NCBI GenBank assembly: GCA_947501635.1 | Contig: CANMWT010000005.1 | Location: forward strand, 1 to 64,000 | DNA: 64,000 nt | Source: an uncultured Roseobacter sp. | Lineage (GTDB): Bacteria; Pseudomonadota; Alphaproteobacteria; Rhodobacterales; Rhodobacteraceae | Direction: 5' to 3' | Shown here: piece by piece, positions 1 to 64,000 of the stretch | Position numbering within the stretch: the stretch's first letter is position 1 | How the letters are laid out: each line of letters starts with the position of its first letter | Notes under the pieces: generated by a model | The model's input: only the letters and a program-made list of their open reading frames with translations | Database searches by the model: none | What the model was told of the DNA's origin: nothing | Position numbers and translations under genes: made by a program

Positions 1-581
1 GCCTCGTCGGCCGTGATGACGACCTTGGCATCCGAGCCGTTTACCCGCGCGGCCAAGGCGTCTGGGGAAAACCCGGCGAACACAATCGAATGGATGGCGC
101 CGATGCGCGCGCAGGCCAGCATGGCATAGGCGGCTTCGGGAATCATCGGCAGATAGATGATGACACGGTCACCTTTGCCGACGCCAAGATCCTTCAGCAC
201 ATTCGCCATCTTGCACACAGAACTGTGCAACTGTTTGTAAGTGATATGCTGCGCGGGGGTTTCGGGGCTGTCAGGCTCCCAGATGATCGCGGTCTGATCG
301 CCTCTGGTCGCCAGATGCCGGTCGATGCAATTTGCCGCGACGTTCAGCGTGCCGTCTGCGTACCAATTGATCTTCACGTTACCAAAACTGTAGTCGACGT
401 CTTTGACCTGTGTGTAAGGTTTTATCCAGTCTATCCGCTGGCCCTCGCGCCGCCAGAAACCTTCCGGGTCCTGAACAGATTCTGCGTACAGCTGCTCGTA
501 CCGGTCTGCATCTACATGGGCTCTTGCCGCCATGTCTTTTGATGGGGGATAGGTGGTTGCGGATTGTACTGTATCTGGCAT
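1..581 (-). CDS. acsA: Acetyl-CoA synthetase, N-terminal part (runs off the left edge)
   Basis: AMP-forming acetate:CoA ligase: acetate + ATP + CoA gives acetyl-CoA, in the cytosol. Only the first 193 codons are in the window. The N-terminal cap ([17 protein letters not shown], then [15 protein letters not shown]) and the stretch [20 protein letters not shown] are typical of Acs, and the start of the adenylation domain follows ([19 protein letters not shown]-like region near residues 148-170). The ATG at 581 has GGGAGGAG about 6 bases upstream. The adenylation motifs and the acetylated lysine lie outside the window. Propionyl-CoA synthetase is the main alternative, but the N-terminus fits Acs better. 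Confidence 0.93.
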
Positions 582-1059
582 TGAGGCTCCTCCCTCTGAT
601 GGTCTGGTCGTTGCCTTCCGGCAAAAAATCACGCGATCTACAGTAAAGGATGTCGGAAAGCGCGCACGACGGTATACTGACGCAGGCGATGCGCAAAAAA
701 CAAGGTTTTTGGGCAGGTCGCGCGGAGCATTCCGCCGATAGGGCGGATGTGTCGCGGCGATGTTCCCAGCGCCACTTCCGGCAGAAAGCTCTTAACTTAA
801 ATGAAATCAAGGCGCTGGACCGCCAATTTAAAGAAAAATACGCTGGCGTTTGGTCCGTGTATCTGGCCCCCGCATGCCCCGGCATTTGCACCGGTTATGA
901 TGTCTTTGAGGGCGTTCAGGGCGGGTAGGAGAATCAACGGATTTCGGGCCGTTCCGTGCTATCCCTCAACGCTGAATGAGGGCTTGGCACGGACGAAACC
1001 CTTGGGTAGTTTGTCGGCAAGTTCGCTCTACATAAAGCGGACAAACAGGGAGAAAAAAG
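582..1059. promoter_or_regulatory. Divergent intergenic region with a short inverted repeat
   Basis: This 478-base region separates the minus-strand acsA from the plus-strand TRAP genes and must hold both promoters. I see no convincing small gene. An inverted repeat, CCCTCA (963-968) with TGAGGG (977-982), sits about 80 bases before the TRAP start and could be an operator or the end of an upstream transcript. No regulator gene is adjacent. Confidence 0.35.
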
Positions 1060-2076
1060 ATGAACTACTATCTCAGCGCCGCGGCTGTCGGCGCCATCAC
1101 CTTTGCATTTGTGTCAGAAGCGGCTGCAACAGAGTGGAATGTTTCGGTGTGGGGCAAGCGCCGCGCGTTTACCGAACACGTGGAGAAGCTGGCCGAACTG
1201 GTTTCTGAAAAAACAGGCGGCGAGTTCACGATGAACGTCAGCTACGGCGGTTTGTCCAAGAACCGCGAAAACCTCGACGGGATTTCCATTGGTGCTTTCG
1301 AGATGGCGCAGTTCTGCGCTGGTTATCATCCGGACAAAAACCGCGTGGTGACTGTTCTCGAATTGCCGTTCCTTGGTGTCGAAAACCTCGAACAGGAAGT
1401 CGCGGTTGCACGTGCGGTCTATGCACACCCCGCTGCCACCGAAGAAATGGCCCAGTGGAACGCCAAACTGCTGATGACATCGCCTATGCCGCAATACAAT
1501 CTTGTCGGCACCGGCGAGCCGCGCGACGAACTGTCTGAGTTTGAAGGCATGCGTGTCCGTGCAACTGGCGGTCTTGGCGAGGCTTTCAAAACGGTTGGTG
1601 CGGTTCCAACTTCAGTGACCGCAACCGAAGCGTATCAGGCGATGGAAGGCGGCGTGGTGGACACAGTAGCCTTCGCGCAACACGCGCACCTGAGCTTTGG
1701 CACGATCAACCAGGCGGACTGGTGGACTGCAAACCTGAACCCCGGCACGGTCAACTGCCCCGTTGTGGTGAACATCGACGCCTATGACTCGCTCTCAGAC
1801 GCGCATCGCGAGGCGCTCGAGGCCTCGATTCCCGAAGCGATCGATCACTATCTGACCAACTACGCCGAACTTCTCATGCGTTGGGACAGCGTGTTGGAAG
1901 AAAAGGGCGTGCAGAAGGTCGAAATCGCCCCTGAGGTGATCGCGGAATTCCAGTCCAAGGCTGGTACGCCTATCCATGCGGCATGGATTGCCGAAATGGA
2001 AGCGCAGGGTCTGCCGGGCCAGGAGCTCTATGATCTGGTCGTCAGCACATTGGCGGAAGCCAAAGGCGGCAGCTAA
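1060..2076 (+). CDS. TRAP transporter substrate-binding protein (DctP family)
   Basis: Periplasmic binding subunit of a tripartite ATP-independent periplasmic transporter, which delivers an organic acid-type ligand to the membrane subunits encoded downstream. The protein has 338 residues, as is usual for the family. It has a signal peptide (residues 1-23, cleavage likely after SEAAA) and the DctP-type core with the EFEGMRVRATGG segment (about residues 161-172) that contains the arginine normally pairing with a substrate carboxylate. AGGGAG lies upstream of the ATG. The ligand cannot be told from sequence. The convergent pobA hints at aromatic acids, but TRAP specificity is often unrelated to neighbours. 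Confidence 0.9.
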   Translation: MNYYLSAAAVGAITFAFVSEAAATEWNVSVWGKRRAFTEHVEKLAELVSEKTGGEFTMNVSYGGLSKNRENLDGISIGAFEMAQFCAGYHPDKNRVVTVLELPFLGVENLEQEVAVARAVYAHPAATEEMAQWNAKLLMTSPMPQYNLVGTGEPRDELSEFEGMRVRATGGLGEAFKTVGAVPTSVTATEAYQAMEGGVVDTVAFAQHAHLSFGTINQADWWTANLNPGTVNCPVVVNIDAYDSLSDAHREALEASIPEAIDHYLTNYAELLMRWDSVLEEKGVQKVEIAPEVIAEFQSKAGTPIHAAWIAEMEAQGLPGQELYDLVVSTLAEAKGGS

Positions 2077-2085
2077 AAAATTGGG

Positions 2086-2115
2086 GGGCCGCTGGCAAAG
2101 TGCTGCCGGCGGCCC
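2086..2115 (+). terminator. Strong intercistronic hairpin after the TRAP binding-protein gene
   Basis: Arms GGGCCGCTGGCA (2086-2097) and TGCCGGCGGCCC (2104-2115) form a 12-base-pair stem with one G-U pair and a 6-base loop. It has no U-run. In TRAP operons a hairpin here usually stabilises or partly terminates the message, so that the binding protein is made in excess over the membrane subunits. Confidence 0.7.
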
Positions 2116-2152
2116 GTCCAACACGTGAATAAAAAAGACGGGGGGCAGGGCA

Positions 2153-2782
2153 ATGGCAGGTTCCGCTGCGGTACTTGAAGACTCCAGCCTGTTGAGCCGG
2201 TTGGACAGGGCGCTTTTGCCGGTCGAACGGTTTTGTGCACTGTTAAGCGGCGCTGCAATCTTCTCGCTGATGTTTCTTGCGGTCTATTCCGTAACCGGGC
2301 GCAAGTTCTTCGGCTCCCCGATGGCGGGATATGTCGATTACATCGAGGCCATGATGCCCATCATCGCAATCATGGGCGTGTCCTATGTCCAACGCGACGG
2401 CACGCATGTGCGCATGGATATGCTCGTCGGCGCGCTGAAAGGGCGGCTGCTATGGTTTTTCGAGCTTGTCTCGGTGCTGTTGATCCTGCTGGTGATCGTT
2501 GCCCTGACCTGGGGCGCCTGGGAACACTTTGACCGCTCCTTTGACTGCGCGCGCCCACTGTGCAGCCGGGACAGCTCTATTGATGTGGGTATCCCCGTGT
2601 GGCCATCCAAACTGGTCGTTCCAATTGCTTTCGGCGTTCTGGTGCTGCGGCTGATCCTGCAGGCATGGGGCTATGGGCGTGCGCTTGTTTTGGGGCTGGA
2701 GGCGCCTGTTGCCGTGCCACTGAACCTGACGGTCGCCGAACAGGCCCGGCTCGAAGCGGAAGCGCTTGAGGGGGCCGACTGA
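2153..2782 (+). CDS. TRAP transporter small membrane subunit (DctQ family)
   Basis: Small integral membrane subunit of the TRAP transporter that pairs with the large subunit. It has 209 residues and about four hydrophobic segments (near residues 30-52, 61-80, 98-122 and 155-175), as in DctQ. It starts 76 bases after the binding-protein gene, beyond the hairpin, and its stop codon overlaps the start of the large subunit by one base (TGATG), indicating translational coupling. The N-terminal 20 residues could be shorter if a later start is used. ATG 2153 follows GGGGGCAGGGCA. Confidence 0.9.
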   Translation: MAGSAAVLEDSSLLSRLDRALLPVERFCALLSGAAIFSLMFLAVYSVTGRKFFGSPMAGYVDYIEAMMPIIAIMGVSYVQRDGTHVRMDMLVGALKGRLLWFFELVSVLLILLVIVALTWGAWEHFDRSFDCARPLCSRDSSIDVGIPVWPSKLVVPIAFGVLVLRLILQAWGYGRALVLGLEAPVAVPLNLTVAEQARLEAEALEGAD

Positions 2783-4182
2783 TGGAGCCTATTGAAATCG
2801 GTCTCTGGGTTAGTGGTGGCCTGCTTGTGCTCGTCCTTTTGGGCATGCGCGTGGCTTTCGCGGCCGCGCTCGCCGGCTTTGTAGGGCTGGTCTGGCTGCG
2901 CTGGAATGGTTTTGACTACGATCCCGAAAGGTTCTGGAAAGCGGTTGAAATCAGCGTCAAAATCGCAGGTCTGACGCCACACTCCAAAGTATCCGCGCAG
3001 GTGCTCAGCCTGATACCCGTCTTCATCATGATCGGCTATCTGGCCTACCACGCCAAGTTGACGACAGCACTCTTCACCGCCGCCAAACGCTGGATCGCCT
3101 GGGTACCCGGCGGGCTCGCAGTTTCCACCGTTTTTGCAACCGCTGGCTTTGCGGCGGTGTCCGGCGCATCTGTGGCAACTGCCGCAGTATTTGCCCGTAT
3201 AGCAATCCCGGAAATGCTCAAGATAGGCTACAACAAACAGTTTGCGGCAGGCGTCGTTGCGGCGGGCGGCACATTGGCGTCACTGATCCCGCCCTCGGCA
3301 ATCCTTGTTATCTATGCCATCATCGTCGAGCAGGACGTGGGCAAACTGCTGCTAGCAGGGTTCCTGCCGGGGATGTTTTCAGCCATCGTTTACGCTGTGC
3401 TCATCATCAGCATCGCGGTCTTCTTCAAGAACGTGGGCCCTCCGGTCGGCGGCTTCTCATGGCGCGAACGCTTCGAGGCGCTCCCACCGGCGCTACCCAT
3501 CGTAGCTGTCGTCGTCATCATCATATTCTTCGTCTACAACCCCTTCGGCGACGCCTGGGGCACCCCGACCGAAGGTGGCGCCATCGGTGCCTTCATCATC
3601 TTTTTGATGGCGCTCTACCGCGGGATGCGTTGGCCGCAGCTCAAGACAGCGCTGCTCGATACCGCAAAACTCACGGTCATGATCTTTTCGATCATCTGGG
3701 GCGTCCTGATCTACGTCCGGTTCCTCGGGTTCGCGGAACTGCCCGATGCCTTTGCCGCCTGGATCACATCTCTTGAGATGTCGCCGATGCTCATTCTCAT
3801 CTGTATCCTGCTCGGCTACGCCATTCTGGGCATGTTCATGGATGCAATCGGGATGTTGCTGCTCACGCTGCCCGTTGTCTACCCGGCGGTCATGGCATTG
3901 AACGGAGGCGAATTTGTCAGTGCCGCCGACAGCGCCTTCGGCATGTCAGGCCCGATGTGTGCGATCTGGTTTGGCATTCTGGTGGTCAAAATGGCGGAGT
4001 TCTGTCTCATCACACCGCCGATCGGGCTCAACTGCTTTGTTGTGGCAGGGGTGCGCGACGATCTGAAGGTGCAGGATGTGTTCAAGGGCGTCATGCCCTT
4101 CTTCGTGGCCGATGCCATCACCATCGCGCTGCTGGTCGCTTTCCCCGCGATCGTGCTCTTTTTGCCATCGCTTGCCGGATAA
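2782..4182 (+). CDS. TRAP transporter large permease subunit (DctM family)
   Basis: Ion-coupled permease subunit that carries out transport with the small subunit and binding protein. It has 466 residues and about a dozen hydrophobic segments. The family's conserved loops are visible: a TAGFAAVSGASVATAA stretch near residues 119-134, then GGTLASLIPPSAILVIYA around residues 168-185, and a C-terminal ITPPIGLNCFVVAGV segment near residues 411-425. It directly overlaps the small-subunit gene and ends 34 bases before a hairpin shared with convergent pobA. The three TRAP genes form one operon. Confidence 0.93.
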   Translation: MEPIEIGLWVSGGLLVLVLLGMRVAFAAALAGFVGLVWLRWNGFDYDPERFWKAVEISVKIAGLTPHSKVSAQVLSLIPVFIMIGYLAYHAKLTTALFTAAKRWIAWVPGGLAVSTVFATAGFAAVSGASVATAAVFARIAIPEMLKIGYNKQFAAGVVAAGGTLASLIPPSAILVIYAIIVEQDVGKLLLAGFLPGMFSAIVYAVLIISIAVFFKNVGPPVGGFSWRERFEALPPALPIVAVVVIIIFFVYNPFGDAWGTPTEGGAIGAFIIFLMALYRGMRWPQLKTALLDTAKLTVMIFSIIWGVLIYVRFLGFAELPDAFAAWITSLEMSPMLILICILLGYAILGMFMDAIGMLLLTLPVVYPAVMALNGGEFVSAADSAFGMSGPMCAIWFGILVVKMAEFCLITPPIGLNCFVVAGVRDDLKVQDVFKGVMPFFVADAITIALLVAFPAIVLFLPSLAG

Positions 4183-4216
4183 GAACGCGCGCGGCTTCTT
4201 TGGTCCACAAATATCC

Positions 4217-4235
4217 CCGCCGGAGGCTCCGGCGG
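4217..4235. terminator. Hairpin between convergent TRAP and pobA genes
   Basis: CCGCCGGA (4217-4224) and TCCGGCGG (4228-4235) form a perfect 8-base stem with a 3-base loop. It lies between two convergent stop codons, and T-rich sequence follows on the plus side (CTTTTAATA at about 4252), so a bidirectional terminator is the simplest reading. Confidence 0.6.
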
Positions 4236-4254
4236 CTGCAATTTGCGCCGCCTT

Positions 4255-5424
4255 TTAATAGGGTAATCCGACGTAGTTCTCGGCCAAGGCCTGCTGTGCG
4301 GCCCGGTTCGAGGCAAGAAACTCGATCTCGGCACGCTGCATGCGGCGGTCAAAATCGCTCTGACCGGGAAAATGGTGCATCAGCGATGTGAACCACCAAC
4401 TGAACCGCTCCGCCTTCCAGACCCGGGCCAGCGCACGCTCTGAATAAGCATCAAGCTGGTGCGCATCGCCGCTTTCGTACCACGCGCGCAACCCTTCAAA
4501 CAGATAGTGCACATCCGACGCTGCCGTGTTTAGCCCCTTGGCGCCGGTGGGTGGCACAATATGCGCCGCATCCCCGCACAAAAACAAACGCCCCCAGCGC
4601 ATCGGTTCCGTCACGAAAGACCGCAAGGGGGCCACGGATTTTTCCACAGAAGGCCCCGTCACCAGCGCTTCGGCCTGCGCGCGCGGCAGGCGGCTTCGCA
4701 ACTCGGTCCAGAAAGCTTCATCTGACCAGCCCGCAGGATCTTCGGAGGCGGGACACTGGATGTAATAGCGCGACAACAACGGGTTGCGCATGGAACATAA
4801 GGCAAAGCCTCGCTCCGAACCAGCATATATGATTTCGTCGCTCACAGGGGGTGTTTCGCTGAGAACGCCCAGCCATCCAAAGGGATAGACCTTTTCAAAC
4901 GTACGCCTTGCGCGCGGCGGTATCGTCTTGCGGCTGACCCCGTGAAAGCCGTCGCAGCCCGCAATGAAGTCGCACTCAAGTCGCTTTTGTTGGCCTTCAT
5001 GGGTGTAGATGACGTAAGGTGCCGCACTGTCGGCTGCGCAGATAGACACATCCTGGACCTCAAAGCGCAGCTCTCCACCGCAGGCCTCGCGTGCCGCATA
5101 CAGGTCGCGCGTGACCTCTGTCTGCCCATACACCATGACCGACCGACCCGTCAGTGCCTCAAAATCGATCCTGAACATCATGTCCTCGTAAGAGATCAAC
5201 GTGCCATGATGGGGAATGCCTTCTGACGCCAGCCGTCCGTCTACGCCGGCCGCGCGCAAAAGCGAAAGCAACCCGGTTTCCAGAACACCAGCGCGTATGC
5301 GGCTCAACACATGGGCTTTGCTGCGACGCTCCAGTACGACCGTTTTAATACCCTGCAAGTGCAGAAGCTGGGACAGCAATAATCCCGATGGCCCGCCGCC
5401 GATAATTGCAACTTGCGTCCGCAT
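4255..5424 (-). CDS. pobA: 4-hydroxybenzoate 3-monooxygenase
   Basis: FAD and NAD(P)H-dependent hydroxylase that turns 4-hydroxybenzoate into protocatechuate at the entry of the beta-ketoadipate pathway. The protein has 389 residues, the usual PobA length. It has the N-terminal FAD motif IIGGGPSG, then LERRSKAHVLSRIRAGVLE (near residue 31) with the substrate-loop arginine, and the second FAD motif LCGDAAHIVPPTGAKGLN. I chose the ATG at 5424 because GGGGAGGAG lies 6 bases upstream; a longer frame to 5481 adds an unconvincing Arg/Ser-rich leader. No pobR or protocatechuate dioxygenase gene is adjacent. Confidence 0.93.
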   Translation of the reverse strand: MRTQVAIIGGGPSGLLLSQLLHLQGIKTVVLERRSKAHVLSRIRAGVLETGLLSLLRAAGVDGRLASEGIPHHGTLISYEDMMFRIDFEALTGRSVMVYGQTEVTRDLYAAREACGGELRFEVQDVSICAADSAAPYVIYTHEGQQKRLECDFIAGCDGFHGVSRKTIPPRARRTFEKVYPFGWLGVLSETPPVSDEIIYAGSERGFALCSMRNPLLSRYYIQCPASEDPAGWSDEAFWTELRSRLPRAQAEALVTGPSVEKSVAPLRSFVTEPMRWGRLFLCGDAAHIVPPTGAKGLNTAASDVHYLFEGLRAWYESGDAHQLDAYSERALARVWKAERFSWWFTSLMHHFPGQSDFDRRMQRAEIEFLASNRAAQQALAENYVGLPY

Positions 5425-5567
5425 GCTGTCACTCCTCCCCACAGGCAAGCTACTCGACCTGCGTTGAATGGCAACGCTCATGGCACAGATGACGCATCAT
5501 TTCTGCGGACTTCACCCCGTCCGCTCAGCGTGTTAGGAGCGCGCGACTCTCAGAGAGCCGGAAAGAC

Positions 5568-6611
5568 ATGACCACACCGTCGCATATCCCACAGGCACCA
5601 CCCGATGCCGCCCGCGTCACCCGCGCGGCGACATTGTCCGTGGCCCCGATGATGGACTGGACGGATCGCCATTGCCGGATGCTGCACAGGTATCTCAGTG
5701 CCGAAACCCTGCTTTACTCCGAAATGGTCACCTCTGCCGCATTGGTCCGCGGCGGCGCTTTGCATCTGCTCGACTTCTCGGCCGAGGAGCATCCGGTCGC
5801 GTTGCAGTTGGGGGGCTCTGACCCCAAGGAACTGGCACGGGCCGCGCGTTTGGGTCAGCAGTCTGGCTACGCCGAGATCAATCTCAACGTGGGCTGTCCC
5901 TCGGACCGCGTCCAGTCAGGGTGCTTTGGCGCGGTGCTGATGGAGCGGCCCGCGCTGGTCGCCGACTGCGTGGCTGCGATGCGGGCGACCGTCAACATTC
6001 CCGTGACGGTCAAATGCCGCATCGGGGTGGATGCTCAAAACCCCGAAGAGGTGCTGCCTGATTTCCTGTCGCGCGTCGTTGCGGCTGGCTGCGAACGGGT
6101 GACCATTCATGCGCGCAAAGCCTGGCTGCAGGGACTAAGCCCGAAAGAGAACCGCGATATCCCGCCTCTAGATTACCCGCTTGTGATGCGCATGAAGGAG
6201 TATTTTCCCAATCTGCACATTTCGATTAATGGCGGCGTGCAAACACTGGAACAGGCCCAGCGTTTTCTGGAAGCGGGTCTGGACGGGGTTATGATCGGGC
6301 GTGCGGCATACCACACTCCGACCGATATTCTGGCCCGGGCCGATCCTGTTATCTTCGGCAAAGGGGCGCAAAAAACACCAGAAGGCGCAGTTCAAGCCAT
6401 GCTGCCCTATATCGAGGCGCATCTTTCTCAAGGTGGTAGACTGGGGCAAGTCACCCGCCATATGCTGGGGCTTTTTGCGGGTCGACCGGGCGCGCGGGCA
6501 TGGCGACGCGCGTTATCCGAAGGGGCGCATCTGCCCGGCGCGGGGGTGGAGACTGTGAAAGCTGCACTTGCGCTCATCCAAAAGCAGGAAAATCTGCACG
6601 ACGCGGGTTGA
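5568..6611 (+). CDS. dusA: tRNA-dihydrouridine(20/20a) synthase DusA
   Basis: FMN enzyme that reduces uridines in the tRNA D-loop. It has 347 residues, as expected. The N-terminal segment SVAPMMDWTDRHCRMLHRYL, the signature NVGCPSDRVQSGCFGAVLM with the catalytic Cys at about residue 119, and the basic segment VKCRIGVD are diagnostic of the DusA branch (YjbN type). The gene is divergent from pobA. The C-terminal helical domain ends with GLFAGRPGARAWRRALSEGA. The first 20 residues are poorly conserved, so a later start is possible. Confidence 0.95.
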   Translation: MTTPSHIPQAPPDAARVTRAATLSVAPMMDWTDRHCRMLHRYLSAETLLYSEMVTSAALVRGGALHLLDFSAEEHPVALQLGGSDPKELARAARLGQQSGYAEINLNVGCPSDRVQSGCFGAVLMERPALVADCVAAMRATVNIPVTVKCRIGVDAQNPEEVLPDFLSRVVAAGCERVTIHARKAWLQGLSPKENRDIPPLDYPLVMRMKEYFPNLHISINGGVQTLEQAQRFLEAGLDGVMIGRAAYHTPTDILARADPVIFGKGAQKTPEGAVQAMLPYIEAHLSQGGRLGQVTRHMLGLFAGRPGARAWRRALSEGAHLPGAGVETVKAALALIQKQENLHDAG

Positions 6612-6643
6612 AACCTGCACGAAAGAAACACCGGAAGGTCCAG

Positions 6644-7474
6644 ATGTTCGAACATGATCCGATGCTTATCGCCCAGATGATAGCGCTGCTGCTGGTGGTT
6701 GGTGCTTTCGCCGGTGTTCTTGCGGGACTGCTCGGCGTGGGCGGAGGGATCGTGCTTGTACCGGCCTTCTACTATGTTTTTGTCACGCTGGGATATGAAA
6801 GCAAACAGCTGATGCAACTCTGTGTCGCGACATCGCTGGCCACAATTGTGGTCACCTCTGCGCGCTCACTTGCAAGTCACCACAAAAAGGGCGCGGTTGA
6901 ATGGCCCGTGCTGAGAGGCTGGAGTCCCGGTATCGTTGTCGGTGCGAGCCTTGGCGTTTTTGTGGTGTCGCAGCTTAACACCATAACCCTGCAGATCATC
7001 TTTGGAGGACTGGCCTTTCTGGTCGGCCTTTACATGGCTTTGGGCAAGGCGCACTGGCGCTTAGGCGACACCCTGCCAAAGGGTGCTGCCCGCGCAGCGG
7101 TTGCCTCTCTGATCGGCGGGCTTTCCGTTCTGATCGGGGTCGGCGGCGGCAGTTTCGGCGTGCCGTTGATGACACTGCACGGGACGCCGATCCACCGTGC
7201 CGTTGCCACGGCAGCAGGGTTTGGTCTGCTGATCGCGGTGCCTTCAGTCATCGGGTTTCTGATGGTGCCCGTGCCCGTCGACATACGGCCACCGTTTACC
7301 GTCGGATCGGTTAATCTTGCGGCTTTTACGGTGATAGTCTGCATGACCCTTGTCACGGCCCCTCTGGGCGCACGGCTGGCCCATAAACTGGACCCCGCGA
7401 TGTTAAGGCGGGTCTTTGCCGTGTTTTTGCTCTTGGTCGCGGTGAACATGCTGCGTGAGGCACTGGGGTGGTGA
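6644..7474 (+). CDS. Sulfite exporter TauE/SafE (TSUP) family membrane protein
   Basis: Inner-membrane protein of the TSUP family; members export sulfite, sulfoacetate or other organosulfur anions. It has 276 residues and about eight hydrophobic segments. The first half contains GLLGVGGGIVLVPAFYYVF and the second half the matching repeat GVGGGSFGVPLMTLHG, the internal duplication typical of TSUP proteins. The ATG at 6644 follows GGAAGG; the open frame to 6500 overlaps dusA and is not used. The next gene overlaps its end. The substrate is unknown. Confidence 0.88.
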   Translation: MFEHDPMLIAQMIALLLVVGAFAGVLAGLLGVGGGIVLVPAFYYVFVTLGYESKQLMQLCVATSLATIVVTSARSLASHHKKGAVEWPVLRGWSPGIVVGASLGVFVVSQLNTITLQIIFGGLAFLVGLYMALGKAHWRLGDTLPKGAARAAVASLIGGLSVLIGVGGGSFGVPLMTLHGTPIHRAVATAAGFGLLIAVPSVIGFLMVPVPVDIRPPFTVGSVNLAAFTVIVCMTLVTAPLGARLAHKLDPAMLRRVFAVFLLLVAVNMLREALGW

Positions 7475-8256
7475 GGACCTTTGCCCAAAAAGGTTGGGCG
7501 TTCTTTCCGGTAGAGCGCGCGGTTGCTGATTGGGTTGCATGCGCCCGGCAGGCGGCGTTGAAGGCGCTGCAAGATCCGGCGCAGGCGCATTCCTACCAGT
7601 GCGAAGGCACGTGGTTTGTGGGCCTTGATGCGCTGGACAATGACCCAGAAGGTCGTGTGGGTGCATCCTTGCCTTTGTCTGGTCGCGCCGTCGACTTCAT
7701 CGACAAGCAGTGTGGCGGATGGCCCGCATTGCACCGCGGGCAGGTCTCCGGCGTCTTTGAGGGGTATCCACGTCCGCGTGAGGGTGAATCGGAGGCCGGG
7801 TTCCGTTACAGGCTGACCCGTGATGCAGCGCATGTGGACGGTGTTCTTGGTTTGGGCCAGCCAAAACGACGTTTTGTGCGCGAGCCACATGCCTTCATTC
7901 TGGGGTTGCCGCTGAGCAACGCGACAGACGACGCGGCGCCGCTGGTGGTTTGGGAGGGCAGCCACCGCATCATGCAGTCGGCCTTCCAACGCGCTTTTGC
8001 CGCTGTATCAGAAGCTGATTTACCCGAACTTGACGTGACAGATGCCTATCAGGCCGCCCGGCGCAAGGCTTTCGAGACATGCCCGCGCGTTGTTGTTCAC
8101 GGCGCACCGGGCTCGGCATTTGTTGTGCATCGCCTTGCGTTACATGGCGTGGCCCCTTGGGCCAAGAGCGCGCGTGCTGCCCCCGAAGGGCGGCTGATCG
8201 CCTATTTCCGCCCCTCCATGCCGGGCGGCGCGCGCGCGTGGGCAGAGGCTGCATGA
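7468..8256 (+). CDS. Phytanoyl-CoA dioxygenase-like (Fe(II)/2-oxoglutarate) protein
   Basis: A 262-residue protein that fits a non-heme iron, 2-oxoglutarate-dependent dioxygenase. The metal pair H-x-D is visible at HVDG (His122, Asp124), a later His is in HRLALHGVAPW (His221 or His226), and a 2-oxoglutarate-binding Arg is likely in EGRLIAYFRP (Arg242). The segment PLVVWEGSHRIM matches the WxGSH strand of the PhyH family. The start is GTG (7468 or 7471), overlapping the end of the TSUP gene, so the two are probably co-transcribed. The substrate is unknown. The family call rests on motifs only. Confidence 0.6.
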   Translation: MVRTFAQKGWAFFPVERAVADWVACARQAALKALQDPAQAHSYQCEGTWFVGLDALDNDPEGRVGASLPLSGRAVDFIDKQCGGWPALHRGQVSGVFEGYPRPREGESEAGFRYRLTRDAAHVDGVLGLGQPKRRFVREPHAFILGLPLSNATDDAAPLVVWEGSHRIMQSAFQRAFAAVSEADLPELDVTDAYQAARRKAFETCPRVVVHGAPGSAFVVHRLALHGVAPWAKSARAAPEGRLIAYFRPSMPGGARAWAEAA

Positions 8257-8333
8257 CATTCGCTCAAAGCCTCTTGGCAATTGTGGTCCGGCCCACTATA
8301 CGCGCAGCCTGATCTATCAGGAGAGCAGACGGC

Positions 8334-9119
8334 ATGGTTGGCAGCGCAAATCTTAATATCATGATAAAAGCAGCGCGGCGGGCCGGCCGGTCCTTGGCCA
8401 AAGACTTCCGCGAGGTCGAGAACCTGCAGGTCTCCATGAAGGGGGCGGGTGATTTTGTCAGCCGCGCGGACATCAATGCCGAGAAACTCCTGAAAGAAGA
8501 CCTCATGGGTGCGCGTCCCACCTACGGCTGGCTGGCCGAAGAGGGGGGCGGCGAAGAAGGGCAGGACCCGACGCGCCGCTGGATCGTGGACCCGCTGGAC
8601 GGGACGACCAACTTTCTCCATGGCATGCCGCATTGGGCTGTGTCCATAGCGCTGGAACATAAGGGTCAGGTGGTTGCGGGCGTTGTGTTTGACCCCGCCA
8701 AAGACGAGCTTTTCTTTGCTGAAAAAGGGGCAGGAGCTTGGGTGAATGAAAGCCGGTTGCGCGTGTCTGGCCGCAACAAGATGATCGAGAGCGTTTTCGC
8801 GACGGGTTTGCCCTTTGGAGGACGGTCCGATCTGCCCCAGACACTGCAGGAATTGGGGCGTGTGCTGCCAGGTTGCGCGGGTGTGCGCCGTTGGGGCGCT
8901 GCGGCGCTTGATCTGGCCTATGTGGCCGCGGGGCGGTACGACGGTTTCTGGGAGCGCAGGTTGAATGCGTGGGACATTGCTGCCGGTTTGGTCATTGTGC
9001 GCGAAGCCGGCGGTCTGGCCGAGCCGATGGACCCGAATGGCAACATTCTCGACGACGGCACAATCATCTGCGCGAATGAGCCGCTTTTCTCGCCGCTTGC
9101 CAAACTGGTGCGGGGCTAG
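8334..9119 (+). CDS. Inositol monophosphatase family protein
   Basis: Mg2+-dependent sugar or inositol phosphate phosphatase (SuhB-like), 261 residues. Metal-binding motifs are present: the EE of LAEEGGGEEG (near residue 66), DPLDGTTNFLHG (residues 87-98), and WDIAAGLVIVREAGG (about residues 212-226). GGAGAGCAGACGGC precedes the ATG. In gammaproteobacteria SuhB also acts in rRNA transcription antitermination; whether this protein does so cannot be seen. It is a single gene, convergent with the rhomboid gene. Confidence 0.92.
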   Translation: MVGSANLNIMIKAARRAGRSLAKDFREVENLQVSMKGAGDFVSRADINAEKLLKEDLMGARPTYGWLAEEGGGEEGQDPTRRWIVDPLDGTTNFLHGMPHWAVSIALEHKGQVVAGVVFDPAKDELFFAEKGAGAWVNESRLRVSGRNKMIESVFATGLPFGGRSDLPQTLQELGRVLPGCAGVRRWGAAALDLAYVAAGRYDGFWERRLNAWDIAAGLVIVREAGGLAEPMDPNGNILDDGTIICANEPLFSPLAKLVRG

Positions 9120-9195
9120 AACACCGCTCGTCAGCCGTCGTTTACGAGTGTAACTGCGCCGATCTTGCTTCTTGCGTATAGCGCGGCGGTCGTCG

Positions 9196-9999
9196 CTATC
9201 TGCGCGGCACTTTCGGGATGCGACTTTCCACAATGCGGTAGCGGGCTTCGGGGTGCGGCGGGTGTCCTTCCGTGCGTTGCCAGAAAGCAGGCCCGCCACG
9301 CTTTAGCCAAACCGGCAATACCAGTAACACACCGGCAATGAAACCGCCTGCATGCGCCCAATAGGCGACGCCCGCCTCATTCGCGTCTGATCCGATGCCG
9401 CCTATGAATTGCATGGCGAACCAGACCGACATCATGATCCATGCGGGAATCGGCAGGACTTTGAAAATGACAACCAGAATGATGAGGATATCCACCTTTG
9501 CCTTTGGAAAAAGCAGAAAATATCCACCCATCACACCCGCAATCGCCCCTGAAGCCCCGACAGTGGGCACGGTTGAGTTTGGTCCCAGGGCATAGTGGGC
9601 CAATGCCGCCAGCACACCGCTGAAAAGATAAAAGCCAAGATAGGTCCAATGCCCCAGTTCCTCTTCGACATTGTCGCCGAAAACCCACAAAAACAGCATG
9701 TTTCCAGCGAGATGGAGGAACCCGCCATGCACAAACATGGACGAGATGACCGTGTGAAACCCATCGCCGACGGACAGGCGGGCCGGCACCATTCCCCATT
9801 GGTAGTAAAAGGCATTCATCTCGCGCACATCGTCCATCAGGCCGAAGTAACTCAGAAAGATACCAATGTTGGCCGCCATCAACATATAGGTGACATAGGG
9901 CGTACGGCCTGACGGGTTGTGGTCGCGGATCGGAAACATGCGCTCAAGCTCTGCCATCAACCGTTTAAGGTCAAGCGGGGCCATACATTTTTTGGTCAA
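9196..9999 (-). CDS. Rhomboid family intramembrane serine protease
   Basis: Polytopic membrane protease that cuts transmembrane substrates. It has 267 residues from the longest start and about six to seven hydrophobic segments. The catalytic Ser150 is in TVGASGAIAGVMGGY, the catalytic His216 in WAHAGGF, and the HLAGNMLFLWVFG segment with the oxyanion Asn100 is present. The start is uncertain: ATG 9999 has AAGGA 11 bases upstream, while MFPIRDHNPSGRTPYVTY at residue 21 is the typical family N-terminus. It ends 9 bases upstream of where putA's stop lies, in the same direction. Confidence 0.9.
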   Translation of the reverse strand: MTKKCMAPLDLKRLMAELERMFPIRDHNPSGRTPYVTYMLMAANIGIFLSYFGLMDDVREMNAFYYQWGMVPARLSVGDGFHTVISSMFVHGGFLHLAGNMLFLWVFGDNVEEELGHWTYLGFYLFSGVLAALAHYALGPNSTVPTVGASGAIAGVMGGYFLLFPKAKVDILIILVVIFKVLPIPAWIMMSVWFAMQFIGGIGSDANEAGVAYWAHAGGFIAGVLLVLPVWLKRGGPAFWQRTEGHPPHPEARYRIVESRIPKVPRR

Positions 10000-10008
10000 T
10001 CCTTGTCG

Positions 10009-13000
10009 CTATGAAACGGCCCCCAGCAAAGCAGCGTTCCCGCCCGATGCGGTGGTGTCGACGCAGACATGGCGTTCTGCCAGCACTCGGGCGGGGTCTG
10101 GCCGCCCGGGGATCAAAGGTATGATCGGGCCTATGCGTTTGGACAATGCGGTTTCGATCGCTCGGCCGGTCGTCGTGTCGCCCCACCACAAGACGCCGCC
10201 ATAGCCGGGGCCGTCTACAAGGGTTTGAACGTTGATCCAGCCGTCAGGAGCGACAGCGAAGCCGCCGAGGGCGCGCACCGCTCGCATCTGGTCCTTGGTA
10301 GCCTGCGTGCCGGGCCCAAGGCACAAAAGAGCGTTTCGGGGCAGGGTGCTGTACCGATTGGATTCGCCAGTGGGACCGGGCAGGCTGAGCGCCTGCAGTG
10401 GCCTGTCGTCTACCCTTGGCAGCGGTGGAAGCGGAGCTGGCGTGTTGTCAACCGCATCCGGGACGCAGATACGGTCAACCGCAGCAAAGCGCGGCAGGTA
10501 GTTTGGTCCGCCCGCCTTTGGCCCGGTGCCTGATAGGCCCTCGCCACCAAACGGCTGACTGCCGACGATTGCCCCGATCTGGTTGCGATTGATATAGATG
10601 TTGCCCGCGTGGATGCGTTCAGAGACATATTGCACGCGGTCGTCGATGCGTGTGTGCAACCCAAAGGTAAGCCCGTATCCGGTGCGGTTGATATCATCTA
10701 TGACACGGTCCAGCTCTGCCGCGCCGAAAGTCGCCAGATGCAGCACCGGCCCGAAGACCTCGCGCTCAAGATCCCCAATGCCTGAAATGGAAATGAGTGT
10801 CGGCGGTACAAAATAACCGTCACGCGGCGCGGCAAGCTCTGCCAGAATGCGCCCTTCTGCGCGCGCCTTTTCAATATGCTGCATGATGCTGTCACGGGCT
10901 TGCGCGTCGATGACGGGACCCGCGTCAGTGCTCAGGTGCCACGGATCACCAACGCGTAACGCCTCCATCGCGCCGGTGAGCAATCTGGTGAAGTCTGGTG
11001 CGATATCTTCCTGAACATAAAGACAGCGCAGCGCAGAGCAGCGCTGACCGGCTGATTGAAATGCACTTTCGATGACCGACTGAACCGCTTGCTCGGGCAG
11101 GGCGGTGCTGTCCACGATCATCGCATTGAGGCCGCCCGTTTCTGCGATGAGCGGCGTTCCGGGGGCGCAGTTTTTGGCCATGGCGGCACGAATGCGCAAA
11201 GCCGTTGCCGTTGATCCTGTAAAAGCCACACCGCCAACGCGGTTATCACTTGTGAGCAGTGCCCCGATGTCGCCCGCGCCGGGCAACAATTGCAGCGCCG
11301 CGCGTGGAACGCCGGCAGTGTGCAGCAGCTCAACCGCGAGATTGGCGATCAGCGGTGTTTGCTCGGCGGGTTTGGCGATGACGGCATTGCCCGCAGCCAA
11401 GGCCGCTGAGATTTGGCCGATGAATATCGCCAGGGGGAAGTTCCACGGCGAAATGCAAACGAACGTGCCGGCGGGCGGCGCATCAGTGGCCTGGGCTGCG
11501 TAGTATCGCAAAAAGTCGACCGCTTCACGCAACTCGGCGACGCAATCGGGCAGGCATTTACCGGCTTCTCGCGCCAGCAGCGCAAAAATCTCGCCAAATC
11601 GCTCTTCCATCATTGTGGCTGACCGCTCCAGCGTCGCGCGTCGTTGTGCGAGCGGTGCGTCCCAGCAGTGCGCCTCAGCGAAAGCCGCATTCACGTCTTC
11701 TGGTGTTGCCCAGTCCACCACACCAAGACTGGCAGTACCAACAGCGGGGTTTTCGACGGGCGATTGTGCACGCGCCGCGCTGTCGGACGCGCGCGCGCTG
11801 GCCAATATGGGATGTGCCTGCCAGTTGTGCCGGGCAAACGGTTGTCGGGCATCTTTTAGCGTGTCGAGGGTCTGACTATGGGTCAGATCGAACCCGCGCG
11901 CATTCGCTCGCTGCGGCAGAAAGACATCCGGACCCACGGCAATTGCGGGGGCCTTTTCCGTCTGCAACGCGCTGAAGGGATCGGCGGCCACCACCGAAGG
12001 GTGTACATCCTCATCGACAATCTGGTTGACGAAACTGGAGTTCGCTCCGTTTTCAAGAAGACGCCGCACCAGATAAGCCAGCAGGTCGCGATGCGCACCA
12101 ACCGGCGCGTAAATCCGGCAACGTGTCGCGTATTTTTCCAGTACCAGCTTATGCAGCGTTTCGCCCATCCCGTGCAGTCGCTGGAACTCGAACGTATCGG
12201 GGTCGTGGGCCAAATGCAGGATGGCTGCAACCGTATGCGCGTTATGGGTCGCAAACTGCGGGTAGATACGATCGGTGAGCTTCAGCAGCTTGCTTGCGTT
12301 GCAGATATAGGACACGTCCGTCGCCGCTTTTTGCGTGAATACCGGAAATCCGTCGATCCCCTCGACCTGAGCGCGCTTGATTTCCGTGTCCCAATAAGCG
12401 CCTTTGACAAGGCGGACCATGATCTTGCGGTCGTGGCGCGTGGCCATGTCATAGAGCGTATCAATGACCACACCGGCACGCGGCCCGTAAGCCTGCACAA
12501 CCACACCAAACCCGTCCCACTCGGCCAAAGCGGGCTCAGACATCACTCGGTCGATCACCTTGAGCGACAATGCAAGGCGATCCGCTTCTTCGGCGTCTAC
12601 ATTCAATCCCATACCGGCGGATTTGGCGAGCAAAGCCAAGGCACGCAGCCGTGGCACGAGATCAGTCATCACCGCCTGTTCCTGCGCCAATTCGTATCGT
12701 GGGTGAAGCGCGGACAGTTTGACGGAAATGCCCGGATTCTTACGGATATCATCTGCCGTGCATGCCATGGCAATGGCAGAGATCGCGCGGCTGTAACTTA
12801 GGTGATAGCGTTTGGCATCCGCTTCGGTAAGTGCTGCTTCTCCAAGCATATCATATGAGTATGTGTACCCTTTTTTCTCCGTTCCTTCAGCGCGTTCCAT
12901 GGCAGAGTTAATGTTCTCGCCAAGAACGAACTGACGCCCCATTTCCTTCATCGCGCGACTGACGGCCGTGCGGATCACGGGTTCCCCCATCCGTTTTATT

Positions 13001-13443
13001 GCCGCTCTGAGGTGTCTTACGGGGCCGGGCTGGTCGTCATCCAGAACGCGACCGGTCAGCATCAACGCCCAAGTGGAGGCGTTAACAAGGCTGGATGTCG
13101 AGTGCCCAAGATGCCGCCCCCAATCGGAAGGCGCGATTTTGTCTTCGATCAGTGCGTCGATGGTGTCGGCATCCGGCACACGCAACAAAGCTTCGGCCAG
13201 ACACATCAACGCAATGCCCTCATCGGTTGAAAGTCCGTACTCCGCCAGAAATACTTCCATCATACCAGGGGTGGTGGACGATCGGATTTGACGTACGAGG
13301 TCCTCGGCGAGAGTGCAAATCTCGGCGCGGTCTGCTGTTGTTATCGCCGACTGTGCGATCAGGTCCTGTAAAATGACTGTTGGCGATGCATAGGTCTGCG
13401 CATCAACGCGGTGCCTCAATGTGCTGTCTGGGATGCGTGCCAT
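10009..13443 (-). CDS. putA: Bifunctional proline dehydrogenase / L-glutamate gamma-semialdehyde dehydrogenase
   Basis: Oxidises proline to glutamate in two steps: FAD-linked proline dehydrogenase, then NAD-linked P5C dehydrogenase, with channelling between them. The protein has 1144 residues. The N-terminal half is the PRODH barrel (SVKLSALHPRYELAQ, VRLVKGAYWDTEIKRAQVEG). The dehydrogenase part follows from about residue 550, with the nucleotide site FTGSTATA and the catalytic Cys in SAGQRCSALRCLYVQ. A C-terminal tail of about 130 residues fits the longer PutA type. There is no N-terminal ribbon-helix-helix, so it is not a self-repressor; the divergent Lrp-type gene fills that role. Confidence 0.97.
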   Translation of the reverse strand: MARIPDSTLRHRVDAQTYASPTVILQDLIAQSAITTADRAEICTLAEDLVRQIRSSTTPGMMEVFLAEYGLSTDEGIALMCLAEALLRVPDADTIDALIEDKIAPSDWGRHLGHSTSSLVNASTWALMLTGRVLDDDQPGPVRHLRAAIKRMGEPVIRTAVSRAMKEMGRQFVLGENINSAMERAEGTEKKGYTYSYDMLGEAALTEADAKRYHLSYSRAISAIAMACTADDIRKNPGISVKLSALHPRYELAQEQAVMTDLVPRLRALALLAKSAGMGLNVDAEEADRLALSLKVIDRVMSEPALAEWDGFGVVVQAYGPRAGVVIDTLYDMATRHDRKIMVRLVKGAYWDTEIKRAQVEGIDGFPVFTQKAATDVSYICNASKLLKLTDRIYPQFATHNAHTVAAILHLAHDPDTFEFQRLHGMGETLHKLVLEKYATRCRIYAPVGAHRDLLAYLVRRLLENGANSSFVNQIVDEDVHPSVVAADPFSALQTEKAPAIAVGPDVFLPQRANARGFDLTHSQTLDTLKDARQPFARHNWQAHPILASARASDSAARAQSPVENPAVGTASLGVVDWATPEDVNAAFAEAHCWDAPLAQRRATLERSATMMEERFGEIFALLAREAGKCLPDCVAELREAVDFLRYYAAQATDAPPAGTFVCISPWNFPLAIFIGQISAALAAGNAVIAKPAEQTPLIANLAVELLHTAGVPRAALQLLPGAGDIGALLTSDNRVGGVAFTGSTATALRIRAAMAKNCAPGTPLIAETGGLNAMIVDSTALPEQAVQSVIESAFQSAGQRCSALRCLYVQEDIAPDFTRLLTGAMEALRVGDPWHLSTDAGPVIDAQARDSIMQHIEKARAEGRILAELAAPRDGYFVPPTLISISGIGDLEREVFGPVLHLATFGAAELDRVIDDINRTGYGLTFGLHTRIDDRVQYVSERIHAGNIYINRNQIGAIVGSQPFGGEGLSGTGPKAGGPNYLPRFAAVDRICVPDAVDNTPAPLPPLPRVDDRPLQALSLPGPTGESNRYSTLPRNALLCLGPGTQATKDQMRAVRALGGFAVAPDGWINVQTLVDGPGYGGVLWWGDTTTGRAIETALSKRIGPIIPLIPGRPDPARVLAERHVCVDTTASGGNAALLGAVS

Positions 13444-13539
13444 GTCAAATCCTCCAATACGATGGCCTCGTATATCACTTCGATATGCGCTATTTTTCCT
13501 TCATTCTGATTTCTGACAGGCGATAGTAGGGATATTCTG

Positions 13540-14025
13540 ATGATAAACAGTGAATTTGACCATGCACAGCTTGACCGTTTTGATCGCGCGATTCTCACTG
13601 TGTTGGCGGAAGACGGGCGGATCAGCATAACCAATCTCGCACAGCGGATCGGTTTGTCCAAATCTCCGACGCAGGCCCGATTGCGCCGGCTTGAGCAGGA
13701 TGGTTTCATCATCGGCTATCGCGCCTTGCTCGACCCGATCCGGTTGGGGCTGGATCATGTGGCTTTTGTTGAAGTGCGCCTGAGTGATACCCGCGAGGCG
13801 GCGCTCTGCGCTTTCAACAAAGCCATCGCAAAGGTGCCCGAAATTGAACAGGCTCATCTGATTGCAGGGAATTTTGATTATCTGCTGAAGGTGCGCACGC
13901 GGGATATGACCCAGTACCGCACCTTTCTGGGCGAGACGATCTCGTCGCTGCCACATGTCTCGAATACTTCGACCTATGTTGCAATGCAGGCTGTCAAAGA
14001 ATCCATGATGCCGGATAGTGCTTGA
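13540..14025 (+). CDS. putR: Lrp/AsnC family regulator, probable activator of putA
   Basis: DNA-binding regulator of 161 residues. Its N-terminal winged helix-turn-helix is RFDRAILTVLAEDGRISITN, then LAQRIGLSKSPTQARLRRLE. The C-terminal ligand-binding RAM domain includes GLDHVAFVEVRL and HLIAGNFDYLLKVRTRD. It is divergent from putA across 96 bases, the arrangement described for PutR in alphaproteobacteria, where it activates putA in response to proline. The role is inferred from family and position. Confidence 0.85.
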   Translation: MINSEFDHAQLDRFDRAILTVLAEDGRISITNLAQRIGLSKSPTQARLRRLEQDGFIIGYRALLDPIRLGLDHVAFVEVRLSDTREAALCAFNKAIAKVPEIEQAHLIAGNFDYLLKVRTRDMTQYRTFLGETISSLPHVSNTSTYVAMQAVKESMMPDSA

Positions 14026-14055
14026 TTTTCCGATTTTCTGCGCCACCCTCGGGGG

Positions 14056-14610
14056 ATGAAACGTTTTGCCCTGATCTTCGTGTTGCTATCGTCCCCTGCG
14101 TGGGCTGCGTGCCCGCCAGCGCCTGACATATCTGCCGATCTAGACAAGCTGATCGAGCAGGCGAACGCCGCTGAAAATGAAACGTCGGGGCGCGAGATTT
14201 CCGGTAAGATGTGGGAATTGTGGCTGAAAGCGCCGGATGCTGCAGCGCAAGAAGTCTTGGATAAGGGCATGCGCGCGCGTGCCAGTTATGACTTTCTAAG
14301 TGCAATTGACGCCTATGATACGTTGGTCGACTATTGTCCGAACTATGCGGAGGGTTACAACCAGCGCGCTTTTGTTTATTTCCTGCAAGGATCCTTCGAC
14401 AAGGCACTGATTGATCTCGACAGCGCATTGGAATTGTCGCCGCGTCACGTTGGGGCGCAGTCGGGGCGTGCTCTCACCCTGATGAACCTGGGGCGGATGT
14501 CCGAAGCACGTATTCAGTTGCAGGCCGCCTTGAAAAACAATCCGTGGCTTTCGGAACGGTTTCTGGCGGCGAAAGGCGGCCCGCTGGCACCCGAGGCGGA
14601 TGACATCTGA
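14056..14610 (+). CDS. Secreted TPR-repeat protein
   Basis: A 184-residue protein with a signal peptide (residues 1-17, cleavage near AWA-ACPPAP) and tetratricopeptide-like helices: SYDFLSAIDAYDTLVDYCPN, YAEGYNQRAFVYFLQGSFDK, ALIDLDSALELSPRHVGAQS and ALTLMNLGRMSEARIQLQAA. TPRs mediate protein contacts; here in the periplasm. No enzymatic motif is visible. It starts 30 bases after the Lrp-type gene in the same direction. It is the last core gene before the tRNA-Leu locus and the island. Confidence 0.75.
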   Translation: MKRFALIFVLLSSPAWAACPPAPDISADLDKLIEQANAAENETSGREISGKMWELWLKAPDAAAQEVLDKGMRARASYDFLSAIDAYDTLVDYCPNYAEGYNQRAFVYFLQGSFDKALIDLDSALELSPRHVGAQSGRALTLMNLGRMSEARIQLQAALKNNPWLSERFLAAKGGPLAPEADDI

Positions 14611-14790
14611 GGCCTGCGCGGAATGATGACCGACTCAGGCCAGACCCGGACAGTTAAGTTCTGCCATCTTCTTCTGTGGGCGCGGGGTGCAATAGCGCTT
14701 TCACATCGCAGCAAATTATGGAAAGTAACAACAAGCTCAAGCGTCGGTTCTGGCGCGAGGGGTGCCAGTCACAGGCATCTTTGAAGCTTT

Positions 14791-14831
14791 GCCCGCGTGG
14801 TGGAATGGTAGACACAGGGGACTTAAAATCC
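14791..14831 (+). pseudogene. 5' half of the disrupted host tRNA-Leu(UAA)
   Basis: Acceptor 5' strand, D-arm and the 5' side of the anticodon arm of a tRNA-Leu(UAA), ending in the anticodon loop (ACTTAAAATCC). The following bases (CTGTCGTTCCG) do not continue the tRNA. The 5' stem strand GGGGA does not pair with what follows here but pairs perfectly with TCCCC at 29588-29592. This is therefore the left part of a tRNA split by the island. Confidence 0.85.
14820..14831 (+). repeat. Left attachment core of the island
   Basis: GACTTAAAATCC, shared exactly with 29579-29590. It covers the anticodon loop and part of the anticodon stem, a known crossover position for tyrosine recombinases in tRNA genes. 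Confidence 0.75.
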
Positions 14832-14916
14832 TGTCGTTCCGCACCGGTCGTGTATTGTTATCAAGGCCTTGTGGCCGTAAGGAGATTTTGAGGCCCGAAA
14901 TAGGCCCGACACGCTC

Positions 14917-15002
14917 GCCCGCGTGGTGGAATGGTAGACACAGGAGACTTAAAATCTCCAGGCAGAAATGCCGTGCCGGTTCGAGTCCGGCCGCGGGTAC
15001 CA
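14917..15002 (+). tRNA. tRNA-Leu(UAA), complete copy inside the island edge
   Basis: Full cloverleaf with encoded CCA: acceptor GCCCGCG/CGCGGGT (G1-U72), D-arm GTGGAATGGTAGAC, anticodon stem-loop GGAGA-CTTAAAA-TCTCC (anticodon TAA), long variable arm, T-arm CCGGTTCGAGTCCGG, discriminator A. It differs from the reconstructed host tRNA by a compensated base pair in the anticodon stem and one base in the variable arm. It lies 85 bases downstream of the broken 5' half and may be transcribed from that gene's promoter. Confidence 0.95.
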
Positions 15003-15024
15003 AATCAGCTAGACCTATTTCAGG

Positions 15025-15591
15025 CTATGTCCTGTTGGAAGCGTAGTGTTCCCAGGCTGCTCCGCAGAAGGTCAGGATGGTACACATCGTCCAGATCAAT
15101 ACCAGCGCGCCACCGGGCGCCCCGCCCCAAGAGACTGGTCCAAAGGGCGTTTCGAAGGCAAACGCAAACTGTGCTGGAACAATCAGAAATAGTCCTGAGC
15201 TCACGCAAGCGGTAAAGAGCCGCCGGAACATAAACCCGCGATCGAACATTCGGAAGACGATACGCACGGCAACTGTCGTCACCAGTGCTGCAGTGCCTGA
15301 CCAAACAACGGATACCCCAAGCTCCATCCAGCCTATCAGGAAGACGGCGACAAACGTCGCCGCGAGTATACGGTTCGTTGTAAGCCACTCTTGCGAGGTA
15401 ACCGGTTCCTTTCCATGCCCCAGCCAATACCACACTTGCATCTGCACCGCGGCTCGGGCGTCTTGGTCAGTTATCGCCTCGATCTTTTCTTTGAATGCCT
15501 CAGCCTGTTCAAGGCCCGTTAGACCTTCCACCTCTCGGTGGACTTGCTCAGCTTTCTTGAACCATGCTTTGCGGGTGGTCTCACTGTGCAC
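15025..15591 (-). CDS. Island membrane protein, unrecognised
   Basis: A 188-residue protein with a soluble, charged N-terminal part (residues 1-65) and about four hydrophobic segments (near residues 73-95, 97-112, 124-144 and 160-180). I do not recognise a family. It is the last gene of a three-gene minus-strand operon. It starts at GTG 15591 inside the end of the preceding gene (11-base overlap); no ATG is available before the first membrane segment. In an island context a soluble protein plus a membrane protein can be a defence pair, but there is no motif to prove it. Confidence 0.65.
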   Translation of the reverse strand: MHSETTRKAWFKKAEQVHREVEGLTGLEQAEAFKEKIEAITDQDARAAVQMQVWYWLGHGKEPVTSQEWLTTNRILAATFVAVFLIGWMELGVSVVWSGTAALVTTVAVRIVFRMFDRGFMFRRLFTACVSSGLFLIVPAQFAFAFETPFGPVSWGGAPGGALVLIWTMCTILTFCGAAWEHYASNRT

Positions 15592-15937
15592 CGACGACCT
15601 CGGAAACGTACACAGGTTCGACGTTCCGGTAGCGGTCTATGTCGATTTCTTCGCCCGTGCTCTCGTCAAGCATAGTCTCTGGCACATCCAACGGGCTTTT
15701 GAACGTGGCGAGCGAAGCCTTCGTAAATGGTGATACAACGCGATAAACCACCCGAAGATTCCCTTCGGAAACCCGCTTAGCCAGCGCGCGCACCAATTCC
15801 GCTTCGCTAGGAGCATCCACGAGGTCTTTGATCCTGTTTAAGGTCACCTCGCGATAGCTTTGCGCATTGCGGAGCTTGCCGACCTCGACATCGAGGCGGT
15901 CCTCCCAATCTGCAATGCGGCGTCTTCGGAACATCAT
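15581..15937 (-). CDS. Island small protein, unrecognised
   Basis: A 118-residue soluble protein with an Arg-rich start (MMFRRRR), a helical first half and a more polar second half (DVPETMLDESTGEEIDIDRY). No family is recognised. It overlaps the genes on both sides: its start codon overlaps the upstream stop (ATGATG) and its end overlaps the GTG start of the membrane protein. The three genes are therefore almost certainly translated from one message and may form a complex. Confidence 0.65.
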   Translation of the reverse strand: MMFRRRRIADWEDRLDVEVGKLRNAQSYREVTLNRIKDLVDAPSEAELVRALAKRVSEGNLRVVYRVVSPFTKASLATFKSPLDVPETMLDESTGEEIDIDRYRNVEPVYVSEVVGAQ

Positions 15938-16965
15938 TCCTCGCTGTTCACTTCCAAGATGGCCTTGAGAACTTCGTCGTACTCCGCCCGTGACAGCCCG
16001 GCAGTGAAGATAATCTCATTGGTGTCGTCCGATAAAATTGCATTGATCTTCTTCACTTTCCCAAACTGGTAGGACACGCGCACTCGTTCGCAGTACGCGT
16101 CGGGATCGTCGACCGTGAACTGCTTGATGACTTTTGTCATGACATCGGACGTGAGTATACCACCCTGTTCGACCTGTGAAGAGGATTGAATCCGGTCGCC
16201 GCGGTCGTTCTTGTGCTGGGTTTCATAAAGCTCGAAATTCTCAGCAACTTCCTGCTTCTTTTGTTGGTCCGAGAACGAGTTCTTTGCTGTGGCAAGACTC
16301 AGCTCACCGATCTGAGACGCGTCAAGCAGTCCGTTCACTTGGCTCAATACCGAATTTGCCGTGCCGGAATATGAGATTGGCGGTTCGGTGCGCGGGTTCA
16401 AGCGAACCTCAACAAGGCCGTTCGTGTGAACTTTCAGGACATCCACGGCACGGAAGGGTACGCGGTCCGCGACGTATACCTGGCGCCCGTCTATCTCGGT
16501 CAAAACGCCGCGCTTGCGTCGGTGCTCGGTTCTGGCGATCTTGACGATCAAGGCATCCTTGTCCTCACCGTCCCCAACGCGCACCTCCGCCACGATGGGG
16601 CTTTCTGGATAGGCGGCAAAAACATACTCGCCGGTCCCAGGATGGCCTTTGTCCTTTGCCCAAGATGCAACAGCGTCTTCCTGGATTGCGCTTTTGAGAT
16701 CGTCCAGAAGGTCGTCAGGAAAATAGAACAACCGGACGTGTTTCTTCCCATGCTCCTCCGCCTCGCGGATGATGCCAATCAACTCGTCAGTGGTTATCGT
16801 CTTGTTTGACAAAGCCGGAGCAAGCCGGGTCTCAATCATCTTTGACCAACTGGACGCGGAATGCGGCAGCTTCTTTTGTCGAAGGAATGCGCGAACTGCA
16901 TCGAGCGTCGCCTGATTTTCCAAAACTTCAAAAAGTACTTCGTCGCTAATCACGTCTTTGTTCAT
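15934..16965 (-). CDS. Island large protein of a three-gene operon, unrecognised
   Basis: About 343 residues from ATG 16965; the frame is open to 17106, but the extra 47 residues look non-coding and no start has a clear Shine-Dalgarno. The first 80 residues are helical (VLFEVLENQATLDAVRAFLR). A middle region contains HVRLFYFPDDLLDDLKSAI, and beta-rich stretches follow (VYVADRVPFRAVDVLKVHTN, then RVRVSYQFGKVKKINAIL). No catalytic motif is evident. It heads the operon with the 118-residue and membrane proteins. Island location and tight coupling make a defence or toxin role possible, but this is not shown. Confidence 0.6.
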   Translation of the reverse strand: MNKDVISDEVLFEVLENQATLDAVRAFLRQKKLPHSASSWSKMIETRLAPALSNKTITTDELIGIIREAEEHGKKHVRLFYFPDDLLDDLKSAIQEDAVASWAKDKGHPGTGEYVFAAYPESPIVAEVRVGDGEDKDALIVKIARTEHRRKRGVLTEIDGRQVYVADRVPFRAVDVLKVHTNGLVEVRLNPRTEPPISYSGTANSVLSQVNGLLDASQIGELSLATAKNSFSDQQKKQEVAENFELYETQHKNDRGDRIQSSSQVEQGGILTSDVMTKVIKQFTVDDPDAYCERVRVSYQFGKVKKINAILSDDTNEIIFTAGLSRAEYDEVLKAILEVNSEE

Positions 16966-17434
16966 CCGCCGCCCACTCAAATCCCAGCCGGTAGAATCAA
17001 CCTCTGGGTGCCAAAAATCTACATGTTGTGTGTCCAGCATCCCACAGCCACCATAGAAATTCAACGTACCTGCTTTTTTGGACGGTCCGCAACCAAAGCA
17101 GGCCAATTCGGCTCAGCGGATAGGTTCGTTTATGATAACACGAGACGGCAGGAGTTGCGCCGCAAGGCGTAACATCGTTTGGAACGGTTACGATTTGCTT
17201 ACGTTTCAACCTTGGAAATTTGCGGGTAGTTTCCCGTCTCAAATTCAACTTTCGCCGATCTATTCCACCTTCGCCACAATGCTGTTTGTGACCAACCGTG
17301 GCAGATTGATTGGGCGTGAGGCTGGCCGAGATCATGCGTCGGCAGGACCTCAACCTCTTTCATAAAGTGGCACCGTCGCCGCTGAGTGGCGGTGGTCTGT
17401 GCCATTTATCGCGCCTCTATCTCCAGTAAGAAGG
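16966..17434. other. Island intergenic stretch, no gene seen
   Basis: About 470 bases upstream of the three-gene operon and downstream of the four-gene operon. It is less GC-rich than its surroundings and should hold the promoter of the three-gene operon. Short frames here have no Shine-Dalgarno or protein-like composition. Confidence 0.4.
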
Positions 17435-17467
17435 CCGGACCGTTGCCGCCTAGTGACAACGGTCCGG
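17435..17467 (-). terminator. Terminator of the four-gene island operon
   Basis: CCGGACCGTTG (17435-17445) and CAACGGTCCGG (17457-17467) form a perfect 11-base stem with an 11-base loop, 7 bases after the stop of the last gene of the minus-strand operon. In the minus direction CCTTCTT follows. Confidence 0.75.
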
Positions 17468-17474
17468 TGGCTTA

Positions 17475-17726
17475 CTATGCCGACTGTAGTGCCGGACTTT
17501 CGTCGGCGGTTTCTTGTTCATCAAGGATGGCACGCACTTCATTCATTACTTCATCCACCAAATCGTCATCGTGCGCGTCCAGTCCAAGGCTTTCGATCAA
17601 CTCAAGCGCCCCGACGACCCTCTCAGCGATCAATTGCACGAACTCATCGCTTTCCTCCGATAGTGGTCTTGGTGGCGGGTGGTTCAGCACGAATTCGATA
17701 ACTCTGTTCGCGGCAAAATTGATCAT
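17475..17726 (-). CDS. Small acidic island protein (fourth gene of operon)
   Basis: An 83-residue, mostly helical and strongly acidic protein (ESDEFVQLIAERVVGALELI, then GLDAHDDDLVDEVMNEVRAI). No family is recognised. The start ATG 17726 overlaps the stop of the upstream gene by one base (TGATG); the frame is open to 17747, but the coupled start is preferred. The gene is followed by a strong hairpin. Confidence 0.6.
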   Translation of the reverse strand: MINFAANRVIEFVLNHPPPRPLSEESDEFVQLIAERVVGALELIESLGLDAHDDDLVDEVMNEVRAILDEQETADESPALQSA

Positions 17727-18331
17727 CACGCTGCTCCCCGCATCCATTCTTCACGGGCCCGACGAGCTTCGCGATGCAGCTTGCGCAAAGGCTGGACGAA
17801 ACAGCCTTCGAACGCGTAACCAGCGTCTTCCTTGTGCCCGCTTCGCGACTGAAGATATCCTTGGTAGATTGCAGCCGTCAGCAACTTGGCCGGAACATAA
17901 GCAGCATACTTTGACGCCAATTCGTGCAGGGTCATGTCCAGCAGTTTGTCCTCCGACCCGTCGCGTTCATAGTCAAAGGCACCCCATTCCAGAATGTCCT
18001 CGACCGACACACCCACCGAGAGCGGCACTTGCATTGGGTCGTCGCTAGCTCGGCGGCGGCGGTGCGCGGCGCCGGGGGCAAGCGGCTGGGTTTCCCCAAG
18101 CAAATCCGGCCAGAGTTCGTCCATTTGCTCGTGGTCACCGCACGTGTGGGCCTCAAAGGCGTAGAAAACGGCCTCGGCAAGCGCACCCTCGGGAAGTTCT
18201 GGTCCGACCGTCTCCGCGAGATGCAGCATCGCAGCCCACGTGGTCAGGGTGCGCTCGTTGTCGATATCCATCTCGACTGACAGCGCAAGCACCGTGCCAA
18301 GGGGCACATCAATCTTTACTGGTATCTGCAT
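17726..18331 (-). CDS. Acidic island protein (third gene of operon)
   Basis: A 201-residue protein without a recognised family. It looks like two weakly similar halves that start MQIPVKIDVPLGTVLAL and MQVPLSVGVSVEDILEW, each followed by an acidic helical part (RTLTTWAAMLHLAETVGPEL; DMTLHELASKYAAYVPAKLL), separated by an Arg-rich linker (HRRRR). The C-terminus is basic. The start ATG 18331 overlaps the upstream stop by one base; the longer frame to 18595 runs over two other genes and is not used. The internal duplication is my reading by eye. Confidence 0.6.
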   Translation of the reverse strand: MQIPVKIDVPLGTVLALSVEMDIDNERTLTTWAAMLHLAETVGPELPEGALAEAVFYAFEAHTCGDHEQMDELWPDLLGETQPLAPGAAHRRRRASDDPMQVPLSVGVSVEDILEWGAFDYERDGSEDKLLDMTLHELASKYAAYVPAKLLTAAIYQGYLQSRSGHKEDAGYAFEGCFVQPLRKLHREARRAREEWMRGAA

Positions 18332-18576
18332 CACACCGTCTCCCCTTCGATCAATTGACTGCGCCGGGCTTTCTTTATGGCTCGGGAAGTCTGGACTGCT
18401 TCGCCAGCGGCCCTGAGCTTCCTGCGATACCAGTTTATGCAGCCGATGTTTGTCCGCGCGTTCGGAAACGCGGCAAGCACTCTTTGCAGGGCCTCTTCGT
18501 TGGTGAGTCCATTGCGAAGCGCCTCGTTGGCGATCATGCCGACACCGCGAGGCTGTCTCTGTTGCGTTGCATGCAT
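18331..18576 (-). CDS. Small WYR-motif island protein (second gene of operon)
   Basis: An 81-residue protein whose central part (NGLTNEEALQRVLAAFPNAR, then CINWYRRKLR) is clearly related to the C-terminal part of the divergent ribbon-helix-helix regulator at 19290 (DGMTNAEALDAVRKRFPHAK, then IAWYRSQMR). The C-terminal tail is Lys/Arg-rich, so nucleic-acid binding is plausible. ATG 18576 overlaps the upstream stop by one base, and its own stop overlaps the next start the same way. The family is not named by me. Confidence 0.65.
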   Translation of the reverse strand: MHATQQRQPRGVGMIANEALRNGLTNEEALQRVLAAFPNARTNIGCINWYRRKLRAAGEAVQTSRAIKKARRSQLIEGETV

Positions 18577-19154
18577 CACGCTGCCTCCTCCTCATTCACC
18601 TTGGTCGCGCCAGCCTCATTCAGCAGCCCGAGATTCTTGAGCGCCGCCAAGAAGTCCCCTGCGTTCGACACCTTGAACCCGGCATCGTAGAGTATGTCGT
18701 AGGTACCCTGGACGATGTTGTTGAACATCTGACCAAACAGAGTGTCGTCACCGCAGGACAGGAATTCTTCCATAGCTGCAGAGGCGTCATCCTCCAGATC
18801 GTCCCATAGTTGTCTCACCGCGTCACGGACGGTGAGCCGGTGAGGATCCGAGGTCTCCAACACCCACCAGATTGCACCGCGCATTTCTCCCAGTTGGTTC
18901 TCGTCATCGGCAATTAGCATTGCGAATGCCTCCTCCACGGCTGGCGAGGTTTGCGCCTCCAACTCGACCGGGACCCGAGGGTCGTAGAGGTCAGCCATGT
19001 CGGTGCCCAACCACTCAAGCACCTTCCGCGCAAAAGCTACGCGCTCCCGTGCGGTAGGGAGCCTGAGCACCGCATGCTCCCAGTCCTTATTGGAGAATGG
19101 CCACTTACTTGGGTCTTCAATGCGCTTTGCGATCGCGATCTCGTCGATAGTCAT
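18576..19154 (-). CDS. Island protein, first gene of coupled operon, unrecognised
   Basis: A 192-residue acidic, helical protein (for example DWEHAVLRLPTARERVAFAR, then VRDAVRQLWDDLEDDASAAM). No family or catalytic motif is recognised. The start ATG 19154 is chosen because AAAGGA lies 8 bases upstream; the frame open to 19223 would run through the operator region. It is the first of four genes joined by one-base TGATG overlaps, so the four products are probably needed in fixed proportion. It is divergent from the ribbon-helix-helix gene and probably controlled by it. Confidence 0.65.
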   Translation of the reverse strand: MTIDEIAIAKRIEDPSKWPFSNKDWEHAVLRLPTARERVAFARKVLEWLGTDMADLYDPRVPVELEAQTSPAVEEAFAMLIADDENQLGEMRGAIWWVLETSDPHRLTVRDAVRQLWDDLEDDASAAMEEFLSCGDDTLFGQMFNNIVQGTYDILYDAGFKVSNAGDFLAALKNLGLLNEAGATKVNEEEAA

Positions 19155-19202
19155 CTTGTCGTTCCTTTGTATTTGGTTGCACTTGCCCCTCAGGGCGATT
19201 AG

Positions 19203-19225
19203 ATGTGATGCTAACTGCATCACAT
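19203..19225. promoter_or_regulatory. Palindromic operator between divergent island genes
   Basis: ATGTGATGC (19203-19211), 5-base spacer, GCATCACAT (19217-19225): a perfect 9-base inverted repeat. The half-site TGATGC/GCATCA recurs at 19252-19257 and 19283-19288, the last touching the start codon of the regulator. A second inverted repeat, GATTCT/AGAATC, lies at 19244-19267. This fits a cluster of sites for the ribbon-helix-helix protein encoded next to it, repressing both directions. Confidence 0.65.
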
Positions 19226-19289
19226 GGCGTCACCTATAACGGTGATTCTATTGATGCGTCAAGAATCAATATGATGATAGGAGCATCAC

Positions 19290-19631
19290 ATGGCATCGAA
19301 CCAGAAGAGAATTACGGTCACGTTAGAGGAAGACCAGTACGTGGGCCTTGAGGAAGTCGCCGCCGATACGGGCAAGAGTTTGTCCGACGCGGCGCGAGAC
19401 GCGATCAACCACTATCTTCTAGGCGAGCACTGGCGAGAGACGATTGGGGAGCTTGCGCGTAAGTCCATAAAGGACGGGATGACCAATGCGGAGGCGCTGG
19501 ACGCCGTGCGCAAGCGTTTTCCACACGCTAAGACCACCCCGGCGTCCATCGCTTGGTATCGTAGCCAGATGAGAAAGGAAGACCCCCACGTTCCAACCGA
19601 CGCCCAGGCTCGTCATACTCGTGGCGAATAG
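19290..19631 (+). CDS. Ribbon-helix-helix regulator with C-terminal WYR-motif domain
   Basis: A 113-residue protein. Residues 5-45 look like a CopG/Arc-type ribbon-helix-helix (KRITVTLEEDQYVGLEEVAA, then TGKSLSDAARDAINHYL). Residues 52-93 (LARKSIKDGMTNAEALDAVR, then FPHAKTTPASIAWYRSQMR) match the small protein at 18331-18576 of the divergent operon. A repressor that binds the GCATCA sites overlapping its own start is the simplest role, and the shared domain could let the small operon protein bind to it. It could be the antitoxin-like half of an unusual system, but no toxin is recognised. Confidence 0.75.
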   Translation: MASNQKRITVTLEEDQYVGLEEVAADTGKSLSDAARDAINHYLLGEHWRETIGELARKSIKDGMTNAEALDAVRKRFPHAKTTPASIAWYRSQMRKEDPHVPTDAQARHTRGE

Positions 19632-19697
19632 AAGACTCGTTGCTTTTCAGCTCAAGTCAAATCAGCAACCCGAACAAAATGGTGAGGATATCGCCCC

Positions 19698-20621
19698 ATG
19701 AGCAGAACGACGGACTATGCGATCAGTATGGCAAATGCGCAACGTTGGGTGTCCCGAATATCTTTGACGTGCCCAAAATGCGGTGAGCCGATCTGCAAGG
19801 AACTTGATGTACCTGAACCAAACCTGATGGCAGAAAAGTCGCGCGATATGGTTTCTGAGGGAGATATCGCCTTCGAGTGCGACGATTGTGGAGAGTATTT
19901 TGAGGGTGATGTCTATGCTGGCCCTGCCCACTGCGACATTGAGCTCCGAAGCCACAGCGACGTGAATGTCTACTGTGATCCACCCGGGTACGATCGACCG
20001 CCAGAAGACTGGTATGAAGAGGAATTTTCACTCCCGTCTGACCCGAGTGCAGTTCTCCAAACCAATCTGACAGAGATTGAAGCACTGATTCACACTCATG
20101 CTGAACAAGATGGCTCAAGTTTGATCAATCGAATGATTTTCGCTCAGATACTCACCTATCTTGAGGCGTTCTTTTGCGACACGTTGATCTCAGGCCTCCG
20201 TTCGCATCCAGAACGGCTCAAGACCTTTGCCTCAAGAGACGGTTCCTTGGCTAGTTTGGATTTTAAAGCGGTACAGGTTTTGGAGGACCCCGATTTTGTT
20301 CGCAAAGCTGTGGAACATAATTTGAAGTCCCGGCTCTACCACAAATTTGGAAGTGGAAAGAAGGACAAGTCCGGTAAGTCCCGCTCCGAGGGGGTCGCGC
20401 TCTGGTATCAAATTGCGTTTGGATTTGCGCTGACACCATCGGACGCAGAGCTCGATCAGCTTAAGAGCTTTGCAGCGCTCAGACATGACTGTGTACATCG
20501 CAATGGAAAAACAAAAGAGGACGAAATTCTAACGCTATTTGATAAGGTTTACCTCCTGGATGCACTGTCGGTCGCTAACCGCGTGGTGACACACATCAAT
20601 TCTGAGATGCAAAAGCTCTGA
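19698..20621 (+). CDS. Zinc-ribbon plus HEPN-domain protein (candidate RNase)
   Basis: A 307-residue protein. The N-terminus has a four-cysteine zinc site (CPKC at residues 25-28, CDDC at 61-64). The C-terminal helical region ends with SFAALRHDCVHRNGK, where Arg262 and His267 give the R-x4-H motif of HEPN ribonucleases. HEPN domains cut RNA in toxin-antitoxin, abortive infection and CRISPR effectors. It is monocistronic, 66 bases after the ribbon-helix-helix gene, with GAGGATAT before the start. An anti-phage role is an inference from motif and island location; the fold of the middle region (residues 120-250) was not recognised. Confidence 0.65.
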   Translation: MSRTTDYAISMANAQRWVSRISLTCPKCGEPICKELDVPEPNLMAEKSRDMVSEGDIAFECDDCGEYFEGDVYAGPAHCDIELRSHSDVNVYCDPPGYDRPPEDWYEEEFSLPSDPSAVLQTNLTEIEALIHTHAEQDGSSLINRMIFAQILTYLEAFFCDTLISGLRSHPERLKTFASRDGSLASLDFKAVQVLEDPDFVRKAVEHNLKSRLYHKFGSGKKDKSGKSRSEGVALWYQIAFGFALTPSDAELDQLKSFAALRHDCVHRNGKTKEDEILTLFDKVYLLDALSVANRVVTHINSEMQKL

Positions 20622-20884
20622 GTTTCTTATGCGCATGACGCGCGGGGAGCTTCGCTCGACCTCGCGCGCATCACACTTCCGGGTGCGACCCTGGCGTTTG
20701 TCATGGACGGGCTGCGGGAACCGTGGCCAACCCAAAGAAACCCGCCCGCAGCCCGATGGGCCCCGACGCGCCGACAAAGGAGGAGCGCGCCGGGGCGGTC
20801 AGCCGCAGCGGCCGGAGGTGCTCGACCGTGGCTCTGCGGCCTCTCGCGCGGTAACGGAGTAGAACCCGCGCGAAGCCATATTCC

Positions 20885-21376
20885 TCAGCCTGCGGCCTTG
20901 GCGATCTCGATGGCCTGTAGCAGCGACACCGGACGGCCCTCGCGGGCCTTCTCGACCTGCAACTCCTTGGCACGGTCCATCAGTCGCCGCTCGTCCGCCT
21001 TCTGAGCGAGTGACGCATCGATCGACTTCGAAAGCGATGAGGCCTCTGTCCCAGCGCGTTCCGCCATGTCCACCAATTCCTGCAGGGTCGAGCCCACATC
21101 CGTCTCGAGCACGGCCGCCCTGGCCTGATCCCGCGTCAGCAGGGCCTCCGCGCCCTGAACAGCGGACACCATTTCCTCCAGTCGGCCCCGCGCCGCGTCG
21201 AGCAGGGCGGCTGCGAGCATCTCGAGGTTTCCCTCGGTCACGTTCCCGATCGACTTCGAGAGCAGGTCCCACCGACGCTTCTCGGCGTTAGGGGCGGCGT
21301 CGTGGACCTTCATCAACCTGTCGCTCAGGTCCCATTCGGTGGTTCCGAATGCCTTGTCGAATGCTGTGGTCGTCAT
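20885..21376 (-). CDS. Helical island protein, unrecognised
   Basis: A 163-residue, almost wholly helical protein (LEMLAAALLDAARGRLEEMV, then SLSKSIDASLAQKADERRLM). No family is recognised. It overlaps the upstream coiled-coil gene by four bases (ATGA) and is the last gene of the GC-rich minus-strand group that starts with the terminase-like gene. A structural or packaging accessory role is possible from context only. The 263 bases between it and the HEPN gene hold nothing I can name. Confidence 0.55.
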   Translation of the reverse strand: MTTTAFDKAFGTTEWDLSDRLMKVHDAAPNAEKRRWDLLSKSIGNVTEGNLEMLAAALLDAARGRLEEMVSAVQGAEALLTRDQARAAVLETDVGSTLQELVDMAERAGTEASSLSKSIDASLAQKADERRLMDRAKELQVEKAREGRPVSLLQAIEIAKAAG

Positions 21377-21885
21377 TTCTCTTCCTTCTCTGATGTTGGG
21401 TAGACCGTCGCCAGCGGACGGATGTTGCGTGCGGAGCCCGGCACGGCCCGGAGGCCCAGGCGTTTCGCCAGCGGCCGGGCGGAGTGCCAGGCGGCGGCGA
21501 CGAGAGCGCCCGACCTGGCGTGTCCGGCGATGACGGGGCGCCGACCGTCGCCGACGCCAATTTCGCGTTCCAGTCGTGCGGTCTCGCTGGACAGAAGCTC
21601 AAGTTGCTGGAAGGCGTCGTTTGCTGCCGCCAGTGCGGCGTCGTAGGACAGTGCCGCCGCGTGCTGCTTGGCCTTGATGGCGATCAGTTCCTCGCGCGCC
21701 TGCGCCGCGCGCTGCGCGCGTAGTGCATCCGCCTCCTCGGCCGCCTGGCGCTCGCGCTCGTCAACCTCCAGGGCGTCGAGTTCGGCGTCGATCTCGTCCC
21801 GTTCGTTCTTCCTGATCTCGTCGGCGAGCGCCTTCCGCGCCGCCGTTCGGTCACTGAGGACCAGCCGTCTGGCCTTCTCGAACAT
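21373..21885 (-). CDS. Coiled-coil island protein
   Basis: About 170 residues. Residues 10-110 are strongly predicted coiled coil by composition (RKALADEIRKNERDEIDAEL, then ERERQAAEEADALRAQRAAQ), and the C-terminal part is basic. I placed the start at ATG 21885 because GAAGGAGA lies 7 bases upstream; ATG 21891 and ATG 21906 are alternatives. Its stop overlaps the start of the next gene. No family is recognised; scaffold-like proteins of phages can look like this, but nothing specific supports it. Confidence 0.55.
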   Translation of the reverse strand: MFEKARRLVLSDRTAARKALADEIRKNERDEIDAELDALEVDERERQAAEEADALRAQRAAQAREELIAIKAKQHAAALSYDAALAAANDAFQQLELLSSETARLEREIGVGDGRRPVIAGHARSGALVAAAWHSARPLAKRLGLRAVPGSARNIRPLATVYPTSEKEEK

Positions 21886-21999
21886 GCCCATGTCTCCTTC
21901 GCTCATCTTCGGTTCTCGCGCATCGTGCGAGGCGACGGGCACAGAAGTGGACCAGCGAATTGGCCTTGGGTGCGGAACGATGGTGCGCTGGGCGTTTGG

Positions 22000-22533
22000 T
22001 CAGCCGTACTCGGACAGGTCGTCCAGCAGCTCCGGGTCGATGCCGGGGACCGTGGCGAAGGCATCGGGGTCCGTGATGAGCGCGCTGCGGTGCCAACGGA
22101 TTGCCTTTGACGACATCATCGGGCGACCGGACGCCTGCATCGCCAGCATGACGGCCCGCACCCAACCACGACGAAAGTTGATCGTTCCGGCTATGGCGTA
22201 CATCGCCAGGATCAGCCTCACCGTGTCGTGCCTGATCGGGACCTCGCTACTCAGCGGGTAGCCCGCAGCCGCGAGGTCTTCCAGGGCCTCCTTCACCAGC
22301 GCGTCGCACTCGGACTGCGCGTCCGTCGAGCTCGGCCGTGGCAGTCCGGCTTCACGGCCAGCGTAGGCGCCGTCCGCGGGCAATCGACGCCAGATTTCCA
22401 CGAGTTCCGGGTGTCGTTGGACGGCGCTGTTGATGCGGGTGGCGTCCGTGCGTAGTCGCCCGGCGGCCTCGCGCTTTGTTCGACTTGCCAGCAGGGTGTT
22501 GCTCAGCCGGGCGTCGTCCCTCAGCGCCGTCAA
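22000..22533 (-). CDS. Island protein, unrecognised (probable TTG start)
   Basis: About 177 residues. The protein-like part begins TALRDDARLSNTLLASRTKR; it would start at TTG 22533, overlapping the upstream stop (TTGA). The open frame to 22764 is Arg/Pro/Gly-rich and out of phase with a better gene, so I left it out. It contains RINSAVQRHPELVEIWRRLP and a helical C-terminal half. No family is recognised. Confidence 0.5.
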   Translation of the reverse strand: MTALRDDARLSNTLLASRTKREAAGRLRTDATRINSAVQRHPELVEIWRRLPADGAYAGREAGLPRPSSTDAQSECDALVKEALEDLAAAGYPLSSEVPIRHDTVRLILAMYAIAGTINFRRGWVRAVMLAMQASGRPMMSSKAIRWHRSALITDPDAFATVPGIDPELLDDLSEYG

Positions 22534-22811
22534 TTGGAGGCCCCGGCGTCCGACGCGGCGACCTCCGTCAGCTCCGCCCACGATTCCGGGGTGACGACGA
22601 CCGCCTGTCCTTCGACGTCGATGACGTGGAGGTCGGCGCCGCGTAGCAGTCGGACCAGGTCCCATTGGCCTTCGTTCGGGTAAAGGGGGGCCCGTGCCGC
22701 CCTCACCGCCGCGAGGGGTGCGAGGTCGATGGGACCGTGGCGCGCCTCCATGAGGGACAGCCACTTTCTGAATGCGAGGTCACGGTCCGGTTGGTGTCTG
22801 GGTCTGGTCAT
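22530..22811 (-). CDS. Small island protein, unrecognised
   Basis: A 93-residue protein (FRKWLSLMEARHGPIDLAPL, then VVVTPESWAELTEVAAS). No family is recognised. It starts at ATG 22811, 144 bases after the previous gene in the same direction, and its stop overlaps the next start. It belongs to the GC-rich group with the terminase-like gene. Confidence 0.5.
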   Translation of the reverse strand: MTRPRHQPDRDLAFRKWLSLMEARHGPIDLAPLAAVRAARAPLYPNEGQWDLVRLLRGADLHVIDVEGQAVVVTPESWAELTEVAASDAGASN

Positions 22812-22955
22812 GCCGCCGACGATGCGCGAGGCGACCTCGAGCGCATGCCCTCAAACCGTCGTTTCGGACCCGGCGTCAGGCCGGGGCGGACAGACCACAC
22901 AGGGCTTTGAAATCGTTGAGCTATCCGTCCGTTCTTCGGGGGCAGTGATCTGCGG

Positions 22956-23633
22956 TCACGCGTCCCAGACCCCGTAGACGGCGCCGTACAGGTCGACGCC
23001 GCCCGAACTCGTCCGCCGCGGGTCGTCCGTACCGCTCGCATTTTCGGTGTGGTCCGGCAGGTCGTCCCATTCATATTCGTCCGCTTCATCGTTTCGGCGT
23101 GCGCGTCGTGGCGGCGAGTGGTCCACCGGCTCGACGTCGCCTAGGTCTCGATCCGGCCAGGTGCAGAAGGGACCGGACCCGCCTACCGGCGTCCGGCTCA
23201 CGCTCACAGCGATCCCGCCCAGCCCGTTCCGAAGGCACCACGCCGCGCAGTCCCGGCGCGCGGCATCGTCCTCGAAGGGCAGGCCAACGCAGCCCTTCAC
23301 TGCGACGCCGTCCACCAGCATCGTCGTGGAGTGGAACAAGGCGTGCGTCGCGCCGGCGCGGTCATCCCAGAGCGAAGCGCCAAAGCTGCCCCAGTCCGGT
23401 GGGGCAACGAACGTCACAGTCACCGTGTCGCCCTCGGACGCCGAGACCACGCCGCGCGCAGAGGCAGCCTCCGCCGCGTCCCAGTCGTCGTTTGCCAGGG
23501 CATCCTTTGCGGCGGCCAACCGCGCGTTGTCGGATAGGAAGGGCAGGTCGGGCGCGTCGCCGAGCGCGTCGGCCTCGATGCCGTCTACCAGTGCGGTCCC
23601 GTCTTCGAAGAGGAGTACGGCCCTAGTCATCAT
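22956..23633 (-). CDS. Island protein following the terminase-like gene
   Basis: A 225-residue acidic protein. The N-terminal part (RAVLLFEDGTALVDGIEADA) and the middle (GDTVTVTFVAPPDWGSFGAS) suggest beta structure; the C-terminal 60 residues are low-complexity and acidic (NDEADEYEWDDLPDHTENAS). No family is recognised. ATG 23633 has GAGG upstream and overlaps the end of the terminase-like gene by 11 bases. Confidence 0.55.
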   Translation of the reverse strand: MMTRAVLLFEDGTALVDGIEADALGDAPDLPFLSDNARLAAAKDALANDDWDAAEAASARGVVSASEGDTVTVTFVAPPDWGSFGASLWDDRAGATHALFHSTTMLVDGVAVKGCVGLPFEDDAARRDCAAWCLRNGLGGIAVSVSRTPVGGSGPFCTWPDRDLGDVEPVDHSPPRRARRNDEADEYEWDDLPDHTENASGTDDPRRTSSGGVDLYGAVYGVWDA

Positions 23634-24216
23634 CCACCACCTCAGCGTCGATCACGGCGTCATGTTGCGACGCGCGGTCCAACTCGGCCTTGAGCGCATT
23701 AAGGTCCAGCGGCGCCCCCTGCTGCACCTCGGTGGGCGCGGCGTAGGTGTTGTTCTGCACGGCAACGAGCGGCGTCGTCCTGGCGTTCAGGTCGCGCATG
23801 CGCAGCGACATGAGCTTCACCGCGATCCTCGGGTCCACGTTCGCGCAGTCGAACCGCATCAGCGGCTCGAGGTCGTCGTCTAGCTCAATTTCGCCCGTGT
23901 CCGGATCGACCGCCGGGACCCACCGGCCCGTGCCCATGTGGAGCGCGGTCGCGATGACCCGCTGCGTCAGCGTCTCCTCGAACGCCTCGACCGCGTCGTC
24001 CCACGCGGCGGCGAACTCCCTGTCCTTGCGCCTGCGGTCATAGAGAGACCGCCTGGCCATGCCCGAGACATTCGCGGCGTATGTCACCTGACCGAACTCA
24101 GCCAGAGCACCGAGAAATCGATCTTCTATGTCCGCTGGTATCGCGGCGCGCGTGTGATAGCGGCTTGGCGCGTCGGCCTTTGCTGGCGGCCTGATCTGGA
24201 TGGCGGCGTTGCTCAT
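23623..24216 (-). CDS. Terminase small subunit-like HTH protein
   Basis: A 197-residue protein. Residues 28-80 form a helix-turn-helix region (FLGALAEFGQVTYAANVSGM, then RRSLYDRRRKDREFAAAWDD) of the kind found in phage small terminases, where it recognises the packaging start site. The C-terminal part (MRFDCANVDPRIAVKLMSLR) also fits such proteins. No large terminase is nearby. If the element is a satellite, such a protein could redirect a helper phage's packaging, as small terminases of PICIs do. The family call is from pattern only. Confidence 0.55.
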   Translation of the reverse strand: MSNAAIQIRPPAKADAPSRYHTRAAIPADIEDRFLGALAEFGQVTYAANVSGMARRSLYDRRRKDREFAAAWDDAVEAFEETLTQRVIATALHMGTGRWVPAVDPDTGEIELDDDLEPLMRFDCANVDPRIAVKLMSLRMRDLNARTTPLVAVQNNTYAAPTEVQQGAPLDLNALKAELDRASQHDAVIDAEVVDDD

Positions 24217-24511
24217 CTTCCAACTCCATGGGGCCTGACACTGGGCCCGGTTTTTGCTCCCTCATAGGGCGTTGATACGGATGGGCTTTTCGGGCCTCTG
24301 GGCGGGACGTGTGACCGACGATCCTTGTTTTCTTGAGGAGGCGTCATGTCGAAAAAACCGGGTCGCCGTCCCGACCGCTCAGACCAGGTATGGCACGCGT
24401 TTCAGCCCGGTGCGTACCAGCGTTGCTCGCGGGATGTGAGGCTCCCATTCAACCAAGCGCTTGCTTTCCACCATCTTGATCCACCGATTGGCACGTCAGG
24501 AGCATGTAGGC

Positions 24512-24722
24512 GGTCAGGGCGGTCAGATCGGTCAGGGTTCTTTCACAAAAGGCTGTATATGCAGCTTGGCCAAATGAACTGTTTCCTTAAGCGCATAATG
24601 ACAAAATAACCCTGACCGCCCTGACCAAAGAGCGTGAAGGCAAAGATGAGTTATCGAAAACAAGCGCTTAGGCGGTCAGGGTTGATGCTATGCAACCCTG
24701 ACCGGTAAGTGTTGCCCTGACC
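24512..24722. repeat. Iteron cluster, probable replication origin of the island
   Basis: The octamer GGTCAGGG or its complement CCCTGACC occurs at 24512-24519, 24530-24537, 24610-24617, 24619-24626, 24674-24681, 24696-24703 and 24715-24722, with a degenerate copy at 24521. Two copies form an 11-base perfect inverted repeat (24674-24684 with 24693-24703). The sequence between is AT-richer than the island average (about 24540-24670). It lies directly downstream of the SF3 helicase-primase gene, as the origin-like region does in P4-type satellites. Confidence 0.7.
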
Positions 24723-24751
24723 AACCTGGTATCGGTCGGGGGCGGTTGACG

Positions 24752-26170
24752 TCAAATTGCATCTTCAAAGTCGCTCATCTCAGGTATGGCCTGCTCATTC
24801 ACCGACAGGCCCTCAACGACCTGCCTGCGCTCGCCTTCGATGCGCACACGCCTGACCATTCTATCCTGGAACTTTCCTGATGATCTGAGGTCACGCCAGA
24901 AGATGTTGGGCGAGGTTGGCGATTGATCGTGGCCCAGACAGTAGCGCACATAGGCGCCATAAACGTCTTCTTTAGGCGTCATCACAGCACTACCGGTAAC
25001 CAGGCACTCGTTTGCAAAGCCCGCAACGTTCGACGCCTCTCTGATGATCTCAACCTGTCTGTCATTTATGGTTGATGGGACAATGAAGCGCCCTCTGCGT
25101 TTCAGCCTTCGTGCCCCATTAAGACATCGGTTCAGCACACCAGGGGCCTCTGGCTTTAGATCGCGCGCGAACAGGTCTGGGTCCTCCTTGCCAAGAAAGC
25201 CTTTGCGGGTTTCCATCAGCACCATGCGCTTTGCAACTGTGCCTGTCAGGTCCGTTAACAGGACGGGCTCGTTGGACATGAGAAGCCATTGGGCATTCAA
25301 GTAACCGACATAGTCGTCTTTGAACTTGCGCTGGATGGTCTGGATGTCGCCGCCAGATGTGGTGAGCATGATTTCGGTCAGAGCTGAAGTCTGTGCCCCC
25401 CGATCCAGGCGCGCGTCAGTGACCATGGCGACGGACTTGCTGATCAGCGATTGCAGCCCAAAGCCGCCTGATGCGATCTGTCTGATCTTGGGCGAAGCCA
25501 CTGCACCTATGCCCAGAAGTTCGACGAGCATCTGGCCGATGGTGCCCTTGCCTGACCTGGTGGGGCCAAACAACTGAAAGACCTTTTGGTACTTGTGCTG
25601 CCCCGTGATGATAGCCCCAAGGACCTCATGAAGAAGGTCAATCTGCTCACGATCGCCATCGAAAATCTCATCAAGGAACATGTCCCAGTTGAACGGTTCT
25701 TCGGCAAATGGATCATACTCAACATCAGCGCAATTGGTCGTAACTAGGCGTGGTGTTGGGTCCATGATCTCGCCGGTCTGCCAGTCAAGCAGGCCATTTG
25801 AAACGGGCAACAGGCTGCTTGGGTCTGGCAGGGCCTTCTCGCAGTCTTCGGAAGGCAGCCAGAAGGGCAACTCATCCACATCCTCAACCATGCTCAGGTG
25901 GATCATTGCTTCACGGACGTTTGCAGACTGCTTAGTGTCCATGTAGAGCGTCGCGGGTTCGCCCTTCTTGTCCGTGTAGGATCGCCCGTCGAGAACGCGA
26001 TAGATCGCGCTTGTCAGGGCCTTCTGGTCTCTTTCGACGTAGTGCCCTTTGTCGGGTTGATACTCCAACCACATGCCAAGCGCGTAGATCATGAGCCGAA
26101 ACGAAAGGACCTCGGCGGCAAGATGGCTCGGTGCTAGGTTGCTGATCGGTGCGCGTTCATCAAGTGCCAT
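24752..26170 (-). CDS. Phage/plasmid primase, P4 family (SF3 helicase)
   Basis: A 472-residue replication protein. The D5_N-type region (NGLLDWQTGEIMDPTPRLVT, near residue 125) precedes an SF3 helicase with Walker A FGPTRSGKGT (about residues 201-210) and the downstream LTEIMLTTSGGDIQTIQRKF and LLMSNEPVL (Asn sensor) segments. It would unwind the island's origin. ATG 26170 overlaps the stop of the prim-pol gene by one base; the frame open to 26302 lies inside that gene. The primase activity itself is probably in the upstream protein, so helicase and prim-pol are split into two genes. Confidence 0.88.
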   Translation of the reverse strand: MALDERAPISNLAPSHLAAEVLSFRLMIYALGMWLEYQPDKGHYVERDQKALTSAIYRVLDGRSYTDKKGEPATLYMDTKQSANVREAMIHLSMVEDVDELPFWLPSEDCEKALPDPSSLLPVSNGLLDWQTGEIMDPTPRLVTTNCADVEYDPFAEEPFNWDMFLDEIFDGDREQIDLLHEVLGAIITGQHKYQKVFQLFGPTRSGKGTIGQMLVELLGIGAVASPKIRQIASGGFGLQSLISKSVAMVTDARLDRGAQTSALTEIMLTTSGGDIQTIQRKFKDDYVGYLNAQWLLMSNEPVLLTDLTGTVAKRMVLMETRKGFLGKEDPDLFARDLKPEAPGVLNRCLNGARRLKRRGRFIVPSTINDRQVEIIREASNVAGFANECLVTGSAVMTPKEDVYGAYVRYCLGHDQSPTSPNIFWRDLRSSGKFQDRMVRRVRIEGERRQVVEGLSVNEQAIPEMSDFEDAI

Positions 26171-27123
26171 TAGACTGCCTCCCCGAACTCGTCGTGGGGG
26201 ACAACACGGGCCCTGCGCTCGATCAAATGTGAGCAACCCTGTTCGCGCATCAGCTTGTAGAGCGTGCCAAGGCCGATGCCATGGCGCCGAAGACTGGCCC
26301 ATCTGTACCGGATTTCCTCTCCGTCTGTTGCGTAGAGCGGATCAGTTTCGCACCATTCGACGAATTCTTCACAGGCCTGGCCGGCGGAGGCATGATGAAC
26401 CGCCATCATGAGTTGCAGCCACTGGTCGTGATCGCGGAAGTCCTCAACGTTCATGTGGTGCAGAATGGCGCTGATCTCGCTGCCAGGGTGTTCACCTTGA
26501 CCATGTCGTTGGCAGGAAGGTGATTTTGCGGTTTGCCGTTTGGCCGCCCTTAGCAGTTTTGCGGGTGCCTTTGGTGCGCCCAGCCAGAGGTCATCCGGAT
26601 CAAAGTCTGTTTCTGCCCAGGCATAGGCTTTCCCGTTTGGATGTATTGAACCGGGTGCGACGACCTGGCGGCCGATAGTCTTGAATTCGATGCCTTTCCA
26701 GATGTCAGGCAAGTGATCGCGGACCGGCAAGGTTGCTGGTTTCCACATATAGAGATGATAACCACCCGATCCCGTGGAAACTGCGGGGTAATCCCTCAGT
26801 CTCACGCCCAACGACTTCAACTTGCGTTTGGCCGCAGGTATACCGCCCTGAATTGAGCGCGGGTCAATATCCACGACCAAGTCAGTCGATCGCAGCCTCA
26901 CGCCGACATTGCGGTTTGTACTTTCCGCATCGCGCAACACACGTTCATTGCAATAGGGGCGCGTGGTCCATCTCTTGTCTAATGGCGCCTTGCCGAGCTG
27001 GCGGTTGGTTCCACTTGCCTGCTGGCTTCTTGCCGTCTGGTGGTATCTGTGAAGGGGTATGAGTTGATAGCCACCGGCACCAAGCGGGTGCATCTGATCG
27101 ACATTGATCTGGAGGCCAGCCAT
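26170..27123 (-). CDS. Bifunctional DNA primase/polymerase (prim-pol) protein
   Basis: A 317-residue protein. The N-terminal prim-pol domain has the metal-binding DxD in LVVDIDPR (Asp85, Asp87), GSGGYHLYMWKP with the catalytic His123, and VVAPGSIHPNGKAYAW (about residues 154-169). The C-terminal part (NVEDFRDHDQWLQLMMAVHH, then FVEWCETDPLYA) resembles a PriCT-2 type primase C-terminal domain. It starts replication at the island origin together with the downstream helicase. ATG 27123 overlaps the stop of the HTH gene by one base. Confidence 0.88.
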   Translation of the reverse strand: MAGLQINVDQMHPLGAGGYQLIPLHRYHQTARSQQASGTNRQLGKAPLDKRWTTRPYCNERVLRDAESTNRNVGVRLRSTDLVVDIDPRSIQGGIPAAKRKLKSLGVRLRDYPAVSTGSGGYHLYMWKPATLPVRDHLPDIWKGIEFKTIGRQVVAPGSIHPNGKAYAWAETDFDPDDLWLGAPKAPAKLLRAAKRQTAKSPSCQRHGQGEHPGSEISAILHHMNVEDFRDHDQWLQLMMAVHHASAGQACEEFVEWCETDPLYATDGEEIRYRWASLRRHGIGLGTLYKLMREQGCSHLIERRARVVPHDEFGEAV

Positions 27124-27368
27124 CACACTGCCCTCCCGTGAGCTGTGCCTCGATTGTCGATCCAGTCGAGCACCTCGGGAAGAAGGTAATAGACCTCACG
27201 GCCATCATAGTGAAAGGGCGGTCCGCGGCGTCGATTGCGTGTCGATCTGTATTCAACGACTGTGCGCGCAGTCAGGCCTGACAACCCGGCGACATCGTCG
27301 GTTGTCAGGCGATCCCCAATTGCAGGTTCGATACCGGGCGGAACCCCGGCAGTGTTTTCTATAGGCAT
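27123..27368 (-). CDS. AlpA/MerR-like helix-turn-helix protein
   Basis: An 81-residue protein with an excisionase-type winged helix: RLTTDDVAGLSGLTARTVVE, then GPPFHYDGREVYYLLPEVLD. Such proteins act as excisionases or as activators of satellite replication genes (AlpA in P4). It is the first gene of the replication operon HTH, prim-pol, helicase, so an activating or autoregulatory role fits. GAGGAGACC lies upstream of ATG 27368. Confidence 0.75.
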   Translation of the reverse strand: MPIENTAGVPPGIEPAIGDRLTTDDVAGLSGLTARTVVEYRSTRNRRRGPPFHYDGREVYYLLPEVLDWIDNRGTAHGRAV

Positions 27369-27538
27369 AGCGGTCTCCTCAGACTTGCCAGCCCGTCGCG
27401 TTTCCGAGGCGCGGCGGGCATTTTTAGATGCTGTCGATACGTAGAGTACGCATCGTCTGTCCTTGGATACGCCAGCGATTCGCTACCTGTCGATCAACGT
27501 TTCGGGGTCAGTTGGCCCCAACTAATCTGAGGAGTATT

Positions 27539-27940
27539 TCAATGATATGAGGGGTTTATGTGATCGCAGAAGATCGGCGTCCACCCGCGGGCCGCGCGGA
27601 AGTGCGCGAGCGAGCACAGTTCCGGCCCCGCATATTGCTCGTCCGCGCGGGTGGCGTGCTCGACGAAACGGACGGGCGAGATGCGCCTTCCCGCCGAGTG
27701 GAGGTAGAACAGGTTGAACAGCCCGGCCATGACACGGTCGGCCTGCCAGGACATCCAAGAGACGCCCAGTTCACGGCAGGCCCGCCTCAGAGCGGAAGCC
27801 GCAGCGTCGTCGCCGTCCAGTTCCGGGTGTAGGCCTGCGCGGCAGTATTCAAGATAGGTGGTGCGCATCAGGTCGATCACCTGGCGCCGGTCTTCATCCG
27901 GCCACTGCGACATGGGCTCGTCGGGCGTCCACCGTCTCAT
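27539..27940 (-). CDS. Small island protein, unrecognised
   Basis: A 133-residue protein (VIDLMRTTYLEYCRAGLHPE, then RVMAGLFNLFYLHSAGRRIS). No family is recognised. It starts at ATG 27940, overlapping the end of the upstream HTH gene by four bases; the open frame to 28054 is Arg/Gly-rich and inside that gene. It forms a two-gene unit with the HTH protein. Confidence 0.55.
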   Translation of the reverse strand: MRRWTPDEPMSQWPDEDRRQVIDLMRTTYLEYCRAGLHPELDGDDAAASALRRACRELGVSWMSWQADRVMAGLFNLFYLHSAGRRISPVRFVEHATRADEQYAGPELCSLAHFRAARGWTPIFCDHINPSYH

Positions 27941-28176
27941 GACAGCGGCTCCTGGCGCAGGTCGTCCATGAAGGCTTTGAGGTCCTCGACGGCGTAGAGA
28001 ACCCTCCGTCCGACCCGATGGAACGCTGGGCCGCCGCCGCCCTTCATCCGCCACAGGTCCATCTGCTGCTTGGAAAGCCCGAGGTAATCCGCGGCCTCAG
28101 CAACTGGAAGGTAGGCTCTTGGGGGCGATGCGAGCCGCGCCTCGATTCGGTCGAGCCGTTCAACGATCTGGTCCAT
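27937..28176 (-). CDS. Excisionase-type helix-turn-helix protein
   Basis: A 79-residue protein: a short coiled start (MDQIVERLDRIEARLAS), then a MerR/excisionase-type HTH (YLPVAEAADYLGLSKQQMDL, then WRMKGGGGPAFHRVGRRVLY). It lies close to the integrase gene and is the best candidate for the directionality factor of the island. CAGGAG sits 9 bases before ATG 28176; the frame open to 28245 is not needed. Confidence 0.75.
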   Translation of the reverse strand: MDQIVERLDRIEARLASPPRAYLPVAEAADYLGLSKQQMDLWRMKGGGGPAFHRVGRRVLYAVEDLKAFMDDLRQEPLS

Positions 28177-28291
28177 TCGTTTGCTCCTGATTGCATAATC
28201 TTCAAGACCAGGATGGACGTTCGGCACGCCCCAGTAACCCATCACTTCCTATACGATCCCACCGGGCAGTGTTTCGGATGTGGGTTGCGCG

Positions 28292-29437
28292 TCAGCCGAC
28301 GCGCCCCCTGAAAGAGACGATCTTTGAAGCAACGGCCTCGGCGGCATCCCTCATAGGGCCGAGGAGGTTCGCCCTGGTCACATAGTTCCAGGTCACGCCC
28401 GCCGGTCGGTGGTTCAGCAGGACCATGGCCATCTGCATGTCCACGCCAGCCTCGAGGCAGAGCGTTCGGAAGGTGTGCCTCAATTGGTGCGGGGCGTAAG
28501 GGAACGACTTGATCCTGCACATCTGTTCGATGTGACCGGACTTGGAGGTCGATGACGGGAAGATGAACGGGCTCTCAAGTGGTTTCGTGTACTCGCGGAC
28601 GGCTGCCAATTCCTGCAACAGGAACCGAGGTAGGGGAAGCTTGAAGGCCTTGGCCTCACCGCCCTTTGGCGACGGCACGGTCAGCACGCCGTCGGCGTCC
28701 AGGTGCTCCCACCGCATCGACCTGGCGTCGTTCGAACGCAGGCCTGTCAGCAGCATCACCATCCAGCAGGCACGGCGCACCGGGTCCTCCATCGCATCGA
28801 GACGCCGCCAGAGTTCGGGCATGTCTGAGGGCGCCACTGCCCAGTTCCTCGCAGTCTCCTTGTTCATCTTGACGGCGCGGCTGACCGGGTTGGGTGGTAG
28901 GTCGTGGGTGCGCGCGGCGTCGTTCAGGACCAGCTTCAGGACCCGCATTGAGCCGTTTGCGCCATAGGGGCCTGACTTCCTCGTGATCTTCTCGTGCAGG
29001 TCTCGCACGGTCTCACGGTCCACCTTGTCTACGGGCAGCTTTGCCAGCGGGCGCAGTGGGCCTTCGATCTTCTGGCGATACCACGCCACCGTCCTCGGGC
29101 TCAGGTCCGGTCGGCTGGCAAGGTAGCGGTCGAACGCCTCTGTCAGCCTCGGCACGGCCGCCTTCGGCGTCCTCGGGTCCTCGCCGCGCCTCAGTGCCAG
29201 CTTGAGCTCTGTCGAACGATCCCTGGCCGACTTCAGCGCAACGTCGCCCGTCCTGCCAAGGACCACCGAGATGTACCGGTCGGTTCCGTCGTTGATGCGT
29301 CCGACGAACTTGTACGAGCAGCCGCGCTTGCCGACTACCACCCTGAGGCCCGAGACCTCGGAGTCATAGAGTTGGACGCCGGGCTGATGCTCCTCCATCG
29401 CCCGGTTGATTGATGCCTGGGTGAGCCTTATCGCCAT
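28292..29437 (-). CDS. Tyrosine recombinase (island integrase)
   Basis: A 381-residue site-specific recombinase that inserts and removes the island. The catalytic set is visible: Arg234 in TGLRSNDARSMRW, His317 and Arg320 in HQLRHTF, His343 in NHRP and the nucleophile Tyr352 in WNYVTR. The N-terminal arm-binding and core-binding domains occupy roughly residues 1-195. ATG 29437 has AAGGAGG 8 bases upstream. It is 142 bases from the right attachment core, as usual for tRNA-targeting integrases. Confidence 0.93.
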   Translation of the reverse strand: MAIRLTQASINRAMEEHQPGVQLYDSEVSGLRVVVGKRGCSYKFVGRINDGTDRYISVVLGRTGDVALKSARDRSTELKLALRRGEDPRTPKAAVPRLTEAFDRYLASRPDLSPRTVAWYRQKIEGPLRPLAKLPVDKVDRETVRDLHEKITRKSGPYGANGSMRVLKLVLNDAARTHDLPPNPVSRAVKMNKETARNWAVAPSDMPELWRRLDAMEDPVRRACWMVMLLTGLRSNDARSMRWEHLDADGVLTVPSPKGGEAKAFKLPLPRFLLQELAAVREYTKPLESPFIFPSSTSKSGHIEQMCRIKSFPYAPHQLRHTFRTLCLEAGVDMQMAMVLLNHRPAGVTWNYVTRANLLGPMRDAAEAVASKIVSFRGRVG

Positions 29438-29578
29438 GGCCTGATCCTCCTTGGGCCATGTCTCAGGCCCGGGTTGAAACACTACGTGTTAGGTTGCTAT
29501 GGGAGGATAGTGTCGCGATTTCAGGGGGTTGCGAACCCTGATAAGGCCCGGTAGGACGATATGAAACGCAAATTTGGT

Positions 29579-29590
29579 GACTTAAAATCC
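29579..29590 (+). repeat. Right attachment core of the island
   Basis: GACTTAAAATCC, identical to 14820-14831. The sequence to its left (AAATTTGGT) is island arm sequence; to its right the tRNA-Leu continues. Confidence 0.75.
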
Positions 29591-29635
29591 CCAGGCAGGA
29601 ATGCCGTGCCGGTTCGAGTCCGGCCGCGGGTACCA
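29579..29635 (+). pseudogene. 3' half of the disrupted host tRNA-Leu(UAA)
   Basis: Anticodon loop, 3' anticodon stem (TCCCC), variable arm, T-arm CCGGTTCGAGTCCGG, acceptor CGCGGGT, discriminator A and CCA. No 5' half precedes it. Joined to 14791-14831 it gives a complete tRNA-Leu whose anticodon stem GGGGA/TCCCC pairs perfectly. It has no promoter of its own. Confidence 0.85.
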
Positions 29636-29748
29636 ATGGCAACACCGATCCCTTGATTGCATTGACGGTTTCTCTGGTCAATTTTTCTGCCGTCGCAACA
29701 GGTGAAAGACTGCAGGTTATGGCGGTCTTGTCGGGTGTCGTACCTGTC

Positions 29749-31467
29749 TCAGTCGCGCTGTCCGCTGAATCGCGCTTGCCAGTCGTCTCTTTGGTCATCG
29801 GTGATCTTGGCAAACAAAACTTCGGGCACGGTAAAGGGATCTTCCGGTTGCAACGTCCCCAGAATGTCTTGCATGTTCTGCGGCCAGGGCTGTGAAGACC
29901 TGCCAAAGCTTTCAAGGATTCTGGCCGACGCGTCCGGCACGAAGGGGCTCGACAAGACGCCGAAGAGAACGGCCAGGTTCAGTCCCAGCCGCGTCTGCAT
30001 GGCCGCGCGGTCAGGGTCCGTTTTGAACGTTGTCCAAGGTGCGACAGATTGCAGATATTCGTTACCGCTGGTCCAGATCGCACGCAATTCCTGTGCTGAC
30101 TTGCGGACTTCCATGGCAGACATATGCTTTTCGTATTCGGCCAGACGGGCGTTGAGCGACGCGATCAATGCCTCTTCCTCTTCGCCAAACGCACAGCCTG
30201 CCGGAACCGCCTCGCCAAACTTCGACCGGCAGAACTTGGTAATGCGGCTCACAAAATTGCCCAATACGTCCGCGAGGTCTTTGTTTACGGTGCTTTGAAA
30301 GTTTTCCCATGTGAATTCAGAATCGCTGTTTTCCGGCGCATGGCTCAGCAGCCACCACCGCCAATAGTCTGACGGCAGAATCTCCAGCGCCTGATCCATG
30401 AAAATACCACGCCCCTGAGAGGTCGAGAATTGCCCGCCGTCATAGTTGAGAAAGTTGAAGGACTTGAGGTGGTCAACCATCTTCCACGGCTCGTTCGAGC
30501 CCAGTATCGTGGCGGGAAAGCTCAATGTATGGAAGGGCACATTGTCCTTGCCCATGAACTGCGTGTAGCGCACGTCACCGGCACCTTTGTCGGTCCGCCA
30601 CCAGCGTTCCCATGCCGCATCATCCAGCCCTTGCGCGTCGCACCATTCCGACGCGCAGGCGATGTATTCGATAGGGGCATCAAACCAGACATAAAAGACC
30701 TTGCCCTCCATCCCGGGCCAATCAGCGTTCCCCTTGCGCACAGGAATCCCCCAGTTGAGATCGCGCGTGATGCCGCGGTCTTGCAGGCCGTTCCCATCAT
30801 GCAGCCATTTCTTTGCAATCGAGGTGGTCAGCACCGGCCAGTCTGATTTGCTGTCGATCCACGCATCCAGTCGGTCCTTCAAGACTGACTGTCGCAGGTA
30901 GAGGTGCTTGGTCTCGCGCACTTCCAGATCGGTCGAGCCGGAGATGGCCGAGCGGGGTTCGATCAGGTCTGTAGGGTCCAGCTGCTTTGTGCAGTTTTCG
31001 CACTGATCCCCGCGCGCCTTGTCATATCCGCAGTTGGGGCAGGTCCCTTCGATGTAGCGGTCCGGCAGAAAACGCCCATCGGTATTGGAATACACCTGCT
31101 TTTCGCTGACCTCCGAGATCAACCCTTCGGCATCGAGCTGACCGGCAAAATGCTGCGTTAAAGCGTGGTTTTGCGGGCTGGAGGAGCGCCCGAAATGATC
31201 AAAAGACAGCCGAAATCCTTTGGCCAGCGCGGCCTGCACTTCGTGCATTTCCGCGCAGTACTCCGCCACCGGTTTTCCGGCCTTGGCCGCGGCCAGCTCC
31301 GCCGGCGTGCCATGCTCGTCCGTGGCGCACAGAAACAAGACTTCGTTTCCCTTGGCACGCTGGTAGCGCGCATAGAGATCGGCAGGCAACTGGCTGCCCA
31401 CGAGGTTACCCAAGTGTTTGATACCGTTGATGTATGGGATCGCGGAAGTGATGAGATGACGTTCCAT
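29749..31467 (-). CDS. metG: Methionyl-tRNA synthetase
   Basis: Class I aminoacyl-tRNA synthetase, 572 residues. The HIGH-type motif is in [12 protein letters not shown], the KMSKS loop is the variant QFSTSQGRG (common in this MetRS type) and a zinc-knuckle with four Cys is in [17 protein letters not shown]. No C-terminal tRNA-binding EMAP-like domain is present. It begins the core genome on the right side of the island, ending 114 bases from the split tRNA; the insertion has not damaged it. Confidence 0.97.
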
Positions 31468-31537
31468 CGCGCAGGCCTCGTGTCTGAATGATGACGCTTC
31501 TCTACCTCAGGAAAACGCCGAGGGCCACGGGCAAAAA

Positions 31538-32770
31538 TCAGCCATCATCTTTTGGCGTGCGTATTTTGCCCGTCAAGCGTCCGATCAGGAATGACGTGCG
31601 CGGTGCGTATGTGTAGCGGGTCCGGTCCACCGGTGTGGGCCGGGCGCGCATTCGCGTTATGCCAAAGACCACCAGAACCAGATGACCTGCGGCAATCAGC
31701 AAAAACAGCGCACGCGGGCCGTAAATCTCTATCAGAAGGGATGCAATATAGGGTGCGGCGATGGCGCCAAGGGCGAAATAGAACATTAGTGCCGCAGACA
31801 ATTCCACCCTCTCGTCATCGCTGGCAAAATCGTGCGCGTGGGCGGCGGCGACCGAATAGATCGGAAACGTGGTTAGCCCGAAGAGGCCCGCCGACAGCAT
31901 GATGCCCAATGTGCCGTAGCCTGCAGCATAGACCGTAATGGTGGAACTGATGATGGCGGCAACTGACAGCCATATCAGGACGCGACGCCTGTCGTATTTG
32001 TCGGCGAGCCACCCTATCGGATATTGCGCCAGCGCGCCGCCCAGCACGAAAGCCGACAGGAAGTAAGCGATCTGTTCCGTGGTCAAGCCGACTTGCTGGC
32101 CGTAGACAGGACCGACCATCCGGAAAGACGCGCTGGACAGCGCGGCGACAATGACTGCTGCCGCCGCAAGCGGGGAGCGTTCATGCGCAAGCCGCGGGCG
32201 CAACCGGGGGGAGGGCGGCGTATCAGGCTGCTTGACGGTTGTCAGCGTCAGGGGCAGCAGTGCGGCACAACACAGGATGGCAAGAAAGTTGTAAGAGACA
32301 TATGACGCAGGTTCCAGAATGCCGATGATCATCTGCGCGGCCAGTGATCCGGTCATATCGACGACCCTGTAGACCCCCATCGTGCGCCCGCGGGTCTGAT
32401 TTGTGACCTTCGCCTGCAGCCAGGCTTCGATGACCGTATAGCATCCCGCCACACACATGCCCGAGGCCACCCGCATCACCGCCCATGCATAAGCGTCCAC
32501 CACCAGCATGTGGCTCATCAGGCCGATGGCCCCCGCAGCTGTGAAAGCGGCAAAGGCGCGCGAATGCCCAACGCTGCCCATAAGGCGGGGCGCCCACCAG
32601 CACCCGATGAAGAATCCTAGGAAATGCGCCGACCCAAGCAGGCCGATCTCCTGCTTGGAAAACCCAAGCTGCAGGCCCGACAAGGCATCAAGAGGACCGA
32701 CGCCGCCAGACGACAGTTGCAACAAAATGACGGACAAAAAGAGGGCGGCGAAGGAAATAAGCAAGCGCAT
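31538..32770 (-). CDS. MFS transporter (YcaD-like)
   Basis: A 410-residue major facilitator with about 12 hydrophobic segments. The N-terminal half has the motif GCWWAPRLMGSVGHSRAFA, the RxxGR-like loop of MFS proteins, and the second half GWLADKYDRRRVLIWLS (the matching DxxxRR loop). It looks like the YcaD group of drug or metabolite exporters, but the substrate is not inferable. Monocistronic. Confidence 0.85.
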   Translation of the reverse strand: MRLLISFAALFLSVILLQLSSGGVGPLDALSGLQLGFSKQEIGLLGSAHFLGFFIGCWWAPRLMGSVGHSRAFAAFTAAGAIGLMSHMLVVDAYAWAVMRVASGMCVAGCYTVIEAWLQAKVTNQTRGRTMGVYRVVDMTGSLAAQMIIGILEPASYVSYNFLAILCCAALLPLTLTTVKQPDTPPSPRLRPRLAHERSPLAAAAVIVAALSSASFRMVGPVYGQQVGLTTEQIAYFLSAFVLGGALAQYPIGWLADKYDRRRVLIWLSVAAIISSTITVYAAGYGTLGIMLSAGLFGLTTFPIYSVAAAHAHDFASDDERVELSAALMFYFALGAIAAPYIASLLIEIYGPRALFLLIAAGHLVLVVFGITRMRARPTPVDRTRYTYAPRTSFLIGRLTGKIRTPKDDG

Positions 32771-32834
32771 AGTGCGTCCACCTTACGTCTTTGGTGCAAC
32801 GCGCCTTGCGATTATTCGACAAAGCGCGTCGTTT

Positions 32835-33431
32835 TCATGCGCGCGCTCGAATTTCCGCCAGAATGTCCAGTTTGACCGTGTCTTCGGCCAAAGATGCGTA
32901 TCCTGAGGCCCCAAAGGCCGACCTGCTGATCGCGCCCGTCAGCGTGATGTAGAGCACCGACAGATCATCCGGCGGCGTGCCTGCCGGACGGCTGAGCGTG
33001 GCGTCCAGAGCGATGGGCAGCGTGACCCCGCGCAGTGTCAGGTCACCCTCGAGTTTGGCACCTTCTGAAATGCGGCCACGAGCCCCCAGCCTGACCCGGG
33101 TGGACCGGAAACGCACGATGGGGTGATTTGCGGCATCCAGAAGCTCGGCACTTTTGATGGCTTCCGTGACCAGAAATATACCGGAACTGATATTGCGGAT
33201 ATCTGCGGTGACATCTGCAATGGATCGGGAAAGGTTCGCAGTGTCCACGGTGATGTCCGCGCTCCGCACAGGGACCGTTCCTGACTGTTCGTTGCCGCCT
33301 GTGGTGAAGATAAACGATATCGTTGAGCTGTCGTCGATCAGCGCGTAGGACCTCTGCGCCCCCAAAACACGGGTTCCACAGAAGGAAAGGCCCGCTGCGA
33401 TCATCATTCGTCTTGTCAGGATAAGCTGCAT
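32835..33431 (-). CDS. YceI-family periplasmic protein
   Basis: A 198-residue secreted protein. After a signal peptide (residues 1-26, cleavage near VLGAQ) comes the YceI-type lipocalin-like barrel: YALIDDSSTISFIFTT, VDTANLSRSIADVTADI, GDLTLRGVTLPIAL and GASGYASLAEDTVKLDI. YceI proteins bind isoprenoid-type lipids; the cargo here is unknown. ATG 33431 is chosen because GGAG is 9 bases upstream; the long frame to 33602 overlaps the ImuA-like gene. Confidence 0.85.
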   Translation of the reverse strand: MQLILTRRMMIAAGLSFCGTRVLGAQRSYALIDDSSTISFIFTTGGNEQSGTVPVRSADITVDTANLSRSIADVTADIRNISSGIFLVTEAIKSAELLDAANHPIVRFRSTRVRLGARGRISEGAKLEGDLTLRGVTLPIALDATLSRPAGTPPDDLSVLYITLTGAISRSAFGASGYASLAEDTVKLDILAEIRARA

Positions 33432-33489
33432 TGCGTGGCACTCCGTTACAGTGGAGTACATAGCCGGGCTTGGGCGATTGTCCTGCCTT

Positions 33490-34107
33490 TCACGCAGTCT
33501 TGATCCGGGGAGAGCCCCGCTGGTCGGTGCGATAAAGGTGCCATGTCTTGGGAGGGGCTGTGCGCGCGCGCAACCGCTCCAGCGTCCAGCGATCCTGACC
33601 ACGTTGATGGGCCGAACGCAGGTGCCAGCGGCTCTCTACACCTGCCGCGCCGCCCTGACCGGGTGTGAGTAGCAGGCCGAGGGGCATATGGCTGCCTTCC
33701 GTGCTGCCTGTTTCAGCCGCCAGATGCATCCGCCGTACCTGCGTCAGCGACGGCAACCCGGGCAAATCCACGACCGCCAGCGCAACAGCGCCGGACCGCA
33801 GTATCTCTTCCATCGTCCAAAGCAGGTCTTCACTTCTTTTGGGAGAGACGAACAGCAGGCGCGCAGGGTCCAGCCAAGATGACACACCCTCACTGTTCAA
33901 CTGTGTTCCGGCCCATGCGGGGGCAATCCAGAAGACCGGCCCTTGGGTCCGAGCTGCCAGCCAGATGGCAAAGCTTCGTCGTGCAGGCCCGCTCGCCTCA
34001 TGGACGCGTGCTTGGGCAAGCGCGATCTCGGATGTGTCCGCCAGCAGCGGAACCGAAGGCGTTTCGCGGGCCGGGCGGCGCGCAAGCAGGGGGTGAGATA
34101 CTGGCAT
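33490..34107 (-). CDS. ImuA-like protein (RecA/SulA-related), orphan
   Basis: A 205-residue protein resembling ImuA, the RecA-like partner of the ImuB/DnaE2 mutasome. The similarity includes ARRSFAIWLAARTQGPVFWI, LLWTMEEILRSGAVALAVVD and VRRMHLAAETGSTEGSHMPL. No Walker A loop is visible, as is usual in ImuA. No imuB or dnaE2 follows, so the role in mutagenesis is uncertain; they may be elsewhere in the genome. A TTG/ATG-rich AT stretch with a probable promoter precedes it (34110-34170). Confidence 0.6.
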   Translation of the reverse strand: MPVSHPLLARRPARETPSVPLLADTSEIALAQARVHEASGPARRSFAIWLAARTQGPVFWIAPAWAGTQLNSEGVSSWLDPARLLFVSPKRSEDLLWTMEEILRSGAVALAVVDLPGLPSLTQVRRMHLAAETGSTEGSHMPLGLLLTPGQGGAAGVESRWHLRSAHQRGQDRWTLERLRARTAPPKTWHLYRTDQRGSPRIKTA

Positions 34108-34254
34108 GAAACAAATTTAAGATGTTCTGTTTTTGTTCTCAACACATAATTCACCAGAATCTTCAAAAAAGGTGCTGCAGAGCGAGCTGGTAAACCTACT
34201 TGCAGTAGGCATTGATCCTACTACTGTGGCGCGCAGACTATAAGGAACTGCACG

Positions 34255-35298
34255 ATGAAGATGAATCCACTGGGACGTACCGGGATCGAGGTGTCGGAAT
34301 TCTGCCTCGGCTCCATGACATGGGGCACACAAAACACAGCGGAAGAGGCGCATGAGCAAATCGACCGCAGCCTTGATGCGGGCATCAACTTTATCGACAC
34401 AGCCGAGATGTATCCGGTCAACCCGGTGTCAGAGGAAACGGTGGGCCGCACGGAACGTATCATCGGATTGTGGTTCGAGCGTGATGCGCGGCGAGAAGAT
34501 GTTATTCTTGCCACCAAACACTCGGGCGAAGGGATGTCTGCGGTGCGCGAGGGGGCGCCGATCACATCCGAGACGATACCGGAGGCAATCGAGGGATCAT
34601 TGCGCAGGCTCAAGACCGACTATATCGACCTCTACCAGTTCCACTGGCCCAACCGAGGCAGCTACATGTTTCGCAAGAACTGGACCTATGACCCCTCAGG
34701 TCAGATGCTCCTTGATACGCGCCATCACATGGAAGACACGCTCGAAGCGCTCCAGAAGGAAGTAAAACGCGGCACGATCCGCGCTTTTGGCCTGAGCAAT
34801 GAAAGCGCGTGGGGCACAACCAAATGGCTTGAAACCGCAGAACGGGTGGGCGGGCCCCGGGTGGCCTCGGTTCAGAACGAATATTCGCTGATGTGCCGGC
34901 TCTACGATACCGACATGGCTGAAATGAGCGTTCAGGAAGACGTCCCGCTTTTGGCGTTTTCGCCCTTGGCCGCCGGTCTTCTGACTGGCAAGTATCAAGG
35001 CGGCGCCGTGCCCGCGGGCTCTCGCATGTCGCTTAGCAGCAATCTGGGCGGGCGCAAATCCGAACGAGCCTTCGCGGCTGTGGATGCCTATCTGGAGATT
35101 GCGGCAAGGCATGGTCTTGACCCGACGCAAATGGCGTTGGCCTGGTGCCGGACGCGGCCCTTTATGGGGTCGATCATCTTCGGGTCCACCAGCATGGCGC
35201 AGCTTGAAGTCTGTCTTGGGGCTATTGATCTGGACCTTGCGCCGGAGGTGATGGAAGATATTGCCGCTGCGCATCGGGCGCATCCAATGCCGTACTGA
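34255..35298 (+). CDS. Aldo/keto reductase (Tas-like)
   Basis: A 347-residue NADP-dependent oxidoreductase of the AKR superfamily. The catalytic tetrad is visible: Asp in FIDTAEMYPV, Tyr in the same motif, Lys in ILATKHSG and His in YQFHWPNR. The phosphate-binding end IIFGSTSMAQLE is also present. Tas-like members reduce various aldehydes and ketones; the substrate is unknown. It lies 97 bases upstream of the carnitine genes in the same direction and could be co-transcribed. Confidence 0.9.
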   Translation: MKMNPLGRTGIEVSEFCLGSMTWGTQNTAEEAHEQIDRSLDAGINFIDTAEMYPVNPVSEETVGRTERIIGLWFERDARREDVILATKHSGEGMSAVREGAPITSETIPEAIEGSLRRLKTDYIDLYQFHWPNRGSYMFRKNWTYDPSGQMLLDTRHHMEDTLEALQKEVKRGTIRAFGLSNESAWGTTKWLETAERVGGPRVASVQNEYSLMCRLYDTDMAEMSVQEDVPLLAFSPLAAGLLTGKYQGGAVPAGSRMSLSSNLGGRKSERAFAAVDAYLEIAARHGLDPTQMALAWCRTRPFMGSIIFGSTSMAQLEVCLGAIDLDLAPEVMEDIAAAHRAHPMPY

Positions 35299-35395
35299 AC
35301 CGAAAAAACGACAGTATCCATTGTCAAAGAATCGCAGTATGCCGAAAAAGACGTGCTGCGCGCCGTGCAGCCACGCGTATCGGGGAGGGAACGCC

Positions 35396-36310
35396 ATGCC
35401 GCTGAACATGAACAAAGAGGTATTCATCACCTGCGCGGTTACCGGATCGGGCGGCACGCAGGATCGCAGCCCCCATGTGCCGCGCTCGCCCAAAGACATC
35501 GCGGACAGTGCGATTGCAGCAGGCAAGGCGGGGGCCGCGGTGGTGCATTGCCACGTGCGCGACCCTGATAGCGGCAAGCCAAGCCGCGATCTGTCGTACT
35601 ATCGCGAAGTCACAAACCGTATCCGTGATGCGGATGTGGATGTGGTGCTTAACCTGACAGCTGGCATGGGCGGCGACATGGTCTTTGGCAACCCCGAACA
35701 GCCGCTGCCCCTGAATGCCGAGGGCACGGATATGATCGCGGCGAGCGAGCGCGTGGCCCATGTTGCGGAATGCCTGCCGGAAATCTGTACGCTTGACTGC
35801 GGTACGATGAACTTTGCCGAAGCAGACTATGTGATGACAAACACGCCGGGTATGCTGACAGCAATGGGTCGGATGATGACCGAATTGGGGGTCAAACCCG
35901 AGATTGAAGCCTTTGATACCGGTCACCTGTGGTATGCCAAACAGCTCGTTGCGGACGGTGCGCTGGATGCACCGGCATTGGTGCAGCTTTGCATGGGTGT
36001 CCCGTGGGGGGCGCCTGACGATCTGAACACCTTCATGGCCATGGTGAATAACGTCCCACAGGACTGGACGTTTTCCGCCTTTGGACTGGGGCGCAACCAG
36101 ATGGCCTATGTCGCTGCTGCGGTACTGGCTGGAGGCAATGTGCGGGTTGGTCTTGAAGACAACCTCTGGCTGGAAAAGGGCGTCTTGGCCCAGAACTGGC
36201 AGCTTGTTGAACGCGCCGGAAACATAATCGAGAATATGGGGGCACGGGTGATTTCTGCGCAGGAGGTGCGCGACAAGCTCGGACTGGTCAAGCGGGCGCC
36301 AAAAGGATGA
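35396..36310 (+). CDS. Beta-keto acid cleavage enzyme (BKACE), probable dehydrocarnitine cleavage
   Basis: A 304-residue zinc enzyme (DUF849/BKACE family) that transfers acetyl-CoA to a beta-keto acid, giving acetoacetate and a CoA ester. The metal-binding HxH is in VVHCHVRDPDSGKPSRDLSY. The linked carnitine dehydrogenase-thioesterase gene indicates that the substrate is 3-dehydrocarnitine and the products betainyl-CoA and acetoacetate. GGGAGGGAACGCC precedes ATG 35396; the frame to 35261 lies over the upstream gene end. It overlaps the next gene by four bases. Confidence 0.88.
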   Translation: MPLNMNKEVFITCAVTGSGGTQDRSPHVPRSPKDIADSAIAAGKAGAAVVHCHVRDPDSGKPSRDLSYYREVTNRIRDADVDVVLNLTAGMGGDMVFGNPEQPLPLNAEGTDMIAASERVAHVAECLPEICTLDCGTMNFAEADYVMTNTPGMLTAMGRMMTELGVKPEIEAFDTGHLWYAKQLVADGALDAPALVQLCMGVPWGAPDDLNTFMAMVNNVPQDWTFSAFGLGRNQMAYVAAAVLAGGNVRVGLEDNLWLEKGVLAQNWQLVERAGNIIENMGARVISAQEVRDKLGLVKRAPKG

Positions 36311-36810
36311 CCATGCCGGCGTTGCACAAACCTGTGGTCGCGATTTGTCTCGTGCTTGTGGTCGCTTGTGCATCCAACAAAGAGCCGCCCACCTATCGGG
36401 ATACGGACACACCGATGGGCGCCACATCCCGCTTTGACGCGCAGGCCTTTGCAGGCGAATGGATATTGGCGGCGAGTTTTGCGCCCGCGCGGACCGAACC
36501 GGTCCGCGTGACCTTTGTGCCTGAGGTGCCCCACATCAGAATTGCCAGCGATGAAGCGCCTCAGATCGCCGGGGTTTATCGCGAAGGCTTACCAGGCGAG
36601 TTGGTGCCCGTCGGGGTCAAGGGAGAGCGCCTGATCGTCATGTGGGTCGATGAGGACTATGACACTGCTGCAGTGGGCACACTGTCGGGTAGCTTTGGCG
36701 CTGTACTTGATCGTGATGGCGTTCTGGCAGCCGACAGGGCACGTGCCGCGCGCGACATTTTTTCCTTTTACGGCTGGGATGTTGCCGAATTGAAGAGGAC
36801 CAAGCCATGA
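36307..36810 (+). CDS. Lipocalin-like lipoprotein in the carnitine operon
   Basis: A 167-residue protein with a lipoprotein signal (LVVAC, Cys21) and the lipocalin-type start FAGEWILAASFAP (G-x-W). The rest fits a small beta-barrel, with no cysteines beyond the lipid-modified one. It overlaps BKACE and the dehydrogenase by four bases each (ATGA), so it is made together with the catabolic enzymes. A carrier of a small hydrophobic or quaternary-amine ligand is possible; no direct evidence shows it. Confidence 0.7.
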   Translation: MTMPALHKPVVAICLVLVVACASNKEPPTYRDTDTPMGATSRFDAQAFAGEWILAASFAPARTEPVRVTFVPEVPHIRIASDEAPQIAGVYREGLPGELVPVGVKGERLIVMWVDEDYDTAAVGTLSGSFGAVLDRDGVLAADRARAARDIFSFYGWDVAELKRTKP

Positions 36811-38282
36811 CGAAAGCGGCAGCAGTCATCGGCGGCGGCGTTATCGGGGGTGGCTGGGCCGCGCGGTTCTTGCTTAATGGCTGGACTGTGCGCGTGTTTG
36901 ACCCCGATCCGCAGGCGGCGCGCAAGATTTCGGAGGTGCTTGCCAACGCGCGGCGCAGTCTGCCAGGGCTGAGCGAAGTGGCCTTGCCGCAGGAGGGCAG
37001 GCTCGAATTTTGTGAAACAATCGCGGCGGCGGTAAAAGATGCTGCTTGGATACAGGAAAGCGTGCCGGAACGGTTGGGGGTCAAACACTCAACCTTCAGG
37101 GAAATTCAGGAGCATTGCGCATCGGATGCTGTGATTGGATCATCGACATCCGGTTTCAAACCCTCCGAATTGCAAGACGGGGCCGCGCGCCCGGAACAGA
37201 TCATGGTCTGCCACCCGTTTAATCCTGTCTATCTGCTCCCGCTTGTCGAAGTCGTTACGACAGAGCACAACACGGCCGAACATCTGGATGTGGCGCAATT
37301 GACCTTGCGTGGCCTGGGGATGCATCCGCTGCATCTGAAAAAAGAAATTGATGCCCATGTCGCGGACCGATTTCTTGAAGCCGTTTGGCGCGAGGCGCTT
37401 TGGCTGGTCAAAGACGGCATCGCGACCACCGAAGAGATAGACGATGCCATTCGCTACGGCTTTGGGATTCGCTGGGCGCAAATGGGGCTTTTTGAGACCT
37501 ACCGCGTCGCAGGCGGCGAAGCGGGTATGAAGCACTTCATGGCGCAGTTCGGTCCCGCCCTGAAATGGCCCTGGACCAGGCTGATGGATGTGCCCGATTT
37601 CAATGATGAACTGGTAGACCTGATTGCAACACAGTCTGACGCACAATCCGGTGCCTATTCAATCCGGCAGCTCGAGCAGATACGCGACAACAACCTTGTG
37701 GCCATGATGCGCGCGCTCAAAACCCAGAACTGGGGTGTCGGGGCGCTGCTGCGGGCGCATGACGGCCGGTTGCGGGCGGACAGCCCGCTGTCGGCACGAG
37801 CAGATCAGATCGACGACGTTGAAGCACCTTTGCTGACCGTTTCGCGCGCCGTGCCATTGGATTGGACCGACTACAACGGGCATATGAACGAAGCGCGATA
37901 CCTGCAGGCTTTTGCCGATGCCACAGACCGTTTCATGGAAGTAATCGGATGTGATGCTGACTACATCGCGTCGGGTGGCAGCTACTTTACTGCCGAGACA
38001 CATATCCGCCATCTCGACGAAGTGCATGCGGGTGCAAAAATTGACATCTACACGCGTGTTCTGGGCGGTGGCGGCAAAAAAATGCATCTGTGGCACGAAA
38101 TGTATGAGGGCGGTACTCTGCTGGCAACGGGCGAGCATTTTCTATTGCATGTCAGTCTTGAGACGCGCATGCCAACCGATGCGCGCGCAGATATTGACGC
38201 AGCGCTGCGACGTTTTCAGGAAGCGCAGGCAAAACTGCCCACTCCACCCGGCGCGGGGCGGGGCGTTGGTGCAAAACCATGA
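36807..38282 (+). CDS. lcdH: L-carnitine dehydrogenase fused to betainyl-CoA thioesterase
   Basis: A 491-residue two-domain enzyme. Residues 1 to about 315 form the 3-hydroxyacyl-CoA dehydrogenase fold that oxidises L-carnitine to 3-dehydrocarnitine (AVIGGGVIGGGWAARF; NPVYLLPLVEVV). Residues 345-480 form a hotdog thioesterase (DWTDYNGHMNEARYLQAFAD) that splits betainyl-CoA into betaine and CoA. Together with BKACE this converts carnitine to glycine betaine and acetoacetate. The fusion is known in other carnitine users. Confidence 0.92.
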   Translation: MTKAAAVIGGGVIGGGWAARFLLNGWTVRVFDPDPQAARKISEVLANARRSLPGLSEVALPQEGRLEFCETIAAAVKDAAWIQESVPERLGVKHSTFREIQEHCASDAVIGSSTSGFKPSELQDGAARPEQIMVCHPFNPVYLLPLVEVVTTEHNTAEHLDVAQLTLRGLGMHPLHLKKEIDAHVADRFLEAVWREALWLVKDGIATTEEIDDAIRYGFGIRWAQMGLFETYRVAGGEAGMKHFMAQFGPALKWPWTRLMDVPDFNDELVDLIATQSDAQSGAYSIRQLEQIRDNNLVAMMRALKTQNWGVGALLRAHDGRLRADSPLSARADQIDDVEAPLLTVSRAVPLDWTDYNGHMNEARYLQAFADATDRFMEVIGCDADYIASGGSYFTAETHIRHLDEVHAGAKIDIYTRVLGGGGKKMHLWHEMYEGGTLLATGEHFLLHVSLETRMPTDARADIDAALRRFQEAQAKLPTPPGAGRGVGAKP

Positions 38283-38348
38283 TGCAATGATCCGGCGGAG
38301 CGCGCTTATGCGCGCATTACAGACTGTGCTTGGCGCGGGCCGGGGGCT

Positions 38349-39272
38349 GTGCGCGTGACCTCTTCGTCGTTCGAGCTTTGGGCGGTACTTGCTTTTGCCG
38401 CTGCGTGTTTTCAAACACTGCGCTTTATGCTGCAAAAAGTGTTGTCGACCAATACGCTGTCGCCCACGGGGGCCACTTTCGCGCGCTTTGTCTACTCTGC
38501 GCCGATCGTTTGCGGCTTCGTGGCGGCCTATATCACAGCCACGGGGCGCGCGGTACCATTTCCTGATGCCCGATTTTGGGCCTTTGCCGCCAGTGGAGCG
38601 CTTGCGCAGGTACTGGCGACCGTGGCGGTTGTCACCCTGTTCAAGTCGCGAAATTTCGCGGTTGGAGTGACCTTGATGAAATCCGAAGTGATCTTGTCAG
38701 TTATCGTCGGTTTTGTGTTGCTCGGCGATGGGATCAGTCTGACAGGACTGGTGGCTATTCTGGTGGGGGTGGGCGGTGTTCTGCTGCTATCACCAACACC
38801 TGGCACCCTGGAACGTGGCTGGCGCATATGGATAAGCCGAAGTGTCGGTTTGGGACTTGGTGCGGGGGCGTTGTTTGCTGTCTCGGCGGTGTGCTACCGC
38901 GGTGCGTCGCTACAGACCGGTCTGGCAGAGCCCGCGTTGCGCGCGGCGATCACTCTGGCGTCAGTGACCGCGCTGCAGATGGCGGGCATGTGGCTGTGGC
39001 TGTTGTGGCGGGACAAACCGCAGATTGCTGCCGTATGGCATGCACGCCGCGTTGCGGTCTGGATTGGACTCTTGTCGCTTGCCGGTTCGTTTTGCTGGTT
39101 CTTTGCCTTCACGCTGCAGGCGGCTGCTTTGGTCAAGGCGGTCGGGCAGGTGGAATTGGTGCTGAGCTTGCTGGCGTCGGTGCTTATATTTGGAGAGCGC
39201 ATTGCAAGGCGGGAGCTTGCGGGCATGGCGCTGCTCTGCGGGTCGATCCTGTTGCTTGTTCTTGCAGCCTAG
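38349..39272 (+). CDS. EamA-family drug/metabolite transporter
   Basis: A 307-residue membrane protein with about ten hydrophobic segments and two EamA halves (for example FARFVYSAPIVCGFVAAYIT, then KSEVILSVIVGFVLLGDGIS in the first half, and VKAVGQVELVLSLLASVLIF, then ELAGMALLCGSILLLVL in the second). The start is a GTG (38349, or 38355). It is 66 bases after the carnitine dehydrogenase in the same direction, so it may be co-transcribed; the substrate is unknown. It is convergent with the Nudix gene, overlapping it by four bases at the stop codons. Confidence 0.88.
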   Translation: MRVTSSSFELWAVLAFAAACFQTLRFMLQKVLSTNTLSPTGATFARFVYSAPIVCGFVAAYITATGRAVPFPDARFWAFAASGALAQVLATVAVVTLFKSRNFAVGVTLMKSEVILSVIVGFVLLGDGISLTGLVAILVGVGGVLLLSPTPGTLERGWRIWISRSVGLGLGAGALFAVSAVCYRGASLQTGLAEPALRAAITLASVTALQMAGMWLWLLWRDKPQIAAVWHARRVAVWIGLLSLAGSFCWFFAFTLQAAALVKAVGQVELVLSLLASVLIFGERIARRELAGMALLCGSILLLVLAA

Positions 39273-39967
39273 TCTGCTGTTGCGGCCCCTTTTAGACGCA
39301 AAAACAGGCTCTCTTCGTCGTCATTCTTGAAAAATGGAACAGTAGCTGGCGGCGTGGGATCGGCCACACGGGCCGCGATTTCTGCAAGGACGACCTCGGT
39401 GATGAAGGGCATGTCGAATGTGCGCGCCTGCACGAGCGGCACCCACTGCAGGTGCGAAAGCTCGTCACAAGCAGCTGAAAAATCGTCAATATCTGTGGCG
39501 ATTGCCTGTGCATCGACCAGAAAAAAACGCGCGTCAAACCGGCGCGGTCGCCCAGGTGGCGTGATTGCGCGAAAAACGAACTGCAAGGCCCCGGCATCGG
39601 GCACAAAGCCGGCCTGGGCAAAACGCTCCCAATCGGGTGGGGCGGCTTGCCAAACGCCCGGTTGCCCGAGGATCAGACCGGTCTCTTCCCAAAGCTCCCG
39701 GATCGCGGCCACACATAAGGCATGGGGTGTGGTATCTTCGGTGTCTTGCGTCAGCCTTACCCTGCAAGGCTCGGGCAGTGCGGTGCACAGCTCAACCATG
39801 CTGTCGCCTGCATCAACGGCACCGCCGGGAAAGACAAACTTGTTGGGCATAAAGGCCGCCTGCGCGCCTCTTTGACCCATGAGGATGCGCGGCTCGGTTT
39901 GCCTGTCGCGCAAAACGATCACCGTCGCCGCGTTGCGCAGTGCCGATTTGTCGATGTGGCCGGTCAT
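39269..39967 (-). CDS. Nudix hydrolase
   Basis: A 232-residue pyrophosphohydrolase. The Nudix box is split by a longer insert: GGAVDAGDSM supplies the start and AAIRELWEETGLI the catalytic REUxEExGU part. The architecture resembles the NUDT7/NUDT19 or CoA-type group, but the substrate is not determined. ATG 39967 has AAGGGGGGAC upstream; the frame to 40048 overlaps the DUF983 gene. Confidence 0.85.
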   Translation of the reverse strand: MTGHIDKSALRNAATVIVLRDRQTEPRILMGQRGAQAAFMPNKFVFPGGAVDAGDSMVELCTALPEPCRVRLTQDTEDTTPHALCVAAIRELWEETGLILGQPGVWQAAPPDWERFAQAGFVPDAGALQFVFRAITPPGRPRRFDARFFLVDAQAIATDIDDFSAACDELSHLQWVPLVQARTFDMPFITEVVLAEIAARVADPTPPATVPFFKNDDEESLFLRLKGAATAD

Positions 39968-40011
39968 TGTCCCCCCTTTTTTACACGCGGAGGGGATCGG
40001 TAGGGTGCAGC

Positions 40012-40440
40012 TTAAGCCGTACCAAAGCCGCCCATGCCGCGTGCCCACTGATAGCCGACAATCGCCCCCTTCAGCCTAGGCAGAAGATAGAGCGACAGAC
40101 CAACACAGCCAACAGCAAAGATGGTAAAAAGCGTCAAAGGCTCAGGTCGCCAGGTCACAAACACCAAGTGCAAAAGCGGTGCCATCAAATGCCCGACAAA
40201 CAGAATCGTCAGATAAGCCGGGCCGTCGTCCGCGCGGTGATGGGACAAATCCTCGCGACACACCGAACAGGTATCATTCACCTTAAGGTAAGACTTCATA
40301 AGAGGGCCACTGCCGCAATTGGGGCATTTACGCCGCCAACCACGCAGCATTGACCGTTTGGTATCACGCTCTTGCGTAACCAACTCCTGTGCGTCGTCAA
40401 ACGGTTCTCTGCGTTCGGGTAGGCTGCTCATATCCTTCAC
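40012..40440 (-). CDS. DUF983 membrane protein
   Basis: A 142-residue protein with an N-terminal zinc-ribbon-like part (CPNCGSGPLMKSYLKVNDTC, then SVCREDLSHHRADDGPAYLT) and two hydrophobic segments (about residues 75-95 and 100-122). DUF983 is common in alphaproteobacteria; its function is unknown. The start is GTG 40440 or ATG 40431; neither has an ideal Shine-Dalgarno. Confidence 0.85.
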   Translation of the reverse strand: MKDMSSLPERREPFDDAQELVTQERDTKRSMLRGWRRKCPNCGSGPLMKSYLKVNDTCSVCREDLSHHRADDGPAYLTILFVGHLMAPLLHLVFVTWRPEPLTLFTIFAVGCVGLSLYLLPRLKGAIVGYQWARGMGGFGTA

Positions 40441-40634
40441 GGGTGAAAATACCTTAGTTCCTGTAGGCCGGTGTGATGCGCTTTTGAGACGCTTTTTGAA
40501 AGGTGGCGGAGCGTCACTGCGTCGGGATGTCGCGAAATATTTTTACAAACTGCGACGGGAATCAGCCGCTGTTCCGTTTGACAAGGTGAAGGGCCGAAAA
40601 CGCGCCCCGAAAACGGACGAAAAAGGATCAGGAT

Positions 40635-41078
40635 ATGAAACATCATGTATTTATCGCCAGTGTCGTCGCCAGTGCTGTCGCCTTGGCTGCCGGTGCAGCT
40701 CTTGCAAAGCCAGCAGGTCATGGTCAGCAGCTCAAGTTCGAGCAGTTCGACACAAACGGTGACGGACAGATTTCGCGTGAGGAAATGTACGCACAGCGCA
40801 GCGCACGGTTGGAGCAGGCAGACATCGACGGAGACGGTGTGCTGACAGCGGCTGAGATCGAAGCAGCGGCAGTCGAGCGGGCCAAAACCCGCGCGCAAAA
40901 GATGCTTGAGCGTCTGGACGCTAATGGCGATGGCGCCTTGTCCGTCGATGAGATGCGTTCGAACGCGCGTTTCGAACGCCGGTTTGAGCGCGCGGACCGT
41001 GATGGGGATGGCGCGATCAGCAAATCAGAGTTCGACCAGGCGCGTGAACGGATGGGCAAACGCCACGGGTCGTATTAG
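40635..41078 (+). CDS. Periplasmic EF-hand calcium-binding protein
   Basis: A 147-residue secreted protein: signal peptide (residues 1-25), then four EF-hand loops, DTNGDGQISREE, DIDGDGVLTAAE, DANGDGALSVDE and DRDGDGAISKSE, each with the 1-3-5-12 Asp/Asn/Glu pattern expected for Ca2+ binding. It lies directly upstream of the ECF sigma, anti-sigma and sensor genes, separated by a hairpin. A calcium-buffering or signalling role at the envelope is likely. AAAGGATCAGGAT precedes the ATG. Confidence 0.88.
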   Translation: MKHHVFIASVVASAVALAAGAALAKPAGHGQQLKFEQFDTNGDGQISREEMYAQRSARLEQADIDGDGVLTAAEIEAAAVERAKTRAQKMLERLDANGDGALSVDEMRSNARFERRFERADRDGDGAISKSEFDQARERMGKRHGSY

Positions 41079-41095
41079 TCCCTTGCAGTCAACCG

Positions 41096-41136
41096 GTTCC
41101 ACGGGGGCATGTCATTGCGCTTGCCCCCTGTGGAAC
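41096..41136 (+). terminator. Hairpin between the EF-hand gene and the sigma gene
   Basis: GTTCCACGGGGGCA (41096-41109) and TGCCCCCTGTGGAAC (41122-41136) pair over 14 bases with one bulge; loop 12 bases. There is no T-run. It could reduce transcription of the sigma cluster relative to the EF-hand gene, or stabilise the EF-hand message. Confidence 0.6.
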
Positions 41137-41160
41137 GAATGGCCGATAAGAAACTCTGAT

Positions 41161-41739
41161 ATGTCGTCTGAACCATCCTTGCTCGTCTCAGACGAGGCGC
41201 TTCTCGCACAATATGCTGCGGGTGATGCGCGTGCGTCGGCGGAACTGGCGCGGCGTCTGCTGCCGAAGCTGTTGAACCATGCCCGGCGAATGCTGGGGGA
41301 TGCGGCGGAGGCGGAGGATGTCGCACAGGAAGCAATGCTTCGATTGTGGCGTTTGGCACCTGACTGGCGGCAGGGTGACGCCAAAGTGTCGACATGGGTG
41401 TACCGCGTGACGGCCAATCTGTGTATCGACCGGATGCGTAAACACCGCGACGCGCAACTGCAGGAAGGTTTTGAACCTGTCGATGGCGACGCGACTGCGG
41501 ATCAAAAGCTCTTGCAGCAACACCGTCTTGGCGCGCTGCAAACAGCCCTCAACCGCTTGCCAAACCGCCAGAGACAGGCGGTTGTCCTGCGCCATATCGA
41601 CGGGCTGTCGAACCCCGAGATCGCCCAGATCATGAACCTCAGCACGCGCGCGGTTGAAAGTTTGACAGCACGTGCAAAACGCGGTCTTGCAGCCGAACTG
41701 CATGCACAACAGCCAGAATTGGGATACACAGATGAGTGA
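41161..41739 (+). CDS. ECF sigma factor
   Basis: A 192-residue sigma-70 family protein of the extracytoplasmic-function type. Region 2 is EAEDVAQEAMLRLWRLAPDW with WVYRVTANLCIDRMRKHRD; region 4 is LPNRQRQAVVLRHIDGLSNP with NLSTRAVESLTARAKRGL. It is followed at once by a one-TM anti-sigma-like protein (8-base overlap) and a periplasmic sensor-like protein, like CnrH in the CnrYXH system. The ATG at 41161 was chosen; the frame to 40906 is inside the EF-hand gene. Confidence 0.9.
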   Translation: MSSEPSLLVSDEALLAQYAAGDARASAELARRLLPKLLNHARRMLGDAAEAEDVAQEAMLRLWRLAPDWRQGDAKVSTWVYRVTANLCIDRMRKHRDAQLQEGFEPVDGDATADQKLLQQHRLGALQTALNRLPNRQRQAVVLRHIDGLSNPEIAQIMNLSTRAVESLTARAKRGLAAELHAQQPELGYTDE

Positions 41740-42100
41740 CTTTAAATCGAATGATGGCAAAGAGTTGGACGACCTTCTGGATGTGGCTGCGGCGGATCAA
41801 ATGCCGGTGTCTGACCAATTTATGCAACGTGTTCTGTCGGACGCGGAAAGACTGCAGCCAAAGATGCGCAGACCGGTTTGGCGCATGGATTGGCTGGCCG
41901 CTTTGTTTGAGCGTCCGCGCGCGGGGTTTGGCGCGGTGGGGGGGATGGCATTGGTCTCCTGTGTGGGGTTCTGGCTGGGCATTAACCCGCCACCGATGCT
42001 GGAAAGTCTGGGCGTATCAGGCGCGATGACGCTGTCTGACACGATTGACGAAGGAACGGCCGAAGTTTCTGGCTTTGGCTGGGATCTGGAGGAGAGCTGA
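41732..42100 (+). CDS. Membrane anti-sigma-like protein
   Basis: A 122-residue protein: cytosolic part (residues 1-62), one membrane segment (about 66-84), short periplasmic tail of about 38 residues. Position and topology match a CnrY-type anti-sigma factor that holds the ECF sigma at the membrane; no sequence family is clear. ATG 41732 overlaps the end of the sigma gene by eight bases. The next gene starts 3 bases after its stop. Confidence 0.65.
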   Translation: MSDFKSNDGKELDDLLDVAAADQMPVSDQFMQRVLSDAERLQPKMRRPVWRMDWLAALFERPRAGFGAVGGMALVSCVGFWLGINPPPMLESLGVSGAMTLSDTIDEGTAEVSGFGWDLEES

Positions 42101-42103
42101 CCA

Positions 42104-42595
42104 ATGACAGAACAACCGCGAAACCCTGTAAAACCAAAGCGCCCATGGTTGAAAATCATGCTCGCAACCTCTGTCGCACTTAACTTGCTGTTTGTCGGTT
42201 TTTTGGCGGGCGCAGCCGCCCGTCACAGCGGGGACGGTGCGCCCAACGCGCGTGCGCCGGGGCTGGGCGCCTTTGGCGCGCCTTATATGCGGGCGTTGCC
42301 CACTCAGGAAAGGCGTGCGGTCTTGCGCAGCTTACGGGACGCCGCGCAGGGCAATCTGCCTGGCCGAGGGGCGCGTCGCGCAAAGTTTCAGGAAGTATTG
42401 GAGCTTTTGCGGGCACAACCTTTTGATGCAGAGGCGCTGACCCAAGCCGTGACCGAGCAGGCATCTACAGCGGTATTTGTGCAGCAAACTGCGCAGAATG
42501 CGTGGTTGGAGGTTGTGTCCAACATGTCAGAGAGTGACCGGCGTGCCTATGCAGATGCAGTAGAGCGGGTGCTGAAGGACGGGCGCAAACGGTAA
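42104..42595 (+). CDS. Periplasmic sensor-like protein (CnrX/ZraP/heavy-metal-resistance type)
   Basis: A 163-residue protein with an N-terminal membrane anchor (about residues 15-38) and a helical periplasmic part: TQERRAVLRSLRDAAQGNLP, then RRAKFQEVLELLRAQPF, then DAEALTQAVTEQASTAVFVQ. This is the helical hairpin type of CpxP/CnrX/ZraP sensors. No His/Cys-rich metal site is visible, so the signal may not be a transition metal. It completes a sigma, anti-sigma, sensor cluster. Confidence 0.7.
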   Translation: MTEQPRNPVKPKRPWLKIMLATSVALNLLFVGFLAGAAARHSGDGAPNARAPGLGAFGAPYMRALPTQERRAVLRSLRDAAQGNLPGRGARRAKFQEVLELLRAQPFDAEALTQAVTEQASTAVFVQQTAQNAWLEVVSNMSESDRRAYADAVERVLKDGRKR

Positions 42596-42611
42596 GGCAG
42601 GACGGTCAGGC

Positions 42612-44018
42612 CTATGCGGCCGGCCGCGCCAGATTAACCTGATTGCGGCCTTGCAACTTGGCCTCATAAAGCGCCTTGTCGGCGGCATCCAGCAAATCAA
42701 GTGCAGAGGGTATTTCGTTTGTAAGCCCGCGCAGCTTGCCGGTGCCACCCATTGTCACGCCGATCGAAACCGTCACGTTCACCGGCTCATTCGCCCCGGG
42801 CACGTCAAAACCTTCGCTGCCGATTTTACGGCACAATCGGCTGGCGGTGACACGTGCCTCGCTGAATGGCGTTGCGGGCATAACGATCAGGAATTCCTCT
42901 CCACCGATCCGCGCCAGCATGTCCACGCCACGCAGGCTTTCGCGTAGCCGGCGCGCAGCCTCCACCAGCACAGCATCGCCTGAGGCATGCCCGTAGACGT
43001 CATTGATTTGCTTGAAGTGGTCAAGGTCAGCCACCATTACCGCAAAGCTGCGCCCGGTAGCTGCGGAATGCTCTGCAACACGTGTCAGGTGAGGAATGGC
43101 ATAGCGGCGGTTATGCAGGCCGGTCAGAGGATCGGAGACAGCGGCCTTCAGTCCTGTCCGCACGGTTGCGCGCAGCTGGTCGGCGATACGTTTTCTGCGC
43201 ATCAAGGCCTTGGTCCGTAACACGAGTTCGTTTTCTTCAAAGCCGTCTGTCATCAGATCGTCAGCGCCCAAATCCAGTGCATAGGCACCCAACCCAGGGT
43301 CGGTGCGGGGTTGAACGACCAGAATACCAGCGTGTCGTGTGATGGCCGTTGCGCGCACCGCAGCAAGCAATCGCAAGACCTCGCCGCTATGGGTGTCGCC
43401 TTCTTCAAGGATCATTATGAACACGTCTGGCACGCGCCCCGGCGCCAAGTCGCGAAGGGCGGTTTCAGGTGTGGAGTGGAACAAGGATGCGCGCAACAGA
43501 GGACGGAGGGTCTGCATCCATTGCTGTGCGGCTTTCGTGTCAGTGGTGACCAGCACCGCGCGCCCCGGTGGGCCGAAATCTGCCGTATCTTCGGCAAACC
43601 CGAGCGCGCGCGAGGTATCATCACGCATTTGCCATTCAGCCGCAGTGTTATGGGCCCGGATGAGGCTGCGCACACGCGCCAGAAGCAGGGTGTCGTCAAT
43701 CGGTTTGGCCATGACATCCTGGACGCCCGCTTCGAGGGCTGCAATCCGGCTGGTGTTGTTGGGGCGACAGGCGACAACCATCATCGGGATGGCGCGCGTT
43801 TGTGGATTTCGGTGCAATCGGCCGCACAAGCCCGCAGCGTCCCCATCCGGAAGCGCCATCGCGGATATGATGAGATCAGGAGCGTGTCGCAGCGCTGCGA
43901 CACATGCCTCATCTGCTGTCGACGCCTGTATGACCTCATAAAAGGCGGAAGCCAGTTTGACCTTTAACACGATGCGGTTCGTCGAAATCGCATCCACGAT
44001 GAGTATCTTGCCTTGCAC
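42612..44018 (-). CDS. pleD: PleD-like diguanylate cyclase response regulator, receiver Asp replaced
   Basis: A 468-residue protein with REC-REC-GGDEF layout, as in Caulobacter PleD. The GGDEF part is intact (ARIGGEEFLIVMP) with an RxxD inhibition site (RGVD) five residues before it, so it should make c-di-GMP with feedback control. In the first receiver the phosphorylated Asp is missing: PDLIISAMALPDGD has Ala53 where Asp53 is expected, and the acidic pair is DA instead of DD (ILIVDAISTNR). The conserved Lys (AKPID) remains. The second receiver is also degenerate. Activation by phosphorylation therefore seems lost. Confidence 0.88.
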   Translation of the reverse strand: MQGKILIVDAISTNRIVLKVKLASAFYEVIQASTADEACVAALRHAPDLIISAMALPDGDAAGLCGRLHRNPQTRAIPMMVVACRPNNTSRIAALEAGVQDVMAKPIDDTLLLARVRSLIRAHNTAAEWQMRDDTSRALGFAEDTADFGPPGRAVLVTTDTKAAQQWMQTLRPLLRASLFHSTPETALRDLAPGRVPDVFIMILEEGDTHSGEVLRLLAAVRATAITRHAGILVVQPRTDPGLGAYALDLGADDLMTDGFEENELVLRTKALMRRKRIADQLRATVRTGLKAAVSDPLTGLHNRRYAIPHLTRVAEHSAATGRSFAVMVADLDHFKQINDVYGHASGDAVLVEAARRLRESLRGVDMLARIGGEEFLIVMPATPFSEARVTASRLCRKIGSEGFDVPGANEPVNVTVSIGVTMGGTGKLRGLTNEIPSALDLLDAADKALYEAKLQGRNQVNLARPAA

Positions 44019-44114
44019 GCTGGCGCTTTCCTTCTTGTCAGGACGCTCTGCTCGACTTTGATCTCAGATTGGTTAACAAAGAGTTTCGAATTGGGTTAAA
44101 AGTTGAGGCTTTGC

Positions 44115-44399
44115 ATGTCCTATACGCGTGAATCCGCCGAAGTTCTGGGGTTGCAGGTGCTGGGTTGGCTGGCTTCGAATGAAGAGTTGCTGCCTGTTTT
44201 TCAGGGGTCCAGCGGCGCAGGCGAGGATGACATTCGTCAAGGTGCCCGTGATCCCGCCTTTCTGGGCGCCGTGTTGGATTTCGTGATGATGGATGACGCC
44301 TGGGTGGTCCAATGCTGCGATAGCCTGAACGTCAAATACGGCAGCCTTATGCTGGCGCGTCAGGCTTTGCCGGGCGGTGAACAGGTGAATTGGACATGA
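44115..44399 (+). CDS. DUF3572 family protein
   Basis: A 94-residue alphaproteobacterial protein of unknown function (SYTRESAEVLGLQVLGWLAS, then FLGAVLDFVMMDDAWVVQCC). The start ATG 44115 is preferred over 44103 because it begins at the conserved part, with GAGG upstream. It overlaps the next gene by four bases (ATGA). Confidence 0.8.
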   Translation: MSYTRESAEVLGLQVLGWLASNEELLPVFQGSSGAGEDDIRQGARDPAFLGAVLDFVMMDDAWVVQCCDSLNVKYGSLMLARQALPGGEQVNWT

Positions 44400-45097
44400 T
44401 CGAACTGCGCGGTATTCTGTTCGATAAAGACGGGACTTTGTTCGATTTTTCAAAAACTTGGGAGGCGTGGGCGTCGTCGTTCCTGTTCCGAATTGCCGAT
44501 GATGCACAGCATGCAAAGTCTTTGGGCGCGGCAATCGGCTTCGATCTCGAACATCAAAGATTTGAGCAGGACAGCATTGTCATCGCGGGCACGCCTGCAG
44601 AGGTGGCACAAGTGTTAACGTCACGGATGGACGGCCGCTCTTTTCGCGAAATACTCAACTTAATCAATGAAGAAGCAGAAACAGCGCCACAAACCGAGGC
44701 GACACCTCTTGTGCCCTTCGTTAACGGGTTGAAGGGAAAAGGTTACTATGTCGGTGTTGTAACCAACGATGCCGAGCGACCGGCGCGCGCGCATCTGCAA
44801 GCCGCCGGTGTCGAACCCCTCTTCGACTTCGTGGCAGGCTTTGACAGTGGGTTTGGTGCAAAACCAGCACCGGGGCAGCTTTTGGCTTTTGCCGAGGCAG
44901 TGGAAATTGAGCCGGCGAGCGTTCTTATGGTGGGCGACAGCACCCATGATCTGATTGCAGCACAGCGGGCGGGGATGCGCGCGGTCGGTGTTTTGACCGG
45001 ACTTGCAGATGTCGACGACCTCGCGCCCTTCGCGGAGGCCGTTTTGCCCGATATCGCGCATCTGCCACAGTGGATTGCCGCGCAAAAGAGCAGCTAA
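44396..45097 (+). CDS. HAD-family hydrolase (phosphoglycolate phosphatase-like)
   Basis: A 233-residue haloacid dehalogenase-type phosphatase. Motif I is LFDKDGTLFDF (the Asp nucleophile and second Asp), motif II is in VGVVTNDAERPARAHLQ, and motif III/IV GAKPAPGQLLAFAEAV with LMVGDSTHDLIAAQRAGM. It is closest in layout to Gph and similar small-molecule phosphatases. Coupled to the DUF3572 gene by an ATGA overlap. Confidence 0.9.
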   Translation: MIELRGILFDKDGTLFDFSKTWEAWASSFLFRIADDAQHAKSLGAAIGFDLEHQRFEQDSIVIAGTPAEVAQVLTSRMDGRSFREILNLINEEAETAPQTEATPLVPFVNGLKGKGYYVGVVTNDAERPARAHLQAAGVEPLFDFVAGFDSGFGAKPAPGQLLAFAEAVEIEPASVLMVGDSTHDLIAAQRAGMRAVGVLTGLADVDDLAPFAEAVLPDIAHLPQWIAAQKSS

Positions 45098-45193
45098 CGC
45101 GATCAAAAAACGACCATCCGCGTCGCGAATGAGACGGCTTGCCTCGCCCTTCGGCGTTCTTCTGTGGTGGCAGGTATCAGAAGGAAGCGGCCG

Positions 45194-46756
45194 ATGGCAG
45201 ATGCACCAACACGACGACGCTCGCGTACTGGCGGGCGCGCAGGCGCGGCCAGCAGACGCGGGTCTGCGGTCATCGAACAGATGCCGTGGAACCCGCCGGT
45301 AAACATTGACCGACCGACGGAACCGCTTGGGCCCGAGGGTGTCGAAGCCATCCATGATGGCGCCATGCGTATCCTTGAAGAGATAGGCGTTGAGTTTCTC
45401 AACCCCGAGGCGCTTGCGATCCTGAAGGATGCCGGTTGCACGATCGATGGTGAAAACGTGCGGATGGGCCGGGAATTTGTGATGGAGCATGTGCGCATGG
45501 CCCCCTCCGAATTCACGCTGACCCCGCGCAATCCGTCCAGGCAGATAACGATCGGCGGCCGCAACCTTCTGTTTGGCAACGTATCTTCTCCGCCCAATTA
45601 TTGGGACATGGAGCTTGGCACCAAAGTGCCGGGCACGCGCGAGATGTGCCGCAATCTCATCAAGCTCACGCAATACTTCAACTGTATTCACTTTGCCGGC
45701 GGCTATCCGGTCGAACCGGTAGATCTGCATGCCTCTGTGCGTCACCTCGATGTCCTTTTTGACAAGCTGACGCTGACGGACAAGGTGATGCATGCCTATT
45801 CGCTCGGGGCGGACCGGGTCGAAGATGTGATGGAGATGGTGCGGATCGCTGGCGGGTTGTCACATGAAGAATTTGATGCAACTCCCCGAATGTACACGAA
45901 TATCAATTCGACCTCTCCGCTCAAGCATGACTTCCCGATGCTGGACGGATGGATGCGTCTGGCCCGCCGTGGTCAGGGGCTGGTGGTTACGCCCTTTACC
46001 CTCGCAGGTGCCATGGCACCGGTAACGATGTCCGGTGCGGTCGCCCAGTCCCTGGCCGAAGCATTGTGTGCGGTGGTGTTGGCGCAGATAATACGTCCGG
46101 GGGCGCCTGTTGCCGTGGGCACATTTACATCGAATGTGGATATGAAATCGGGCGCGCCCGCCTTCGGGACGCCGGAATACATGCGTGCAACACAAATGAC
46201 GGGGCAACTGTGCCGGTTCTACGGCTTGCCCATGCGCTCTTCGGGGGTTTGCGCGGCAAATGTGCCGGACGGGCAAGCCATGTGGGAGACATCAAACAGC
46301 CTCTGGGCTGCGGTTCAGTCGGGAACCAATATGGTTTATCACGCGGCCGGCTGGCTTGAGGGAGGATTGATTGCAAGCCCCGAGAAATTCATCATGGATT
46401 GTGAGGTTTTACAGCAAATCCAACGGTATATGGACCCGTCTATTTGCGCGACAGGACCGGACGAGATCGCGTTGGACGCCATCAAATCCGTTGGCAATGC
46501 GGGCCATTTCTTTGGTATTCAGCATACGCAGGACAGATACACCACTGCTTTCTACCAACCTTTCCTGAGCGATTGGAAAAACTATGAAGGCTGGGCTGCA
46601 GCGGGGGGCGTTTGGACTCCTGAAAGAGCGCACATCATGTTCAAGGAAATCATCAGCAGTTTTGAAGCGCCGCCAATGGATCCGGCAATCCGGGAAGAGC
46701 TGTCGGATTTCGTGACGCGCCGCAAGGCGGAGGGTGGGGCGCCGACGGATTTTTGA
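45194..46756 (+). CDS. Trimethylamine methyltransferase (MttB) family protein, non-pyrrolysine
   Basis: A 520-residue protein of the MttB superfamily. The frame has no in-frame amber codon, so it is a non-pyrrolysine member such as those acting on glycine betaine or similar quaternary amines. Conserved stretches include AIHDGAMRILEEIGVEFLNP near the start and AATHQ-like segments replaced by MYTNINSTSPLKHDFPMLDG. No corrinoid protein, MtgA or reductive activator gene is adjacent. The Arg/Ala-rich first 35 residues are unusual. GAAGGAAGCGG precedes ATG 45194. Confidence 0.85.
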   Translation: MADAPTRRRSRTGGRAGAASRRGSAVIEQMPWNPPVNIDRPTEPLGPEGVEAIHDGAMRILEEIGVEFLNPEALAILKDAGCTIDGENVRMGREFVMEHVRMAPSEFTLTPRNPSRQITIGGRNLLFGNVSSPPNYWDMELGTKVPGTREMCRNLIKLTQYFNCIHFAGGYPVEPVDLHASVRHLDVLFDKLTLTDKVMHAYSLGADRVEDVMEMVRIAGGLSHEEFDATPRMYTNINSTSPLKHDFPMLDGWMRLARRGQGLVVTPFTLAGAMAPVTMSGAVAQSLAEALCAVVLAQIIRPGAPVAVGTFTSNVDMKSGAPAFGTPEYMRATQMTGQLCRFYGLPMRSSGVCAANVPDGQAMWETSNSLWAAVQSGTNMVYHAAGWLEGGLIASPEKFIMDCEVLQQIQRYMDPSICATGPDEIALDAIKSVGNAGHFFGIQHTQDRYTTAFYQPFLSDWKNYEGWAAAGGVWTPERAHIMFKEIISSFEAPPMDPAIREELSDFVTRRKAEGGAPTDF

Positions 46757-46845
46757 ACCCTCGGGCGAACTACATAGAAGTGTAACTATTGAATATATTT
46801 TAACCGCTATGCGCGATCTTGCCTTAGGGAATCGAGAGCAATTTC

Positions 46846-47433
46846 ATGCATGGTCTGATCAATCGCGGCATTCAAAGGTTTGTCACTGACACTTACGGCG
46901 CGGCCAAATGGCGCGCCGTGGTGCGTCAAGGTGGTCTGGACTTCACCGATTTCGAGGCGATGTTGACCTATGACGATGCGGTTACACCTTTGGTACTGGC
47001 CGCTGTTTGCGATGTTCTGGAACGCCCGTACGACGAACTTTTGGAAGACATCGGCACATATCTTGTCTCGCACGCCAATGTCGAAGCCTTGCGGCGCCTG
47101 CTGCGTTTTGGGGGCGTGACATTTATTGATTTTCTGCATTCCCTTGATGATTTGCCTGATCGAGCGCGCCTTGCGGTCTCCGATCTCGACCTGCCGCGCC
47201 TTGAGCTGATCGAAACCGCTGCCGAACAGTACAGCCTGCGGTGTCATAGCCAGAATGCGGGTTGGGGATACCTTTTTATCGGTGTTCTAAGGGCGATGGC
47301 GGATGATTATGGTGTGCTGGCCTATCTCGAACATAAAGGGTCGTTGGACGGCTGCGAAACGATCGAGATCACCCTTCTTGAAACTGAATTTGCCTCCGGC
47401 CGCGGTTTCGAACTAACGGTGCGTTCGGCATGA
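46846..47433 (+). CDS. H-NOX-like protein lacking the heme ligands
   Basis: A 195-residue protein of the heme-NO/oxygen-binding fold; the N-terminus HGLINRGIQRFVTDTYG is typical. The key heme residues are changed: the proximal His (about position 102-105) is Pro104 in SLDDLPDRA, and the YxSxR motif that holds the propionates is CHSQN (Cys133, Ser135, Asn137). It is followed, with a four-base overlap, by an HNOBA-GGDEF protein, the usual partner arrangement. It may have lost heme or use another ligand. The assignment of the three positions rests on alignment by eye. Confidence 0.8.
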   Translation: MHGLINRGIQRFVTDTYGAAKWRAVVRQGGLDFTDFEAMLTYDDAVTPLVLAAVCDVLERPYDELLEDIGTYLVSHANVEALRRLLRFGGVTFIDFLHSLDDLPDRARLAVSDLDLPRLELIETAAEQYSLRCHSQNAGWGYLFIGVLRAMADDYGVLAYLEHKGSLDGCETIEITLLETEFASGRGFELTVRSA

Positions 47434-48425
47434 CTGAAGCAAAATGCCACAAGCTTTTGAATGTCTTGTGCCCCATGCATGTTGTTTTTGACCCAACGGG
47501 CACCGTGACACATGCAGGACCAACCGCGCAAAAGATCTGCCCGCATGGGCTGATCGGGCGAAGTTTTCTTGACGTGTTTGAAATCAAACGCCCGCGCAAA
47601 ATCTCAACCTTGCAAGACCTATGCGACAGAAAGGCCGTTCGATTGAACCTGCAGTTGCGTGATTCACCGCATCGTCAACTGAAAGGTGTTCTGATCCACG
47701 GACCGGGCCCAGAGGAAGTCACGGTCAACCTGTCATTCGGTATTTCGATTGTTGATGCCGTGGCTGATTACAAGCTGACCGCAGCCGATTTCGCGGCGAC
47801 CGATCTGACCGTTGAAATGCTCTATCTTGTCGAGGCCAAATCAGCCGCGATGGAGGCCTCGCGTCAGCTCAACGAACGCTTGCGTGCCGCACGCGAAGAA
47901 GCTGAAGAGCGGGCAATGACTGACACGCTCACCGGCCTGCGCAATCGCCGCGCGATGGACTATGAACTGGCAGAGACGATCAACCAAGCGCAACCCTTTG
48001 CCCTTATGCATGCCGACCTTGACTACTTCAAACTTGTAAATGACACGCTTGGGCACGCCGCTGGAGACTTTGTCCTACAGGAAGTTGCGGCTGTGATGAC
48101 CGACGAAACCCGTGATGGGGATGTTGTAGCACGGGTCGGCGGGGATGAATTCGTGCTGCTATTGAAAGGGATAGAGGACCGTCACCTACTCAACAAAATC
48201 GCGCAGCGCATCATTCGACGCCTCAGCGAGCCCAAGATGTTTGCCGGCAAGCCCTGCCAAATCTCGGGTAGTATCGGCACAGCACTTGCAGGCGATTATG
48301 CAAACCCCACAGCAGATCAACTTTTGGGCGACGCGGATGCAGCACTTTATGCGGCCAAGAATGCGGGCAGGGGAAAACACTTGTTCTTCTCGCCACAAAT
48401 GAGCGCAACGAACAAGTCGGCATAG
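47430..48425 (+). CDS. HNOBA-type diguanylate cyclase
   Basis: A 331-residue protein. Residues 10-120 resemble the heme-NO-binding-associated (HNOBA) PAS-like domain (NVLCPMHVVFDPTGTVTHAG; LDVFEIKRPRK). A short coiled coil (about 130-165) leads to a GGDEF domain with the intact active site ARVGGDEFVLLL and I-site RDGD five residues upstream. It should produce c-di-GMP under control of the H-NOX-like protein. Start ATG 47430 overlaps the upstream stop. Confidence 0.88.
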   Translation: MTEAKCHKLLNVLCPMHVVFDPTGTVTHAGPTAQKICPHGLIGRSFLDVFEIKRPRKISTLQDLCDRKAVRLNLQLRDSPHRQLKGVLIHGPGPEEVTVNLSFGISIVDAVADYKLTAADFAATDLTVEMLYLVEAKSAAMEASRQLNERLRAAREEAEERAMTDTLTGLRNRRAMDYELAETINQAQPFALMHADLDYFKLVNDTLGHAAGDFVLQEVAAVMTDETRDGDVVARVGGDEFVLLLKGIEDRHLLNKIAQRIIRRLSEPKMFAGKPCQISGSIGTALAGDYANPTADQLLGDADAALYAAKNAGRGKHLFFSPQMSATNKSA

Positions 48426-48523
48426 GTTTAACCCGTCCGACGCGGCGCACAAGGTCAAGGCTTAATTAAGAGGGCACATACTGCTGGTCAGCATCTGGCC
48501 CTGCCGGATCACGGCGCCGGTCT

Positions 48524-51500
48524 TTACTGATGTGGCGAAGCTTCTGCCTTTGACGCCCCATACTTAACGCGCTCGCGAACGGATTGGAGCAGCACATAGA
48601 GGACGGGAATGAGAATAACGCCGATCACCGTTGCGGCAAGCATCCCGCCAAAAACGGCGATCCCGATGGCCTTCTGGCTGGCCGCACCCGCACCCGATGC
48701 CACCAGCAACGGCACCACGCCCAACAGAAAGGACAGTGCCGTCATCATCACCGCGCGGAAACGTTGTTTGGCCGCTTCCAGTGCCGCTTGCCGGATCGTC
48801 GTGCCCTTGCTGCGTTCTTCCATAGCAAATTCAACGATCAGAATTGCGTTTTTCGAGGCAAGACCAATCAACATGATCATACCGATTTGCGTATAGAGGT
48901 TTACGTCTCCGCCGGTCAGTAAAACGGCCGCCAGCGCGCCGAACAGTGCGACCGTCACCGACAGCAAAATGACCAGCGGCATCGTCCAGCTTTCGTATTG
49001 CGCCACCAAGAACAAGTACCCAAAGACGACTGCCGCAATCAAAATATACACGACCGTGCCGCCCGCATCCAATTGCTGTTGGGCCGTGCCCGTCCATTCG
49101 TATGCATATCCTGGGGGCAAGGCGGTGACGGCCTCCTCCTGCAGTACAGCGATCGCGTCGCCACTGGAATAGCCAGGTGCCGGTACCGCCGTCACTGTTG
49201 CGGCGCGAAACAGATTGTAGCGGTTCAGCAAAACGGGCCCTAGGATCGTTTCGACATCGATGAGGGTGCTCAGCGGGACCATATCACCCGCCTGCGTGCG
49301 TACATGCAGACGGCCGATGTCATCCGCGGTATTTCGGAAATCCGCATCGGCTTGGATCATGACGCGATAGACCTTGCCGAAAAGGTTCAGGTCATTGACA
49401 TAAATCGAACCCAGATGCGCCTGCAGCGTTTCAAACACATCATCGATCGGCGCACCAAGCGTACGTGCTTTTTCGCGGTCAAGATCGACAAACAACTTAG
49501 GAACACTGGCGCTGAATGTCGTGTAGGCACGCGCGATTTCAGGACGCTGGTTCGCGGCATAGACCAAAGAATTCGCCGCCGCTGACAGGTCTATAGCAGA
49601 GCCTCCACCCGTCTGCTGAACCTTCATTTCTACGCCCGCACTGACACCAAGACCGGTGATGGGCGGGGGGCTGAAAGCGATAACATTTGCTGCCGCCTCT
49701 TGGTTGGCGATGGCGAAGATCTGGCTGAGGATCCCGTCGGCGCTTAGCGTGTCGGACTGCCGCTCGTCCCAGTTCTCGAAGTTGACGATGATCAAAGCCG
49801 TGTTTGAGCCTTGTCCGTTCAGCAGACCAAAACCGTTGACTTGCACGGTATTGGCCACGCCGGGCAGTTGCCTGATCTGTGCGTTCAGGCGGTCTGAAAC
49901 GGTTTCGGTACGTTGCACGGTGGCGGCATCGGGCAACTGGATGTCCACAAATACATAACCGTTGTCTTCCAGCGGCAGGAACCCTGCAGGCAGCCTTTGC
50001 ATCATCGAACCGGAGCCCAGACCAAGTACGACGAGAAGAACAAAACCGATGATCGGCAGGCGGATAAAGCGGCGTACGATGCCGGTATAGCCATCGCGCA
50101 TTCCGCCGATGAACCGCTCAAACAGCGCGAGAAGTCCTTTGGGCGGGCCGCCGCGCGCCTTGAGAACAATGGCGCACAGCGCGGGTGACAGTGTCAGCGC
50201 GTTGATTGAAGAAATGACCACCGCGACCGAGATTGTCACGGCGAACTGCGAAAACAGCTGCCCGGATATGCCCGGCATAAAGGTCACCGGCACAAAAACC
50301 GCCAATAGAACCAGTGTCGTTGCAATGACCGGTGTCGTAATTTGCCCCATCGCTTTTGCGGTGGCATCTGGCGGGCTCAACCCTTCTTCCGCAATGATGC
50401 GTTCGACGTTTTCAACTACAACAATCGCGTCGTCGACCACGATGCCGATGGCCAGAACCAGCGCAAAAAGCGAGATTGTGTTGAGCGTCATGCCCATCAG
50501 CAAAAGGAACGCGAATGTCCCGATCAGGGACACCGGGATTGCAACCGCGGGAATGATCGTTGCCCGAACGCTGCCCAGAAAGATGAAGACGACGGACATC
50601 ACCAATATGAACGTCAGGATCAGGGTAGAGACCACATCGTTCAGCGATTGCTGCACAAAATCGGTGCTGTCGAAAGGAACCGCGTATTCCACATCCTGCG
50701 GGAAAGCGCGCGAAAGCCGTTCCAGTTCGGCATAAACCCCTTCGGCGACTGCCAGAGCGTTCTCTCCCGGTGCCTGATAGATGGCCAACACGGTGGCTGG
50801 CTGGCCTTCATAGCGCCCCGACACGCCATAAAAGCTCGCGCCAAGCTCGACGCGAGCCACATCGCCCAGACGAAGCACACTGCCTGCGTCGCCTGTGCGG
50901 ATGATGATGTTTTCAAACGCCTCTGGCGTCGACAGCCTGCCCTGCGCAGTGACAGAGTACTGAAACTGCTGACCTTCGGGGGCAGGGGGGGCACCCACTT
51001 GTCCCGCCGATACGGTCACGTTTTGCTCGCGTATGGCCGACATCACATCGGCTTGCGTTACACCAAGGCCGGTCATACGGTCCGGGTCCATCCATATACG
51101 CATGGCATAAGCAAAGTCTGTCAGGACTTCTGCCTTGCCAACGCCAGGCACGCGCGCCAGCGTATCTTTTAGATTGATGGAGGCATAGTTGGACAAAAAG
51201 ACTTCGTCATAGGTGCCTTCAGGCGAAAACAATGTCGCGACCAGTAACATGCTGGTGGAGGATTTTTCCGTCACAACCCCTGTCGAGGTGACTTCGGTTG
51301 GCAATCCGGCAGTGGCCTGTGCGACGCGGTTTTGCACATTTACGGTGGCAATTGTCGGGTCGGTGCCGACGTCGAAGGTCACCGACAGGCTGTAAGTGCC
51401 GGCATCAGAACTGTCTGAGGACATGTAGATCATGTCCTCCACTCCATTGACTTCGGCTTCGATCGGGGCTGCCACCGTAGCTTCCACGGTTTCGGCATCG

Positions 51501-51658
51501 GCACCGGTATAGGTGGCTGAAACATTCACAACCGGTGGCGTGATGTTTGGGAATTGCTCAACCGGGATGACGGCATAAGAGATCAAGCCCATAAGGGTCA
51601 GCACCGTCGAGATGACGATGGCCATCTTCGGTCGTTTTATGAAAACGCTCGAGAGCAT
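48524..51658 (-). CDS. RND efflux pump, inner-membrane subunit (HAE1 family)
   Basis: A 1044-residue AcrB-type proton-driven exporter of hydrophobic compounds. It has twelve membrane segments in two halves. The proton-relay acids are in LAIGIVVDDAIVVVENVER, and GLASKNAILIVEFAME appears in the second half. It is co-transcribed with the membrane-fusion protein 3 bases upstream. No outer-membrane TolC-type gene or TetR regulator is adjacent. Substrate unknown. Confidence 0.95.
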   Translation of the reverse strand: MLSSVFIKRPKMAIVISTVLTLMGLISYAVIPVEQFPNITPPVVNVSATYTGADAETVEATVAAPIEAEVNGVEDMIYMSSDSSDAGTYSLSVTFDVGTDPTIATVNVQNRVAQATAGLPTEVTSTGVVTEKSSTSMLLVATLFSPEGTYDEVFLSNYASINLKDTLARVPGVGKAEVLTDFAYAMRIWMDPDRMTGLGVTQADVMSAIREQNVTVSAGQVGAPPAPEGQQFQYSVTAQGRLSTPEAFENIIIRTGDAGSVLRLGDVARVELGASFYGVSGRYEGQPATVLAIYQAPGENALAVAEGVYAELERLSRAFPQDVEYAVPFDSTDFVQQSLNDVVSTLILTFILVMSVVFIFLGSVRATIIPAVAIPVSLIGTFAFLLLMGMTLNTISLFALVLAIGIVVDDAIVVVENVERIIAEEGLSPPDATAKAMGQITTPVIATTLVLLAVFVPVTFMPGISGQLFSQFAVTISVAVVISSINALTLSPALCAIVLKARGGPPKGLLALFERFIGGMRDGYTGIVRRFIRLPIIGFVLLVVLGLGSGSMMQRLPAGFLPLEDNGYVFVDIQLPDAATVQRTETVSDRLNAQIRQLPGVANTVQVNGFGLLNGQGSNTALIIVNFENWDERQSDTLSADGILSQIFAIANQEAAANVIAFSPPPITGLGVSAGVEMKVQQTGGGSAIDLSAAANSLVYAANQRPEIARAYTTFSASVPKLFVDLDREKARTLGAPIDDVFETLQAHLGSIYVNDLNLFGKVYRVMIQADADFRNTADDIGRLHVRTQAGDMVPLSTLIDVETILGPVLLNRYNLFRAATVTAVPAPGYSSGDAIAVLQEEAVTALPPGYAYEWTGTAQQQLDAGGTVVYILIAAVVFGYLFLVAQYESWTMPLVILLSVTVALFGALAAVLLTGGDVNLYTQIGMIMLIGLASKNAILIVEFAMEERSKGTTIRQAALEAAKQRFRAVMMTALSFLLGVVPLLVASGAGAASQKAIGIAVFGGMLAATVIGVILIPVLYVLLQSVRERVKYGASKAEASPHQ

Positions 51659-51661
51659 GCG

Positions 51662-52819
51662 TTAGTCTCCCTGTGCCGTTCCAGCCAGTATGGCGTTCAC
51701 CTCTACACCCGGTCTGACACGTTGAAGACCTTCCACGATAATGCTTTCGCCCGCGCGCAACCCGCTGCTGACCACGACAGCAGTCTCGTCTTGGGGTCCT
51801 AGGGTTATGTAGCGCTGCTCAACAAGTTGCCTGTCCGTCACTACAAGTACAAAGTCGCCGCGCTGGTCGCGCTGTACGGCGTTTTGCGGGATCATCGTGC
51901 TCAAAGTGGGCTCAAGCGCTTCGATCACCACTGATACAAAGCCACCATCCAGAAGAATACGCCGATCGTTTTCGAACTCAGCCCGTAAAGAAATTGTTCC
52001 GGTGGTCGGGTCGATACGGTTGTCGAGGAAAACCATTCTCCCTGGCTCTTCCAGCAATGTGCCGTTGGGCAGGCGCACAAACACGTTTGGCGACCCCCCA
52101 TTCGCCACGATGTCGTCCACACCTTTCTCCAGTTTTTCCAATACGCTGAGCAACTGCGGTTCAGACAACGAAAACGTCACATACATCGGAGATTCTTGCA
52201 CGACGGTGATCAAAGGCCCCGTCGACGGGCCGACCAGTGCGCCTAAGCTTACATTGGCCCGTCCAATGCGTCCGTCAAAGGGCGCTTTTATTTCAGTGCG
52301 AGAGAGGTTTAGCTCTGCTTCTTCAAGTGCCGCTTTTGCCGCCGCCAAGTCTGCTTTAGCAACCGATGCGTTTGCTTGCGCAATGTCCAGTTCCGATTGG
52401 GCTATGGCTTCGCGGCGCAAAAGCTCTGTTTTCCGCTCCAAGTCCACCTCTGCCAGTTTGACGTTTGCTTCTGCCCGTTGGACTGAAGCGCGTTGGGCTG
52501 CCACCTCGGCGCGATAGCTGTCGGGATCGATCCGAAAGATCACATCCCCTTCTTTTACTCTGGTGCCATCCGCAACCACGATCTCGGTGACGATGCCGGT
52601 CACGCGAGCGATGAGGTCCGTTTTCGCAACGGCTTCTCCGCGGCCGATGAAGACGGCCTCGCGTATCAATTCCTTTTCATAAGCAGCAGCGATTGTCACT
52701 TTTGGTGGCGGGGCCTCCTGCGCGACGGCAACCGGTACGGCATGCATTGTGACAAACAATGCGCACAGCGCTGCAAACGCACCGACTCTACCGGGCTTGG
52801 ACGGATTTGCTCGTTCCAC
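51662..52819 (-). CDS. RND efflux periplasmic adaptor (membrane-fusion protein)
   Basis: A 385-residue adaptor linking the RND pump to an outer-membrane channel. Signal peptide (residues 1-22, cleavage near AVAQEA), biotinyl-lipoyl halves (ARVTGIVTEIVVADGTRVKE and TEIKAPFDGRIGRANVSLGA) around a long alpha-hairpin. I use the GTG at 52819: it has GGAGG 8 bases upstream and gives a proper signal peptide, while the frame open to 52924 adds a non-signal leader. Confidence 0.9.
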   Translation of the reverse strand: MERANPSKPGRVGAFAALCALFVTMHAVPVAVAQEAPPPKVTIAAAYEKELIREAVFIGRGEAVAKTDLIARVTGIVTEIVVADGTRVKEGDVIFRIDPDSYRAEVAAQRASVQRAEANVKLAEVDLERKTELLRREAIAQSELDIAQANASVAKADLAAAKAALEEAELNLSRTEIKAPFDGRIGRANVSLGALVGPSTGPLITVVQESPMYVTFSLSEPQLLSVLEKLEKGVDDIVANGGSPNVFVRLPNGTLLEEPGRMVFLDNRIDPTTGTISLRAEFENDRRILLDGGFVSVVIEALEPTLSTMIPQNAVQRDQRGDFVLVVTDRQLVEQRYITLGPQDETAVVVSSGLRAGESIIVEGLQRVRPGVEVNAILAGTAQGD

Positions 52820-53034
52820 TGGAATGCCTCCTGCGCGCGTTAGGACTGGTTTGCGCAGCTTGCTGTTAATGAAACGGAAATTCAACTCCATAACGTGCCG
52901 CAGGTGGGTTTTGCCGGACAGCATGGCACGCGCCTTTACAGAATCGCCGTTTAAGCCGACACTTCGCAGATTGAATTGGTGTGCGCCGTCTTGTTGGGGC
53001 CGCGCTGGTGGGAATTTTTAAGGGGGGATTTCGT

Positions 53035-54309
53035 ATGATTAAGTTATATGTCTTGATCGTCGCGTTAGTTGTGTCTGTTGCGCCGATAATGGTGCAAGCA
53101 CAAGAGGCTGCGCAGGGCGAGAATGCACAGGCCGCAGCGGATGAGACACTGCTGACAACCGCCGAGTTGGAAAACCTCGTCGCGCCTGTTGCGCTATATC
53201 CAGACACTCTGTTGATCCAGATATTGGTCGGTGCGACCAACCCGATGGAAATCGTCAAAGCCGACAGACTGCTTGCCGTGAATGAAGGTGAGGATCCGGA
53301 AACTGTGAAAGTGGCTGTTGAAGCGGAACAATGGGATGAAAGTGTCGAAGTGTTGGCTGTCGCCTTTCCTGAAGTTATCGCCGATATGGCTTTGCACATC
53401 GAATGGACCGAAGCGATGGGCGACGCGATGCTTGCGCAAAGCGACGACGTGATGGCCGCAGTGCAAACCATGCGCACGCAAGCGGTGAACAACGGTGCTT
53501 TGGTCTCGGGCGATGAACAGCTCGTTGAAGTCACAGACACCGAGGAAGTCATCATTCAGCCGGCAGATCCCGAAATCGTCTACGTGCCGCAATACGATTC
53601 CCAGGTTGTGTATGCGGACAACAGCAATCTGGTTGGTGATGCGCTCACTGCTGGCCTTATCGCCTTTGGCACATTCACGGTGATTGATGCAATTTTTGAC
53701 GATGACGATGATTGGAACGACTATTGGGGGTGCCGTAATTGTGGCGGCTGGGGTGGTGGCCCGATTTACCGCAACCCCGACATTGACATCGACATCGATG
53801 GAAATGTGAACATCGGCAACACGATCGGCTCCGGGAACATTGGTGACCGGCGTCCCGACGGAGGTTGGAAACCGAACGACAACCGCAAGAAAGATGCGCG
53901 CGACAAAATTTCTAAAAAGCGCGGCGACGACGGAAAAACCAAACTGCCGGTCAACAAGACCGACAGCCGATCTGACGCATTGCGCAGCAAGCTTTCAGCG
54001 TCATCTGGCGCGCCGGATATTTCACGTCCGGGTGCCAAGCCTCGTCCCGAAGCGATCCGGAAAACCAAAGGAGAGATTGTTGATCGGCCAAAGGTAAACC
54101 GGCCGAAAGCAAGCGCTGCCGTCAAACAAAAGCCAAAAAAGCCGGCGGTAAAGAAACCCGCGACAACCAAAAAACATGTATCCAAGGCGACGGCGTCGAA
54201 GAAGAAGAGTAAACCCAAGGCCACCAAAAAGCGTTCAAGTGGACCGAAGGCCAAAAAAGCGGCAAACCGCGGCAAAGCCAGCGGCAAAAAGATGAAGCGT
54301 AAGGGGTAA
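53035..54309 (+). CDS. DUF3300 protein with a lysine-rich tail
   Basis: A 424-residue secreted protein: signal peptide (1-22), a DUF3300 domain (LVAPVALYPDTLLIQILVGA, then ADPEIVYVPQYDSQVVYADN; residues 42-200), a Gly/Trp/Asp-rich middle (DDDDDWNDYWGCRNCGGWGG), and a C-terminal tail of about 145 residues that is very Lys/Arg-rich (KKRSSGPKAKKAANRGKASG). The tail could bind nucleic acid, polyphosphate or acidic surface polymers. DUF3300 function is unknown. The next gene (DUF2950) starts 4 bases after its stop. It is divergent from the RND genes; GGGGGATTTCGT precedes ATG 53035. Confidence 0.85.
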   Translation: MIKLYVLIVALVVSVAPIMVQAQEAAQGENAQAAADETLLTTAELENLVAPVALYPDTLLIQILVGATNPMEIVKADRLLAVNEGEDPETVKVAVEAEQWDESVEVLAVAFPEVIADMALHIEWTEAMGDAMLAQSDDVMAAVQTMRTQAVNNGALVSGDEQLVEVTDTEEVIIQPADPEIVYVPQYDSQVVYADNSNLVGDALTAGLIAFGTFTVIDAIFDDDDDWNDYWGCRNCGGWGGGPIYRNPDIDIDIDGNVNIGNTIGSGNIGDRRPDGGWKPNDNRKKDARDKISKKRGDDGKTKLPVNKTDSRSDALRSKLSASSGAPDISRPGAKPRPEAIRKTKGEIVDRPKVNRPKASAAVKQKPKKPAVKKPATTKKHVSKATASKKKSKPKATKKRSSGPKAKKAANRGKASGKKMKRKG

Positions 54310-54313
54310 TGCT

Positions 54314-55222
54314 ATGAAAAATTTGTTAACCACGGCATTGGCCTTCGCCTTTTGCGCTGCAGCGCCTGTACTGGCTGATCCGGCGGAATTCGACACGCCA
54401 CAAGATGCGCTTGAAGCGATGGTGGAGGCATTGCGCGCGCAGGATCGTGCCATGGTTTTGGCAGTCTTCGGCGATGAAGCGGAAGACTACTTGTCTGATG
54501 GTGATCCGGTAGAAGATCGGTTGAACCGTCTGGTTCTGCTTGGGCTTTACGAGGAAGGCTACAGGATGGTGCCGCAGCCTGATGGATCAGTTATGCTGGC
54601 CATGGGTGCGGAGGGGTGGCTTTTCCCTGTGCCTTTAGCAAAAAATGCGGATGCCAAGTGGGCTTTTGACAACGAGGCGGGGCGTGAAGAGGTCTTGCTG
54701 CGTGAGATTGGCGGCAACGAACTTGATGTGATAGAGTTGATGCAAGCCTATGTCGAGATCCAGGCGGAATTCCGTCAAACGGATTATGATGGCGATGGCG
54801 TTATGGAGTTTGCGAGCCGCATTATTTCAACGTCATCCGAACGGCCTGACGGTTTGTTCTGGGCGGAGGAAGGCTCGCTTATGGGAGAGCTTTTTGCTCG
54901 TGCCGTAGCGACCGGGTACAGCGATGGGGAAACCGATCACGAGCCCGAACCTTTTTCCGGTTATTTCTTCCGCATTCTGACGGAGCAATCTGATGCCGCG
55001 CCCGGCGGGATGATGGACTACATGGTCAACGACAATATGGTTGGCGGGCACGCGTTGATCGCGGTGCCAGCTGTCTTTGGCGAAACGGGCGTGCACAGTT
55101 TTATGATCTCGGAAAACGGCATTCTCTTACAAACGGTTTGGGGAGAGGAAACGCTGGACAAAGCGGCGACAGTAACTTCGTATGATCCCAACGAAGATTG
55201 GGAGCCGTTGCTGGGGCAGTGA
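54314..55222 (+). CDS. DUF2950 secreted protein
   Basis: A 302-residue protein with signal peptide (1-21) and the DUF2950 fold (FDTPQDALEAMVEALRAQDR, then DYDGDGVMEFASRIISTSSE; C-terminal FFRILTEQSDAAPGGMMDYM). The family often sits beside DUF3300, as here, suggesting joint action at the cell envelope. The function is unknown. Confidence 0.88.
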   Translation: MKNLLTTALAFAFCAAAPVLADPAEFDTPQDALEAMVEALRAQDRAMVLAVFGDEAEDYLSDGDPVEDRLNRLVLLGLYEEGYRMVPQPDGSVMLAMGAEGWLFPVPLAKNADAKWAFDNEAGREEVLLREIGGNELDVIELMQAYVEIQAEFRQTDYDGDGVMEFASRIISTSSERPDGLFWAEEGSLMGELFARAVATGYSDGETDHEPEPFSGYFFRILTEQSDAAPGGMMDYMVNDNMVGGHALIAVPAVFGETGVHSFMISENGILLQTVWGEETLDKAATVTSYDPNEDWEPLLGQ

Positions 55223-55690
55223 ACCGGATCGCAATTCGGAAAGCCAAATCAGGCGCGGGCGCTTGGCGCGGCCGACTGCGTATGCGGCGCGGTTGCTACG
55301 GCCTACTCGCACGCGCCAGCTTTGGAGGTAAGCGCTGGTATCTGCAATTTCGCACGCTGAGCTCCTCATAGTGTCCTTGTGTTTCGCTGGTTTGGCAAAT
55401 TCTGTTTTCTCTCGCCTCTCAAGCGACGTTCAAATGTTGCGGTTAAACGTTCAGTTAGGCGTCAAGAAGGTACGGTATGCTACATCATGCACTGAGTGTT
55501 GTGGGAACCTTAGCGTCAACTCTTATGGTGATTACATTTCTGCATTGGAATAGATGCTACGGCGGACTTTCTCTCGCGTGATCGTACAGAACGCTCCAGA
55601 CTGACCAGATTCATGATGCAGCCTTGTAGTTTGGTGGATTCAATTTTGATTTTTGAGCTAGGCAGAGGCTGATCTGCCGTTGTAATTGCG
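55223..55690. other. Intergenic stretch, nothing recognised
   Basis: 468 bases between the stop codons of the convergent DUF2950 and chemoreceptor genes. No good hairpin, tRNA-like or protein-like sequence was found; short frames present lack a start signal. Confidence 0.4.
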
Positions 55691-58186
55691 TTACGACGCG
55701 AGCCTTCCCTGTTCAAAACCGGAACGAACCTGCGGACATTCCTGTGTGCTTTTGAATGCCATATCTTCGCTGTTGGTTTTGAACCGCTGCACTAGGTTTG
55801 TCAGGCTGTCCGCTGCGGTCTCGAGGTTTTGGCTGGCGGCGCTTGTTTCTTCGAACATCGCGGCATTTTCCTGTGTGACCTGGTCTAGTTGGGTCATTGC
55901 AGAGTTGATTTCTTCGATACTCAGAGACTGCTCTTGGGATGCACTCGCAATTTGGGAGACATAGTTTGAAATCTCCAGAATGGATTGGATGATTTTTTCC
56001 AAGGCGCCACCTGCGTCTCCGACGAGTTGAACGCCAAGTTTGACGTTGTCGCCCGATTGCGTAATCAGCGCATTGATTTCACCGGCTGCCTCAGACGACC
56101 TTTGTGCCAGCGCCCGCACTTCCGAAGCGACTACCGCAAATCCTCTTCCGGCATCACCGGCACGAGCGGCCTCTACACCAGCGTTCAACGCGAGCAGATT
56201 CGTCTGAAAGGCTATATCGTCAATCACTTTAACGATCGTCGTGATTTCGTCTGAGCTCTTCGCGATCTTATCCATCGCCTCAACGGCATCTCGTACCACC
56301 TTCTCGGAAGATTGAGCATCGGCTTTGGCACCCAATACAACGTCATTTGCGTTTTCGGCACCGGAGGCGGAACTGCTGACTGATGCGCTTATTTCGGAGA
56401 CTGCAGCCGCCGTTTCTTCTAGCGTCGCCGCCTGGCTCTCGGTTCGCTTTGCCAATTCTGTTGCAGCACTGGCAACACCGCCAACTTCAGACCTGATCGT
56501 CGTTGTGCTGGCGGTGACAGAGCTAATAGTGTCCTTCAGCCTTTCCACGGCAAGGTTGAAATCACTTCTTATTTGATCGTTCTCACCCGAGAATGCTTCC
56601 TGAATCCGGACAGTCAGGTCTCCTTGGGAGAGTTGCTCAAGTGCGGAACTCAGCGCAGAAATCATTTCCTTCTGTTCCGACAGGAAACGTTCACGATCTT
56701 GGGATGCGATGACCTTTTGATGGCGCTCTTCTGTCACATCCGCCCCGATAAGAACCGTTCGTTTTAGAGCACCTGAGCCATCAAAAACCGGACTGACGCC
56801 ACCCAAAAGGTACGACGTGCCTTTGTCTTCGCGCTTGATGGTGAATTCTGTGAAATCTGCGTCTTGCGGGTTGGCGGGTTCGTTGCCCGAAAAGACGGTC
56901 GTCTCAAAACTGGTTTTGTCAAACGTATCCTTTAGACCGCATAGCTTTAGAAACGCGTCATTCGCATCAGCGAGCTTGCCATCTTTATCGAACTCGGCGC
57001 GTGCTTGGTTTGCATTCAAAGAGTCCAATACGGCGGCATTTTGGCGTGCCTTGGTAACGTCGGCCCATTCCATGACATAACCTGCGCATGTGCTATCCGG
57101 GCCTTCGATTTTCGAGATATTCAGCTCAAGGCTTATGTCACCTATTTCCAAAGTGGTCATATGCGTTTCGCTGCCCAAGTGTTCTAACACTTCAGAGCCG
57201 GCATCGGCGTGTTTGTGGAAGTCATCGATCAGTCGACCAAGCAGATTATCGGGATCATACTCAGGCATTATGGATTGAAAGCTGGTTTCATGTTGCTTGA
57301 GCAATTCACGCACAGCCCGCGAGCCGTAGACAATTTTGCGATCTGGATCGGCAATCATTATCGGGGCGGACCCAGCGTCCAAAGCGGCGCTCTTCATGGC
57401 TGCGTCTTTACGCGTTTGCTCAGAAGCTTTCAGCTGATCACGAAACTGCTCTAAAGCGCGCGCAACCACGCCGATTTCATTGCCGCGACGATAGCGGGGA
57501 ATCTCGGTGTCATAGCGGCCTTCTTCCACCTCTTTCATCGCGCTGGCCACTGACAAAAGCGGGCGCGCCACCAACCGTTTCATCATCAGCCCTGCTGTTA
57601 ACAGCATGAGAATTGACAACCCGGTGGCAAGAAGGATGGATATCTTGTTTTGCCGGTCCGCCACAGAATACAGAATGTCAGATCGCCAGTCCAAGGCGAA
57701 CACACCCACAATTTTCTGTTCCGCACCGTACCGCATCGGAATGGCGAGAATTAGTCGTTCAGTGTTGGATCTTGGTTCCCCGGCCTCCAGTGCTTGTATG
57801 GCGGTTTCTCGCAGAGCTGTTGACGAATGCCCCTCAAGCGTTTCCTCGGCGACGATGTCGCCGTTTACGTCCATAACCAAAGCACCGGATGCACTTCCCT
57901 CGAGGCTGCCAAGCGTGTCTTGCATCAGGCCGGAGATATCATCAGCCTTCCGAAAATGCAGGGCGGGTGCCGTTCGGATCCCCACCTGTTTTGCAACCTC
58001 GCTACCAAGTTTCATGATGGTTCCATTGGTCACCATTTCGGTCGCGCGAAAGGATTTGAAAGTGACCAGACCAATGGTCAGCGCCGAGGATACGGCCAGC
58101 ACAAACAGGCATTTCAAGAATATTGAATCGGGTATGCGAAACATTTTGGATTGCGGATTCTGGTCTGAATTCAACTCGATACTCAT
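55691..58186 (-). CDS. Methyl-accepting chemotaxis protein with PAS-like domains
   Basis: An 831-residue chemoreceptor. A membrane segment (about residues 22-45) and a second one (about 185-210) bracket a periplasmic sensing region. HAMP follows ([20 protein letters not shown]), then two PAS-like regions (near residues 265-385 and 390-490), a second HAMP-like stretch and the MCP signalling domain with the tip [20 protein letters not shown]. No C-terminal CheR-docking pentapeptide. ATG 58186 is chosen for AGGTGA 6 bases upstream. The ligand is unknown. Confidence 0.92.
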
Positions 58187-58381
58187 ACTGGTCACCTCTG
58201 AAGCAAAGCGCGGTCGTCTTTGCTTACGTCAGCAACTGCTTCGATACCGTTAACGCATTGAAGGTTTGTGGGTGCTGTGTACCGGTGCCCGGCTTAAGAA
58301 GTCGGGGATGGGTATGGAAACTTTACCGCTTGCGGTCACGCAATCGACATGGCCTGTCACGCGGATGAAAGGCCGGCTGCT

Positions 58382-58993
58382 CTAGTTCCAGCCATACCCT
58401 GATTTGTTTGCTGCGCCATACCCAGAGCTGTTTGATGTTCCGTAGCCGGACCCATTGTTTTTGGACCCAATTGCGCCTATGCGCTCACCGCATTCAATCA
58501 ACTTTAAAAGTGCCGCAGCGCTACCCGCCAAAGACCACGTCGCAAGGCTTCGGTCGCCATTCGCATCTTTCATTGCAATGGCCGAACCAGCGTATATGTC
58601 CTCAAGAAATTCGATGAATTTTGGGCCTGTGGGAAAAGTAAACATTACATTGGAAAAACCGTCCCGACCTGAAAAACTCGCATTGTTGAGCGTCCAAGGT
58701 GCATAATCAATATGCAGGATCAAATCGTCTTCGAAATCGTTGCTCCAGAAACGCTTTGACAACGTTACAACCATCATGACATCGCCATTTTGCTTTATCG
58801 CCAGCGAAATCATGTCTCCCTTTGCAGAGAAGCTGCCCGCCTGGCACCACTGTGTGCCTGTTTTGGTTCCAAAGACATGCTCGACATCCCAGGCCTTGTG
58901 CTTGAGCAACAGGGTTCGGTCATTGGCCAAGGCGGTACCGCATTGGAAAAGAAGTACCAAAGCCGCTAAAATGCTGAGTTTAAACGTAGACAT
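58382..58993 (-). CDS. Secreted protein with C-terminal SGYG repeats
   Basis: A 203-residue protein. Signal peptide (residues 1-23, after ALAND), a beta-rich domain with one Cys pair (QWCQAGSF and IECGER), and a tail with three SGYG copies (NGSGYGTSNSSGYGAANK, then SGYGWN). No family is recognised. ATG 58993 was chosen for GGAG 8 bases upstream; the frame to 59146 lacks a signal peptide. The repeats suggest a flexible surface or binding tail. Confidence 0.7.
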   Translation of the reverse strand: MSTFKLSILAALVLLFQCGTALANDRTLLLKHKAWDVEHVFGTKTGTQWCQAGSFSAKGDMISLAIKQNGDVMMVVTLSKRFWSNDFEDDLILHIDYAPWTLNNASFSGRDGFSNVMFTFPTGPKFIEFLEDIYAGSAIAMKDANGDRSLATWSLAGSAAALLKLIECGERIGAIGSKNNGSGYGTSNSSGYGAANKSGYGWN

Positions 58994-59471
58994 TCGATCA
59001 ATCTCCATCTGGGGCATGTTCCATGATAGGTTGAAATTGCGGTCATACTGCGAAGCAAATATGTCGGTGTGATGGATTTCGCGAGGTTTCAGCGTCATGT
59101 CGTCGACGGCGCTGGAGCCGAGTGTTCCAGCAGTCCGCGGGCACAAAGCGGTATTAAGGCGAAAGAAGTAATTTAATTATATCAGTGAAATGCAGAGCAT
59201 AATTCAAGTTAAAATACGGATCTGCAAGAATGAGAACCTAGTCGATAACCATTCAGTCTTTGGACGCCCGTTCGTCCAAAATACCAACTGACGCAGGAGA
59301 GATACAACGCGCCCCTGCATCCAGCGGCACATCGAATTTTTAGATAACGGTCGCCAACGAGCGGGTGTTTTTTTTTCTGATCCGCCGTAGCCTTCTATCT
59401 GTTTGCGCCGAACCAAAAATCTTGGCATCGCAATGGGGCGTCACCACTGCCAAGCGACACAGGGAGTTGCG
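58994..59471. other. Divergent intergenic region, AT-rich
   Basis: 478 bases between the SGYG gene and the hydrolase gene. The part near 59160-59220 is AT-rich and may carry promoters for both; no gene, tRNA or clear inverted repeat was recognised. Confidence 0.4.
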
Positions 59472-60527
59472 ATGAAACAGAAAAGACAGATGCCTGCAAT
59501 CCTGCACATGATGTTGCGCCCTCTTTGGGCTGGGGTACTCTACGCAGCAGTTTCACTGTTCGGGCCGGCGCATGCTTCCGGCGACGCGACAGGCGAGCGC
59601 AGCGTGCCATACCTTACGTTGCGCGACCGCGTTGACGACGACGACGGCTTTTACGGGGCCGAGCGCAGCACGCTCAAGGCAGGTTGGTGCACGACTGACC
59701 CGGTCAGTCTGGAATTCTTGTCGAAAGCGTCCGAAATCGCGCCGTTTCGCATTCCTCAGGAAATCCTGACGCTTGAGACGGTTGAGGAAGCGCCGGTCGA
59801 GAGCGTTCTGACAGAATTTGCAAACGCGTCAGTGGGTGATCCGCTTTTGTACATCCACGGATACTATATAGATTTCGAAAAAGGGTGTAGCCGCGCGACA
59901 GGGTTCAAAAAAAACGCGGGCCTTGATGGCAGGTTTTTGTGGTTCAGCTGGCCGTCCGACGGCTCGCTCGTCAATTACGCTCGTGACGAGGTGAATCTCT
60001 ACTGGAGCGTGCCCGATCTGGCGGGGATTCTAGCGGATTTGCACGACCGGTTTGGCAGCGGCCGCGTTGACCTTGCCGGGCACAGTCTGGGAGGCCGCGG
60101 GCTGGTTCTGGCACTTTACGAGATTGCGGCGGTCCGCCCGGACATGCGTTTTGGCGAGGTTGTTCTCCTCGCGCCCGACATGGACTTTGATATTTTTCGC
60201 CAGCTTCTTCCCCGCGTGCGCCCGCTGGCGCGCAGCATCACAGTCTACACGTCAGATGCCGACAAGGCTTTGGACCTTTCTGCGCAACTGCATGGATACC
60301 CCAGACTTGGGGAAAGCGGCAATGATCTTGCGGGGTTGGAGGGGGTGGTTTTCGTGGATGTGAGCGATCTGCCCATCACGTCCGCTAATGGGCATCTGTA
60401 TCATATCTATACGAAAGAAGTAGGCATGGATCTGCAACAGCTTGTCAAAGACAATAAGTCGCCGGAAGAGCGCCGCGGCTTGCAAAAAATCGGTGACACC
60501 CTGTGGCGACTTTTGCCGGCGAAATAG
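59472..60527 (+). CDS. Secreted alpha/beta hydrolase (DUF900-like)
   Basis: A 351-residue protein with a signal peptide (cleavage near AHASG) and an alpha/beta-hydrolase core: LLYIHGYYIDFEKGCSRATG, FLWFSWPSDGSLVNYARDEV, nucleophile elbow DLAGHSLGGRGLVLA (Ser), VVLLAPDMDFDIF and a late His in NGHLYHIY. It resembles DUF900 proteins of unknown substrate. ATG 59472 has GGGAG upstream; the frame to 59403 is Arg-rich and not needed. Confidence 0.8.
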   Translation: MKQKRQMPAILHMMLRPLWAGVLYAAVSLFGPAHASGDATGERSVPYLTLRDRVDDDDGFYGAERSTLKAGWCTTDPVSLEFLSKASEIAPFRIPQEILTLETVEEAPVESVLTEFANASVGDPLLYIHGYYIDFEKGCSRATGFKKNAGLDGRFLWFSWPSDGSLVNYARDEVNLYWSVPDLAGILADLHDRFGSGRVDLAGHSLGGRGLVLALYEIAAVRPDMRFGEVVLLAPDMDFDIFRQLLPRVRPLARSITVYTSDADKALDLSAQLHGYPRLGESGNDLAGLEGVVFVDVSDLPITSANGHLYHIYTKEVGMDLQQLVKDNKSPEERRGLQKIGDTLWRLLPAK

Positions 60528-60685
60528 TGCTTCTTGAGCAGGTCCCAATCCCTATTGCGGCGCGCCGCGCTTAAACTGGTCCTGCACCCGGCCTATGCTG
60601 TGCCACAAGGCAAGCGTTACCCTGCCTGCCGTGTCATTTAAATCGGCAAAACGTGGTGTTTCAAAGGGTTTGGGAAATTTTGTAG

Positions 60686-60760
60686 TGGCAGCCCGTAGGG
60701 GAATCGAACCCCTCTTTCCAGGTTGAAAACCTGGCGTCCTAACCGATAGACGAACGGGCC
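60686..60760 (-). tRNA. tRNA-Glu(UUC)
   Basis: Cloverleaf on the minus strand with encoded CCA: acceptor GGCCCGT/ACGGGCT, D-arm GTCTATCGGTTAGGAC, anticodon stem-loop CCAGG-TTTTCAA-CCTGG (anticodon TTC), T-arm AGGGGTTCGATTCCCCT, discriminator G. Confidence 0.95.
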
Positions 60761-60848
60761 ACTGTTGCTGTGAGCGGTGATTATGCAATCCGTGCTGGCT
60801 GCGCAAGCGGAAATTTCAGGGGATACAAAGAAATTTCACCTCGGGACA

Positions 60849-62585
60849 CTAAGCGCGCGCGGCGTCTTCAAGGCGCAATTGCACGCTGCGCCTACCGCGC
60901 CAGGTATTCACGTCGAGCCGTCCTGCCAGATGAAAAGTCGCCCCGCCATGTGCTTCGAGCTGGCCGCCAAGTGCGCTATCATAGGCGTTAAAACAGATTG
61001 CATCCATTGCGGCGGACCCGTCGGAAAACGTGAGCTTGAGATGGTTTTCGCCGACACGCTTTGCAAATCGGATCGCCATGTCGGCAAAGACGTAGCGCGG
61101 GGCGGGGGCGGCGGCTCCAAAGGGTCCAGCCTGTTCCAGCAGGTCAACCATCTCGATCTGGGCCGCCTGCGGCATCAGCACACCGTCCACCCGCAGATCG
61201 GCAACGCCGGCGCGGTGCGCGCCTTGTTTTTCAAGCAATTCGTTCAGACGCGCCATGGCCATCTCGATCTTGTCTTCCTCCACCGTGAGACCTGCGGCCA
61301 TTTTGTGCCCACCACCTTTGACAAGCAGACCTTCCGCTGCAAGGCGTTGGATCGGTTGACCCAGATCTATGCCTGGAATGGAACGGCCCGATCCCTTGCC
61401 GATACCGTTCTCGACACCGATCACGATGCTGGGCCGGCCGGCGGTCTCTTTCAGACGCGATGCGACAATGCCAACCACGCCAGGATGCCACGCGGGGCCG
61501 CTTGCCCAGACCAGAGCCTGATCCATGCCGCGCTGTTCCGCCTGCGCGAGTGCCGCCGCGCGCACTGATGCCTCAACCTCGCGCCGTTCCTTATTCAGGC
61601 TGTCCAGACGTTCCGCCAGTGCCTGCGCTTCATGTCGTGTATCGGTGGACAAGAGCCGCGCGCCCAGATCGGCAGCACCTATCCGACCGCCGGCATTAAC
61701 CCTTGGGCCCAAGACATATCCCAGATGGTAAGAAGTGGGTGCTGTGTCCAGCCCGCTCACATCGGCCAAAGCGGTCAGACCCACGCGGTCACGGCGTGCC
61801 ATGACGGTCAGCCCTTGTCGCACAAAGGCACGGTTCACGCCTGTCAGTGGGGCGACATCGGCTACAGTGGCAAGGGCGACCAGATCCAGCATAGACATAA
61901 GATCTGGCCCCGCGCGACCGGCCGCGCGCAATTGCCGACCTGCCTCGACAAGCATCAGAAAAACAACTGCAGCCGCGCAGAGATGTCCCAAATCGCCGCT
62001 TTCATCCTGCCGGTTCGGGTTCACCACCGCCAGGGCGGGGGGCAGTGTCTCGGTGCCAAGGTGATGGTCCAGCACAATCACCTCCGCCCCTTCAGCTGCC
62101 GCAATAGGACCATGTGAGAGCGTCCCGCAATCCACGCAGACAATGAGCCCGTGATCCGCGGCCAGCGCCTGCATGGCGGCTTCATTTGGTCCGTAACCCT
62201 CGTCGATGCGGTCAGGCACGTAAAGCGTTGCGTGATGCCCCATCTGCCTTAGCCAGACGAGCAGCAAAGCCGCTGAACTGCCGCCATCCACGTCATAATC
62301 GGCAAAGACGGCGATCTTTTCGCGTCTGTCCAGCGCCGTGAGAAATCGTGCGGCGGCCGTCTCCATATCTTTCAGGCTGCGCGGGTCTGGCAGAAGATCG
62401 CGCAGGGCAGGGGTCAGAAAGGATGCCGCGTCTTCCGCGGGCACACCGCGGCGGGCGAGAACCTGACACACGGCAGCGGGTAGATCGGTCTTTTGTTCAA
62501 GCGTTTGTGCCGCGCGCGCGGTTTCTACGTCAGGCCCGATCCAGCGCCGACCTGTCAGGGAGGTATCTACGCCGAGAAAACTCAA
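60849..62585 (-). CDS. recJ: Single-stranded-DNA-specific exonuclease RecJ
   Basis: A 578-residue 5'-3' exonuclease of recombination and mismatch repair. The DHH motifs are visible: VFADYDVDGGSSAALLL, CVDCGTLSHG, VLDHHLGTE and ATVADVAPLTG, with the DHHA1-type GGGHKMAAGLTVE later. The C-terminal OB-like part ends at SVQLRLEDAARA. It is 42 bases after glpX in the same direction, a Rhodobacterales-type order. Confidence 0.96.
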   Translation of the reverse strand: MSFLGVDTSLTGRRWIGPDVETARAAQTLEQKTDLPAAVCQVLARRGVPAEDAASFLTPALRDLLPDPRSLKDMETAAARFLTALDRREKIAVFADYDVDGGSSAALLLVWLRQMGHHATLYVPDRIDEGYGPNEAAMQALAADHGLIVCVDCGTLSHGPIAAAEGAEVIVLDHHLGTETLPPALAVVNPNRQDESGDLGHLCAAAVVFLMLVEAGRQLRAAGRAGPDLMSMLDLVALATVADVAPLTGVNRAFVRQGLTVMARRDRVGLTALADVSGLDTAPTSYHLGYVLGPRVNAGGRIGAADLGARLLSTDTRHEAQALAERLDSLNKERREVEASVRAAALAQAEQRGMDQALVWASGPAWHPGVVGIVASRLKETAGRPSIVIGVENGIGKGSGRSIPGIDLGQPIQRLAAEGLLVKGGGHKMAAGLTVEEDKIEMAMARLNELLEKQGAHRAGVADLRVDGVLMPQAAQIEMVDLLEQAGPFGAAAPAPRYVFADMAIRFAKRVGENHLKLTFSDGSAAMDAICFNAYDSALGGQLEAHGGATFHLAGRLDVNTWRGRRSVQLRLEDAARA

Positions 62586-62627
62586 TCAGATATCCAATGC
62601 TGCGCGCGCGATGCGCAAGTTTCACAA

Positions 62628-63602
62628 TCAGGTTTGCGGTGAATCGACAGGCGTGCGGTAGTTCATGCGGCGCACTGATCCGGTTTTGGACCGCATGATA
62701 AGCGTTTCTGTCGTCATCCAACCCGGCTCGCGTTTGACGGCCGGCAGGATATTGCCCGCGGTCACACCGGTCGCTGCGAAAATCACATCTTCAGTCACCA
62801 TTTCATCGCGTGCATAGATACGATCCAGATCGGTGATACCTGCTTTGGCCGCCCGCGCCCGTTCATCGTCATTACGGAACAAAAGCCGGCCATACATCTG
62901 GCCGCCCATGCATTTCAGCGCCGCCGCCGCAAGCACCCCTTCGGGCGCGCCCCCTGCACCCATATACATATCGATGCCCGTGCCTGGTTCGGCGCAGTGC
63001 ATGACACCCGCGACGTCTCCGTCGGTGATCAAACGGATCGACGCACCCGTGGCGCGCACCTCTGCAATCATCTCCTCGTGGCGGGGGCGTTCGAGAATGC
63101 AAACAGTGATGTCGGAAGTTTTGCAATCCTTTGCAGCGGCAAGTGCCGCGACACGCTCGGCAGGCGACATCGTGAGTGTGACCACGTCTTTGGGATAACC
63201 CGGCCCGATCGCAAGCTTGTCCATATAGACATCTGGTGCGTGCAGCATCGAGCCGCGCGGCCCCATCGCAATGACCGTCAGCGCGTTGGGCATGTCCTTG
63301 GCGGTCAAGGTCGTGCCTTCCAGCGGATCAAGCGCGATATCCACGCCAGGACCCTTTCCGGTGCCAACTTCCTCTCCGATGAAAAGCATCGGCGCTTCGT
63401 CCCGTTCGCCTTCGCCGATCACGACAACACCCGCGATATCCAGCATATTCAGCTGTTCGCGCATGGCATTGACCGCAGCCTGATCCGCCGCTTTTTCGTC
63501 GCCATGACCCACCAGTCGCGCCGATGCGAGTGCCGCCGCCTCGGATACCCGGGCAAGGCCCAGTGACAGCATACGGTCTTGAAATTCGGCATGAGCGGGC
63601 AT
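62628..63602 (-). CDS. glpX: Class II fructose-1,6-bisphosphatase
   Basis: A 324-residue GlpX-type phosphatase of gluconeogenesis. Metal-binding segments: GEGERDEAPMLFIGEE, ALDPLEGTTLTAKD, and the DGDVAGVM / GAGGAPEGVLAAAALKCMGG region. It is placed between hom and recJ. Confidence 0.97.
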   Translation of the reverse strand: MPAHAEFQDRMLSLGLARVSEAAALASARLVGHGDEKAADQAAVNAMREQLNMLDIAGVVVIGEGERDEAPMLFIGEEVGTGKGPGVDIALDPLEGTTLTAKDMPNALTVIAMGPRGSMLHAPDVYMDKLAIGPGYPKDVVTLTMSPAERVAALAAAKDCKTSDITVCILERPRHEEMIAEVRATGASIRLITDGDVAGVMHCAEPGTGIDMYMGAGGAPEGVLAAAALKCMGGQMYGRLLFRNDDERARAAKAGITDLDRIYARDEMVTEDVIFAATGVTAGNILPAVKREPGWMTTETLIMRSKTGSVRRMNYRTPVDSPQT

Positions 63603-63694
63603 CTTGGAAATCCTTCAATTCATTTTGTGTCTTTGCAGGGATATGTACCGACCCGCCGAGACGAGAACAACCGTCTAGGTGGCTGGGCGCATGC

Positions 63695-64000
63695 TCAGAC
63701 GTCCTCGATCCGAAGAGCGACGGGCACGCCCGACAGGACCGCAGTGCCGTGCATGGCCTCCAGTGCCTGCGCAATTGCGTCCGGAGTTGTCTTATGCGTG
63801 ACGATCAGTACCGGGGCTGGTGTGTCTTCGTGGCCGTACTGGCGCATTCTGTCGATCGAAACACCGGCTTCGCCCAAAACGGCGGCGATTTTGGCCAGCG
63901 CGCCGGGTTTGTCGTCAAGCGACATCCGAAGATAGTAGGCGGCAGGTGTCTGTGAACTTGCTGGCGTGGCATGGGCAAGCTTGTCTGCCGACATGCCGAA
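63695..64000 (-). CDS. hom: Homoserine dehydrogenase, C-terminal part (runs off the right edge)
   Basis: Only the last 101 codons are in the window: the end of the catalytic part (FGMSADKLAHA) and the complete ACT regulatory domain (YYLRMSLDDKPGALAKIAAV, then LGEAGVSIDRMRQYGHED). The enzyme reduces aspartate semialdehyde to homoserine; the ACT domain is where threonine or another amino acid inhibits it. The order hom, glpX, recJ supports the call. A start at 63997 would be internal and is not the real start. Confidence 0.88.
   Translation of the reverse strand, partial: FGMSADKLAHATPASSQTPAAYYLRMSLDDKPGALAKIAAVLGEAGVSIDRMRQYGHEDTPAPVLIVTHKTTPDAIAQALEAMHGTAVLSGVPVALRIEDV

Follow-up and report, generated by a model that had tools for sequence, protein, structure and literature searches.

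An integrated element in an uncultured Roseobacter splits a tRNA-Leu(UAA) gene and brings its own full copy

What becomes of a tRNA gene that is broken by mobile DNA and mended at neither end? The question is raised by a 64,000-nucleotide stretch of DNA from an uncultured Roseobacter sp. (contig CANMWT010000005.1; hereafter the window), in which an element interrupts tRNA-Leu(UAA) in the anticodon loop. Our analysis confirmed that this element, which encodes a tyrosine integrase (PF00589, PF13356), split the gene and brings a full copy of its own (Table 1). The 12-bp core GACTTAAAATCC can be read directly at both junctions, as an earlier note on this DNA had claimed, and is all that the element ends have in common with the gene. 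Therefore neither junction rebuilds the tRNA; ARAGORN and Rfam indeed call none at either of them. The complete tRNA, 85 bases inside the left end, differs from the rejoined host halves at 3 of 86 positions: a compensated stem pair (29 G>A and 41 C>T), by which the stem reads GGAGA/TCTCC, and one change in the variable arm (50 G>A), just as the note had described.

Table 1. Coordinates of the element, its junctions, its main genes and the flanking host genes in the window (G003, G005 and G018 are island-free genomes)
Feature	Position	Strand	Evidence or remark
Host TPR gene, flanking	14056..14610	+	PF07719; adjoins tRNA in G003, G005, G018
Host tRNA-Leu(UAA) 5' half	14791..14831	+	ends with core GACTTAAAATCC (14820-14831)
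Integrated element, core to core	14820..29578	.	14,759 bp; 12-bp core at both ends; empty sites in G003, G005, G018
Left arm of element	14832..14916	+	85 bp
Paired motif AGGCCCGA-AAT-AGGCCCGA	14891..14909	+	likely, by prediction, integrase arm sites
Complete replacement tRNA-Leu(UAA)	14917..15002	+	ARAGORN; Rfam 58.2 bits; anticodon TAA
Ribbon-helix-helix protein	19290..19631	+	PF01402, E 1e-6
HEPN-like protein	19698..20621	+	PF18735 27.6 bits, under curated cut-off 28.4
Element-family protein of unknown function	21373..21942	-	tblastn: 54% Ruegeria 406, 52% Ruegeria 2-58
Terminase-small-subunit-like protein (weak)	23623..24216	-	phrog_4044 E 9.5e-10, 57 residues aligned
P4-family primase C-terminal / D5 helicase	24752..26302	-	TIGR01613 147 bits; PF08706
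Prim-Pol primase	26170..27126	-	PF09250, PF08707
Small HTH protein (weak)	27123..27368	-	HTH_17 E 0.0015, under cut-off; phrog_66 E 0.0029
AlpA-like excisionase/regulator	27937..28245	-	phrog_66 E 5e-7; PF12728 32.6 bits
Tyrosine integrase with arm-binding domain	28292..29482	-	PF00589, PF13356
Right arm of element	29483..29578	.	integrase start to right core
Core + host tRNA-Leu(UAA) 3' half	29579..29635	+	right core at 29579-29590
Host metG, flanking	29749..31467	-	TIGR00398 447 bits; opposite side of tRNA in G003, G005, G018

The two outer halves belong together. The GGGGA of the 5' half pairs with the TCCCC of the 3' half, and the rejoined gene matches, base for base, the uninterrupted tRNA of two species of the genus (L011 in G005, L012 in G003), so that the island-free relatives with an intact GGGGA/TCCCC gene at this site, which the note had predicted, do exist. 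The rejoined halves also place the probable attB inside the host tRNA gene, and in all three island-free genomes (G003, G005, G018) the TPR and metG genes flank the tRNA site. Tandem host tRNA genes were considered and rejected: each of these three genomes has one match to the tRNA pattern, and a tandem pair would place the 3' half next to a second gene. In two same-genus species (L007 in G012, L008 in G006) the native tRNA has the GGAGA/TCTCC stem. This is to the letter the finding that the earlier note had named as speaking against its reading; the insertion nevertheless stands, because at this site the two halves have retained GGGGA and TCCCC. The sequences of these tRNAs suggest, rather, where the island copy may have come from, L007 being one base apart from it.

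Islands that rebuild their target usually show a complete tRNA at one end and a 3' fragment at the opposite one, and the integrase relatives in G100 (63%) and G373 (42%), which also enter anticodon loops (tRNA-Asn, tRNA-Gly), do rebuild theirs. The tRNA at 14917 would then be the restored host gene, 29579-29635 a displaced fragment and the half at 14791 debris. Such an account is hardly credible here, considering that the TCCCC of the 3' fragment pairs with the outer GGGGA half and not with the GGAGA of the full copy, that the outer halves, once rejoined, give exactly the gene found in two relatives, that the core stands at the outer junction, and that the full tRNA is separated from the core by a conserved left arm.

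Judged by alignment, these 85 bp between core and full tRNA are a conserved element end. They share 75-84% identity with the four Ruegeria left arms used for comparison and scored above all of 500 shuffles each time (51 versus a maximum of -3 for Ruegeria 406). The paired motif sits 60-61 nt past ACTTAAAATC in eight of the nine arms compared, the ninth having been cut from a different start. It likely represents the integrase arm sites, although this assignment is uncertain because AGGCCCG is absent from the Ruegeria right ends. A search with the 85-bp arm (E 0.001) across 19 genomes from the genus matched the window's own genome alone. By eye, a -35/-10-like pair (TTGTWT, 17 nt, TATGGA) is seen in some arms of the A type and is poor or absent in others.

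The arrangement is found elsewhere. A 19-base motif from the left arm, scanned over 84,980 genomes, gave ten loci. In six of them, all from Rhodobacterales judging by title, tRNA half, core, arm and full tRNA follow one another as in the window; the remaining four (L078, L081, L083, L085) are unrelated, with no tRNA-Leu half beside the motif. At 7/7 loci seen, the full tRNA thus follows immediately after the left arm and has the same orientation as the broken gene, and the six further loci hold four different full tRNA sequences. In each of the six genomes the tRNA 5'-motif finds the full copy alone or together with one broken half. This recurrence and the empty sites bear out the central proposal of the note, an anticodon-loop insertion that does not rebuild its target and is accompanied by an element-borne replacement. 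The locus of Ruegeria 406 does not fit the simple scheme, because the halves on its two sides belong to different tRNA types. In isolate 356, about 37 kb were read without a right half being found, and SZUA-151, whose contig ends about 200 bp on, likewise yielded none; nor was a window-like integrase found for the elements of 356, SZUA-151 and, beyond a remnant, Roseobacter sp. CCS2. Two viral contigs from the pattern scan were set aside as tRNA arrays of adjacent full tRNAs, which is another arrangement.

Ruegeria EL01 has two left arms in a row, and isolate 356 an A-type arm followed by a B-type arm; in both, as far as the sequences tell, a later element appears to have entered the replacement tRNA of an earlier one. 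In view of such stacking at related loci, the window itself might hold two insertions, one mostly lost, with the 5' half and the 85 bp as a remnant of the other element. This alternative, raised in the earlier note, is very unlikely and not needed for the window, since there is a single conserved 85-bp arm, whose core-to-motif distance is as in single-arm loci such as 2-58 and CCS2, and the outer halves match each other.

Is the copy brought by the element the only one that the cell has? In the 65-contig draft genome (39 Rfam tRNA matches), neither the Rfam census nor a 5'-motif scan found a second full tRNA-Leu(UAA); the scan returned just the 5' half and the full copy. The gene count for which the note had asked is therefore one full copy found, in a draft genome. 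Typing in the census covered the eight long-variable-arm tRNAs besides the window's gene (Leu TAG, GAG, CAG and CAA, and four Ser), the other 30 matches being short ones. For the other genomes the tRNA pattern needs exact GGTAGACA, and a divergent copy could escape it. TTA codons are rare in the host genes counted (one in metG, two in a 1144-aa gene). In addition, the single base between L007 and the island copy makes capture from a relative likely. The full tRNA might accordingly be a passenger, acquired from an earlier host via imprecise excision and dispensable by virtue of another tRNA or wobble. We hold this to be unlikely, as the same arrangement exists at six further loci with four full tRNA sequences, as no other UAA-anticodon tRNA was found, and as a relic keeps its tRNA. 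The latter, in CCS2, is 2.6 kb long; its tRNA is the only full copy found and has been kept although the integrase is a remnant. The relic also lends support to the idea, put forward in the earlier note, that the island could be essential once inserted.

The best explanation, to which we give a probability of roughly 0.9, is that a satellite-like integrative element breaks tRNA-Leu(UAA) and that its own full copy takes over the decoding of UUA. The tyrosine integrase would recombine the short attP core with the anticodon loop of the host gene. Because attP carries no 3' half, integration would destroy this gene, and the element would for this reason bring a complete tRNA-Leu(UAA), placed right after its left arm and oriented like the broken gene. 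Excision would restore the host gene. Losing the tRNA from the integrated element would be lethal, and the tRNA would therefore act as a built-in retention device. A consensus scan found no promoter before the island tRNA or in the left arm; transcription from the promoter of the broken host gene is possible.

The element looks satellite-like. PICI-type phage satellites have an integrase, an AlpA-like regulator, a primase and their own small terminase or another packaging-redirecting gene, and are induced and packaged by a helper phage. The first three are all present in the element, which also shares with these satellites a size of about 15 kb, a candidate terminase-small-like gene and the lack of any capsid genes found; it differs in having no known helper and a weak terminase match, and is a candidate member. 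No PHROGs match to capsid, portal, large terminase or tail was found among 20 island ORFs. The elements of Ruegeria 406 and 2-58 encode homologues 70% identical to the terminase-small-like protein, which has no Pfam or NCBIfam match. The protein at 21373..21942 recurs in the CCS2 relic (60% over 118 aa). The family scans covered the larger or likelier island ORFs, and a PADLOC scan of ten ORFs gave one match (E 0.0098). The ribbon-helix-helix protein has a side match to a virion-protein family (E 2.8e-6, PHROGs). In the integrase tree, made without the partial G383 and without the Rhizobium plasmid copy, the replacement-type elements are not grouped together. A class-wide integrase search at E 1e-50 hit one of 385 genomes, namely the window's own, and single-protein scans of genome-contig and viral-contig collections found no relative.

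The mechanism matches the "tRNA-dependent lysogeny" of actinobacteriophages (Guerrero-Bustamante and Hatfull 2024, PMC10865867) and is therefore a variant and not a new kind. The available part of that paper likewise describes an arm-domain tyrosine integrase, an attB within a tRNA gene, a non-rebuilding short core (8-17 bp there, 12 bp here), an element tRNA of the same isotype, close relatives that rebuild instead, and a disrupted host tRNA without other copy (here, in a draft genome). Ours differs in being an alphaproteobacterial, satellite-like element of tRNA-Leu(UAA) with no structural genes found, in the position of the tRNA directly beyond the left arm at every locus seen, and in the stacking and the relic; moreover, the tRNA requirement is proven there and predicted here. 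Although the mechanism is alike, the element does not qualify as a temperate phage and is not classed as a lysogenic phage. A case in print concerns Sinorhizobium prophages, also in the Alphaproteobacteria, which strike the central part of a tRNA-Leu gene, inactivate it and carry a functionally similar tRNA. There the gene is tRNA-Leu(UAG) and two strains are named; arms, stacking and relics are not mentioned in the part of the source available. Islander-type islands (PMC4383910) share the tyrosine integrase, with the anticodon loop among their main sublocations, but, according to the accessible part of that source, restore the tRNA from an attP fragment, whereas the window element restores none. 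New here are the 85-bp conserved element end, the recurrence in Rhodobacterales, the apparent stacking and the CCS2 relic. Among the literature matches listed, which leave most subscription papers outside, none was seen to describe a satellite-like element replacing a tRNA in Rhodobacterales. With this element, tRNA-dependent integration would extend from phages to a satellite-like element family of this order. More such loci may be hidden, because the usual island search (a complete tRNA at one end and a fragment at the opposite one) reads them as ordinary rebuilt ones.

We lean slightly towards a broader reading, in which the sole tRNA-Leu(UAA) of some Rhodobacterales lineages is a mobile-element gene that is swapped repeatedly. 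Newcomers would enter the previous replacement tRNA, old half-genes would decay upstream as a fossil record, and the tRNA of a dead element would persist, the cell having come to depend on it. If so, each newcomer could rely on the original host promoter, thanks to the conserved position of the tRNA past the left arm, and the locus would document, in legible form, how mobile DNA has more than once replaced a tRNA gene that is probably essential. In CCS2 and isolate 356, too, the TPR gene is found upstream of the arrays, and the CCS2 relic offers a direct test case for the indispensability of a tRNA left by a dead element.

The element splits its host tRNA-Leu(UAA) in the anticodon loop, and the 12-base core GACTTAAAATCC found at both junctions comprises the 7-base loop together with two and three stem bases on either side. 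The rejoined halves differ from the complete copy carried by the element at 3 of 86 positions, and the compensated anticodon-stem change described in the earlier note is confirmed by two of these. Indeed, an intact gene with the GGGGA/TCCCC stem is present at the same site in two island-free genomes of the same genus (G003 and G005), as the note had anticipated. There the uninterrupted tRNA equals the rejoined halves in all 86 bases and is flanked, as in the window, by the TPR gene (left) and metG (right). A third empty site, in the same-genus genome G018, shows several base differences in its tRNA.

Features of the disrupted tRNA-Leu(UAA) gene and the inserted element
Feature	Positions	Remark
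tRNA-Leu(UAA), 5' half	14791-14831	direct reading; ends with GACTTAAAATCC
Full tRNA-Leu(UAA)	14917-15002	sole leucine tRNA called by ARAGORN in the window (TAA); Rfam agrees, 58.2 bits
HEPN-like protein and ribbon-helix-helix gene	19290-20621	adjacent genes; HEPN-like match just under the Pfam cut-off
Tyrosine integrase	28292-29482	with arm-binding domain
tRNA-Leu(UAA), 3' half	29579-29635	direct reading; starts with the same 12 bases

An island-free relative with the GGAGA/TCTCC stem, which the earlier note had regarded as evidence against its reading, does exist: this stem is native to two other species of the genus (loci L007 and L008), whose tRNA gene also lies downstream of the left-flank gene. 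The broken halves in the window nevertheless keep GGGGA and TCCCC. Since the L007 tRNA is only one base different from the island copy (99%), the latter probably derives from a close relative. The spacer separating the TPR gene from the tRNA (14611-14790) is 180 bp long here, against about 40-45 bp in G003 and G005. In these two genomes a TTTACA/TATGGT-like promoter can be made out by eye, which is not evident in the spacer of the window.

The source genome (4.2 Mb in 65 contigs, rated 100% complete) yielded 39 tRNA matches. Besides the gene in the window, typing covered the eight with a long variable arm (Leu TAG, GAG, CAG and CAA and four Ser), the other 30 being short. A search with a 5'-region pattern of tRNA-Leu(UAA) hit two places in this 65-contig assembly, namely the 5' half and one full copy, in agreement with the single gene that had been suspected. 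The UUA codon is not readable by a tRNA with a CAA anticodon, and TTA codons occur in neighbouring host genes (one in metG, two in a 1144-aa gene).

The same organization recurs within the Rhodobacterales. A pattern of core, gap and new tRNA start was found in 4 of 390 genomes of the order (the source genome and three others), and a 19-base motif of the arm at 10 loci in a collection of 84,980 genomes. A tRNA-Leu half, ACTTAAAATCC, the arm and a full tRNA-Leu(UAA) follow each other in that order at six of these ten, in uncultured Rhodobacteraceae isolate 356, Roseobacter sp. CCS2, uncultured Ruegeria isolates 2-58 and 406 (the half of the latter being damaged), Ruegeria sp. EL01 and Rhodobacterales bacterium SZUA-151; the other four were unrelated on reading. 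Of 54 genomes in the EL01 genus, 3 matched the core-arm pattern, all at loci already found. With the window as the seventh locus, full tRNA and half are co-directional in all seven. Among the six loci outside the window, one full tRNA sequence is common to the three Ruegeria, and the remaining three differ. Searched with the tRNA pattern, which requires an exact GGTAGACA and misses copies without it, each of these six genomes shows the full copy alone or the full copy and one half. The right half was located at five of the seven loci (the window, CCS2, 2-58, 406 and, on a separate contig, EL01). ARAGORN called the rejoined halves tRNA-Leu(TAA) at four of these; those of 406 were not submitted because they are of different tRNA types. 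The replacements of 2-58, EL01 and CCS2 are not recent duplicates, since, of 86 positions, 22, 20 and 18, respectively, do not match the broken gene. From core to core, the elements of 2-58 and 406 span 15,965 and 15,564 bp.

Ruegeria sp. EL01 has two successive left arms, 93% identical, with a tRNA half in front of each; of these halves, the older is damaged. A simple local duplication is disfavoured here because the full tRNA is of another type than the second half. Isolate 356 shows, downstream of the same TPR gene, first a damaged half with a damaged A-type arm, then an intact-looking half with a B-type arm, and finally the full tRNA. Most simply, a later element would have inserted into the replacement tRNA of an earlier one. 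By eye, 406 is similar to EL01 in its damaged half and in the sequence preceding that half, which is no more than a hint of stacking. With two clear cases, we slightly favour (probability about 0.55) a history in which successive elements repeatedly swapped tRNA-Leu(UAA), each entering the replacement of its predecessor. The element of CCS2, 2,604 bp core to core, holds remnants of an integrase (39 aligned residues, 72% to that of Ruegeria 406) and a helicase (31 residues at 90%), and keeps the full tRNA and a homologue of 21373-21942 (60% over 118 aa). No integrase like that of the window was found in the CCS2 genome at E 1e-15, nor a further full tRNA-Leu(UAA) with the tRNA pattern. Such a relic with retained tRNA would be expected if the tRNA cannot be lost.

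The 85 bp from the core to the full tRNA hold AGGCCCGA-AAT-AGGCCCGA. Two AGGCCCG within 85 bp occur at one place on the plus strand of the window, which is this pair (68 of 63,915 window positions were positive, each containing it), and a related motif is repeated at both ends of the element in G100, an integrase relative. The AGGCCCGA pair is read as putative integrase arm sites, in which case the replacement tRNA would lie outside attP; the AGGCCCG motif is absent from the Ruegeria right ends. The arms are of type A (window, Ruegeria) or B (356, CCS2, SZUA-151), and the paired motif lies 60-61 bases past ACTTAAAATC in eight of nine compared arms, the ninth having been cut from a different start. 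The window arm is 75-84% identical to four Ruegeria arms (scores 30 to 51; shuffled maxima -3 or lower, 500 shuffles each) and 61-69% to three B-type arms (scores -11 to 2; shuffled maxima -17 to -14). A consensus promoter scan gave no site in the left arm. Read-out from the host promoter would fit the conserved placement and orientation of the full tRNA.

By gene content the element appears satellite-like, since it encodes a Prim-Pol, a P4-family primase/D5 helicase, an AlpA-like gene and a weak match to the small terminase, and none of the 20 ORFs searched against PHROGs matched a capsid, portal, large terminase or tail. One regulator-like protein also hit a virion-protein family (E 2.8e-6), as a side match. 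The HEPN-like and ribbon-helix-helix genes could be a defence or toxin-antitoxin pair. The mechanism as such is already known, since tRNA-dependent lysogeny has been described (PMC10865867, with mention of a Lactobacillus prophage case) and a substitute for the tRNA-Leu(UAG) that they inactivate is carried by Sinorhizobium prophages (PMC11476347); phiLM21-like prophages, by contrast, rebuild (PMC12429752). The target of the Sinorhizobium prophages is tRNA-Leu(UAG), whereas the satellite-like element of the window uses tRNA-Leu(UAA). Among the literature matches listed, there was no satellite-like family in Rhodobacterales with tRNA replacement, serial replacement and a relic, and to that extent such a family appears new.

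The integrase has matches at E 1e-40 or better in 6 of 394 genomes of the family, including the source genome and a partial match in G383. Its relatives in G100 and G373 occupy anticodon-loop sites in tRNA-Asn and tRNA-Gly with the sequence from loop to 3' end duplicated in both, and these elements rebuild their target. Those in G402 and G423 adjoin a protein gene. In G402 (L043, 17765-19468) this gene matches GTA_TIM, the gene-transfer-agent TIM-barrel domain, and appears interrupted, since the match covers profile positions 1-107 of 299 before the ORF stops near the integrase; the right flank in G423 (L044) is similar. The window integrase shares about 64% identity with those of 2-58, 406 and EL01. 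The replacement-type elements were not grouped together in a tree of nine rows, which is thus silent on the number of switches between rebuilding and replacing. The G100 element in tRNA-Asn (L042) is very small, about 3.4 kb core to core, the integrase being encoded on one strand and primase-like and helicase-like pieces on the other. A two-piece copy of the integrase (66% identity over residues 181-394) is found on the Rhizobium gallicum plasmid pRgalR602b (L064, 8001-8640), which is 507 kb long and typed as conjugative.
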